Shown here: in pieces, positions 1-40,933 of the stretch | Position numbering within the stretch: position 1 is the first letter of the stretch | How the letters are laid out: each line of letters starts with the position of its first letter | From: Betaproteobacteria bacterium | Lineage (GTDB): Bacteria; Pseudomonadota; Gammaproteobacteria; Burkholderiales; SG8-41 | Direction: 5' to 3' | DNA: 40,933 nt | Assembly (NCBI GenBank): GCA_900299145.1 | Contig: OMIN01000097.1 | Coordinates: 1 to 40,933 of the forward strand | The notes under the pieces: generated by a model | Told to the model about the DNA's origin: nothing | What the model saw: only the letters and a program-made list of their open reading frames with translations | Databases searched by the model: none | Translations under genes and position numbers: made by a program

Positions 1-687
1 GGCCATTTCCAGCCCCAGAAAAATCGCCACGCCAGCCGCTATGCCGCCGGCGATCAGCGACCCAAAAAATGCGCCAAAAATACTGCGCAACAGGCCGCCA
101 AAAAACACCACCAGCAGCGCTCCCCAGCCCAGCGCGTCATCGCTGGCGGCGCTCTCCCAGCCGCTGGCCTTGGGCGCCGGCAGCGGTTCGCCGTCGATCA
201 CCTTGATCATGCGATCCACGCCGGCATTAACGCCCGCATTAAAATCGCCCTGTTTGAAGCGCGGCACAATGTCATCGGCGATGATGCGTTTGGCCACGGC
301 ATCGGGCAGCACACCTTCGAGACCACGCCCGACTTCAATGCGCAGCTTGCGTTCTTCCTTGGCGACAATCAGGATCGCGCCGTCGTCAACGCCCTTGCGG
401 CCCAGCTTCCATTTCTCCGCAACACGGATGCCGAATTGCTCGATGGTTTCGGGCGCCGTGGCGGGCACCAGCAGCACCGCGACCTGACTGCCTTTGCGCT
501 GCTCGAACGCGGCGAGTTTGGCTTCGAGCGCGGCGGTTTGTTCGCCGGTAAGAGTACCGGTGAGATCGTTGACTCGTGATTTTAATGGCGGCACCGCAAC
601 ATCAGCGATTGCCGTGCACGAAAATACCGCCGCACAAAACAAAACTGCCGCAAGCAGAACTCGCGGCAGTTTCGACAGCGGGTGCAT
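1..687 (-). CDS. TPM-domain (YgcG-like) membrane protein, 3' end outside window
   Basis: The reading frame starts at the ATG at 687 and runs open through base 1, giving 229 codons without a stop; the C-terminus lies outside the window. An N-terminal signal peptide (hydrophobic residues 9-26, Ala-Ile-Ala cleavage site near residue 28) leads into a TPM domain at about residues 35-150, with the typical VNDLTGTLT beginning and a GAILIVAKEERKLRIEVG strand. A membrane region follows at about residues 190-229. TPM proteins occur beside LemA in many bacteria and are thought to act in the envelope; the exact function is not established. It starts 6 bases after the lemA stop, so the two are probably co-transcribed, with translation coupled. 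Confidence 0.85.
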   Translation of the reverse strand, partial: MHPLSKLPRVLLAAVLFCAAVFSCTAIADVAVPPLKSRVNDLTGTLTGEQTAALEAKLAAFEQRKGSQVAVLLVPATAPETIEQFGIRVAEKWKLGRKGVDDGAILIVAKEERKLRIEVGRGLEGVLPDAVAKRIIADDIVPRFKQGDFNAGVNAGVDRMIKVIDGEPLPAPKASGWESAASDDALGWGALLVVFFGGLLRSIFGAFFGSLIAGGIAAGVAIFLGLEMA

Positions 688-693
688 GGAACG

Positions 694-1317
694 TTACTTG
701 GCCGGCGCGGGCTTGGCGCCAAAATCCACCTTGGGCGGTTCGGCGATGGCTTTTTCGTTGTCCACCGTGAACTGCGGTTTGGTCTTGAAGCCGAACAGCA
801 TGGCCGTCAGGTTGCTCGGAAACTGGCGCACGGTAACATTGAATTCCTGCACGGCCTTGATGTAGCGGTTGCGCGCCACGGTGATGCGGTTTTCCGTGCC
901 TTCCAGTTGCGCCTGCAAATCGCGGAAGTTCTGATCAGATTTCAACTGCGGATAGTTTTCCGCCACCAGCATCAGGCGGCCCAGCGAAGACGACAGCTCA
1001 CGCTGCGCGGCCTGAAACTTGGCGAACGCCGCCGGGTCGTTCACCAGCTCCGGCGTGGCCTGTATCGAACCGACCGAAGCACGCGCCTTGGTCACGCCCA
1101 GCAGCACTTCCTTTTCCTGCGCGGCAAAGCCTTCAACCACCTTGACCAGATTGGGGATCAGATCGGCGCGGCGCTTGTACTGATTCAGCACCTCTGCCCA
1201 CGCGGCGTTGACCTGCTCATCGGTGGTTTGCAGAGTGTTGTAACCGCAGCCGCCGAGCAGTGTTGCGGCGGCCAGCAGAACCAGCGTTGTCAGTCGCGTC
1301 ATCATTCGTTTCAGCAT
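694..1317 (-). CDS. lemA: LemA family lipoprotein-like protein
   Basis: 207 aa, the usual LemA length. The N-terminus has a lipobox-like LLGGC ending at Cys24 after a hydrophobic stretch, so the protein is probably an outer- or inner-membrane lipoprotein. The body is the LemA helical domain with the family signature around residues 45-75 (NQYKRRADLIPNLVKVV) and 150-185 (ENRITVARNRYI, FPSNLTAMLFGF). LemA proteins are widespread membrane-associated helical proteins of unclear biochemical role. The start at 1317 has GGAGAGG about 8 bases upstream. It lies between the uracil-DNA glycosylase gene and the TPM gene, an association common in Proteobacteria. Confidence 0.93.
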   Translation of the reverse strand: MLKRMMTRLTTLVLLAAATLLGGCGYNTLQTTDEQVNAAWAEVLNQYKRRADLIPNLVKVVEGFAAQEKEVLLGVTKARASVGSIQATPELVNDPAAFAKFQAAQRELSSSLGRLMLVAENYPQLKSDQNFRDLQAQLEGTENRITVARNRYIKAVQEFNVTVRQFPSNLTAMLFGFKTKPQFTVDNEKAIAEPPKVDFGAKPAPAK

Positions 1318-1353
1318 GGCGTCCTCTCCGGTTGGGAAATTCGGATGCCCATT

Positions 1354-2139
1354 CTATATGGTTTCGCTACCGCTGTTTATCAAGCCCTGCATGGTGTCCA
1401 CTGCAAAACACAAGTCTTCCCACGCCCGCGCCTTTTCCTGCAGGCTGCGCAGCAGATACGCCGGGTGATACGTCACGATCAGTGGAATGCCGCGATACTG
1501 GTGAATCCTGTTTCGCAGGCTGGTGACGCTGGCCTCGCGCGCCAGCAAATTGGTGGCCGCCACCTTGCCCAGCGCTATGATCAATTTGGGTTTGATGAGA
1601 TCAATCTGCCGGTGCAGAAACGGTTCGCACGCCAGCGCCTCGGCGGGTTCCGGGTTGCGGTTGCCCGGCGGGCGGCATTTCACCACGTTGGCGATGTATA
1701 CGTTAACGCCACGCTTCAGTTGAATCGCCGCCAGCATGGCATCCAGCAGTTTTCCCGCCTGTCCGACGAACGGTTCACCCTGTGCATCTTCATCCGCGCC
1801 GGGGCCTTCGCCGACGAACAACCAGTCGGCGTTTTCGTCGCCAACGCCAAACACGGTTTTATTGCGCCGCGCGTGCAGGCCGCACTGCGAGCAATCGGCG
1901 ACACACGCTTTGAGTGCTGGCCAATCCATGCGCATGATGTCACCGCGGCGATCAGTGGCTGCGGGCGCCGCTTCCGTTGCCGTGGTGTCAGGCGCGTCAG
2001 GTACTACGACCGGTACCGCAATCATGGATGTTGCCGCCGGCACAGAGGCATCAACCGGCGCCTCGCGCAATCGCCATTGCGGGGCGAGGCCCATTTCGCG
2101 CAGCATCAGCGCACGGCGTTCGGCGGCATTCATACTCAT
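1354..2139 (-). CDS. Family 4/5 uracil-DNA glycosylase (Fe-S)
   Basis: Excises uracil from DNA in base-excision repair. The ATG at 2139 was chosen because it follows the rimI stop by one base; the frame is open further upstream but that part overlaps rimI and lacks family similarity. 261 aa. A variable N-terminal region of about 70 aa rich in Ala/Val/Pro precedes the catalytic domain. Motifs seen are the C-X3-C-X2-C cluster start (CVADCSQC), the uracil-pocket loop GEGPGADED, the second cysteine region [13 protein letters not shown] with a further Cys 16 residues on, [10 protein letters not shown], and the catalytic-side HPAYLLRS near the C-terminus. These match the [4Fe-4S] type-4 family. The long disordered N-terminus is common in betaproteobacterial homologues. 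Confidence 0.93.
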
Positions 2140-2140
2140 G

Positions 2141-2617
2141 TCACTCGCACGCGCGGCCCGGCAAGTATTCGAGCACGATGGCGTCCTCGCGGCCCACATA
2201 CGCCGGGTAATAACCGCGCCGCACGCCGATTTCTCGAAACCCCGCGTTGGCGTAGAGCGTGCGCGCAGCCGTGTTCGACACACGCACTTCAAGGAACAGC
2301 ACGATAATATTATTTTTCTTAATTAAATCAAATACATACATCAATAGCGCTCTGCCCAGCCCGCGCCGCTGCCACGCCGCTGCCACACTCAGATTCAGCA
2401 AATGCGCCTCGCCCGCCGCACACGACAGCACGGCGTAGCCCACCATCACGCCTTGCAACTCCATGACCCAGCAAGCACTCCCCGCACTCAGCGAATCGGC
2501 AAAATTGCCGCGCGTCCAAGGGTGGGTGTAAATCACATTTTCGATGGCCATCACAGCGTCGAGATCGGCTCCGGCCATCGGGCGAAAACTCACAACAGGG
2601 TTCAATTGAGCGCTCAT
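2141..2617 (-). CDS. rimI: Ribosomal protein S18 N-alpha-acetyltransferase RimI
   Basis: 158 aa GNAT-fold enzyme that acetylates the N-terminus of ribosomal protein S18. The acetyl-CoA loop is QRRGLG (83-88), followed by LEVR (Glu110) and Tyr122 twelve residues on; the spacing equals the Glu103/Tyr115 catalytic pair known for enterobacterial RimI. It lies directly after tsaB, a common pairing, and before the glycosylase gene. Residues 92-106 are encoded by an AT-rich stretch (2303-2342) unlike the surrounding GC-rich codons, yet the protein has no insertion relative to what I recall of E. coli RimI. No clear Shine-Dalgarno sequence precedes the ATG; a 10-bp palindrome GTTACGTAAC lies just upstream. 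Confidence 0.93.
2317..2342 (+). repeat. AT-rich dispersed motif, copy AT-1 (inside rimI)
   Basis: AATTAAATCAAATACATACA on the plus strand differs at two positions from the same span of copy AT-15. It lies within rimI codons of about residues 93-101 without breaking the frame. The core AATCAA-N4-ATA misses the IHF consensus by one base. Confidence 0.6.
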
Positions 2618-2632
2618 GGGTTACGTAACGCT

Positions 2633-3325
2633 TCAACGTTCATGCGTCATCAGCGCCACTTTGTCGCGCACGTAATGCGGCGCAGCAGACTCGGCGGGCA
2701 GACCGCCGCCGCTGGCAAAAACCGGCACGGCGAGTATCGCGACTTCGCGGGCGCGCGGGTGCGCTGCGTCATCGATGCGGGTGAATTGCACGCCCAACTG
2801 TGCATGGCGTTGAATAAGTGCTTCGCGATACGCCGCAAAGCCGTTACCACAGGCGCACCAGCCGTCACCCGCCACCGCGGGAACGTCTCCCGGCGCGTAA
2901 ACGCCCGGTTCGCTCACCGCGCGCCACGCGCCGCCGGCTTTTTCATAGGCTGCGTGATAGACCTCGCTCATGCGCGCATCCACGCAACACACCACGCGCG
3001 CGGCGCCGCTGGCTTCCGACAACGCCTGCAAGGTACCGATGCCGATCACCGGTTTTCCAAGGCCCGCCGCGAGGCCCTGCGTCACGCCGCACGCCACGCG
3101 CAGGCCAGTGAACGAACCCGGCCCCGCGCCAAAAGCAATGCCGTCGATGGCCTGAAGATTTTCGCCACAGTCACGTAAAAGCTCATGAACCATATCCAGC
3201 AGCAAGCCCGATTGCCGCTGCCCGGCCGAAACCTCGCGATCATCAACCGTGCCATCGCGCCACAACGCCACAGAACAGAAATCGCCGGAGGTTTCCAAAG
3301 CCAGAATTTTTAAAGCGGTGTTCAA
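2633..3325 (-). CDS. tsaB: tRNA threonylcarbamoyladenosine biosynthesis protein TsaB
   Basis: 230 aa ASKHA-fold protein that partners TsaD and TsaE in making t6A37 on ANN-decoding tRNAs. The N-terminal ALETSGDFCSVAL and the GAGPGSFTGLRV loop near residues 68-79 are diagnostic. The start appears to be TTG at 3325, because the family begins only a few residues before ILALETS and no ATG or GTG lies there; the upstream purine stretch (GGGAAAA) is a weak ribosome site. It is the first gene of the minus-strand run tsaB-rimI-glycosylase-lemA-TPM; the rimI start is 15 bases downstream. Confidence 0.93.
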   Translation of the reverse strand: MNTALKILALETSGDFCSVALWRDGTVDDREVSAGQRQSGLLLDMVHELLRDCGENLQAIDGIAFGAGPGSFTGLRVACGVTQGLAAGLGKPVIGIGTLQALSEASGAARVVCCVDARMSEVYHAAYEKAGGAWRAVSEPGVYAPGDVPAVAGDGWCACGNGFAAYREALIQRHAQLGVQFTRIDDAAHPRAREVAILAVPVFASGGGLPAESAAPHYVRDKVALMTHER

Positions 3326-3460
3326 CGTTGCGTTTTCCCGAATATCGCCACGGATTCTAGCAAAGTCGGCAGCAGCCCTACGCCCTTTCGGCTACCATCC
3401 AGCCCTTTCCTTAATCTGGTTCTCACTTCGTTTCTGAATTCATTTTCCGGTAAACCCATC

Positions 3461-4513
3461 ATGCGTGAATACACAATAGCCGCCATCCCCGGCGATGGCA
3501 TCGGCACCGAAGTCATCGCGGCAGGCCTCAAGGTTCTGGAAGTGTTGGCCGGGCGTGATCGCGGCTTCAAACTTAACATTGAACATTTCCCGTGGAGCAG
3601 CGCTTATTACAAACAGCACGGCTATTACATCCCCGAGGGCGGGCTCGACAAACTCAAACAATGCGACGCGATTTTCTTCGGCGCGGTCGGCGCGCCGGAT
3701 GTGCCGGATCATCTGTCGCTATGGGGCTTGCGGCTGCCGATTTGCCAGGGCTTTGACCAATACGCCAACGTGCGCCCGGCGCGCGTGCTGCCGGGCATTA
3801 CCAGCCCGCTGCGCGAAGGGCAGGATATTGACTGGGTGGTGATCCGCGAAAACACCGAGGGAGAATACTCTGGCAATGGCGGGCGGGCGCATCGCGGCCT
3901 GCCCGAGGAAGTGGCGACCGAAACCTCGGTGTTCACGCGCACGGGTGTTACGCGCATCCACAAGTTCGCCTTTGAACTCGCGCGCACCCGCAAGCGCAAG
4001 CATCTGACGCTGGTGACCAAATCCAACGCGCAGCGCCATGGCATGGTACTGTGGGACGAAATTTTTTACGAAGTGGCGAAGAACTACCCCGATATCGAAA
4101 CCCAGCGCATCCTCGTCGATGCGGTCACCACCAACATGGTGTTAAAGCCGTGGTCGCTCGACACCGTGGTGGCGACCAATCTGCACGCAGACATTCTGTC
4201 CGATCTGGCGGCGGCATTGACCGGCAGCCTCGGCATCGCGCCCACGGCGAATCTCAACCCCGAGCGGCGCTTTCCCTCGATGTTCGAGCCAATTCACGGC
4301 TCGGCCTTCGACATCACCGGCAAGGGCATCGCCAACCCTGTAGCGACCTTCTGGACAGCATCCATCATGCTGGAGCATCTGGGTGAAAAGGAGGCGTCGG
4401 TAAGGTTGATGAAAGCCGTGGAAGCTGTCACCGCGCGTAAACTCTTGACTCCGGACTTGGGTGGCGAGGCGACCACAGCCATCGTAACGGAAGCGGTTTG
4501 TGATGCGCTGTAA
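3461..4513 (+). CDS. Tartrate/D-malate dehydrogenase family (isocitrate/isopropylmalate-type decarboxylating dehydrogenase)
   Basis: 350 aa. NAD-dependent metal-requiring beta-decarboxylating dehydrogenase. PGDGIG (10-15), NVRPARVLPG (103-112), RENTEGEYS (129-137), VTKSNAQRHG, LHADILSDLAAAL (metal-binding Asp residues) and EPIHGSAFDITGKGIANP are all present. The HLSLWGLRLPICQ segment (84-96) and GIAPTANLNPERRFPSMFEP resemble tartrate/D-malate dehydrogenases (TtuC/DmlA) more than LeuB, which has a different substrate loop; no leuC or leuD is nearby. The substrate (D-malate, L-tartrate or meso-tartrate) cannot be fixed from sequence. It is a single gene, divergent from tsaB across a 135-bp gap. 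No strong ribosome site precedes the ATG. Confidence 0.88.
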   Translation: MREYTIAAIPGDGIGTEVIAAGLKVLEVLAGRDRGFKLNIEHFPWSSAYYKQHGYYIPEGGLDKLKQCDAIFFGAVGAPDVPDHLSLWGLRLPICQGFDQYANVRPARVLPGITSPLREGQDIDWVVIRENTEGEYSGNGGRAHRGLPEEVATETSVFTRTGVTRIHKFAFELARTRKRKHLTLVTKSNAQRHGMVLWDEIFYEVAKNYPDIETQRILVDAVTTNMVLKPWSLDTVVATNLHADILSDLAAALTGSLGIAPTANLNPERRFPSMFEPIHGSAFDITGKGIANPVATFWTASIMLEHLGEKEASVRLMKAVEAVTARKLLTPDLGGEATTAIVTEAVCDAL

Positions 4514-4694
4514 TGGTGCGCAGCCTATACACAGGTTGGTGGCGCGCTGATACAATGGATGCATACTCATACCAATGATTAACTCCAAAGTACTGCCGAT
4601 CCAACCAACCCCATCAACGCACCCCACTGCGAGGTCGCCGGGGGCTCTCCCCGGCGCTGTGTAACACGTCACCGCAAACCGGAGTCGACACTTC
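4514..4694. other. Intergenic region with a GC hairpin
   Basis: Between the dehydrogenase gene and a small membrane-protein gene. A perfect 7-bp stem (GCCGGGG at 4637-4643 paired with CCCCGGC at 4649-4655) has a 5-base loop but no T-run, so it is not a convincing terminator. A ribosome-binding GGAG at 4681-4684 serves the downstream GTG start. Confidence 0.4.
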
Positions 4695-5006
4695 GTGAAA
4701 CAGTTACTGGCCGGACTGGAATCCTTCGTCACCATCATCTTGGTGCTGACCGGCCTTGCGGGCCTGTGTTTTCAGACATTCCGCGAAAATGGCTGGTTAT
4801 CTCAGGGGTTCGGCAAGATTGCCGATACCTTCATCAATTTCCCGGTGGTCGCGCTGGGGCTGACCGTAGCCATGTTTTTCAGTTTCCGCTCAATCCGTAA
4901 CGCCGCCGCCAGCCGTGGTGGCCGGGTGTTCGATCTGATTGTCTATGTGCTGATGGCAGCCGGAACCTACTTCATCGCGCAGTATGTGCTGAAGGGCGAG
5001 ATCTAA
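4695..5006 (+). CDS. Small integral membrane protein of unknown function
   Basis: 103 aa with three predicted membrane segments (about residues 12-28, 49-66 and 81-98) and a short basic loop containing SIRNAAASRGGR. The GTG start at 4695 is preceded by GGAG with a 10-base spacing; no ATG start fits. I do not recognise a named family. It is probably monocistronic and converges on the CoA-transferase gene 48 bp downstream. Confidence 0.6.
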   Translation: MKQLLAGLESFVTIILVLTGLAGLCFQTFRENGWLSQGFGKIADTFINFPVVALGLTVAMFFSFRSIRNAAASRGGRVFDLIVYVLMAAGTYFIAQYVLKGEI

Positions 5007-5018
5007 TCCGCACCCGGT

Positions 5019-5062
5019 CGCTTTAATTCACCAGGTCTTTTCAATCGTCTGGCGTTAAAGCG
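5019..5062. terminator. Convergent-gene hairpin, possible bidirectional terminator
   Basis: CGCTTTAA (5019-5026) is exactly complementary to TTAAAGCG (5055-5062), with an inner CCAG/CTGG pair (5031-5034 and 5049-5052). It sits between two converging genes and includes the TAA stop of the CoA-transferase gene. It lacks a long T-run on either strand, so terminator activity is an inference. Confidence 0.4.
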
Positions 5063-6239
5063 ATATCACCTTATCGGCCAACAGCGCTTCAATGGCTGCC
5101 GCATCATAGCCCAGGTTTGCCAATAGAGCGCCCGTGTGCTCGCCAATTTTCGGAATATCCAGGCGCGTTGTCAGCCGCGCACCATTCATTTCCATCGGCA
5201 GCGCAGGCACTTTGGCTTTGACACCATTCAGTGGCATGGTCACCGGCGCAAGCCCGCCGCTGGCATTCAAATGCGGGTCGTCAAATAAATCCTCCGGCTT
5301 GGCGATAGGCGCGAACGGCAGGCCCAGTTCATCGCACTTTTTCATCAAGGCCTGTTTGGTCATCTTGCTGAAAATTTCGGTTACCAAAGACAGGATGCGT
5401 GGCCGGGCTTCTACCCGTTGCGGATTGGTCTTTAGCGCGGGATCAGCCAGCAAATCCTGCAAGCCAAAGGCATCACAAAACGTTTTCCACTGGCCGTCGC
5501 TCACCACGCCGACGAACACCAACTCGCCATCCAAGGTTTTGAAATTGTCGTAAAGCGCCCACGCGCGCGTGCGGTCGGGCATGGGCTTCACCGGCTTGCC
5601 GGTGGCAAACCCCTCAAGCATGTGCTGGCCCATCAGGAACGCATTGTTTTCGAAGAGACCGCTTTGCACATACTGACCCTGCCCGGTGGATTTCAGCTGG
5701 TGCAGCGCGCCGAGTATGGCGATGACGCCGAACATGCCGCCCATTACGTCGTTTACCGAAGCACCCGCACGCAGCGGCCCAAAACGCCCGCCGGTCATGT
5801 AGGCCAAGCCACCCATCATCTGTACTACTTCGTCCAGGCCCGTGCGATGTTCATAGGGCCCCGGCAGAAAGCCCTTCAGCGAACAGTAAATCAGGCTGGG
5901 TTTTAACTTTCGCATCGCGGCCTGACCAAAACCGAGTTTGTCCATCGCACCTGCACGAAAATTCTCGATCACCACGTCAGCGCTGCCGATCAGCTTTAAC
6001 ACCGCTTCGTGACCGCGCGGCGATTTCATGTCCACCGCGAAACTTTTTTTGTTGCGGTTATACGTCGGGAAAAACCCCGCGCCGGAAGCGGTAAGCTTGC
6101 GCGTGTGGTCTCCGTCCACCGGCTCAACCTTTATCACCTCCGCACCCATGTCGCCGAGTATCAGGCCGCAAGTCGGCCCCATCACCACGTGGCAAAACTC
6201 GATCACCCGGATGCCTTCCAGCGGCAGCGCTTGCGCCAT
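5055..6239 (-). CDS. CaiB/BaiF (family III) CoA transferase
   Basis: 394 aa. Transfers CoA between acyl groups in the cytoplasm. The N-terminus (LEGIRVIEFCHVVMGPTCGLILGDMGAEVIKVEP) is the standard family III start; NRNKKSFAVDMKSPRG, ENFRAGAMDKLG, YCSLKGFLPGPY and an Asp in the TGLDEVVQMMGG loop follow in order, and the C-terminal ends with ADKVISL. The start at 6239 was preferred over an in-frame upstream codon because AGGAAA stands about 6 bases before it and the family begins here. The substrate is unknown. It follows the VOC gene in the same direction with a 68-bp gap containing AT-2, so the two may act on the same acyl-CoA pathway. Confidence 0.9.
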   Translation of the reverse strand: MAQALPLEGIRVIEFCHVVMGPTCGLILGDMGAEVIKVEPVDGDHTRKLTASGAGFFPTYNRNKKSFAVDMKSPRGHEAVLKLIGSADVVIENFRAGAMDKLGFGQAAMRKLKPSLIYCSLKGFLPGPYEHRTGLDEVVQMMGGLAYMTGGRFGPLRAGASVNDVMGGMFGVIAILGALHQLKSTGQGQYVQSGLFENNAFLMGQHMLEGFATGKPVKPMPDRTRAWALYDNFKTLDGELVFVGVVSDGQWKTFCDAFGLQDLLADPALKTNPQRVEARPRILSLVTEIFSKMTKQALMKKCDELGLPFAPIAKPEDLFDDPHLNASGGLAPVTMPLNGVKAKVPALPMEMNGARLTTRLDIPKIGEHTGALLANLGYDAAAIEALLADKVISL

Positions 6240-6260
6240 TGCGTTTCCTATTCTAAATTT

Positions 6261-6287
6261 ATTCAATAAAAACAGATGCTTATACAA
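6261..6287 (+). repeat. AT-rich dispersed motif, copy AT-2
   Basis: TTCAATAAAAACAGATGCTT on the plus strand, nearly identical to AT-3 (one base different over the 18 bases from CAATAAAAAC on). It lies in the gap between the VOC gene stop and the CoA-transferase start. Confidence 0.75.
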
Positions 6288-6307
6288 ACCCCACCCTACA
6301 GCAAGCC

Positions 6308-6835
6308 TTAGCCTGCCAATATTTTCGTGAGCTCCGCTTCGCGCGCTTCCTTCAATTTAAAGGTCGGATCAGCGCGCACTTTGGCCTCTGTCTGCGCGAA
6401 GATTTCCGCATCACTCAATGCGAAATCAATCGGGTCGCCATGCGGCTGCGCCACATGCCATGGCGTGTCGAGATAAATTTCAATCTGATTACCTTCGGGG
6501 TCGGGGAAATACACCGACCAGGCGTTGCCGTGACTGGTTTGCCGCAGCGCGGAACCGTGCGACCTCGCCTTCGCAGCCACCTCGCGCAACTCCGCCAGCG
6601 TATCGACCTTGAACGACAACTGGTTGACGGTGCTCGGCGTCTCTTTTGCACGGCCCTGCACGATCACGAACTGGTGATGCTGCAACGGATTGGAACTCAT
6701 GAAAATAATTGGCGATTTGGTGCTGCTGCTCAAACCGCGGTCGGTAACCGTCAGGCCAACCACGTCCTGATAAAACGCGATCATTTTTTCGACATCATGG
6801 GCAAAAATGCCGACATGACAGAGTTGCGGGTTCAT
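6308..6835 (-). CDS. VOC-superfamily (glyoxalase/dioxygenase-like) protein
   Basis: 175 aa. The start at 6835 was chosen because GAGGAG precedes it with good spacing; the longer frame upstream is not VOC-like. The beta-alpha-beta-beta-beta fold is seen in LCHVGIFAHDVEKMIAFYQDVVG at the start and AWSVYFPDPEGNQIEIYLDTPW near residue 120. Candidate metal ligands are His7, a His in the LQHHQFVIV strand and Glu in NQIEIY. The C-terminal tail (DAEIFAQTEAKVRADPTFKLKEAREAEL) is typical of a subgroup annotated as catechol 2,3-dioxygenase-like. The substrate is not known. It is the first gene of a pair with the CoA transferase and is divergent from ridA. Confidence 0.85.
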   Translation of the reverse strand: MNPQLCHVGIFAHDVEKMIAFYQDVVGLTVTDRGLSSSTKSPIIFMSSNPLQHHQFVIVQGRAKETPSTVNQLSFKVDTLAELREVAAKARSHGSALRQTSHGNAWSVYFPDPEGNQIEIYLDTPWHVAQPHGDPIDFALSDAEIFAQTEAKVRADPTFKLKEAREAELTKILAG

Positions 6836-6999
6836 GGTGTAACTCCTCGTGGGGAAATGCGGAAAGCGAACGCGGTCAGAATACGGTTGATGCCCGCGCA
6901 GGTCAATCAGCCCCGCCGTCCGCCGCCCGCCGTATTGCGCGCACGCGCACCTTGGCGTAGGGTAGCGCGGTTCACACACCCACTACCAAGGAGAATTGC

Positions 7000-7350
7000 A
7001 TGAGCACCATTAAACGCCATCACCCTGGCCCAACACTGTGCCGCGCCGTCGAATACGGCAATCTGGTTTTTGTCGCCGGCACCACGGCCGACAACAAGGC
7101 CGCAGACGCCAAGGGGCAAACCGCCGAAATTCTGAAAAAAATCGATGGCTTTCTGAAGGAATGCGGCACCGACAAATCGAAAATCCTTTCCGCCAACGTT
7201 TGGGTTGCCGACATGAACGAAAAACCGCTAATGGACACCGCATGGACTGCTTGGGTCGACCCGAACAACAAGCCCGTGCGCGCCTGCGTCGAAGCCAAGC
7301 TCGGATCGTCGGATACGCGGGTTGAGATTATGGTGACGGCGGCGAAGTAA
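7000..7350 (+). CDS. RidA family protein (paralogue 1)
   Basis: 116 aa. RidA (YjgF/YER057c/UK114) proteins form trimers that hydrolyse reactive enamine/imine intermediates to ketoacids. The family Arg is present in PVRACVEAKL near residue 92 and the C-terminus ends VEIMVTAAK. The substrate-side residues differ from canonical RidA, so it belongs to another Rid subgroup and deaminase activity is not certain. AAGGAG precedes the ATG by 7 bases. It is divergent from the VOC gene and is followed by a second ridA-like gene 112 bp downstream. Confidence 0.9.
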   Translation: MSTIKRHHPGPTLCRAVEYGNLVFVAGTTADNKAADAKGQTAEILKKIDGFLKECGTDKSKILSANVWVADMNEKPLMDTAWTAWVDPNNKPVRACVEAKLGSSDTRVEIMVTAAK

Positions 7351-7360
7351 CCCTCGAAAA

Positions 7361-7445
7361 CCTTTGACACAGATTTGGCAGATGAACGCGGATTAACCCC
7401 GAATCTATCTGCGCTAATCTGCGTAAATCTGTGTCGAAAAAGCCT
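7361..7445. repeat. Palindromic CACAGATTTACGCAGATT-type element, copy 1
   Basis: An imperfect inverted repeat fills the gap between the two ridA-like genes. The left arm begins TTTGACACAGATTTGGCAGA and the right arm ends CGTAAATCTGTGTCGAAA. The same units recur at 18045-18146. Its RNA would form a long hairpin. I know similar units as abundant intergenic repeats in environmental genomes, but cannot name a registered family. Confidence 0.75.
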
Positions 7446-7462
7446 TTGATTTTGGACAATTT

Positions 7463-7810
7463 ATGACCGATATCACCTACCACACCCCGATGAAAAAGCT
7501 GTCGGACGCCACCGAATACAACGGCGTCGTCTACACGGCCGGACAAGTCGCCGAGGATTTGAAAGCCGGCATGAAAGCACAGACCGCCGACGTATTGCGG
7601 CAGATCGATGCATTGCTTGCCAAATGCGGCAGCAATAAATCGCGCATTTTGTCCGCCACGGTTTATGTCACCGACATGGCGTTAAAGCCCGAGATGGACG
7701 AAGTGTGGATGGCATGGGTGGATCAGTCTCGCCCGCCGGCGCGCGCCACGGTCGAAGCGCGGCTGGGCGCCAATGTGCTGGTCGAAATCATGGTGACGGC
7801 GGCAAAATAG
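7463..7810 (+). CDS. RidA family protein (paralogue 2)
   Basis: 115 aa, tandem paralogue of the preceding gene: both have KS(K/R)ILSA, a W(T/M)AWVD segment, an Arg in the PARATVEARL position and the identical ending VEIMVTAAK. The N-terminus differs (TDITYHTPMKKLSDATEYNG), which suggests a different ligand pocket. No strong ribosome site is seen before the ATG, and the palindromic element lies between the genes, so expression may be uncoupled from paralogue 1. The HD hydrolase gene follows 27 bp downstream. Confidence 0.9.
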   Translation: MTDITYHTPMKKLSDATEYNGVVYTAGQVAEDLKAGMKAQTADVLRQIDALLAKCGSNKSRILSATVYVTDMALKPEMDEVWMAWVDQSRPPARATVEARLGANVLVEIMVTAAK

Positions 7811-7823
7811 CCCTAGAAAAATA

Positions 7824-7849
7824 CTCAATAAAAACAAATGCTTACAGCA
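7824..7849 (+). repeat. AT-rich dispersed motif, copy AT-3
   Basis: CAATAAAAACAAATGCTTAC and the following AGCA. It fills the ridA-to-HD-gene gap and supplies the ATG at 7838 and the next three codons of the HD gene. Confidence 0.8.
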
Positions 7850-8497
7850 AGGCGCTGGCTGGAGCTTTGGATAAGGCTGGGCGCAACAAGGCAGGCTGAC
7901 GGCGTGCTCGCCGATGCTTACGCCGGGCTGATGGAACGCTTGGCCGAAAAGCACCGTCACTATCACACCGCGCATCACGTCGGCGAATGTCTCGCGCATT
8001 TAGACAGCGCTGGCAGGCTGTGTGAACACGCCGGCGAAGTCGAACTCGCGCTGTGGTTTCACGATGCCATTTATAACCCACGCGCGAAAGACAACGAAGC
8101 CCAAAGCGCGGCCTGGGCCGTAAGGGTGATGCAGGATGCAGCGGTTCCCGCCAACATGGGCAGTAACGTCCCCGCCGAATCACGCGCCCGCGTGCATGGC
8201 CTCATCATGGCGACTTGCCACGACGCACTGCCAGACACGCCGGATGCACAAGTGCTGGTGGATATTGATCTGGCGATCCTCGGTGCGGACGCCGTGCGCT
8301 TTGATGCATACGAAAGCGAGGTGCGCGCGGAGTACGCCTTCGTACCGGATTTCCTGTTTCGGCGCACGCGCAAGAAAATCCTGCGAGGGTTTCTTGATCG
8401 TCCGACCATTTACTCGACCCGCTATTTCCAGGAAAAGCTCGAAAAAAAAGCGCGCGAGAATCTCGCGCGCTCTTTGGCAAAACTCGACGGCGCATGA
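7838..8497 (+). CDS. Predicted HD-superfamily metal-dependent phosphohydrolase (COG4339 type)
   Basis: 219 aa. HYHTAHHV (41-48), FHDAIYNP with His75-Asp76, CHDAL near residue 128 and DIDLAILG near 143 give the HD-domain ligand set; the later YSTRYFQEKLEKKARENL helix is typical of this uncharacterised family. The start at 7838 fits the family N-terminus (RRWLELWIRLG) although no Shine-Dalgarno sequence precedes it; the leader is AT-rich and is part of repeat AT-3. The substrate is unknown; relatives are usually annotated only as predicted hydrolases. It converges on the DGQHR gene with 24 bp between stops. Confidence 0.87.
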   Translation: MLTARRWLELWIRLGATRQADGVLADAYAGLMERLAEKHRHYHTAHHVGECLAHLDSAGRLCEHAGEVELALWFHDAIYNPRAKDNEAQSAAWAVRVMQDAAVPANMGSNVPAESRARVHGLIMATCHDALPDTPDAQVLVDIDLAILGADAVRFDAYESEVRAEYAFVPDFLFRRTRKKILRGFLDRPTIYSTRYFQEKLEKKARENLARSLAKLDGA

Positions 8498-8521
8498 TTA
8501 CATCGCCGGTTGAACGGTTGC

Positions 8522-9655
8522 CTACACCGTAGTCTTGGCCCCCGCCTTAACTTCAATATCCGCCCAGCGCGCAAGATCACGGTGAATGCGCGCCACGCGC
8601 TCGATCTGCCCTTTGGCCGGGAAGCGCTCGTAAAAGCCTTCGGAACGGAAGGCGCGCATTTGCTCGCGCCACGGCTGCAGGCGGGTTTCCCAGCGCTTGG
8701 CGCGGTTTTCCAGCGGCTCGGCATCGGCGCGCGCCAGATCGGCGCACACTCGGATCATCGCCTTGATCGTGACCGGCTTGGTCACCATATAGCCGTCATG
8801 ATCCCAAGAATCGCCCCACACTTTTTCGGCTGCTTTGAAAAAGTCGCGAATGATTTCGTAGTAGCGCTCGCCTTCGCGATAACTGTTTGTAACCAAACGA
8901 ATTTTCTTCCAGTCCGAGCTGATCCAGCGGTGCAGTTCGTTGAATAGTTCCGCCTGCAATATCCACTTATCAAGCTGGCTGCGACCGCCTAGCCGGTTAA
9001 TGCGGTAACGCAACGGGCTGTCACCTTCGCGATACAGGTCTTCGACCAACCGTGCCGCAAAGCGCTTGTCAGGGTCCGCCCAGGAAACTCTTTCATACAA
9101 ATCAATGAGATGGCTCTTGCTGATGCGCGTGGTTGTGGAATTGATAATCACGAACATCTCGGCGGCAAAATCCTCGCTGCGGCCGTCGAAAATCACGCAG
9201 GGCACATTGATCGAACTGGCTTCCTGTGGATGTTCTTTCAGATAGAAGCGCAGCGCCGCCAGCCGGTGCTGGCCGTCGATAATTAAGTATTTGGAATCAG
9301 GCTCTTGCATGTTGCCCACGGTTTCCTGGCCGGGCAACGGCGTAAATTTGAGCGTTTCGGACGTAAACAGCAGCACCGTGCCAGGTATCGGCGGCTGGCT
9401 TTGCGCCATTTCATAAAAATTGCGCAGCGATTTCACCTTGGCGCGCGACAGGGAGCGCTGAAAAGCCTCGTCATTGCGCTCAACACGGGCGATGAATTGC
9501 GCGATTTCGTCATTTTGCGGCACGGACTGCGCGGATATCTCCTCGCCTTCGCCGTAAAAGCGGCTGATGAAGCGCGCCTTATCGAGCACGGCCTTTGCCG
9601 GGTAGCTGGCAAAGTAAAAAAGTCCGTCCTTTTGGCGTATCCGGGTGGCTAACAT
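8522..9655 (-). CDS. DGQHR-domain protein (DndB-like), orphan
   Basis: 377 aa. The hallmark IDGQHRLAAL lies at residues 126-135 (Asp127, His130, Arg131). Other family segments are FVIINSTTTRISKSHLIDLYER (168-189) and a long helical C-terminal half. DGQHR proteins include DndB, which regulates the dnd phosphorothioation genes, and many orphans of unknown role, often near defence genes. No dndACDE, dptFGH or restriction genes are visible here. The ATG at 9655 was chosen because similarity begins at once; upstream in-frame codons read as non-homologous sequence. The upstream region carries a dyad that might be an operator. Residues SKYLIIDGQ are encoded by AT-rich codons. Confidence 0.87.
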   Translation of the reverse strand: MLATRIRQKDGLFYFASYPAKAVLDKARFISRFYGEGEEISAQSVPQNDEIAQFIARVERNDEAFQRSLSRAKVKSLRNFYEMAQSQPPIPGTVLLFTSETLKFTPLPGQETVGNMQEPDSKYLIIDGQHRLAALRFYLKEHPQEASSINVPCVIFDGRSEDFAAEMFVIINSTTTRISKSHLIDLYERVSWADPDKRFAARLVEDLYREGDSPLRYRINRLGGRSQLDKWILQAELFNELHRWISSDWKKIRLVTNSYREGERYYEIIRDFFKAAEKVWGDSWDHDGYMVTKPVTIKAMIRVCADLARADAEPLENRAKRWETRLQPWREQMRAFRSEGFYERFPAKGQIERVARIHRDLARWADIEVKAGAKTTV

Positions 9656-9910
9656 AGTGCTGTCTCTCGTCCCTGATGATATGCGGGCTCGGCTTACCAG
9701 CCCTGAATGCGTGCTCGATTTCCGCCTAAAAAACGTACAGCAAGACGGAAACGTTATTCTAACGTTCCACGAGAGCTTTTGCGAGCAAGTTGTTGATAGC
9801 GGCCAGTTAATGGACAGGCTCCACTGCAAATCTCGTGTAGCTGTCCGCACCTTCGCCACAGCCGCCAAGCCGCGCGGCAATACAACACAACTATTTGTTT
9901 TTATTGAATT
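9656..9910. other. Intergenic region upstream of the DGQHR gene
   Basis: 255 bp between the DUF1501 stop and the DGQHR start. It holds an inverted repeat at 9750-9766 and repeat AT-4 at the DUF1501 end. No ORF with family similarity was seen. Promoter hexamers could not be assigned with confidence. Confidence 0.5.
9750..9766. promoter_or_regulatory. Dyad AACGTTA-TTC-TAACGTT, candidate operator
   Basis: A perfect 7-bp inverted repeat with a 3-bp centre, 95 bp upstream of the DGQHR start. The shape suits a dimeric repressor site. DndB-type proteins are known autoregulators, so this could be a self-operator, but the link is inference. Confidence 0.4.
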
Positions 9911-9913
9911 TTA
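9889..9913 (-). repeat. AT-rich dispersed motif, copy AT-4
   Basis: On the minus strand, TTCAATAAAAACAAATAGTT follows the DUF1501 TAA stop (9911-9913) after two bases. It is identical to AT-3 over CAATAAAAACAAAT. Core AAACAA-N4-TTG. Confidence 0.75.
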
Positions 9914-11092
9914 AGCAGTAAGGAACGGCAGCGGCTGGAACCGGCCGCGCAAAGCTGCACTGGAATCTGTACCCCACCAACGCTGGAGTACTGTGGCGTA
10001 AATGTCGCGAAAGTCCACGGAAAACGGCAGATTACCGTTGCCATCCAGCCGGTCGAGCGCGGGCCGCTGAACATAGAGCCCGCCCTTGACGCGCCCGCCC
10101 AGTGCAACATGCACACTCGCGGTGCCGTGATCGGTGCCGGCGCTGCCATTCTCGCGTGGGCGGCGGCCAAACTCCGAATACGTGAGTATCAGAGAGTCGT
10201 CCCAGCGCCGCAACTCACTTAATGCCCCCTTTAGTGCCACCAGCCCGTCAGCCAGTAGCCGCAACAGCGCATTGTGCGCGCCCATCTGGCCGCTGTGGGT
10301 GTCAAAGCCGTTAAGTGACAGCTTGATCGCCGCTACACCCGCCTTGCTGGCGATCACTTGTGCTGCCGTACGCACCGCGTTGCCAAAGCCAGTCTGCGGA
10401 AATTCGGTGCGAAACAAGTGATTCCCATTTAAACCGGCCGCTGCCTGCACGATGTCCTGCTCCACCCGCAAAATATGGCCCAGCGCCGCATTTTGGGACA
10501 GCCCCGCCGCAGCCGCCAGCCGCGCCTGTGCCAGAAACTGCTCGGTGCTGGTGAGAGCAATAGTGCGTGCGCTTCCGGTGCCGCCACCTACGTTCATGAA
10601 CGGCCCCATTTCCGCGCTGCCCACCACCACTGCGTCGGCGGCAAAGCCGCGAGGCACGGGGGCGGCGGCAAATGCCCGCGCCAGCCAGCCATTTTGCAGG
10701 AATTCGTCGCTTTTCGAGGCGGTATCCCAGATTTCGATGGAGCGAAAATGCGACAGATTGGCCGACGGATACCCCACGCCCTGCACTACCGCCAATTCGC
10801 CCGCCTTCCACAGCGGCATCAACGCCGACAGCGCCGGGTTAAAGCCTGAAAATTCATCGAGTTGCAGCACCTGATCACGTGCTATCGCGAGCCGCGGGCG
10901 CAGCACGGCGTACTGCGCATCGGCATACGGAATGACCGTGTTGAGACCGTCGTTACCGCCTTTTAATTCTATTAAAATCAATAGCTTACGGTAATCCGGT
11001 GCGGCTGGCACGGGCAATGCCGCCAGCGCAGGCGCAGCCAGCGTGGTCCACGACACCGCAGCCGCAGTCTGCAAAAAGTCTCTCCGATTCAG
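9911..11092 (-). CDS. DUF1501 exported protein, probable Tat substrate, CTG start
   Basis: 393 aa with the proposed start. The frame begins in a twin-arginine signal (N-R-R-D-F-L-Q-T at residues 2-9, then a hydrophobic stretch and AAPALAALP) only if translation starts at the CTG at 11092-11090, which is preceded by AGGAT 6 bases away and lies just after the DUF1800 stop; a TTG at 11074 would cut off the RR motif. The mature domain shows ELKGGNDGLNTVIPY, HFRSIEIWDTAS, LILTYSEFGRRPRENGSAGTDHGTA and HVALGGRVKGGLY, diagnostic of DUF1501 (alkaline-phosphatase/sulfatase-like fold). It is paired with DUF1800 upstream, as in many bacteria. The substrate is unknown. Confidence 0.88.
   Translation of the reverse strand: MNRRDFLQTAAAVSWTTLAAPALAALPVPAAPDYRKLLILIELKGGNDGLNTVIPYADAQYAVLRPRLAIARDQVLQLDEFSGFNPALSALMPLWKAGELAVVQGVGYPSANLSHFRSIEIWDTASKSDEFLQNGWLARAFAAAPVPRGFAADAVVVGSAEMGPFMNVGGGTGSARTIALTSTEQFLAQARLAAAAGLSQNAALGHILRVEQDIVQAAAGLNGNHLFRTEFPQTGFGNAVRTAAQVIASKAGVAAIKLSLNGFDTHSGQMGAHNALLRLLADGLVALKGALSELRRWDDSLILTYSEFGRRPRENGSAGTDHGTASVHVALGGRVKGGLYVQRPALDRLDGNGNLPFSVDFRDIYATVLQRWWGTDSSAALRGRFQPLPFLTA
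10965..10991 (+). repeat. AT-rich dispersed motif, copy AT-5 (inside DUF1501 gene)
   Basis: CTATTAAAATCAATAGCTTA on the plus strand. The core AATCAATAGCTTA matches WATCAANNNNTTR exactly. It encodes residues 35-43 (KLLILIELK) of the conserved DUF1501 strand using AT-rich codons. Confidence 0.55.
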
Positions 11093-11103
11093 AGCGTTAT
11101 CCT

Positions 11104-12642
11104 CTATTTCAGCTGATAGACCGGGTCCTGTGTCAGCCGCCGCAACAATTCCATGCCACCCACACCCGCTGGCAGCGGATGCTGCGGCGCCATCGCCAGC
11201 ACCACACGCTGCACCTGGACGGGATCGCCACCTGCACCCGCCTGCCGCAGCCAGCTTTGGCTGTCGAAAGGCATGTCCGCCATGGCGCGCGCCAGGCGCT
11301 GGCGCATGGCGTTCACCGGCGCTCCCTGCACCGCCTCGTTCAGCAGCGGCGCCGATACCTGCATGGGGCCTGCGGCCATCATCGCCGGGCGTTGGCCTTT
11401 CAGGTCGGCGGCGTTAAACAGCCGTTCCAGAAACTGCTTGCGCGCGAGGAGCGTGGTCGAATTGATCCATGCTTCGCCGCCCGGCCAACCCTTCACGTTG
11501 GGCGGCGCGAACAGGTTTTGGCCAAGCTGTGCCACCACCAGCGAAAGCGGTCGCACGTCGCCGGGCGCAAACTGAAATTGCCGCAGCGTGCCCACCACCA
11601 GATCAACCGGCGATTTCACCAGCGTGGCGCGATGGCGTGGCGCGTAAAAAGCGTCCGATATGAACAGCGCATGCAACGCCGCGCGAATGTCGTACTGGCT
11701 GTCACGAAACACGCCCGCGATGCGCGCCACCTCGCCAGCGTCGGCGGTATCTGCTGACTCTCCCGTCGAAACAAACTCGCGCCACAGCTTGCGCACAATG
11801 AACTGCGCTGTTTGCGGCTGCGCCAGCAAAATGTCGAGCACGTCATCGCCATCCAGATTGCCGATGCGGCCCAGCACGGATTTCACGCCGTCGTCGTGCG
11901 CGCCAGCCCGGAACAGAAATTCTCCGGTCTCGCCGTCGATGCTCCAGCCGGTGAAGGCGCGCGCGGCTTCCTTGATGTCGCGCTCCGTGTAGTGGCCCTC
12001 GCCCAGGGTGAACAGCTCCATCACCTCACGCGCAAAGTTCTCGTTGGGCTGCCCCTTGCGGTTGGACGCGCTGTCCAGATAAATCACCATCGCCGGGTCT
12101 CGCGCAATCGCGTGCAGGAACGCACCGAAGTTGCCCAGCGCGTGCTCGCGCAACAACACATTTTGGCGATACAAATATTGCGGCTGGCGCACCTTCTGCT
12201 GGCTCGACACAAAATGGTTGTGCCAGAACAGCACCATTTTTTCGGTGAGCGGGCTGGGCGTGGCGACCATTTCCTGCAACCACCAGCCGCGCAGATCCAG
12301 CCCGCGCGCAACGTTGTTTCTTTGCCACGCCTGACGTTCCTCGGTGCTCATCGCACGCACGCGGGAAAACGGCGTTACAGGTTCATGCACCCACGCCGGC
12401 GGCGGCGTCACGCGCGGTGAAGCGGTGCGCGGCAGCAGGCGATCCACAGCCTGTTCGCGTGTCAATCGCGCAAAGAATTCGATATCGGCGGGTGCCGCGG
12501 CGAAGCCGGTGCGCGCGAGCAGATGCCGCGCGTCATCGAACCCCAGTGGTTCCAAAGACCGCGGCGCGGCCTGTGCGAGACAGGACGCGCTGCCAATCAG
12601 CAGAGCCAGCAGCGTGGCTGTTGCTGCAACGAGCCGCTGCAT
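11104..12642 (-). CDS. DUF1800 exported protein
   Basis: 512 aa with an N-terminal signal peptide (residues 1-25, hydrophobic core LVAATATLLALLIGSASC, cleavage near AQAA). DUF1800 motifs are in order: FDDARHLLARTGFAA, WWLQEMVATPSPLTEKMVLFWHNHF, QPYLYRQNVLLREHALGNF-like, DPAMVIYLDSASNRKGQPNENFAREVMELFTLGEGHYTERDIKEAARAFTGW and LVKSPVDLVVGTLR. The role is unknown; DUF1800 genes nearly always precede a DUF1501 gene, and the two products probably act together in the periplasm. The DUF1501 ribosome site overlaps the end of this gene. Upstream is the Cys-repeat EF-hand gene with a 12-bp gap. Confidence 0.92.
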   Translation of the reverse strand: MQRLVAATATLLALLIGSASCLAQAAPRSLEPLGFDDARHLLARTGFAAAPADIEFFARLTREQAVDRLLPRTASPRVTPPPAWVHEPVTPFSRVRAMSTEERQAWQRNNVARGLDLRGWWLQEMVATPSPLTEKMVLFWHNHFVSSQQKVRQPQYLYRQNVLLREHALGNFGAFLHAIARDPAMVIYLDSASNRKGQPNENFAREVMELFTLGEGHYTERDIKEAARAFTGWSIDGETGEFLFRAGAHDDGVKSVLGRIGNLDGDDVLDILLAQPQTAQFIVRKLWREFVSTGESADTADAGEVARIAGVFRDSQYDIRAALHALFISDAFYAPRHRATLVKSPVDLVVGTLRQFQFAPGDVRPLSLVVAQLGQNLFAPPNVKGWPGGEAWINSTTLLARKQFLERLFNAADLKGQRPAMMAAGPMQVSAPLLNEAVQGAPVNAMRQRLARAMADMPFDSQSWLRQAGAGGDPVQVQRVVLAMAPQHPLPAGVGGMELLRRLTQDPVYQLK

Positions 12643-12654
12643 AACGCGCGCCCG

Positions 12655-13293
12655 TTAAATCTTGCTGGGCTCCGGACGCGGCTTGCGCCGTTCCATGTGC
12701 GCCTTGCGCGCAGCCATGATTTCGTCGCGCGTGACCTGACCGTCCTTGTTGGCGTCTACGCGATCAAAGTGGCGCGCCAGGCGCGGCATGGCTTTTTCAG
12801 CCTCGGCGCGACTGATCGTGCCGTTGCCGTCGGCATCCGCGCCCTTGAAGCGCTGCTCGAAGCGCGCCGTGCGCTCAGCGCGGCATTTTTCGGGATTGGC
12901 CTGACACTCGGCGCGTCGCTTTTCGAAATTCGCCTTCATTTCCTTGCAGCGCTCCGGATTGGCCTTGCACATTTCGCCCATGTGCGCCATGCGTTCGCTG
13001 CGGCACTTTTCCGGGTTGGCCTTGCATTCGGCCATCATCGCGTCGCGTTTGGCCATCATTTCCTTGCAACGCTCGGCGTTGTCCTTGCACCACTGTTCCC
13101 GGCGAGCCTGAAACTCGGCGCGGCACTTGGCGGGATCGGCCCGGCATTGCTCCATGCGCGCCTGACGCTCTTCGGGCGAAAAGCCCTTGCCCGCAAAGCC
13201 GGGGGGCCCATCGGCAGCCAGAGCACCGGTGGCGCCCATCGGTATCAACAAGGCAATAACAGCTAATACTTTGTTTTTAAACAATTTCTTCAT
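12655..13293 (-). CDS. Secreted Cys-repeat protein with two EF-hands
   Basis: 212 aa with a signal peptide (residues 1-27). Residues 50-137 hold five C-X6-C pairs at 50/57, 69/76, 90/97, 109/116 and 130/137, mostly of the form C-(K/R/Q)-A-(N/D)-P-x-(K/R)-C; the pair spacing alternates 19 and 21, giving a 40-residue super-repeat. The linkers are Met- and charge-rich and look helical. Two canonical EF-hand loops follow: 153-164 (ligands D153, D155, N157, T159, S161, E164) and 180-191 (D180, N182, D184, Q186, T188, E191), so calcium binding is likely. The Cys array could bind metal or form disulfides. AGGAG precedes the ATG. The signal peptide codons overlap repeat AT-6. Confidence 0.85.
   Translation of the reverse strand: MKKLFKNKVLAVIALLIPMGATGALAADGPPGFAGKGFSPEERQARMEQCRADPAKCRAEFQARREQWCKDNAERCKEMMAKRDAMMAECKANPEKCRSERMAHMGEMCKANPERCKEMKANFEKRRAECQANPEKCRAERTARFEQRFKGADADGNGTISRAEAEKAMPRLARHFDRVDANKDGQVTRDEIMAARKAHMERRKPRPEPSKI
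13263..13286 (-). repeat. AT-rich dispersed motif, copy AT-6 (start of EF-hand gene)
   Basis: TTGTTTAAAAACAAAGTATT on the minus strand. It shares the first 15 bases (TTGTTTAAAAACAAA) with AT-7 and forms codons 4-11 of the EF-hand gene's signal peptide. Core AAACAA-N4-TTA. Confidence 0.7.
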
Positions 13294-13302
13294 AATGAAC
13301 TC

Positions 13303-13629
13303 CTAATCAGCGGGTACGGTTTTGCGACGGTTGCCGCTGTACAGCTCCCGGTTGGCCTTGTCCAGATCGCGATGCAATTGGCGCCGTTCGTCTGGCGTCA
13401 GTTGACCGCGCGGCGGGTGGCCGGGTTGCTGCGGCGGCTGCAAGTTGTTGGCTTCGCGAAACTGACGCTTGTCAAAACCGCCGGGCCCGCCAGGCCCGCC
13501 CGGCCCCCGGTGTCCACCCTGATACTGAACACTGAATACCGCGCCGTCGAACGGGCCTGCCCATGCCACACCGGCCGGCGCCACCGACAACACTCCACCC
13601 AGCATCAAGATTGCCATCAAGGTTTTCAT
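13303..13629 (-). CDS. Small secreted protein of betaproteobacterial type
   Basis: 108 aa. The ATG at 13629 gives a clear signal peptide (MKTLMAILMLGGVL... ending near AWA, residue 24). The mature part has a Gly-Pro-rich tract (about residues 38-52) and a C-terminal LTPDERRQLHRDLDKANRELY segment, a motif I have seen in many short betaproteobacterial exported proteins of unknown role. Longer in-frame starts upstream lack a signal sequence and were rejected. It begins the operon with the EF-hand, DUF1800 and DUF1501 genes (9-bp gap to the EF-hand start). Confidence 0.7.
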   Translation of the reverse strand: MKTLMAILMLGGVLSVAPAGVAWAGPFDGAVFSVQYQGGHRGPGGPGGPGGFDKRQFREANNLQPPQQPGHPPRGQLTPDERRQLHRDLDKANRELYSGNRRKTVPAD

Positions 13630-13833
13630 GGGCGCTTTCGTTGTATCCTGACTCTCGTTCAGCCTAACGTTCATGACTTGCGGTTTCAGGTTCGCGTGCC
13701 ACACAAATCGCGTTCCCTTGCGGACAAAAACGTTACGGCATCCGCAAAGTTGACCCATGCTCGCACGAGGTTGTAAGTAGAATGTTGCTGGCGGGGAAGA
13801 TCTTGTAAGCAACTGTTACCACCGCCCCTTGCC

Positions 13834-13859
13834 CGCCGTTCGCCGTTCATCGTTCACTG
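13834..13859 (+). repeat. Heptamer array H7-a (CGTTCAC type)
   Basis: Successive units GCCGTTC, GCCGTTC, ATCGTTC, ACTG at 7-bp spacing. It matches in sense the right-hand arm of the array at 14792-14823. No facing left arm is seen nearby. Confidence 0.6.
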
Positions 13860-13924
13860 ATTTATGTTCACTGTTTTCGACTGTACGCGCCATATATCGT
13901 AGCGCGTTTAAACCAGAGCAAGCT

Positions 13925-13967
13925 GCCGGCAAAATCTTCATTTGTAACAATTTGTTACGATGCCGGC
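13925..13967 (+). promoter_or_regulatory. Candidate OmpR-family operator: TTTGTAACAA/TTTGTTACGA tandem repeat
   Basis: Two 10-bp direct repeats lie head to tail at 13941-13950 and 13951-13960, one helical turn apart as expected for tandem OmpR-type wing-helix monomers. They also form the dyad GTAACA-ATT-TGTTAC. Outer arms GCCGGCA (13925-13931) and TGCCGGC (13961-13967) are perfect inverted repeats. The site lies 60-80 bp upstream of the response-regulator ATG, so autoregulation is likely. Confidence 0.55.
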
Positions 13968-14019
13968 GGGCATAGCAAAAAATCACTGGAAACGGCCCAA
14001 AAACCACTAGGATTGCCTT

Positions 14020-14751
14020 ATGAGTGAAGCCAAAACCCGCATCATGGTGGTGGACGACGATGTGCGTCTGCGCGATCTGCTGCACAAATACCTTACCGAG
14101 CAGGGCTACACCGTGCGCGCGGTCGCCGGGGCGGCCGATATGGACCGCTACCTTGCGCGCGAGCGCTACGACCTTTTGATCCTGGACTTGATGATGCCCG
14201 GCGAAGACGGCCTCGCCATCTGCCGGCGGCTGCGCGGGGCCAGCGACAACATTCCCATCATCATGTTGACCGCCAAGGGTGACGAAGTGGACCGCATCGT
14301 CGGTCTTGAAGTCGGCGCGGATGACTATTTGCCCAAGCCATTTAATCCGCGCGAGCTGGTGGCGCGCATTCAGGCCGTGCTGCGCCGCCGCCCCGCCGCC
14401 GCCCCACCCGGGGCGCCCAGCACCGATACCGAAGTCGTCACGTTTGGTGATTTCAACCTTAGTCTCGGCACGCGCTCGCTGACCCGCAATGGCGAAGACA
14501 TCACGCTGACCAGCGGTGAATTCGCGCTGTTGAAAGTGCTGGTGCAACACCCTCGCACGCCGCTGTCACGCGACAAACTGATGGAAATGGCACGCGGCCG
14601 CGAAGCGGGCGCTTTCGACCGCAGTATCGACGTGCAGGTTTCACGCGTGCGCAAGCTGATTGAAGCCGACCCCGCCAAGCCGGCGTTCATCCAGACCGTG
14701 TGGGGGTTTGGGTATGTGTTTATTCCGGATGGCAAGAGCAGTGAACGGTAG
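14020..14751 (+). CDS. ompR: OmpR-family response regulator
   Basis: 243 aa. Receiver domain residues 7-120: acidic pair D12-D13, phospho-acceptor D56 in LILDLMMPGEDG, T84 and K106 (LPKPFNP) are all present. A linker rich in Ala/Pro (about 122-137) leads to the winged-helix DNA-binding domain (140-238) with LTSGEFALLKVLVQHP and SIDVQVSRVRKLIE...QTVWGFGYVF. It is closest to OmpR (RisA in some Betaproteobacteria). AGGA precedes the ATG. The last codons (Ser-Ser-Glu-Arg-stop) are formed by the first units of heptamer array H7-b. The sensor kinase gene follows. Confidence 0.92.
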   Translation: MSEAKTRIMVVDDDVRLRDLLHKYLTEQGYTVRAVAGAADMDRYLARERYDLLILDLMMPGEDGLAICRRLRGASDNIPIIMLTAKGDEVDRIVGLEVGADDYLPKPFNPRELVARIQAVLRRRPAAAPPGAPSTDTEVVTFGDFNLSLGTRSLTRNGEDITLTSGEFALLKVLVQHPRTPLSRDKLMEMARGREAGAFDRSIDVQVSRVRKLIEADPAKPAFIQTVWGFGYVFIPDGKSSER

Positions 14752-14823
14752 ACGGTGAACCGTGAACCGCAATTCTGACCTGACCACGTAGCACTGTTCA
14801 CCGTTTACTGTTAACTGTTCACT
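14741..14823. repeat. Facing heptamer arrays H7-b across the ompR-envZ gap
   Basis: The left arm 14741-14769 has GTGAACG, GTAGACG, GTGAACC, GTGAACC; the right arm 14792-14823 has complementary-sense units GTTCACC, GTTTACT, GTTAACT, GTTCACT. The arms face each other with a 22-base spacer. The mRNA could fold into a long imperfect hairpin between the two cistrons. The ompR stop codon (14749-14751) is inside the left arm. Confidence 0.75.
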
Positions 14824-14849
14824 ATCGACCGCACCTGTTCGCCAAGCCC

Positions 14850-16169
14850 ATGACTCTTTGGCCCAGCACGCTCCTTTGGCGCAGCGCCCTCCTGATCGCG
14901 CTGTTGCTGATGCTGGCGCATCTGGCGTGGCTGCAGATTTTCCGCGTCTCGACGCGTGAGCCGCGCGCGCGGCAGGTGTCGCAACAGATTATCAGCACGG
15001 TCAATCTGACGCGCGCCGCGCTGGTCACCGCGGAGCCCTCCAAGCGCTACAGCCTGCTTGGCGAAATCGCCCAACGCGAAGGGGTCGAGGTGCATCTCGC
15101 GCAACCCGGCGAGAAGCTCGGCGTGCTGCCGCGAACCGGATTCCATGAGGTCGTCGAAGCCGATTTGCGTGCGCAATTGGGGCCGGCTACACGGTTTACA
15201 CTCTCGCGCAATGGCGTCATCGGCATCTGGGTCAGTTTCGATATTGATGGCGATGGCTACTGGATGCTGATGCCCGAAGCACGACTGGTCGCTGATGAAT
15301 CGCTGCGCTGGATCGGCTGGGGCGCGCTGGTGCTGCTGCTCGCTGTGGCTGGCGCAGTGCTGATCGTGGCGCGCATCAACCGGCCGCTGCGCGCACTGAC
15401 CGCCGCCGCTGCACAGATGGGCCGCGGCGCAACCCCCGCTCCGGTGGACGAAAGCGGCCCCACGGAAATTCGCACGCTGTCGCGCGCTTTTAATCAGATG
15501 GCCGCCGACCGCAAGGCGCTCGACGATGAACGCGCGCTGCTGCTGGCGGGGGTGTCGCACGATCTGCGCACGCCGCTCGCGCGCATACGCCTCGGCGTGG
15601 AAATGCTGGAGGGCGATGCATCGCTGCGCGAGGGCATCGCGCAGGACATCGAAGACATTGACTCCGCCATTAACCAGTTTCTGGATTTCGCGCGGGCGGC
15701 GTCATCGGAAAGCGTAACGTCCGGCGCCAGTCTTAACGATATCATCGACGCACTCGCACCCAAATACGCACGCGCAGGCAAGGCGCTCACCGTAAAAACC
15801 GGTTATGTGCCGCCGCTACCGCTGCGCAAAGTGGCGATGCAACGGCTCATCGGCAACCTGATCGACAATGCATTTCGGCATGGCGGCAGCGAAGTCACGG
15901 TGATCACGGGCGGCAATGCGCACGCGGCCTTTGTGGAAGTGCTGGATCGCGGCCCCGGCATCCCCCCCGCGGAAGCCGAGCGCATGCTGCAACCGTTTAC
16001 ACGCATGGACATCGCGCGCAGCACCAGCGGCACCGGGCTGGGCCTGGCGATCGTGGACCGCATCGCCAAAATGCACGGTGGCAATGTGCGGCTGCTGCCA
16101 CGCGAAGATGGATTGAAGGGCTTGCGCGCGCGCGTGGAACTGCCGGTGCCCCTGAAAAATATTGTTTAA
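14850..16169 (+). CDS. envZ: EnvZ-type sensor histidine kinase
   Basis: 439 aa. TM1 about residues 12-31, periplasmic sensor about 32-152, TM2 about 155-175, HAMP about 176-228, H-box with phospho-His237 in GVSHDLRTPLAR, N-box NLIDNAFRHGG, G1 DRGPGIP and G2 STSGTGLGLAIVDRIAKMHGG. It phosphorylates and dephosphorylates the adjacent regulator, probably in response to osmotic or membrane signals as for EnvZ; the stimulus here is not known. No clear ribosome site precedes the ATG. The final codons Asn-Ile-Val-stop run into repeat AT-7. It converges on ispF. Confidence 0.92.
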   Translation: MTLWPSTLLWRSALLIALLLMLAHLAWLQIFRVSTREPRARQVSQQIISTVNLTRAALVTAEPSKRYSLLGEIAQREGVEVHLAQPGEKLGVLPRTGFHEVVEADLRAQLGPATRFTLSRNGVIGIWVSFDIDGDGYWMLMPEARLVADESLRWIGWGALVLLLAVAGAVLIVARINRPLRALTAAAAQMGRGATPAPVDESGPTEIRTLSRAFNQMAADRKALDDERALLLAGVSHDLRTPLARIRLGVEMLEGDASLREGIAQDIEDIDSAINQFLDFARAASSESVTSGASLNDIIDALAPKYARAGKALTVKTGYVPPLPLRKVAMQRLIGNLIDNAFRHGGSEVTVITGGNAHAAFVEVLDRGPGIPPAEAERMLQPFTRMDIARSTSGTGLGLAIVDRIAKMHGGNVRLLPREDGLKGLRARVELPVPLKNIV

Positions 16170-16188
16170 AAACAAATACTTAAAAACA
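16162..16188 (+). repeat. AT-rich dispersed motif, copy AT-7 (end of envZ)
   Basis: TTGTTTAAAAACAAATACTT on the plus strand, sharing TTGTTTAAAAACAAA with AT-6 and ACAAATACTTA with AT-8 and AT-15. It supplies the envZ TAA stop (16167-16169). Confidence 0.8.
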
Positions 16189-16211
16189 GTTTTGAGGACA
16201 ACACGGCGGTA

Positions 16212-16706
16212 TCAATCGCCAGACGCCGACGCCTCAACGCGGTCAATCAACACCACCGCCTCGGCAACAATCCCCTCGCCGCGCCCCACAGCGCCCAGCC
16301 GTTCCGCCGTCTTCGCCTTGACGTTCACATCACTCACCGGCACGCCGAGATCCGCCGCGATGTTTTCGCGCATGGCCGCAATGTACGGCGCGAGCTTCGG
16401 CGCCTGTGCGATTACTGTCGAATCCACATTCACCACGCGATAGTGCCGCGCGTGCAGCAGTGCCACCACTTCGCGCAGCAAGCGGCGGCTGTCGATACCG
16501 GCGTAGCGCGCGTCCGTGTCGGGAAAATGTTTACCAATATCGCCCAATGCCGCCGCGCCAATCAACGCATCACAAATCGCGTGCAGCAGCACGTCGGCGT
16601 CGGAGTACCCGAGCAAGCCACGCTCATACGGAATGGTCACGCCGCCAATAATGAGTTGGCGCCCTTCGGCGAGCACATGAATGTCAAACCCCTGGCCTAT
16701 GCGCAT
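16212..16706 (-). CDS. ispF: 2-C-methyl-D-erythritol 2,4-cyclodiphosphate synthase
   Basis: 164 aa. Fifth step of the MEP isoprenoid pathway. The metal site GFDIHVL (Asp and His), [33 protein letters not shown] and [13 protein letters not shown], ending with [24 protein letters not shown], cover the entire family. The ATG at 16706 was chosen over an upstream codon inside rlmD because AGGACATC precedes it and the family starts MRIGxGFDxH. In most Betaproteobacteria ispF follows ispD; here the upstream neighbour is rlmD and ispD is not in the window. It is the last gene of the minus-strand run. Confidence 0.96.
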
Positions 16707-16719
16707 GATGTCCTCGCCA

Positions 16720-18033
16720 TCACCGGTCAAACACCGCAATCGACTCTACATGGGCCGTATGCGGAAACATGTTGACTACGCCCGCCGCCGTCAACGTGTA
16801 GCCTTGCCCGTGCACCAGCACCTCGGCATCCCGCGCGAGAGTCGCCGGATTGCACGAGACGTAGACGATGCGTTCGGGTGGTGCGGCAGCTAGTGCTTTC
16901 ACCAGAGCCATCGCTCCGTCGCGCGGCGGGTCGATCAACATGCGGCTGAACGACCCCCGTTCACCTGTTTCACACAGGGCAGCATAGGATTCGCTGGTGA
17001 TTTCAAACAAGTTCATCCCCTGATAGCGCGTATTGGCTTGCAAACCATTGAACGCCGCATTTTCTGCGGCACGCTTCACCAGCGACGCACTACCTTCGAT
17101 GCCGAGCACCTGCGCGCCACTGCGCGCAATCGGCAGCGAAAAATTGCCGATGCCGCAAAACATGTCGGCGATACGTTCGCCCGGCTGCGGCGCGAGCAGC
17201 GCCAGCGCGCGATGCACCAGCACGCGGTTGACCTCGTGGTTGACCTGCGTGAATTCCGTCGGGAAAAACGGCATTTTGATGCCGAATTCCGGCAACGTAT
17301 AGTACAAATCGGCGGGCGCTGCGGGCCAAAACGGATGCGCGGTTTCCGGCCCCTTCGGTTGCAAATATACGTGTACGCCATGGGCCTCGGCGAAGGATTT
17401 GAGCAGCACCTTGTCCGCTTCCGTGGGAGGCTCAAGCACGCGAAACACCAGTACGTCAGCGGCGTCGCCACAGGCAATTTCGATTTGCGGCATGCGTTCC
17501 CGAATGGCAAGCTTGCCCACCAGCTCGCGCAGCGGCGGCAACAACTTTGAAATAGACAGCGGCAGCACCTCGCAGCTTTGCATGTCAGCAACAAAGCTGG
17601 ATTTCTTTTCATGAAAGCCGATCAACGAGCCGCCTTTCTTGACGACGTAACGCGCAGTCATGCGAGCACGGCGGCGGTAACCCCACGACGGGCCATGTAT
17701 CGGCGGCAACAGGTGCCCCGCCCTGACCTTGCCGATGTGCCACAGGTTGTCTTCAAGCACGCGCTGCTTTGCCGCCACCTGCGCTCGCGGCTCAAGATGT
17801 TGCAGGCTGCAGCCGCCACAGTTGCCGAAATTGACACAGCGCGGCGTCACCCGCTGCGAACTCGCACGCAAAATGGTGGCAACATTGGCGTTCTCAAAAC
17901 TGGGTTTCTTGCGAAACACATTCGCGGTGACCACTTCGCCAGTCAGCGCGCCCTCGATGAAAATGGCTTTGCCGTCGCGGCGCGCGATGCCGCGGCCCTC
18001 CTGGTCGAGGGATTCTATGTCGTAGATTTGCAT
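16720..18033 (-). CDS. rlmD: 23S rRNA (uracil-1939 C5)-methyltransferase RlmD
   Basis: 437 aa. SAM-dependent methyltransferase that forms m5U1939. An N-terminal TRAM domain ([28 protein letters not shown]), the [4Fe-4S] cysteines C66-X5-C72-X2-C75 with a fourth Cys in [12 protein letters not shown], the SAM-binding [14 protein letters not shown] and the catalytic-Cys motif [11 protein letters not shown] are present. These distinguish it from TrmA, which lacks the Fe-S cysteines. ispF begins 13 bases downstream, likely co-transcribed. A palindromic repeat element separates it from the exonuclease gene upstream. Confidence 0.95.
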
Positions 18034-18044
18034 CAGAAGATCAA

Positions 18045-18146
18045 AACATTTGCCACAGATTTACGCGGATTTACGCAGATTATCTGCACCACCGGATCGG
18101 GTTTCAATCTGCGCAATTCTGCGAAATCTGCGTCGAAGGTTTTTTG
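18045..18146. repeat. Palindromic CACAGATTTACGCAGATT-type element, copy 2
   Basis: Second copy of the element at 7361-7445. The left arm has GCCACAGATTTACGCGGATT then TACGCAGATT; the right arm reads AATCTGCGCAATTCTGCGAA then ATCTGCGTCGAAGG. It fills the gap between the exonuclease stop and the rlmD start, so an mRNA covering both genes would carry a long hairpin. Confidence 0.75.
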
Positions 18147-18159
18147 ACGTTGTCGTGTT

Positions 18160-18948
18160 TCAATTTCTCCACCGCGCCAAAAATTCCCGCCAATGCGGCT
18201 CGGCGGATTTCCCCAGCGTCGAACGCACCAGTTCGCATTGCTCACGATGCTGATCCGGTGTGAGCGTGCCGCGCATCATCTGAAAGCGCAGGTAAACCAG
18301 ATACGTGTTCACCACGTCGGTCTGGCAATAGTTGCTGATGTCGGCGAGCTTGCCAGCCTGAAACGCATCCCACACCTGCGCGCCCGACATGCCGAGCTTG
18401 CCGGGCAGGCCCATCAGTTGCGCCAGATCGTCCAGCGGAGCATTCGCGCGCGGCTGATACATCGCCAGCAGATCCATTAAATCCAGATGGCGCGAATGGT
18501 AGCGGCTGATGTAGTTATTCCACTTGAAATCGCGGCTATCGCGATGGTCACCCTCGCCCATGTCCCAGTACCGCGGTGCACGCACGCCATGCACGAGGCC
18601 GCGATAATGCAGTACCGGCAGATCAAATCCGCCGCCATTCCAGGACACCAGTTGCGGCGTGTATTTTTCGATGCCATCGAAGAAGCGCTGGATAACTTCG
18701 CCTTCCGATTCGTTATTCGCGCCCAGCGACCACACCTTGAAGCTGTCGCGGTCGCGCAGCGCGCACGAAATCACCAGCACGCGGTGCAGATGCAATTGCA
18801 GAAAATCACCACCCGTGGCCTGCCGCCGCAACTGAAATGCCATGGCGGCAACGTCGGCGTCGGGCAGATCGGCGCCCAGCTCGTGGAGCTGGCGCAGGCC
18901 CGCAATATCCGGCACCGTCTCGATGTCGAACACCAAGACTGGCGTCAC
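18160..18948 (-). CDS. Predicted 3'-5' exonuclease (PolB-like DEDD, PF10108/COG3298 type)
   Basis: 262 aa. The DEDD exonuclease motifs are FDIETVPD (D8, E10), SWNGGGFDLPVL and YCQTDVVNTYLVYLRF with the last Asp. Motif III is of the TDV-N-T-Y type seen in the PolB-like exonuclease subfamily. The nucleic acid substrate is unknown. GTG at 18948 is the start, with AAAGGA 6 bases upstream, inside the edge of repeat AT-8; no ATG fits. It follows ydbL closely (31-bp gap), so it is probably in the ydbH-ynbE-ydbL operon. Confidence 0.87.
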   Translation of the reverse strand: MTPVLVFDIETVPDIAGLRQLHELGADLPDADVAAMAFQLRRQATGGDFLQLHLHRVLVISCALRDRDSFKVWSLGANNESEGEVIQRFFDGIEKYTPQLVSWNGGGFDLPVLHYRGLVHGVRAPRYWDMGEGDHRDSRDFKWNNYISRYHSRHLDLMDLLAMYQPRANAPLDDLAQLMGLPGKLGMSGAQVWDAFQAGKLADISNYCQTDVVNTYLVYLRFQMMRGTLTPDQHREQCELVRSTLGKSAEPHWREFLARWRN

Positions 18949-18956
18949 AAAAATTC

Positions 18957-18982
18957 CTTTTAAAACAAATACTTATTAATTA
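18957..18982 (+). repeat. AT-rich dispersed motif, copy AT-8
   Basis: TTTTAAAACAAATACTTATT then AATTA on the plus strand. It fills the gap between the ydbL TAA stop and the exonuclease ribosome site; the minus strand reading supplies AAAAGGA. Identical to AT-15 over TTAAAACAAATACTTA. Confidence 0.8.
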
Positions 18983-19402
18983 TTTCTTGACCCACGCACC
19001 ACTGGCATTTTGAACAAACCAGCCGGACCGCGCGCGATCAATCCAGCGCTGACCGAAGGTGCCGCGAATATCGCCTTCCCACTCCGGGTGATTGTTGGCA
19101 CGCGCGATTTCGCGATACAGCGCGGCACGATCCTGATTTTCCGCTGCAATCAACGAATTGACTGCCGCACGCTGCGGCAGCGGCACCGCCGCCGGGTCGC
19201 GCAAGGCGACGTTACCGTCACGCGTCAAACCCACCGCGCCACTGGCATACAGTGGGGCGAGTTCGGCGTGACGCTTTTGCATGCTGCCCTGTATGGCGGT
19301 AATGCCCGGCGTGTTGATCTCAAGATTGACCTGGGCAAACACGTGGCTTGCGCCCGCAAGCGCCACAATCAGCATCAGGATATTTGCAATACGCTGCTTC
19401 AT
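18980..19402 (-). CDS. ydbL: YdbL family (DUF1318) periplasmic protein
   Basis: 140 aa with a signal peptide (residues 1-23, cleavage at VFA-QV). The mature DUF1318 domain shows LEINTPGITAIQGSMQKRHAEL, GNVALRDPAAVPLPQRAAVNSLIAAENQDRAALYREIARANN and a C-terminal WVKK. Family knowledge: in E. coli YdbL assists the YdbH-YnbE intermembrane bridge that moves phospholipids. AAGGAG precedes the ATG. The order ydbH-ynbE-ydbL is the same as in enterobacteria. The stop codon overlaps repeat AT-8. Confidence 0.9.
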   Translation of the reverse strand: MKQRIANILMLIVALAGASHVFAQVNLEINTPGITAIQGSMQKRHAELAPLYASGAVGLTRDGNVALRDPAAVPLPQRAAVNSLIAAENQDRAALYREIARANNHPEWEGDIRGTFGQRWIDRARSGWFVQNASGAWVKK

Positions 19403-19412
19403 GGCATGCTCC

Positions 19413-19625
19413 TTATTTGGTCTCGGGCTTGGGGGCTGATGGTGATGCCGGCACGCCGCCCTTGAGTTGCCACACTTCATCAATGATGCGATCAGCAGCT
19501 TTTTCCGCCGCCGCTGCCGGAAAATAAATGTTGATGGTGACACAGCCCGCGCAAAGCGCGCTCACCAGCGCCGCCCCTGCAAGCACGCCCATCGCAGTTC
19601 GTCCGCCGCTCCTGAATACCATCAT
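19413..19625 (-). CDS. ynbE: YnbE-like small lipoprotein
   Basis: 70 aa. A hydrophobic N-terminus ends at ALCAGC (Cys28) followed by VTINIYFPAAAAEKAADRIIDEVW; the lipobox is imperfect but the context fits an outer-membrane lipoprotein. In E. coli, YnbE binds the YdbH C-terminus and completes the bridge to the outer membrane. Two ATGs in tandem (19625 and 19622) are possible starts; GGAG from the ydbH end serves either. The gene starts 2 bases after the ydbH stop and ends 10 bases before ydbL. Confidence 0.82.
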   Translation of the reverse strand: MMVFRSGGRTAMGVLAGAALVSALCAGCVTINIYFPAAAAEKAADRIIDEVWQLKGGVPASPSAPKPETK

Positions 19626-19627
19626 GA

Positions 19628-21643
19628 TTACTCCACTATCGGTTTCACGTTGCCCTGCGTCACGCGCTTGATGCGATCCAGCAACTCCTGCCAACTCACC
19701 TGGCGATTGTAGCCCATCACCGTGATCGCCGGTATGCCTCCGCCCTTCACCAGCACATAGCCTTGCGGCTTATCCTCGCCCTCGACACCGCTCATTTCGC
19801 ACACGCTGTTTTGCAGCTTGCAACGCCACCCCAGCCTGTCATAACCGAACTGCTCGAAAAACCGCAGAAAGCTGCGTTGTATCGCCGCCGCTGCGCCCGC
19901 GCCGCCCAGCGCCGAAATATTCTGCACCGCCGCCTGGCTGATCTTGCGCGGATACTCGCCCGCGCTACTCGCCAGCCTTGCATCGAATTTGACCGGCTGC
20001 CAATTCACCAGTTCCAACCCGGCGATGCTGGCGTCGATGCGGCCGGTGATGTTGCCGAAAGAATACGTACGCGTTACCAGCCCCAGATCAAGGTTGCGCA
20101 TCGCCACGTCCGCCTGCACGCGCGGCGCCTTGCCGAACATATCCAGCAGCACCAGATTCCTGACATCCACCGCGCCGTCAAACACTTTCAGCGACAACGC
20201 CCCATCCACGCGCAGCGTTGACTTCACCTGCCGTACCATCGGCAACGTGGCCGCCAGCGTGCCATGCATCACCGGCAGTCCCAGCGCGGTAGTGAACTTA
20301 TCCATGGAAATGCCGCCAACTTCACCGGTAAATTGCCAGTAGCCGTCAGCTCCACCCGCCCGCGCCACGAAATCCCGCATGTCGATAAAGCCGTCCAGCA
20401 ACGGCACACGCAGCTGCTTCAGCTCGAAGCGCGGCCCATGCATGTTTAGCAGCACGGCAAACGCGCCCAGCGGCATTTTGAGGATTTCGCCCCCCTTGAC
20501 GGTGACCGACGCCTGCGTCGCCGCGTCGGCGCGCCACGGCACGCTGCCATTGACTTCAAACAGCGCAAACCGTTGTTGTGCCTTGTCGTCGAACGACACA
20601 TTGTGGAGCTTCACATCGACGCTATGTAGACCCGCGCCGGTCAGGCGAAGTGCGGCTGATACGCGCCCATCAGCGCGAATTTCCGCTAACGCTGTGCCTG
20701 CCAGAAACGGCTTCAATACCATCTCGTGCAGCGCTGCCAACGGTATCGCGGGGGCATCGACAGTGGCCTGCAGGATTTTCCTGTCGGCCAGATCGTAGAC
20801 GCCGGCGAAAGCTACCTCACCCAATCCGGGATACGCCAGAACACCGCGCTCGACGGCCAATGACTTCGCATCCAAGCGGCCTTCGGCGGACAGGTGCTGG
20901 TTGGCGGCCTTCAGATAAATCGGCTGCCAGAAGGATTCACCGGCCTGCCATTGCAACGTTGCGTTCCAGCGCAAGGCGTCGGCCACCGGTTCGGTGGCAA
21001 TATCCAGTGTGAAGCCGATTTTTTCGCCGGCGTGCAAGCCAGTCGTGTCGGCAAACCCGGCATTGCTCACAATGAGCTTTGCACTGATGCGCCCGTCCCC
21101 CGTGTAGCCGAGCGTGCCGTTAACCACGCCCGCGTTCAGCTTCGGCCACTCCGGCGGCAACCACGGCGCGGCGCGCTGCAAGCGGCCGCCGTCGATGCGC
21201 AAACCCAAATCGTTGCCGCGCTTGCCGGGCGCCATGTTCACATGCCAGGTTTCGTCCCTGGCCGGTTTAAGGGAAAGCTCCAGTACACGTTTGTCCGTGA
21301 CATAGATGAACGCCAGCGGAATTTTCTCGCCCAGCGCGGGAGCAGCGAGCAAGCCGTCGTCGCAGGCGATACGCGCACGTTCGAGCCGCAGTGCGGCGCA
21401 ATCCAGCCGCACATCCTTCCATGATTGCCCGCCGGCCTGAACATCGGTGATCTGGATGCTTACCGAGCCGTTGATGAAACTCGCGCGTATGCCCCGTGCG
21501 CCCCAACCCGCACCCGTGATGTCGTCAAGCGTCAGTGAAATCTGCTGCGTATTGCCGGGCGATACGGGCAGCCACCACAGCGTTGCTGCGGCGAGCATCG
21601 CCATTGCAATGCGCGCCACGCGTGCCGCGCCAGTCACGCGCAC
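19628..21643 (-). CDS. ydbH: YdbH AsmA-like intermembrane lipid-transport protein
   Basis: 671 aa from the GTG at 21643; a GTG at 21694 overlapping the cysM end would add 17 residues, and the sequence does not decide between them. One N-terminal membrane segment (about residues 10-28, VARIAMAMLAAATLWWLPV) anchors a long beta-rich periplasmic part with AsmA/dicarboxylate-type repeats (SLTLDDITGAGWGARGI, FINGSVSIQITDV, GTLGYTGDGRISAKL). The C-terminal LVKGGGIPAITVMGYNRQVSWQELLDRIKRVTQG is typical of YdbH. YdbH acts redundantly with TamB and YhdP in phospholipid transport to the outer membrane in E. coli. It forms an operon with ynbE and ydbL. Confidence 0.85.
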   Translation of the reverse strand: MRVTGAARVARIAMAMLAAATLWWLPVSPGNTQQISLTLDDITGAGWGARGIRASFINGSVSIQITDVQAGGQSWKDVRLDCAALRLERARIACDDGLLAAPALGEKIPLAFIYVTDKRVLELSLKPARDETWHVNMAPGKRGNDLGLRIDGGRLQRAAPWLPPEWPKLNAGVVNGTLGYTGDGRISAKLIVSNAGFADTTGLHAGEKIGFTLDIATEPVADALRWNATLQWQAGESFWQPIYLKAANQHLSAEGRLDAKSLAVERGVLAYPGLGEVAFAGVYDLADRKILQATVDAPAIPLAALHEMVLKPFLAGTALAEIRADGRVSAALRLTGAGLHSVDVKLHNVSFDDKAQQRFALFEVNGSVPWRADAATQASVTVKGGEILKMPLGAFAVLLNMHGPRFELKQLRVPLLDGFIDMRDFVARAGGADGYWQFTGEVGGISMDKFTTALGLPVMHGTLAATLPMVRQVKSTLRVDGALSLKVFDGAVDVRNLVLLDMFGKAPRVQADVAMRNLDLGLVTRTYSFGNITGRIDASIAGLELVNWQPVKFDARLASSAGEYPRKISQAAVQNISALGGAGAAAAIQRSFLRFFEQFGYDRLGWRCKLQNSVCEMSGVEGEDKPQGYVLVKGGGIPAITVMGYNRQVSWQELLDRIKRVTQGNVKPIVE

Positions 21644-21653
21644 ACCACGAAGG

Positions 21654-22541
21654 TCAGGCGGGAAACACACCCGTCGAAAGATAACGATCGCCACGATCGC
21701 AGATGATGGCGACGATTACCGCGTTTTGCACTTCTCGCGACACCTGTAGGGCTGCCCAAAGCGCACCACCCGACGAAATGCCACCGAAAATACCCTCTTC
21801 GGCCGCGAGACGGCGCGCCATGTCTTCAGCGTCGCGCTGCGCGATTTCGACCACCTGATCGACGCGGCTCCAATCGCAAATGCTCGGCAGATACGCCGCC
21901 GGCCATTTGCGGATGCCGGGAATCTGCGAGCCATCGCTCGGCTGGCAGCCAACGATTTTGATCGCGGGATTCTTTTCCTTGAGATAGCGCGACACCCCCA
22001 TGATGGTGCCGGTGGTACCCATGCTTGACACGAAATGCGTGACTTTGCCGCCGGTGTCGCGCCAGATCTCCGGCCCGGTGGTTTCATAGTGCGCCAGCGG
22101 ATTGTCAGGGTTGGAAAACTGGTCGAGCATGATGCCCTTGCCTTCCTTCACCAGACGCTCGGCGACGTCACGTGCGGCTTCCATGCCACCCTCCTTCGCC
22201 GTCAGCACCAGTTGCGCACCATAGGCTGCCATGCTTTGACGGCGCTCGACCGATTGATTTTCCGGCATCACCAGAATCATCTTGTAGCCCATCATCGCCG
22301 CGCACATCGCAAGCGCAATGCCCGTGTTGCCGCTGGTCGGCTCGATCAGTGTGTCGCCAGGCTTGATTTGCCCACGCGCCTGCGCACGCTTGATCATCGA
22401 CAAGGCCGGGCGATCCTTAACGGAGCCGGCTGGGTTGTTGCCTTCGAGCTTGGCGAGTATTACGTTACTGGTCGCGCCGGGTACGCGCTGCAGGCGCACC
22501 AAAGGCGTATTGCCGACGAATTGTTCGAGTGTCTGGTTCAC
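21654..22541 (-). CDS. cysM: Cysteine synthase B (O-acetylserine sulfhydrylase)
   Basis: 295 aa PLP enzyme. Schiff-base Lys42 lies in NNPAGSVKDR, the phosphate loop in EPTSGNTGIALA, and the CysM-type GTIMGVSRYLKEKNPAIKIVGCQPSDGSQIPGIRKW is present. CysM accepts thiosulfate as well as sulfide; the specificity is inferred from the subfamily. The start is GTG at 22541 because the family begins (N/S)xTLExxxGNTPLV here and no ATG precedes. It follows the comEA-like gene and its terminator, and ydbH overlaps or abuts its end. Confidence 0.94.
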   Translation of the reverse strand: MNQTLEQFVGNTPLVRLQRVPGATSNVILAKLEGNNPAGSVKDRPALSMIKRAQARGQIKPGDTLIEPTSGNTGIALAMCAAMMGYKMILVMPENQSVERRQSMAAYGAQLVLTAKEGGMEAARDVAERLVKEGKGIMLDQFSNPDNPLAHYETTGPEIWRDTGGKVTHFVSSMGTTGTIMGVSRYLKEKNPAIKIVGCQPSDGSQIPGIRKWPAAYLPSICDWSRVDQVVEIAQRDAEDMARRLAAEEGIFGGISSGGALWAALQVSREVQNAVIVAIICDRGDRYLSTGVFPA

Positions 22542-22611
22542 GGTATGGGGATTATTGAGTGATTAGGGATGATGCGTAATCATAGCGCAAACCACGCGGC
22601 GCCTGCCCCAA

Positions 22612-22638
22612 CAAAAAACCCCGCCGCAGCGGGGTTTT
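22612..22638 (-). terminator. Rho-independent terminator after comEA-like gene
   Basis: Stem AAAACCCCGC/GCGGGGTTTT (10 bp, 22615-22624 and 22629-22638) with a 4-base loop; the minus strand continues with a run of six T. It ends the comEA-like transcript 22 bp after its stop and before cysM. Confidence 0.9.
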
Positions 22639-22659
22639 AAGTTTGCTGAATACGCCGAT

Positions 22660-23298
22660 TTACTTCTTGTCTGCCTTCGCGTCGTCTTTTTTGGCGTCTT
22701 TCTTGTCGTCGGCCTTGGCATCGGCTTTCGCGTCTTTCTTGGCTGCTTTATCTTCTTTTTTGGCTTCGGCCTTGGCACCCTTATCGGACTTTTCTTCCTT
22801 CTTGGCGGCCTTGTCTTCTTTCTTGGCGTCGGCTTTGTCAGCGGCCTTGGCTTTGTCGTCTTTCTTCGCATCGGCCTTGGGCGCTTTGTCGTCTTTCTTG
22901 GCGTCAGCCTTGTCATCCTTCTTGGCGTCGGCTTTCTTTTCTTCCTTCTTCGCGTCCACCTTGGCGGGCTCTTTCGTCTCTGCTTTCTTGGCAGGCGCTT
23001 TGTCGGCGGCCTTGTCCGCTTTCGCGTCTTTCGCCGGGGCCGAGCCGCCCGTAACGGTAATGCTGCCGCGGAGATCCTTCATCGTGGCCGGGCCTATGCC
23101 GTTGACCTTCTCCAGATCATCGACGGTTTTGAACGGGCCGTTCTTGGTGCGGTAATCGATAATCGCCTGTGCCTTGGCCGGACCTATGCCTTTAAGGCCA
23201 TCCAACTGCTCCTTGGTAGCGGTGTTGATGTTCACCTGCGCCAGCGCCGCGCCCACCATCGCCAGCCACATCCCCAATATCAGCAAAAATTTCTTCAT
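22660..23298 (-). CDS. ComEA-like helix-hairpin-helix protein with Lys/Asp/Ala-rich tail
   Basis: 212 aa. Signal peptide residues 1-20, then a ComEA helix-hairpin-helix DNA-binding domain (residues 22-85: INTATKEQLDGLKGIGPAKAQAIIDYR and LEKVNGIGPATMKDLRG). The remaining 120 or so residues are a low-complexity tail of K-K-D/E-D-K-A-D-A type units; by count it has 45 Lys against 35 Asp/Glu, so it is a mildly basic polyampholyte. ComEA binds incoming DNA in the periplasm during transformation. The tail is not part of ordinary ComEA and resembles tails on some histone-H1-like proteins. GGGAG precedes the ATG. It is followed by a strong terminator. Confidence 0.87.
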   Translation of the reverse strand: MKKFLLILGMWLAMVGAALAQVNINTATKEQLDGLKGIGPAKAQAIIDYRTKNGPFKTVDDLEKVNGIGPATMKDLRGSITVTGGSAPAKDAKADKAADKAPAKKAETKEPAKVDAKKEEKKADAKKDDKADAKKDDKAPKADAKKDDKAKAADKADAKKEDKAAKKEEKSDKGAKAEAKKEDKAAKKDAKADAKADDKKDAKKDDAKADKK

Positions 23299-23433
23299 GC
23301 CATCTCCCGATTGAAAATTGACTGTCAGCATCGAGACCGTGCGAATTGCGCGGGCCTGCGGACATGCCCCTAAAACGCCCCACCAGCGTTTGAGTTGACA
23401 GCTTCGCGTAAGGTAAGCTGGTGTTGCCACATC

Positions 23434-24432
23434 TTACCGAGTCAAGCCGGCAAGTTCCTCGCAATATTGCGTAACGCCCTGTTCTACCGAAAGAAATGCC
23501 CCTGTGTAGCCCGCTGCGCGCAGGTTGGCCAGATCAGCCTGGGTATAGCTTTGGTATTTACCCTTGAGGTCTGCCGGGAACGCGATGTATTCGATAAGCC
23601 CCTGCGCCTGCATTGCCGCCAGTGCCAACTCGCCCTCGCCCCTCGCCTTGCGGCAGGCGTTGATGGCCGCCACGGCAACATCGTTAAAGCTCTGCGCTGC
23701 CCCAGTGCCGCAGTTGTAAATACCTGATTTTAAGGGGTTATCCAGAAAGTACGTATTCACCTTGACGACATCTTCTACGGACACGAAATCGCGTTGCTGT
23801 TCGCCGTTACCGAAGCCGCCGCTGCCTTCAAACAGCCTCACCTTGCCTTGCGCGCGATACTGGTTAAAAAAATGAAACGCCACCGAAGCCATGCGCCCCT
23901 TGTGTTGTTCGCGCGGGCCGTAGACATTGAAATAACGCAGCCCGACCACCTGCGAATGGATATGCGGCAGCATGCGCCGTACAAACTGGTCGAAGAGCAG
24001 CTTGGAATAGCCATAAACATTGAGCGGCTTTTCGCAATCCGGCACTTCGCGAAAGCCGGTGAGATCGCCATAGGTCGCCGCTGACGAAGCGTAAATCAAA
24101 GGCGTTTTCTGCGCCACGCAAAAATCGAGCAGCCGCCGCGAATAGCGATAGTTGTTCTGCATCATGTAGCGGCCGTTGGATTCGGTGGTATCCGAACACG
24201 CACCGTGATGCAGCAACGCAGTCACGCTGTTATTGAACAGCCCCTTTTCGAGCGCGGCAATGAACTCGTCCTTGTCCAGATAATCATCAATCTGACAATC
24301 CACCAGATTGGTGAAACGGTCGCCCTGCGTGAGATCGTCTACGGCGATAATTCGTGTGATACCGCGCACGTTAAGCGCCTTGACGAGATTTGCGCCGATA
24401 AAGCCCGCCGCGCCGGTTACAATATAAGTCAT
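23434..24432 (-). CDS. hldD: ADP-L-glycero-D-manno-heptose 6-epimerase
   Basis: 332 aa. Last step of ADP-heptose synthesis for the LPS inner core. NAD(P)-binding [11 protein letters not shown] (7-17), the S-S-A-A-T-Y-G segment, [13 protein letters not shown] with the Tyr-x-x-x-Lys pair, and [13 protein letters not shown] are all present. Only 17 bases separate it from the upstream kinase gene stop, and this gap is entirely the AT-rich repeat AT-9; no Shine-Dalgarno sequence is visible before the ATG. Confidence 0.96.
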
Positions 24433-24450
24433 TGTTTTTATTATATTTTT
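24423..24450 (-). repeat. AT-rich dispersed motif, copy AT-9
   Basis: On the minus strand ATAATAAAAACAATGACTTA, compare AT-3 CAATAAAAACAAATGCTTAC. It makes up the gap between the heptose kinase stop and hldD and continues into the first codons of hldD (ATG ACT TAT ATT). Confidence 0.65.
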
Positions 24451-25379
24451 TAGAAAAGTTCCTGCGGCGTGACCACCGCAGTGCCGAACTTGCCGACAAC
24501 AATCCCCGCCGCAAGGTTGGCAATGCGCACCGCATCATCCATCACCATGCCGGCACCCAGCGCCACGCCCAGGGTCGCAATCACCGTGTCGCCCGCGCCT
24601 GTGACATCGTATACCTCGCGCGCCTGAGCGGGCACGTGCAGGCGCTGCCCTTCTCTACTATCCCGATATAGCGTCATGCCTTCCTCGCTGCGAGTCACCA
24701 GAAGTGCCGCGAGGCGCAGTGACCTGCGTAACTTTTGCGCACGATTGGTGAGATCGGCTTCGCTGCGTGCGCGGCCCGCCACCTGATTGAATTCACTGAG
24801 ATTGGGCGTTAGCAATGTAGCACCGCGATATCGGCTGAAATCGTCGCCTTTCGGATCCACCAGTACCGGCTTGCCCGCCTTGCTGGCAGCTGCGATCATG
24901 GCGTCGATATGCGCAAGGCCGCCCTTGCCGTAGTCCGACAGGATGACCGCATCGTGCGCACGCACCAGCGCACGATATTCGCGCAGCTTCGCTGCCAGCA
25001 CTTCGTGGCCCGGCGTGGTCTCGAAATCGATGCGCAGCAGTTGCTGCTGGCGGCCGATGACGCGCAGCTTCACCGTGGTATCGATGGACTTGTCGCGATG
25101 CAGCTGCGCGCGCACTTTTTCTTGTCTGAGCAGTGCGGCAAGCTGAGCACCGGCTTCATCGCGCCCGACCACCGACAGCAACGTAACATGCGCACCCAGC
25201 GCCGCCGCGTTACGCGCCACGTTGGCTGCACCGCCCAGGCGTGCTTCGCTGCGCTTGACATGCACCACGGGCACCGGCGCCTCCGGCGAAATGCGTGCAA
25301 CGTCGCCGAACCAGTAACGATCCAGCATCACATCGCCCACTACCAGCACACGGGCTTTTTTGAATGCTGCGAGGCTCAT
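24450..25379 (-). CDS. rfaE1: D-glycero-beta-D-manno-heptose-7-phosphate kinase (RfaE domain I)
   Basis: 309 aa PfkB-family sugar kinase. [12 protein letters not shown] near residue 30 is the HldE family substrate region, [10 protein letters not shown] the second motif, SDYGKGGL the third and [14 protein letters not shown] the catalytic Asp and anion hole. Only domain I is present: the nucleotidyltransferase half of the E. coli HldE fusion is missing and must be encoded elsewhere (rfaE2), as in many Betaproteobacteria. The start overlaps the pyrF stop as ATGA. Confidence 0.94.
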
Positions 25380-26104
25380 GCACCGATCTCGCGTTGAATG
25401 CGCTGCAGCGTCGCAATCGGGTCTGCTGATTGTGTGATCGGTCGGCCAATCACCAGATAATCCGCGCCAGCTTCCAGCGCCGCGCGTGGCGTCATTACGC
25501 GCTTTTGATCATCGCCCGCTGGCATGGCAGATGCATCGGCAAGCCGTATGCCCGGCGTCACCAGATTAAATGCCGGACCGCAGGCGTCACGCAACGTGCG
25601 CGCCTCCTGCGCCGAGCACACCACGCCATCCAGTCCCGCCCCTTGAGCCAGACGCGCCAAACGCAACACCGCAGCAGCAGGGTCACCCTGCATGCCGATG
25701 TCAGCAAGATCGCTTTGCGCGAGACTGGTGAGCACCGTCACTGCTATCAGTTTGGGCCGGCGCGATTCTAAGGCGACAGCTTCGCGCGCCGCACGCAGCA
25801 TGCCGCCGCCGCCCGAGGCATGTACGTTCATCATCCATACGCCAAGTTTCGCAGCAGCCTTGCAAGCACTCGCCACGGTATTGGGAATATCGTGAAATTT
25901 CAGATCGAGAAACACGCCGAAGCCCCGCGCCACCAGCGTTTCCCCCAGCGCCGGCCCCGCCGCTGTGAACAGCTCTTTACCGACTTTCACGCGGCACAGC
26001 GCGGGGTCAAGCCGGGCGGCAATGTCGAGGGCGGGCTGCGCACTGGCGTAATCCAGTGCGACGATGATTTTGGGATCGATTGGTGCGGCGGGTGAGACAC
26101 TCAT
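25376..26104 (-). CDS. pyrF: Orotidine 5'-phosphate decarboxylase
   Basis: 242 aa. Final step of UMP synthesis. [10 protein letters not shown] at the first strand and [13 protein letters not shown] with catalytic Lys69 and Asp67/Asp72, then VTVLTSL, and the phosphate loop LVTPGIRLA and [14 protein letters not shown], cover the family. The ATG at 26104 overlaps the lapB stop as ATGA and was chosen over longer frames inside lapB. It overlaps the downstream heptose kinase in the same way, so translation is likely coupled. Confidence 0.96.
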
Positions 26105-27276
26105 GCAGGCAGGCCTTTTTCTTCGGTGCGGCGCGGCGAGTAGGTTTCCCACGACGCGCACGCGGGACAATGCCAGTAAAACTGGCGCGCGCGAAAACCG
26201 CAATGATCGCATTTATACATCGCCAGCCCGCGCGTGTGCTGGTGCACCAGCATTTTGGTGATTTCCAGATCCTGCCGACGCTCGGCGGGGGCATCCAGCA
26301 GTTGCGCTTCCAGCAGCTTATCCAGCCCCAGCAAAGTCGGCGTGCGCCGCACCTCGTCGCGCACCAGCGCGTAGGCCGCCTCGGCGCCCTCGCCTTCAAG
26401 CAAGCCGTCAAAAACGGTGTTGAGCAAATCAAGCGACGGGTATTTGGCGAGATACCCGCGCAGCAGCGTGATGCCCTCGGCGGCCTTGTCCTGCTGTTTG
26501 AACACCCGATACAGGCGCTCGGCGACCAGTGACAGGTAAATGGGGTTCTGCGATTCGATGCGCTTCCACGCCCCCACCGCCGCGTCGAGCTTGCCCTGTG
26601 ATTGCTCCACGTCGCCCAGCAGCAGATTGGCGCGCACACATAGTCTGTGATGCGATAACGCATGCGCGAGATGCGGGCGTGCGGCTTCGGCACGCGTGTG
26701 CATAAGCTCGCTACTGGCCATTTCGCAATAAAAATTGGCGATGTCTTTTTGCCGAGAATGGCCGGTGACCTTCTCCAGATTGCCAGCGATTACGATGGCT
26801 TTTTGCCAGTCCTTTTCCTGCTCGTAGATTTCCAGCAAAAATTTGAGGACAGCCTCGGCATGAGGCGAGTGTTCGAGCTTGAGAAACAACTCCTCGGCGC
26901 GGTCCAACAGCCCGGCCTTGAGATAGTCCTGCGCCAACTCGTACAACGCCTGCGTCTTTTGCTCCTTTGCCAGATCGGGACGTGCCACCAGATTCTGGTG
27001 CATGCGTATCGCGCGCTCCACCTCGCCTCGGCGCCGGAACAGGCTGCCCAGTGCAAAGTGCAGTTCGATGGTTTGCGGGTCAACCTTGACGACTTCGATG
27101 AAGGCTTCGATAGCCTTGTCAGGCTGCTCGTTGAGCAGAAAATTCAAACCCTTGAAATACGAAGTGGGCAGCGCACGCGATTCCGTCAACAAGTGGCGAA
27201 TGTCGATACGCGCCGCGACCCAACCCAGTCCGAAAAAAAACGGGAGCGCGAGCAGCCACCAATATTCGATTTCCAT
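26101..27276 (-). CDS. lapB: LPS assembly protein LapB (YciM)
   Basis: 391 aa. N-terminal membrane helix (residues 5-22, [18 protein letters not shown]), a run of TPR motifs (about 35-330, such as [26 protein letters not shown]) and a C-terminal rubredoxin-like zinc site (CDHCGF...CPAC). In E. coli LapB directs FtsH to degrade LpxC and so limits LPS synthesis. Here it sits with lapA and, through pyrF, with heptose biosynthesis genes, a setting that fits LPS control. It starts 15 bases after the lapA stop. Confidence 0.95.
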
Positions 27277-27291
27277 GTGCGCGTATCCGCG

Positions 27292-27624
27292 TTACAACGC
27301 GCCCGTTACCGGGGGAACGGTGGACGAAACCGTGGATTGCATAGCGGCAGCCGCAACGGTATCGGATGGCACGCTCTTGCGCACATTGCCCAGTTCGAGA
27401 CGCGCACGCGCGAGCTCGCGGCGCAAACGCACAATATGCCCGAGACTGGCGAGCACGCCACCCACCGCTCCCAGGCAAAACACCACCAGGATCACGAAAA
27501 TTAGTGGCGCCTGCCATTGCAATCCAAGGTAATAACGCACGGTCACCACATCAGTGTTTTTTACGGCAAATGTCAAGGCTGCCAGAAACAACAGCACCTT
27601 GACTGCAAGCATCAGCACTTTCAT
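27292..27624 (-). CDS. lapA: LPS assembly protein LapA family (DUF1049)
   Basis: 110 aa. Two membrane helices (about residues 3-21 and 40-62, the latter PLIFVILVVFCLGAVGGVLASL) around a short periplasmic loop ending VTVRYYLG, then a cytoplasmic coiled segment HIVRLRRELARARLELGNVRK, the standard DUF1049 layout. The ATG at 27624 was preferred to a GTG at 27657 because the family starts close to the first helix. It lies downstream of the ihfB terminator, so it may have its own promoter or rely on read-through. Confidence 0.9.
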   Translation of the reverse strand: MKVLMLAVKVLLFLAALTFAVKNTDVVTVRYYLGLQWQAPLIFVILVVFCLGAVGGVLASLGHIVRLRRELARARLELGNVRKSVPSDTVAAAAMQSTVSSTVPPVTGAL

Positions 27625-27670
27625 CGCAGATTGAACATATTCCGGGGCATGTAACACACGTCAGTATCAG

Positions 27671-27704
27671 CAAAAAACGGCATGATCTTTCGACCATGCC
27701 GTTT
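27671..27704 (-). terminator. Rho-independent terminator after ihfB
   Basis: 10-bp perfect stem AAACGGCATG/CATGCCGTTT (27675-27684 and 27695-27704) with a 10-base loop; on the minus strand the stem runs into six T. It lies between ihfB and lapA. Confidence 0.9.
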
Positions 27705-27768
27705 CAGCGGAGTTGCCGCGAAGCGCGATGATGCGCTATGGCAAAACGAACAAACTGGGATGGCGCAA

Positions 27769-28056
27769 TTACTTTCGCGCCACATCCACGCGGTCACGCA
27801 ATTCCTTGCCCGCCTTGAAATGCGGCACATGTTTCGCGGGCACCTGCACCCGGTCGCCGGATTTGGGATTGCGTCCGATGCGAGGCGGACGATAATTCAG
27901 ACCAAAACTGCCAAAGCCGCGAATCTCGATGCGCTGCCCCGCGGCGAGACTCTTACCCATGGCATCCAAAATCATCTTTACCGCCAATTCAGCGTCCTTT
28001 GCCACCAACTGGGGAAAGCGCGCCGCAAGTTTTGCGATCAGCTCCGACTTGGTCAT
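27769..28056 (-). CDS. ihfB: Integration host factor subunit beta
   Basis: 95 aa, the normal length. DNA-bending HU/IHF fold with the family signature [44 protein letters not shown], including the intercalating Pro of the RNP arm. It pairs with IhfA, which is not in this window. GGGAGCATC precedes the ATG; rpsA ends 12 bases upstream, the usual rpsA-ihfB linkage, and a terminator follows. Its product may bind the AT-rich motifs described in this window, which resemble the IHF consensus. Confidence 0.97.
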
Positions 28057-28068
28057 GATGCTCCCTTA

Positions 28069-29790
28069 TTATTGACTATTCGCCGTATCCAACTTTGCCT
28101 TGAGCAACGCGCCAAGATTGGTGGTCCCGGTGCTTGCCGACTTGCTATCCGCCGCGACTTTCTGCATCGCCGCCGACTCCTCCGCAAGGTCTTTCGCCTT
28201 GATCGAGAGATTGATCGAACGGTTCTTGCGATCAATGTTGATAATCATCGCCGTTACCGAATCGCCTTCCTTCAGGTGAGTGCGGATGTCCTCCACCCGG
28301 TCACGCGCCACTTCCGATGCCCGCAGATACCCTTCGACATCGCCCATCAATTGTATGACAGCCCCCTTGGCGTCAATGGATTTTACCGTACCTTGGACTA
28401 TTGAGTTCTTGTCGTTGGTGGACACGAAATTGGTGAACGGGTCACCGTCCATCTGCTTGACACCGAGCGAAATGCGCTCGCGCTCGACATCAATCGCCAG
28501 CACCACGGCCTCGACTTCGTCGCCTTTCTTGTAGTTGCGCACGGCTTCCTCGCCGGGCAACGACCACGACAAATCGGACAGATGCACCAGCCCGTCGATG
28601 TTGCCGTTAAGGCCGACGAAAATGCCAAAGTCGGTGATCGATTTGATCTGACCTTTGACCTTCTCGCCTTTCTTGTGGTTCATCGAGAACTCTTCCCACG
28701 GATTCGGCATGCACTGCTTCATGCCGAGCGAAATGCGGCGGCGGTCCTCGTCGATTTCGAGCACCATCACTTCCACTTCGTCGCCCAATTGCACGACCTT
28801 GGACGGATGCACGTTCTTGTTGGTCCAGTCCATTTCGGAGACGTGTACCAAGCCTTCGATGCCGGTTTCAATTTCGACAAATGAACCATAATCGGTGAGG
28901 TTCGACACCTTGCCGAAGAGCCGCGTGCCGGCCGGATAGCGGCGGCCGAGGCCCACCCACGGGTCTTCGCCCAGTTGCTTCATGCCCAGCGAAACGCGGT
29001 TTTTTTCCTGATCGAATTTGAGGATCTTCGCCTGCACTTCGTCGCCCACCGCGAGCACTTCGCTCGGATGCTTGACACGGCGCCATGCGAGATCGGTGAT
29101 GTGCAGCAGGCCATCGATGCCGCCGAGATCGACAAACGCACCGTAGTCTGTGATGTTCTTGACGATGCCCTTGACCACTGCGCCTTCCTGCAGGTTGGCA
29201 AGAAGCTTTTGACGCTCTTCACCTTGCGTCACTTCGAGCACGGCGCGGCGCGATACGACCACGTTATTGCGCTTGCGGTCGAGCTTGATGACCTTGAAGT
29301 CCATCGATTTATTTTCGTACGGGGTGGTGTCCTTCACCGGACGGATGTCCACCAGCGAACCAGGCAGGAACGCGCGAATGCCGTTCACCATCACGGTGAG
29401 TCCGCCTTTAACCTTGCCGTTGACCATGCCCTGCACGACACGGCCTTTTTCCAGCGCGTCTTCGAGATCGAGCCACGACGCAAGGCGCTTCGCCTTGTCG
29501 CGCGACAGACGCGTTTCACCGAAACCGTTTTCCAGCGACTCGATGGCGACGCTGATGAAATCACCGACCTTGGCATCGAACACGCCATCGTCGGTCATGA
29601 ATTCTTCCTTGGGGATATAGCTTTCGGACTTGAGTCCGGCATTGACGACCACAAAATTGTCATCGATGCGTACTACTTCGGCGGTGATCACTTCGCCGAT
29701 GCGCATTTCCTTGCGCGACAGGCTTTCTTCAAATAACGCGGCAAAACTTTCCGCACCCGTACTGGCGGCGGCTTGGGGTTGGGTTGTCAT
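28069..29790 (-). CDS. rpsA: 30S ribosomal protein S1
   Basis: 573 aa with six S1 RNA-binding repeats (approx. residues 35-100, 119-184, 205-274, 291-362, 378-449 and 465-535), each with G-x-V-x-x-(I/L)-x-(D/K)-x-G-(A/I/S)-F. The C-terminal tail is Ala-rich. S1 brings mRNAs with weak or no Shine-Dalgarno sequences to the ribosome. The ATG itself lacks a clear ribosome site (the leader ends ATTTTTAATCC) and a stem-loop lies 32 bases upstream, similar in principle to the specialised rpsA leader in E. coli. ihfB follows with a 12-bp gap. Confidence 0.97.
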
Positions 29791-29821
29791 GGATTAAAAA
29801 TTACCGGGAGAAACCGAGAGC

Positions 29822-29865
29822 TACTATTAACTGGAGTTTGCAGCTTTTGTGCTGTTGTAATAGTA
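29822..29865 (-). promoter_or_regulatory. Stem-loop in the rpsA leader
   Basis: TACTATTA (29822-29829) pairs with TAATAGTA (29858-29865) and an inner CAGC (29841-29844) pairs with GCTG (29851-29854). It lies 32 bases upstream of the rpsA ATG, which has no Shine-Dalgarno sequence. The position suggests a role in S1 autoregulation; this is inferred by analogy with the E. coli leader, not from sequence identity. Confidence 0.45.
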
Positions 29866-29880
29866 ACCAGCGGGGTTGGT

Positions 29881-29911
29881 TAATAAAACCGTAATCCTTG
29901 GAAGACTACGG
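29881..29911 (-). terminator. Possible terminator between cmk and rpsA
   Basis: 8-bp stem CCGTAATC/GACTACGG with one G-T pair (29889-29896 and 29904-29911), 7-base loop, followed on the minus strand by TTTTATTA. It would end or attenuate transcripts from cmk before rpsA, leaving a separate rpsA promoter in the same gap. Confidence 0.55.
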
Positions 29912-29980
29912 CGCCGAGGGGTAATTGCCTTGTTGTGTTGCTTTTTTGCTACCGGACACCTGACGACAGTATTTCAAATA

Positions 29981-30655
29981 TTACCGCGGCAAAGCCCGGT
30001 AAAGCGCCATTACCCGCGCGATGGACTGCGCCACCGACAGGTGAGTGGTATCCACTTCAACCGCATCGGCGCACTTTTGCAGGGGAGCCGCAGCGCGTTC
30101 GCTATCTCGTTGATCGCGCAGGCGAATTTCCTGTAAGAGGGCCGCAATACTAGCATTGAAACCCTTACCAATCAACTGCTTATAGCGCCTTTCGGCGCGC
30201 GCCTCGGCGCTGGCCGTAAGGTAAATTTTCAGTATGGCATCCGGGAAAACCACCGACGCCATATCGCGCCCGTCGGCCACCAAACCAGGCTGTTGGCGAA
30301 AGTCACGTTGGCACTGTAATAGTGCATGCCGAACGCGTGCATGCGCGCCCACCTTGGATGCTGCTGCGCTGATGGGTTCCGCGCGTATCGCATCGCTGAC
30401 ATCTGCACCGTTAAGCAGCACCTGCGCCTGCTCGAATTTAATGTGTATTTTCAGCAGGATGGACAACACTTCCGATTCATTTTCGAGATTGCCGCCAGCG
30501 CGCACCACCGCCAAGCCAACGATACGATACAACGCACCGCTGTCGAGATAATGAAATCCCAGTTCAGCCGCCACCGCCTGCGCCACCGTGCCCTTGCCGG
30601 ATGCGGATGGGCCGTCAATGGCGATGACGGGCGTAGATTTCACTTGAAGTGTCAA
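29981..30655 (-). CDS. cmk: Cytidylate kinase
   Basis: 224 aa NMP kinase phosphorylating CMP and dCMP. P-loop GPSASGKGTVAQAVA (about 15-29), LDSGALYRIVG, the ADGRDMASVVFPDA segment and the RYKQLIGKGFNAS...RDQRDSERAAAPL lid are typical. The start is uncertain: TTG at 30655 or GTG at 30643; neither has a Shine-Dalgarno sequence, and the leader is the AT-rich repeat AT-10. It has the classical position between aroA and rpsA. Confidence 0.94.
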   Translation of the reverse strand: MTLQVKSTPVIAIDGPSASGKGTVAQAVAAELGFHYLDSGALYRIVGLAVVRAGGNLENESEVLSILLKIHIKFEQAQVLLNGADVSDAIRAEPISAAASKVGAHARVRHALLQCQRDFRQQPGLVADGRDMASVVFPDAILKIYLTASAEARAERRYKQLIGKGFNASIAALLQEIRLRDQRDSERAAAPLQKCADAVEVDTTHLSVAQSIARVMALYRALPR

Positions 30656-30660
30656 AATAA

Positions 30661-30686
30661 AAATTAAATAAAATCATATACTTATG
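30661..30686 (+). repeat. AT-rich dispersed motif, copy AT-10
   Basis: AATTAAATAAAATCATATAC then TTATG on the plus strand; a more degenerate copy with core AATCAT-N4-TTA. It fills the gap between the aroA stop and the cmk start. Confidence 0.55.
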
Positions 30687-30706
30687 AAATTTCTCTAATG
30701 TACAAC

Positions 30707-32050
30707 CTAATGTGAACTGATGGACGCAAGCACATCAAAGTATTCCGGAAATGTTTTAGCCACGCAGCGCGGATCGTTGATGCGCACCGGCACGCCGCCT
30801 AAGGCTGCCAGCGAAAAACACATTGCCATACGGTGATCGTCGTAGGTGTCGATGACGGCGTGAGGTGTGAGGCGTGAGGCGTGAGGCGTAGCAGCGGGCG
30901 GTGTAATTTTCAGGTAATCCGATCCTTCTTCCACGGTCGCGCCGAGTTTACGCAATTCAGCGGCCATGGCGGTAATGCGGTCGGTTTCCTTCACCCGCCA
31001 ACTACCGATGCTGCGCAGCGTACTGGCGCCATCAGCGAACAGCGCCAGCACCGCCAGCGTCATCGCCGCGTCGGGAATCAGATTGCAGTCGGCATCCAGC
31101 GCTTTTAATTGGCCTCGGCGTACCGAGGATTCATCTGCGGTGGCGGCAATCTCGTTGTCGCCCAGCGTCACCCGCGCGCCCATGCGCTCAAGGAATTCCG
31201 TGAAGCGCACGTCGCCCTGCACGCTGTTGCGCCCAACGCCAGTGACACGCACCGGCCCGCCGCCCGTGAGGCCGCTAATCGCGCCCGCTGCCAGAAAATA
31301 CGACGCCGACGACGCATCGCCCTCAACGTAAATTTCACCGGGGCTTTGATAGCGCGCATCGGAGGGAATCTTAAACGACGACCAACCGTCGCGCGCCACC
31401 GTCACGCCAAACTGTTTGAGCGTGTTAAGGGTGATGTCGATGTATGGCTTGGAAATCAACTCGCCCACGACGCGCACCACCGTGCGCCGGCGCAGCAATG
31501 GCAACGCCAGCAGGAGGCCCGTCAAGAACTGGCTCGACACATTGCCACGGATGCTGACCTCGCCCGCGTCGTTAAGCGTCATCGGATGAATCTGCAGCGG
31601 CGGATAGCCGGCGTTACCGAGATATTCAATACGCGCACCGAGTTGCCGCAATGCATCCACCAGATCACCGATCGGCCGCTCGTGCATGCGCGGCACCCCG
31701 GAGAGCTTGTATTCACCGGCACACAACGCTAGAACCGCCGTCAACGGACGAAAAGCGGTACCCGCGTTGCCCAAAAACAGTTCGGCTTTTTTCACCGGGA
31801 ATACGCCGCCCGCACCGCGAACTTTCAATGTGCGCGGCGCAAGGCTTTCCACCGTTACACCCAGCGTGCGCAAAGCCTCGATCATGCGCTGCGTGTCGTC
31901 CGACTCCAGCACATCGCGAATCAGCGTTTCGCCCTCAGCCAAGCCCGCCAGTAATAACGTGCGATTGGAAATGCTCTTGGAGCCGGGTAACGCCACAGTG
32001 CCGCGCGCGGCCTTGATAGGCGCCAGATCAAGGTAGTCGATGCCGCTCAT
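30707..32050 (-). CDS. aroA: 3-phosphoshikimate 1-carboxyvinyltransferase (EPSP synthase)
   Basis: 447 aa. Sixth step of the shikimate pathway. [18 protein letters not shown] (21-38), [15 protein letters not shown] (91-105), [35 protein letters not shown] (350-370) and [14 protein letters not shown] (401-414) are all present. Residues 388-398 ([11 protein letters not shown]) are encoded by a tandem GTGAGGC heptamer array (30857-30890); compared with my recollection of E. coli AroA this adds about 7 residues, i.e. 21 bp or three heptamers, just before the conserved DDHRMAM region. This type (class I) is expected to be glyphosate-sensitive. tyrA ends 30 bases upstream. Confidence 0.95.
30857..30890 (+). 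repeat. Heptamer array H7-c inside aroA
   Basis: GTGAGGT, GTGAGGC, GTGAGGC, GTGAGGC units in tandem on the plus strand, read on the minus strand as aroA codons [11 protein letters not shown]. Same heptamer as at 35186-35335. The 7-bp unit keeps frame only in multiples of three. Confidence 0.8.
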
Positions 32051-32080
32051 GTGATCATCGCGAGCGCGTCATTCGCTCTA

Positions 32081-32980
32081 TCAACGCTTCGCCTTCACCA
32101 ACCAGCGCTCACGCGCATGCCGCGCACGCTCGAACAGCGCCTGCATCGCATCACCATCGCCGGCTTTAAGGCGAGAACGCAAATATTTGATTTCATTGAT
32201 ATATTTATCAATATCGGCGAGCAGCGCCACACGATTGGCAAGAAAAATGTCTCGCCACATTTCCGGCGAGCTGCCGGAAATGCGTACCGTGTCACGCAGG
32301 CCGCCAGCGGAAAAACCAAGCAACCGTTTGGCATCCTTGCGTTGCGCGAGCAGGTCCATCAGCGCAAACGCCACCACATGCGGCAGGTGGCTCACCGCCG
32401 CGAGAATTTCGTCGTGCTCGCGCGCCTGCAAGCGCACGACATTCGCGCCGCATGCCTGCCACGCGGCGCGCACCGCGCTCACGGCTTTGGGTGAAGTTTC
32501 CTTTTGTGGCACCACAATCACCTTGCGCCCGCGATACAACTCGGCGAACGCCGCCGCCGCACCGCTGTTTTCGGTGCCCGCCATCGGGTGCGCCGGCACG
32601 AACATTTTGAAATGCGCGCCAAGGTGTTTGCGCGCGCAGGCGATGACATCCTGCTTGGTGCTGCCTCCATCAGTGACGATGGTCTTGGCCCCCAAGTGCG
32701 GGGCGATCAGCTTCATCACGCCGGGCATTTGCCCAACCGGCGTGCCGATCAGTACCATGTCAGCATCGCGCACCGCATCGCGCGCGTCGAGTGATATCGC
32801 GTCGATCACGCCGAATTTCAGCGCGGTGTTCAGATTCTTGCTCGTGCGGCCCACGCCGACCACGTGCTGCACCGCCTTGGCCTTTTTCAACGCCAGCGCG
32901 AATGAGCCGCCAATCAGCCCGACGCCGATGATGACCAGTTTGCCGATCGGCTTTTCGGCAGATTTTAATGGCGATTTCAT
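32081..32980 (-). CDS. tyrA: Prephenate dehydrogenase
   Basis: 299 aa. NAD(P)-dependent conversion of prephenate (or arogenate) to the tyrosine precursor. Rossmann GVGLIGGSFALALKKA near residues 19-34, GTPVGQMP, TDGGSTKQDV, PAHPMAGTENSG and the catalytic-His SHLPHVVAFALMDL region are present. There is no chorismate mutase domain; that activity is on PheA here. ATG at 32980 overlaps the hisC stop as ATGA. Residues 260-268 (INEIKYLR region) lie on the AT-rich motif AT-11. Confidence 0.94.
   Translation of the reverse strand: MKSPLKSAEKPIGKLVIIGVGLIGGSFALALKKAKAVQHVVGVGRTSKNLNTALKFGVIDAISLDARDAVRDADMVLIGTPVGQMPGVMKLIAPHLGAKTIVTDGGSTKQDVIACARKHLGAHFKMFVPAHPMAGTENSGAAAAFAELYRGRKVIVVPQKETSPKAVSAVRAAWQACGANVVRLQAREHDEILAAVSHLPHVVAFALMDLLAQRKDAKRLLGFSAGGLRDTVRISGSSPEMWRDIFLANRVALLADIDKYINEIKYLRSRLKAGDGDAMQALFERARHARERWLVKAKR
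32180..32203 (-). repeat. AT-rich dispersed motif, copy AT-11 (inside tyrA)
   Basis: On the minus strand ATCAATGAAATCAAATATTT, compare AT-12 TTCAATTAAATCAAATGTTT. Core AATCAAATATTTG matches WATCAANNNNTTR exactly. It is coding sequence for tyrA residues 260-268. Confidence 0.5.
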
Positions 32981-34077
32981 GCACCAATCGCCGATTTGAG
33001 ACTGGCCAGAAACCGTGCATTCTCGGATTCCAGCCCAACCGTCACACGCAACCAATCCGGCAGCCCATAACCCGCAATGGGCCGCACGATCACACCGGCC
33101 CTTAGCAGCGCAAGGTTCACCGCCTTCGCGTCGCCCACTTTGAAAGTCACGAAGTTGCCGTGGGAAGACATGATCGCCAGCCCCAGCGCTTTCAAGCCCG
33201 CGGTCAATTGCTCAACGCCCGCGAGATTCAGCTCGTAACTCTTGCGCACGAAATCATGGTCGTCCAGCGCGGCGGCAGCAGCAGCGAGCGAAATGCTGTT
33301 GACGTTAAACGGCTGGCGCACGCGGTTCATCAAATCGGCAACACCCGCACTGCCCACCGCGTAACCCACGCGCAACCCCGCCAAACCATATACTTTTGAA
33401 AAAGTCCTGGTAATCAACAGGTTGGGATACTTCTTCAGCCACGACAAAGTGTCTGCGCGATGTTCCGGCCGCAGGTATTCGTTATAGGCCTCGTCCAGCA
33501 CCACCAGCACATGCGCGGGCATGACAGCAATAAAACGCTCCATCTCGGCGGCGGGCGCCAGCGTGCCGGTCGGGTTGTTCGGATTCGCCACGAACACCAC
33601 GCGCGTGTCCGCACGAACGGCGCGCGCCATGGCCTCCAGATCGTGCCCGAAATTTTTGGCCGGCACTTCGATGCCCTTGCAGCCCATCGCCTGCACTACC
33701 AGCGGATACACCGCGAAGGCATGCTGCGCGTAGACGGCGGAATTCTCCGGTGCGAGAAAGGCACGCGCGGCAAGCTCCAGCACGTCATTTGATCCATTGC
33801 CGAGCACCAGCTGATCCATGCCGACATCCAGGTGCCATGAGAGCGCCTGCTTCAATTCAAACCCGTTGCCATCGGGATACAACGCCAGCCCGTCGAGCAC
33901 CGCGCGTATCGCCGCCTGCGCCTTCGGGCTGACTCCAAGCGGATTTTCGTTCGAGGCGAGCTTGATAATGCTCGATTCCTGCAAACCAAATTCACGCGCG
34001 AGTTCGGAGATCGGCTTACCGGGTTGGTACGGCGCTATCGAGCGGATGTACTGCGGTGCAAGGTCGCAAATCGACAT
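32977..34077 (-). CDS. hisC: Histidinol-phosphate/aromatic aminotransferase (HisC2 type)
   Basis: 366 aa class-I/II PLP aminotransferase. IIKLASNENPLGVSPKA (37-53), VFVANPNNPTGT, VLDEAYNEY with the PLP-binding Asp and Tyr, and TFSKVYGLAGLRVGYAVG with the Schiff-base Lys are diagnostic of HisC. Its place between pheA and tyrA suggests it also transaminates prephenate or aromatic 2-oxo acids, as inferred for hisC2 genes in the same position. No Shine-Dalgarno sequence precedes the ATG (TTTCAATTTTCC). It overlaps tyrA by ATGA. Confidence 0.94.
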   Translation of the reverse strand: MSICDLAPQYIRSIAPYQPGKPISELAREFGLQESSIIKLASNENPLGVSPKAQAAIRAVLDGLALYPDGNGFELKQALSWHLDVGMDQLVLGNGSNDVLELAARAFLAPENSAVYAQHAFAVYPLVVQAMGCKGIEVPAKNFGHDLEAMARAVRADTRVVFVANPNNPTGTLAPAAEMERFIAVMPAHVLVVLDEAYNEYLRPEHRADTLSWLKKYPNLLITRTFSKVYGLAGLRVGYAVGSAGVADLMNRVRQPFNVNSISLAAAAAALDDHDFVRKSYELNLAGVEQLTAGLKALGLAIMSSHGNFVTFKVGDAKAVNLALLRAGVIVRPIAGYGLPDWLRVTVGLESENARFLASLKSAIGA

Positions 34078-34100
34078 GGAAAATTGAAATACGTTTCGGG

Positions 34101-35174
34101 TTACAGCTTCGCGGACGGGTAGGAGCCGAGGTTCTTCACAAACGACGCCTTGCGTTCAATCGCCGCCAGCGCACGCGCCACGGTGGCGTCCTGCGCGTGG
34201 CCTTCAATGTCAATGTAGAACACGTATTCCCACAAACCGGTCTTTGCGGGGCGTGATTCGAGGCGCGTCATCGAGACGCCGTTTTTCGCCAGCGGCGCAA
34301 GCAAATCGTGAATCGCGCCGGGGACATTGCGCGTGGACAAAATCAGCGAAGTTTTGTCACGGCCGGAAGGCGCGACGTCCTCGCGTGACAGCACGAGAAA
34401 CCGCGTGGTGTTGCGCGCTTCGTCCTGAATATTGCGCGCCAGCAGATTGAGTTTGTAAAGCTCCGCCGCGGTCTTGCTGGCGATGGCGCCGGCCTTTGCA
34501 TCACGCGAGGCCAGCAGCGCAGCTTCGGCATTGCTCACCACCGCAATGCGCTCCGCATTGGGCAGATTACGCGTCAGCCAATGCTGGCACTGCGCCAGGC
34601 TTTGCGTGTGCGAATAGACCTTCTTGATCGCCGCGCGGTTTTTCGCCTTGCTCATCAGATTCTGCCGCACCGGCAGCATGATTTCGCCGCACACCCGCGC
34701 CGGCGTGGTCAGCAGCAGATCCAGCGTGCGGCCAATTGCGCCTTCAGTGGAGTTTTCCACTGGCACCACACCGTAGCCGGTGGCGCCTGTCTCGACTGCC
34801 TTGAACACCTCGTCAATGTTGGTGCACGAGCGCGTGTCGATACTGCCGCCGAAGTGACGTATCGCCGCTTCCTGACTGTACGTGCCCTGCGGCCCCAGAT
34901 ACGCCACCGCGAGCAGATCTTCCAGCGCGCGGCACGCCGACATGATTTCGGTGTAAATGCGGCGCACACCCGCGGCAGGCATCGGCCCCCGATTCCGTGC
35001 GTTCAGTTCCGACACGCGCCGCAGCACCTGTGCCTCACGCTCCGGCCGGTAAATGCCCTTGCCGCCCTTGATGCGCCCCACCGCCTGCGCAATTTTCGCC
35101 CGCTCCGCCAACAGCTTGACCATGCGCGCGTCGAGCGCGTCGATCTTGCGGCGGATGTTGGCTAGCGATTCCAT
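34101..35174 (-). CDS. pheA: Bifunctional chorismate mutase/prephenate dehydratase (P-protein)
   Basis: 357 aa. N-terminal AroQ chorismate mutase (residues 1-85: LANIRRKIDALDARMVKLLAERAKIAQAVGRIK), prephenate dehydratase domain (about 92-270 with AYLGPQGTYSQEAAIRHFG, VPVENSTEGAIGRTLDLLL and NTTRFLVL), and a C-terminal ACT domain (280-357, with LESRPAKTGLWEYVFYIDIEGH) for phenylalanine feedback. The ATG at 35174 was chosen because the mutase domain begins here; upstream in-frame codons are heptamer-repeat translation (PHLQRFTPHVQ). No ribosome site is visible before the ATG. serA ends 160 bp upstream. Confidence 0.95.
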   Translation of the reverse strand: MESLANIRRKIDALDARMVKLLAERAKIAQAVGRIKGGKGIYRPEREAQVLRRVSELNARNRGPMPAAGVRRIYTEIMSACRALEDLLAVAYLGPQGTYSQEAAIRHFGGSIDTRSCTNIDEVFKAVETGATGYGVVPVENSTEGAIGRTLDLLLTTPARVCGEIMLPVRQNLMSKAKNRAAIKKVYSHTQSLAQCQHWLTRNLPNAERIAVVSNAEAALLASRDAKAGAIASKTAAELYKLNLLARNIQDEARNTTRFLVLSREDVAPSGRDKTSLILSTRNVPGAIHDLLAPLAKNGVSMTRLESRPAKTGLWEYVFYIDIEGHAQDATVARALAAIERKASFVKNLGSYPSAKL

Positions 35175-35185
35175 GTAGCTTTGGA

Positions 35186-35335
35186 CGTGAGGCGTGAAGC
35201 GCTGAAGGTGAGGCATGAGGCGTGAGGCGTGAGGCGCATGGTCATCGCAGCAAGCATATTAGATACTAAACATTTGATTTAATTGAATTTTTTAAACTAC
35301 CACAAAACCGGTGTTACGCCTCACGCCTCACACCT
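35186..35335. repeat. Facing heptamer arrays H7-d with AT-rich centre, serA-pheA gap
   Basis: Left array 35186-35236 has repeated GTGAGGC with variants GTGAAGC and ATGAGGC; right array 35315-35335 has GCCTCAC units in the opposite sense and touches the serA stop codon. Between them is the AT-rich motif AT-12. Transcribed, the arrays could pair into a long GC-rich hairpin between the serA and pheA cistrons. Confidence 0.8.
35266..35290 (-). repeat. AT-rich dispersed motif, copy AT-12
   Basis: On the minus strand TTCAATTAAATCAAATGTTT then AG. Core AATCAAATGTTTA matches WATCAANNNNTTR exactly. It lies at the centre of the heptamer element between serA and pheA. Confidence 0.75.
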
Positions 35336-36510
35336 CAAGAAGCAAGCGGCAAATACCTAACCGACCGCACCCCTTCAATCGCCGCCAGTTTGCCGAGCAA
35401 TTCCGGCGGCACCGGGCTATCGACGTCCACCAACGTGTAGGCCATGTCGCCGCGTGATTTGTTGAGCATGTCGTGGATGTTCAAACCCGCGCCTGCCATG
35501 ACGGTGGAGATCTGCCCCACCATGTTCGGTACGTTGGCATTGACGATACATACGCGATAAAGTGATTCGCGCTGCATCACCACGTCGGGCAGATTGACCG
35601 CGTTACGGATGTTGCCGTGCTCAAGGTAATCGCGCACTTGATCGGCAACCATGATGGCGCAGTTGTCCTCGGCCTCCTCGGTGGAGGCGCCCAGATGCGG
35701 CGTGGCAATCACGTTGGGCACGCCCTGCAGCACTTGCGCCGGAAAATCGCATATATAGCCGCGCAGATGTTTGCTGCTTAGCGCCGCGACCACCGCCTTG
35801 TCGTCGACGATGCCGTCGCGCGCGAAATTGAGCAGAATCGCGCCCTTTTTCATCAAACCGATGCGCTGTGCGTTGATAAGGTTTTTGGTGGCGTCGAGCA
35901 GTGGCACGTGGATGGTTACGTAGTCGCTGGCCTTCAACACCTCTTCAATGCTGTTGGCTTTTTTCACCAGCGACGACAGCCCCCAGGCCGCTTCAATGGT
36001 GATATGCGGATCGTAACCGATGACATCCATGCCGAGCTTGATCGCGGCGTCTGCCACCAGACTGCCAATCTTGCCCAGACCGATCACGCCCAACGTACGC
36101 CCCGGCAATTCAGTGCCGGAAAAGGCCTTTTTGCCGTCTTCCACCAGCTTGTGCAATGTTTTGTCGTCACCGGTGAGACCCGATACAAACGTAAGCGCTG
36201 GCGCAATATTGCGCGAGGCAATCAGTAGCGCGGCGACCACCAGCTCCTTCACCGCGTTGGCATTGGCGCCCGGCGCGTTGAACACCGGCATGCCGCGCAA
36301 GCTCATTTTGTCGACGGGAATGTTGTTCACCCCCGCGCCCGCACGGCCGATGGCCTTGACGCTGGCGGGAATATCCATGTCGTGCAGGTTTTGCGAACGC
36401 ACGAGTATGGCATCGGGCTCGGTGATTTTCGGCCCCACCTGATACTGCACGGCGGGAAAACGCTCAAGGCCAACCTTGGCGATGGCGTTGATGGTCAAAA
36501 TGTTTGGCAC
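35335..36510 (-). CDS. serA: D-3-phosphoglycerate dehydrogenase
   Basis: 391 aa. First step of serine synthesis. Substrate/NAD fold with NAVKELVVAALLIASRNI, Rossmann GVIGLGKIGSLVADAAIKLGM, NFARDGIVDD with catalytic Arg region and ATPHLGASTEEAEDN with the catalytic His. A C-terminal ACT domain (about 320-391: RVCIVNANVPNMVGQISTVMAGAGLNIHDML) suggests serine feedback. GTG at 36510 is the start (AAGGA 6 bases upstream); longer frames run into serC. It sits between serC and pheA, an insertion into the usual serC-pheA order. The stop codon merges with heptamer array H7-d. Confidence 0.95.
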   Translation of the reverse strand: MPNILTINAIAKVGLERFPAVQYQVGPKITEPDAILVRSQNLHDMDIPASVKAIGRAGAGVNNIPVDKMSLRGMPVFNAPGANANAVKELVVAALLIASRNIAPALTFVSGLTGDDKTLHKLVEDGKKAFSGTELPGRTLGVIGLGKIGSLVADAAIKLGMDVIGYDPHITIEAAWGLSSLVKKANSIEEVLKASDYVTIHVPLLDATKNLINAQRIGLMKKGAILLNFARDGIVDDKAVVAALSSKHLRGYICDFPAQVLQGVPNVIATPHLGASTEEAEDNCAIMVADQVRDYLEHGNIRNAVNLPDVVMQRESLYRVCIVNANVPNMVGQISTVMAGAGLNIHDMLNKSRGDMAYTLVDVDSPVPPELLGKLAAIEGVRSVRYLPLAS

Positions 36511-36547
36511 TGTCGATCCTTGTTTCTCTACGGGTACTTTTCTTGTT

Positions 36548-37630
36548 CTACGCGTGCTTCTTTTCAAATTCCTGCATGTATTTCACCAACGCCTGAACGC
36601 CTTCGATAGCCATGGCGTTGTAAATCGATGCACGCATACCGCCCACCGAACGGTGACCCTTCAATTCCACCATGCCGGCTGCTTGCGCGCCTTTCAGGAA
36701 ATCGCCGTCAAGCGCTTCGCTCTTCAAACGAAACGGAACGTTCATGCGTGAACGGTCATTCTTGGCCACCGGCGACTGGTAAAACTCCGACTGATCGAGA
36801 TAGTCGTACAGCAGCTTGGCTTTGGCGACATTGAGCTTTTCCATCGCCGCAAGTCCGCCCTGCTTTTTGAGCCATGCGAACACCAGCCCGGCGATATACA
36901 CCGCGTAGGTCGGTGGCGTGTTAATCATGGAATCGGCTTCGGCCTGCACCTTGTAATTAAAGACTTCCGGCGTGCTCGGCATGGCTTTGCCGAGCAAATC
37001 ATCCCGCACGATGACGATGGTCAACCCAGCTGGTCCGATGTTCTTTTGCGCACCGGCGTAAATCAGCCCGAACTTCGATACATCCAGCGGCCGCGACAAA
37101 ATGTGCGACGAAGCATCCGCCACCAGCGGCACATTGCCGGTTTCCGGAATCCAGTTGAACTCCACGCCGCCGATGGTTTCGTTCGAGGTGTAATGCACGT
37201 AGGCCGCATTGGGGTCGAGCTTCCACGAGGATTGCGCGGGCGCGTAGCTGAAGTTCTGGTCTTCACTCGAAGCGGCGACATTCACCTTGCACAGCTTTTT
37301 TGCTTCAGAAATCGCCTTTTTCGACCACTGGCCGGTATAGATGTAATCTGCGCTTTTTTTGTCGCCGAGGATGTTCATCGGAATCAGTGCAAACTGTGCC
37401 GCAGCGCCACCCTGCAAGAACAACACCTTGTAGTTTTTCGGAATAGCCAGCAGCTCGCGCAAATCCGCCTCGGCGCGAGCGTGGATATCGATAAACGCCT
37501 TGCCGCGGTGGCTCATTTCCATCACCGACGTGCCAGTGCCGCCAAAATCCAGCATTTCGTCCGCCGCCTGCTTCAACACCGCTTCGGGCAATGCCGCGGG
37601 CCCTGCGCTGAAATTAAATACTCGTGCCAT
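36548..37630 (-). CDS. serC: Phosphoserine aminotransferase
   Basis: 360 aa PLP enzyme converting 3-phosphohydroxypyruvate to phosphoserine (also used in pyridoxine synthesis). FNFSAGPAALPEAVLKQA at the start, EMSHRGKAF, FLQGGAAAQFALIPMNI, YIYTGQWSKKAI, VADASSHILSRP and GAQKNIGPAGLTIVIVRDDL with the Schiff-base Lys are all present. AGGCGATC precedes the ATG. It lies directly after gyrA (45-bp gap holding repeat AT-13) and directly before serA, grouping two serine steps. Confidence 0.97.
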   Translation of the reverse strand: MARVFNFSAGPAALPEAVLKQAADEMLDFGGTGTSVMEMSHRGKAFIDIHARAEADLRELLAIPKNYKVLFLQGGAAAQFALIPMNILGDKKSADYIYTGQWSKKAISEAKKLCKVNVAASSEDQNFSYAPAQSSWKLDPNAAYVHYTSNETIGGVEFNWIPETGNVPLVADASSHILSRPLDVSKFGLIYAGAQKNIGPAGLTIVIVRDDLLGKAMPSTPEVFNYKVQAEADSMINTPPTYAVYIAGLVFAWLKKQGGLAAMEKLNVAKAKLLYDYLDQSEFYQSPVAKNDRSRMNVPFRLKSEALDGDFLKGAQAAGMVELKGHRSVGGMRASIYNAMAIEGVQALVKYMQEFEKKHA

Positions 37631-37642
37631 GATCGCCTGCGT

Positions 37643-37671
37643 ATAATTAATTTAACTATTTGATTTTAAAT
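37643..37671 (-). repeat. AT-rich dispersed motif, copy AT-13
   Basis: On the minus strand ATTTAAAATCAAATAGTTAA then ATTAATT, resembling AT-8 in its TTAATTAT tail. Core AATCAAATAGTTA matches WATCAANNNNTTR exactly. It fills the gyrA-serC gap. Confidence 0.75.
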
Positions 37672-37675
37672 GATT

Positions 37676-40237
37676 TTACAGCAACTCGCCTTGCGGGTCG
37701 TCATCTTCGGTTTCGACAATTTTCTCCAGACCGGCGAGTTTTTCGCTTTCATCCAGATTAATGAGCCGAACGCCTTGCGTCGAGCGGCCCTGCTCGCGCA
37801 CCTCCGAAACCCGCGTGCGAATCAGCACACCGCCGGTGGTGATGAGCATGATTTCGTCTTCCTTTGTAACCAGCTGCGCGGCGAGAAGTTTCCCGTTGCG
37901 CTCACTGCACTGAATGGCGATCATGCCCTGCGTGCCGCGGCCGTGGCGCGTGTATTCCGCAATCGGCGTACGCTTGCCATAGCCGTTTTCGGTGGCGGTC
38001 AACACCGAGATTTTTTCCTCGCCCACCGCCAGTAGCGAAATCACTTTCTGATTCTTCTGCAACTTCATGCCGCGCACGCCGGCGGCATTGCGGCCCATCG
38101 GGCGCACTTCGTCCTCGGCAAAACGCATCGCCTTGCCGGCATCCGAGAACAGCATGATGTCCTGCTTGCCGTCGGTCAACGCCACGCCAATCAGGAAATC
38201 GCCGTCTTCCAGCGTCACCGCGATGATGCCCTTGTTCATCGGCCGCGAGAACGCCGACAACGCGGTTTTCTTCACGGTGCCGTTGGAGGTCGCCATGAAC
38301 ACAAAATGGTCGTCGTCGAACGCCGTTACCGGCAGCACGGCGGTGATTTTCTCGTGCTCCATCAACGGCACGAGGTTCACAATCGGCTTGCCGCGCGAGG
38401 CGCGCGTGCCCTGCGGCACTTCGTACACCTTGAGCCAGTACACGCGTCCGCGATTGGAGAAACACAGAATGTAATCATGCGTGTTGGCGATGAACAGCTT
38501 GTCGATGAAATCTTCTTCCTTCGTCGTCGTCGCCTGTTTGCCGCGGCCGCCGCGCTTTTGCGCGCGATAGTCCGCGACGGGCTGTGATTTCATGTAGCCG
38601 CCGTGCGACAACGTCACCACCACGTCTTCGCGCGCGATCAGGTCTTCGTTCGAGATATCGCTGGTCTGGGTGACGATTTCACTGTAGCGCTCGCCGCCGT
38701 ACTGCTTTTTGATCTCGGTCAACTCACTCGCAATAATGCGCGTCACGCGCGCCGGCTTGGCGAGGATATCGAGCAGATCGACGATCTTGTCCATCGTCTC
38801 CTTGTATTCGGCGACGATCTTGTCGGATTCGAGCGCGGTCAGGTTTTGCAGACGCATTTCGAGGATGCGCTGCGCCTGCACGTCAGAGAGCTTATAGCCC
38901 TGCTTGTGCAAGCCGAATTCCGGCGACAAACCATCAGGTTTGGAAATCGCGCCGTCGCCGCGCGCCAGCATTTCTTCCACCAGCTTCGAACGCCAGAAGC
39001 GGCTCATCAATTCCACTTTGGCTTCGGCGGGCGTGGCTGCGGCCTTGATCAGCGCGATCACGTCATCGACGTTCGACAACGCCACCGCCAGGCCTTCCAG
39101 AATGTGCCCGCGTTCACGCGCCTTGCGCAGCTCGAACACGGTGCGGCGGGTCACGACCTCGCGCCGGTGCCGCAGGAAGGCATCTAAAATCTGCTTTAAA
39201 TTCAAAAGCTTAGGCTGCCCATCCAGCAGGGCCACCATGTTCATGCCGAAGCTGTCCTGCATCTGTGTTTCTTTCCACAGATTATTCAGGATAATTTCGG
39301 GCACTTCGCCGCGCTTAAGCTCGATCACCGCGCGCATGCCCGATTTATCGGATTCGTCGCGGATATCCGAGATGCCTTCGATTTTTTTCTCGCGCACCAG
39401 TTCGCCGATTTTGGCGAGCAGGTTGGCCTTGTTCACCTGATACGGCAGCTCGTCAATGATGATGGCAACGCGGCCGCCCTTGTCGCTTTCCTCGAAATGC
39501 GTACGCGCGCGCATGATCACGCGGCCGCGGCCGGTGCGATAACCTTCCTTCACGCCCTCTACGCCGTAGATGATGCCCTTGGTCGGAAAGTCCGGCGCCT
39601 TGACGATATCGATCAGCGTTTCAATATCGGTGTCCGGCGTTTTCAGCAGCAACTGGCAGGCGTCGATGACGTCGCTCAAATTGTGCGGCGGAATATTCGT
39701 GGCCATGCCCACCGCAATGCCCGACGAGCCGTTCACCAGCAGATTCGGCACGCGCGAAGGCAGCGTGCGCGGTTCTTTCTCCTTGCCGTCGTAATTGTCG
39801 TCGAAATCGACGGTTTCCATGTCGATGTCGGCGAGCAGTTCCGACGCAATGCGCTCCAGCCGGCATTCGGTGTAACGGTAAGCGGCCGCCGAATCACCGT
39901 CCACGGAACCGAAGTTGCCCTGCCCGTCGATGAGCGGGTAGCGCATCGAAAAATCCTGCGCCATACGCACCAGCGCTTCATACGTCGCCGAGTCGCCGTG
40001 CGGGTGATACTTACCGAGCACATCACCCACCACACGCGCGCACTTGACATAGGCGCGGTTCCACGTGGTATTCGATTCGTGCATCGCAAAAAGGATGCGC
40101 CGGTGCACGGGCTTCAGGCCGTCGCGTGCATCGGGCAACGCGCGACCGACGATCACACTCATGGCGTAATCGAGGTAGGAGCGCCGCATCTCTTCTTCGA
40201 GGCTTATCGGCAGGGGTTCTTTGGCGAATTGATCCAT
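37676..40237 (-). CDS. gyrA: DNA gyrase subunit A
   Basis: 853 aa. Breakage-reunion subunit of gyrase. The catalytic pair Arg121-Tyr122 (AAAYRYTE) has E. coli numbering; the quinolone region [15 protein letters not shown] has Ser83 and Glu87, the latter being Asp in E. coli and Glu in some wild-type species, so no resistance is implied. The GyrA-box QKRGGRGK lies near residue 560, followed by the six-bladed C-terminal DNA-wrapping domain and an acidic tail ([12 protein letters not shown]). The length is slightly below E. coli's. No strong ribosome site precedes the ATG. A divergent OmpA-family gene begins 415 bp upstream. Residues 342-349 lie on AT-14. Confidence 0.98.
39193..39213 (+). repeat. 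AT-rich dispersed motif, copy AT-14 (inside gyrA, weak)
   Basis: CTTTAAATTCAAAAGCTTAG on the plus strand, alignable with AT-5. It encodes gyrA residues 342-349 in the conserved [11 protein letters not shown] segment with unusual TTA and AAT codons. It could be a chance AT-rich coding patch. Confidence 0.35.
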
Positions 40238-40652
40238 TTATGGGACTTTAAACTCTCGAAGGCATTCAAATTGCACCGGCGCTAGCCCCAAGATGTAGTG
40301 AACAAGGCTTGGGCAGGCGGCTAAATCGTGGGATTTTACCATGGCGCCGACAGTGGCACGCCGCAATTGACGCAATGCGGCTAAACACCATTGGTGAGGT
40401 GCTTGTGAGATCGAATCGTCGCGCACCATTCCGGCGCAAACAGCCACGCTATCGGCAAGCACATACCGCACGCACGCAACTGGTGCGCCCGTAGCCGACA
40501 CTGCGGGCTATGCTATACTTTTTGCATCGTTTCTCGTGGTTCCCTCCGCATTACCAGCACTCCATCTTTGCGTCCATTGCGCCCCAAGGCGCTAGCCCAA
40601 CGCACTGCGTGTCTCGCCTAAACGTTCAGCCTACCCTACGCCGGGAGGAAAA
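40238..40652. other. Divergent gyrA/ompA-like intergenic region
   Basis: 415 bp without a supported gene. It holds an 11-bp direct repeat GGCGCTAGCCC at 40278-40288 and 40588-40598, an extended -10 promoter for the plus-strand gene near 40514 and its ribosome site GGGAGGA at 40643-40649. No gyrA promoter could be assigned. Confidence 0.55.
40491..40519 (+). promoter_or_regulatory. Extended -10 promoter for the OmpA-family gene
   Basis: TGCTATACT at 40511-40519 gives a TGN-TATACT extended -10. The -35 is weak (GTAGCC at 40491-40496, 17-bp spacing), as expected for extended -10 promoters. A transcript would carry a leader of about 125 nt. Confidence 0.5.
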
Positions 40653-40933
40653 ATGCAATTAAAACAAATACTTACAGCATGTTCACTGGCCGCCGCCGTG
40701 GCCGCATGTTCCAACGCGCCGTCGCCCACGACCGGCAATTTCCGCAATCAGGGTTATCTGCTTGATACCGCCGGCAACAACGCCGTGGTGCGTTCACTCG
40801 GTTACGACACTTGCGTGCGCACAAGCGACTGGACGCCGGCGCGCGCCATTGTCGAATGTGATCCGGATCTGGTGCCCAAACCTGCCGTGAAACCGCCGGT
40901 GGCGCCGCCGCCAAAAGTCGACACGCCCCCACC
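40653..40933 (+). CDS. OmpA-family outer-membrane protein, N-terminal part (runs off window)
   Basis: 93 codons to the window end. The signal sequence MQLKQILTACSLAAAVAAC ends in a lipobox-like VAAC (Cys19), so it may be a lipoprotein. The mature start shows GYDTCVRTSDWTPARAIVECDPDLVPKP followed by a Pro/Val/Lys linker, the betaproteobacterial OmpA N-terminus preceding an OmpA peptidoglycan-binding domain outside this window. GGGAGGA lies 3-10 bases before the ATG. Codons 3-9 are the AT-rich motif AT-15. An OmpA gene divergent from gyrA is a known betaproteobacterial arrangement. Confidence 0.85.
   Translation, partial: MQLKQILTACSLAAAVAACSNAPSPTTGNFRNQGYLLDTAGNNAVVRSLGYDTCVRTSDWTPARAIVECDPDLVPKPAVKPPVAPPPKVDTPP
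40656..40680 (+). repeat. AT-rich dispersed motif, copy AT-15 (start of OmpA-family gene)
   Basis: CAATTAAAACAAATACTTAC then AGCA on the plus strand, forming codons 2-9 (Gln-Leu-Lys-Gln-Ile-Leu-Thr-Ala) of the signal peptide. It is the clearest copy and shares TTACAGCA with AT-3. Confidence 0.8.

Follow-up and report, generated by a model that had tools for sequence, protein, structure and literature searches.

A short AT-rich motif that recurs across a 40,933-nt stretch of betaproteobacterial DNA (hereafter, the window), a single contig within a 5.5 Mb genome of 158 contigs (60% G+C in the parts read), is very probably a binding site of integration host factor (IHF), as predicted from its sequence. 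The whole proposal, namely, that these are IHF sites and that they have an architectural role partly replacing HU, is given a probability of about 70%; for the architectural role taken separately, we consider the balance to be even. IHF sites as such are already known, and their number alone is not the novelty because for E. coli the sites with the consensus are put at around 300 (PMC8421141, in excerpt) or the motif occurrences at about 3,000 (PMC6907758, in excerpt). What is new here is their strength, gene-end placement, even spacing, and conservation, together with the lack of HU; such use of IHF sites was not found in the portions of the open-access literature searched.

The recurrence of the motif, first described in a sequence-only reading of the window, was readily reproduced. 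All 14 AT-rich islands of the window (24-mers with ≥83% AT) overlapped a match to a 38-bp profile at ≥16 bits, and there were 17 such matches plus 3 weaker ones at 11–13 bits. The two claimed pairs also hold on inspection by eye: the 16-mer TTAAAACAAATACTTA is common to the copies near 18949 and 40648, and a single base over AATAAAAACAxATGCTTA separates the copy near 6256 from that near 7818. A 20-mer form of the originally proposed consensus (≤3 mismatches) had one match in the window and none in 100 shuffles. Genome-wide, the 15-mer WAAAACAAATACTTA with ≤1 mismatch had 403 + 389 (=792) matches, while its reversed control had 0 + 0. The profile at ≥14 bits found 143 sites in 441 kb compared with 1 and 0 when the same sequence was shuffled (two versions), an excess over shuffled sequence that the sequence-only reading had made a condition of its claim; the reversed profile at the same cut-off gave 41 matches, presumably through detection of the same AT-rich islands. 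The copies constitute one directional motif of ~35 bp rather than a loose A-rich signal. Strong sites (≥20 bits) numbered 238 in 792.5 kb, i.e., one per 3.3 kb, from which ~1,650 are expected in the genome, close to the earlier estimates of one per 2.7 kb and some thousand copies. A scan of the window against Rfam returned no family at the gathering threshold.

Next, we compared the layout of the motif with that of known IHF sites. In a profile of 92 copies, an A-tract at positions −11 to −6 is followed by a spacer and the core CAAATACTTA, and sequence information spans positions from about −12 to +23 (~35 bp). IHF sites of E. coli and phage lambda likewise consist of the core consensus WATCARNNNNTTR on the right and, in strong sites, an A-tract on the left, and extend over 35 bp overall (PMC8421141, in excerpt). 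Profile positions 3–15 match WATCARNNNNTTR, deviating at the third position, and the A-tract stands upstream of the core at the spacing of IHF sites. With either A or T accepted at the third position, the motif agrees with the 13-bp core at each of its nine specified positions; the frequencies are A 0.97, A 0.93, A/T 0.60/0.39, C 0.96, A 0.96, and A/G 0.72/0.22 before N4 and T 0.92, T 0.95, and A/G 0.87/0.11 after it. The third position (A 60%, T 39%, as against T in the published consensus) makes the core here mostly AAWCARNNNNTTA rather than WATCARNNNNTTR. Nor does N4 vary freely in this species, with A, T, and A at ~0.80 each in a profile whose N-position preferences are partly built in, as it was trained on sites first located with the 15-mer; these columns were therefore blanked for other genomes (neutral profile). 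Together, the third-position A and the constrained N4 would be consistent with a drift in specificity or with the action of a further constraint. A search of 441 kb with the textbook core WATCAANNNNTTR alone gave 41 matches vs 7 for its reverse, and the A-tract emerged from this search though it was absent from the query. The motif presumably matches the H′ site of phage lambda as well. Among the explanations first offered, a protein-binding site is thus favored by the reproduced IHF consensus and A-tract, and the statement that no named family was known to have this consensus no longer holds, the predicted family being IHF.

Both subunits of the putative binder, IHF alpha/beta, are encoded in the genome. 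The window contains ihfB (27769..28056, − strand), which scores 155.9 bits against the NCBIfam model NF001222 for IHF beta (cut-off 115) and whose PDB matches are headed by IHF beta chains and an IHF fusion. It adjoins a gene for an S1-repeat protein (28069..29790, − strand; PF00575 in six stretches), a putative ribosomal protein S1 judging by its repeats and place, which served as a synteny anchor. On another contig (C100), ihfA reaches 159.2 bits against the NCBIfam IHF alpha model (cut-off 111) and lies between a pheT-like and a MerR-regulator-like reading frame, both named by eye. These two were the only PF00216 proteins in the genome; both exceed the IHF equivalog cut-offs and neither reaches any HU cut-off in NCBIfam, and no HU was detected at an E-value of 1e-18.

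We then examined how the absence of HU relates to site number across genomes. Among 74 genomes of the family, 40 had ≥100 matches to an IHF-shaped pattern, and none of these 40 had HU, while each of the 22 genomes with HU had ≤32 matches. The expanded genomes comprised 14/14 of genus g1, 1/1 of g6, 21/21 of g7, 3/3 of g8, and, in g2, G014. The count was at least fourfold that of the reversed control in 39 of them; the exception, G009 (187 vs 82, i.e., 2.3-fold), is an HU-less member of the window's own genus in which the neutral profile found 17 sites in 80 kb vs 2 in shuffled sequence. The clearest within-genus contrast was provided by G014 (116 vs 12 in the control), as HU is present in 12/15 genomes of g2; in g3, G093 (56 vs 2, HU not found, 72% complete) offers a weaker one. 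One genome, G010, had no PF00216 gene at all, probably because of an assembly gap. A strict rule that HU loss gives expansion is ruled out by the 12 of 52 HU-less family genomes that were not expanded, including 4/4 of g9 and 4 in g4, although five of the 12 are ≤80% complete and may merely miss HU from the assembly. The absence of HU looks permissive but not sufficient.

In a sample of 300 genomes of the order (9 of them from the family), 278 had HU and 22 did not. Nine of the latter were the family members, all with ≥100 matches, and 13 lay outside the family, where none of the 11 listed reached 100 (the highest count was 77 vs 39 in the control). Several HU-bearing genomes outside the family had ≥100 matches but similar reversed controls (e.g., G113 with 213/214 and G355 with 308/258). 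Another genome with HU, G238, had 260 matches vs 69 in the control; in a 77-kb sample of this genome (41% G+C) we found 29 sites vs 15 in shuffled sequence, and their spacing was not even. G+C content varies among lineages and may contribute to site number. A small tree joined g1 with g6 and did not resolve most other genera. As the HU-less lineages are related and their genera poorly resolved, there are few independent events, and HU loss and expansion may reflect only a few.

Further analysis revealed that the sites are mostly intergenic and biased toward the upstream stop codon. Since genes were called by a simple script, counts within coding sequence are upper bounds, and on that basis 52 of the 238 sites in 792.5 kb lay ≥90% inside called genes. 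Sites straddle start and stop codons, as first described, because they lie close to gene ends. In gaps of 60–249 bp, a site was present in 69/182 tandem, 16/27 convergent, and 8/52 divergent junctions, and in gaps of ≥250 bp the classes were alike (19/45, 11/23, and 18/43, respectively). Within tandem gaps of 60–600 bp, 31 of 86 sites fell in the first fifth, on the side of the upstream stop, and 6 in the last. The location toward upstream stops agrees with the suggestion of a translation or transcript-end signal, but the use of both orientations (71 sites in the same orientation as the tandem genes and 54 in the opposite one) does not. By a crude hairpin-plus-T rule, a link to intrinsic terminators was rejected for both tandem ends (1/59 with a site vs 10/168 without) and convergent ends (1/27 vs 5/73). 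Replication polarity of the KOPS kind was likewise rejected, orientation showing no GC-skew bias (85/74 where skew was negative and 43/36 where it was positive), and the orientations of neighboring sites were random.

The sites are also more evenly spaced than chance would predict. At ≥20 bits, the mean spacing in the 792.5 kb was 3.24 kb with a coefficient of variation (CV) of 0.58, as compared with 0.96 ± 0.06 for uniform placement and 0.91 ± 0.05 for junctions reshuffled within gap class (0/1000 as low in both cases). Only 2 of 221 spacings were <100 bp (matches within 15 bp having been merged by the scan). In a genome of another genus, G019, the CV was 0.48 (18 sites; 0/500 uniform nulls as low), and in G018 it was 0.60 (32/500). 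In stretches pooled from 11 congeners, which are partly homologous to each other and so not independent, and for which the null was uniform placement rather than a junction shuffle, evenness varied with the cut-off: the CV was 0.67 at 26 bits (7/1000 uniform nulls as low) and 0.88 at 18 bits (243/1000), with 7–40/1000 as low across 22–34 bits.

To compare orthologous junctions, as the sequence-only reading had proposed, we anchored stretches from 12 congeners on the genes of the window, dropped junctions without recognizable orthologs, and counted G009 apart. At the 10 site-bearing junctions of the window, 56 of 70 orthologs likewise had a site, compared with 3 of 150 at its siteless junctions, and 54 of the 56 conserved sites kept the same orientation. 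Whole sites are therefore mostly inherited and kept rather than freshly inserted; turnover was seen at one junction (35175–35334). In G009, 0/3 site-bearing and 0/10 siteless junctions had a site. In the 56 ortholog pairs, identity was 91–100% at seven of the nine core positions and 64–68% at the two where two letters alternate, while it was 55–79% in the A-tract, 62–82% in N4, and 36–66% in the flanks; the 16-bit score required of each site favors the conserved columns in this comparison.

IHF is a known promoter cofactor, and the sites could be ordinary local IHF sites acting at individual gene promoters, as would fit their prevalence in intergenic gaps and the lack of depletion at divergent junctions in gaps of ≥250 bp (18/43). 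We consider this unlikely, since sites are scarce at divergent junctions in the shorter gaps (8/52 vs 69/182 tandem and 16/27 convergent), crowd toward the upstream stop in tandem gaps (31/86 in the first fifth vs 6 in the last), and are evenly spaced. A new DNA-uptake sequence of the USS/DUS kind, whose copies would spread through biased uptake by a receptor that favors DNA with the motif, is a little less probable still. USS and DUS resemble the motif in having >1,000 copies, A/T tracts flanking a core, and both orientations; the window encodes a ComEA-like helix-hairpin-helix protein (22660–23430); and the variable positions of the motif differ between genera. Even spacing has been reported for USS too and hence fails to separate uptake from the IHF reading. 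Under uptake, however, the match to the IHF consensus at nine specified positions (A/T at the third), along with the A-tract, would be a coincidence, and no link to HU loss would be expected. USS and DUS have other cores, and USS lie on average about 1 kb apart and form many close pairs, 23% of USS in one H. influenzae strain lying within 100 bp of another (PMC7811141, in excerpt); such pairs, a typical though not strictly defining feature of USS, are scarce here (2/221). The uptake option of the sequence-only reading is thus disfavored by both the consensus match and the few close pairs.

The other option raised there was a small mobile or templated repeat; that the motif is such an element (REP/BIME, Correia-like, or MITE) with an IHF site inside it by chance is very improbable. 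REP/BIME elements, including the IHF-binding RIB/RIP kind of E. coli, are palindromic composite repeats; they too are extragenic, are often found 3′ of genes, and in part bind IHF, but the motif here is a single asymmetric predicted protein site. A mobile element would fit copies that are dispersed, numerous, and mostly extragenic, and in Neisseria, also a betaproteobacterium, some Correia repeat enclosed elements share these traits and hold an IHF site (PMC2649163, in excerpt). Correia elements, however, are mobile, can carry the IHF site only in their longest form (153–157 bp), and number about 120–250 copies (PMC2649163, in excerpt), while the conserved unit here is the predicted IHF site alone. 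Immediately beyond the site, information drops to background level, and it stays near zero for 60 bases upstream and as far as +75 downstream, without inverted ends; no target duplications or longer shared sequence were seen in the aligned copies of the 92-copy profile. Orthologous junctions (56/70 vs 3/150, with 54/56 in the same orientation and one turnover junction) also do not show the insertion polymorphism of a mobile repeat. Under the null explanation, the directional motif would merely be read into the AT-richness of gene ends and short gaps. In its favor, the reversed profile also finds matches (41 vs 143 at 14 bits), but this explanation was rejected as hardly credible given the 792 vs 0 matches genome-wide, the 1 and 0 in shuffles, and the conservation at orthologous junctions. 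Moreover, a relative of similar G+C content has few sites (in samples of 100 kb each, 2 in G033 at 63% and 11 in G020 at 61%).

IHF and HU have mostly been studied jointly in E. coli, where strong IHF sites are limited and HU binds nearly everywhere. The sites described here differ from those of E. coli and lambda in that they lie at gene ends, are evenly spaced, are conserved at orthologous junctions, and occur where HU was undetected; a strict pattern had 189 matches in 792 kb here (10 reversed) vs 0 (0 reversed) in a small, 100-kb sample of E. coli. In the proposed architectural role, IHF would occupy sites close to many transcription-unit ends, approximately every 3 kb, and would bend DNA sharply at them, the bend at a specific site being ~160 degrees (PMC8421141, in excerpt). 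Such bends could fix where supercoiled loops fold, between genes, and the result would be a sequence-encoded nucleoid scaffold covering part of the work of HU. In simulation, IHF pins plectonemes and can split DNA into topological domains (PMC9519438, in excerpt). More tentatively, and as a possibility that we hold to be less than even, the lineage lost HU and rebuilt its nucleoid around a lattice of ~1,650 strong IHF sites, written into the genome and kept even by selection, so that folding is encoded in the sequence. An HU-less lineage with conserved, even, strong sites would offer a natural experiment on architecture carried by sequence-specific bending, with neighboring HU-bearing genera as comparison genomes. 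It would also give a named answer for a type of dispersed AT-rich repeat otherwise filed as unknown from raw sequence.

Specifically, several predicted IHF sites of the window (positions refer to the 38-bp profile match) recur at orthologous junctions in the same orientation. The best of them, at 30656..30693 (+, 50.3 bits), had a counterpart in this orientation in 11/11, and the same was true of those at 6254..6291 (+, 43.8 bits; 3/3), 9879..9916 (−, 42.1 bits; 7/7), and 18947..18984 (+, 45.6 bits; 4/4). Counterparts in the same orientation were found for 3/4 in the case of 7816..7853 (+, 45.7 bits) and 5/7 in that of 16154..16191 (+, 47.8 bits), which lies between convergent genes. The site at 24416..24453 (−, 41.8 bits) recurred at 7/8 orthologous junctions, the miss being G009. 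A divergent junction holds both 13255..13292 (−, 23.6 bits) and the weaker 13929..13966 (+, 21.8 bits) and bears a site in 6/7 orthologs. At the turnover junction, the site at 35258..35295 (−, 43.4 bits) had counterparts in only 2/12, both in the opposite orientation.

Some matches fall within called genes: 2310..2347 (+, 36.7 bits) and 10960..10997 (+, 29.0 bits) lie within the crude calls of genes 2141–2578 and 9911–11074, respectively, and 32171..32208 (−, 37.3 bits) lies within called gene 32081–32980, with a site at the matching place in L021, L022, L024, and L035 but not in L023, L025, or L070. A weak match at 23708..23745 (−, 18.5 bits), also within a called gene, is possibly due to chance. 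Around gyrA, the site at 37644..37681 (−, 38.5 bits), between gyrA and the next gene, recurred at 8/10 orthologous junctions, with G009 accounting for one of the two misses; two of the 8 ortholog sites had decayed to ~17 bits. Another weak match, at 39184..39221 (+, 20.5 bits), is inside gyrA, in orthologs too, and is probably kept by the coding sequence. Upstream of gyrA, the site at 40646..40683 (+, 44.2 bits) was also present in L022, L023, L024, L025, L035, and L070, with none nearby in L021. The GyrA protein encoded in the window is 92% identical to a GyrA from a betaproteobacterial metagenome assembly.

Besides the dispersed AT-rich motif, the window carries short direct and inverted repeats of the TGAGGCG type at 30846-30888, 35173-35236 and 35308-35356. 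Parts of these regions were also matched elsewhere in the source genome and in congeners, and the repeats possibly constitute a second family of dispersed repeats. We also found an inverted pair with ATCTGCG/AATCTG units at 7407-7438 and 18049-18080; the region at ~7351-7455 had many short matches in the source genome and in congeners, mostly at 79-86% identity. Two adjacent genes of the L-PSP (RidA-like) family, at 7000-7350 and 7463-7810, have similar 3′ ends and likely represent a tandem duplication.

The (−) strand encodes a ComEA-like helix-hairpin-helix protein (22660-23430), which may be a DNA-uptake receptor or an additional DNA-binding protein; its tail is long, repetitive and rich in Lys, Ala and Asp. 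A protein matching the DndB domain (8522-9880, (−) strand), with a GmrSD match below threshold, is possibly defence-related.

Among the relatives, the HU-less congener G009 has a third PF00216 (IHF/HU family) gene on contig C113 (L142), which by eye appears divergent and IHF-beta-like. The sampled G009 DNA has a G+C content of 47%, with relatively few clear predicted IHF sites. Five metagenome records titled Bordetella parapertussis (L023, L024, L025, L026 and L070) are probably mislabelled; their GyrA proteins share 90-91% identity with that of the window.
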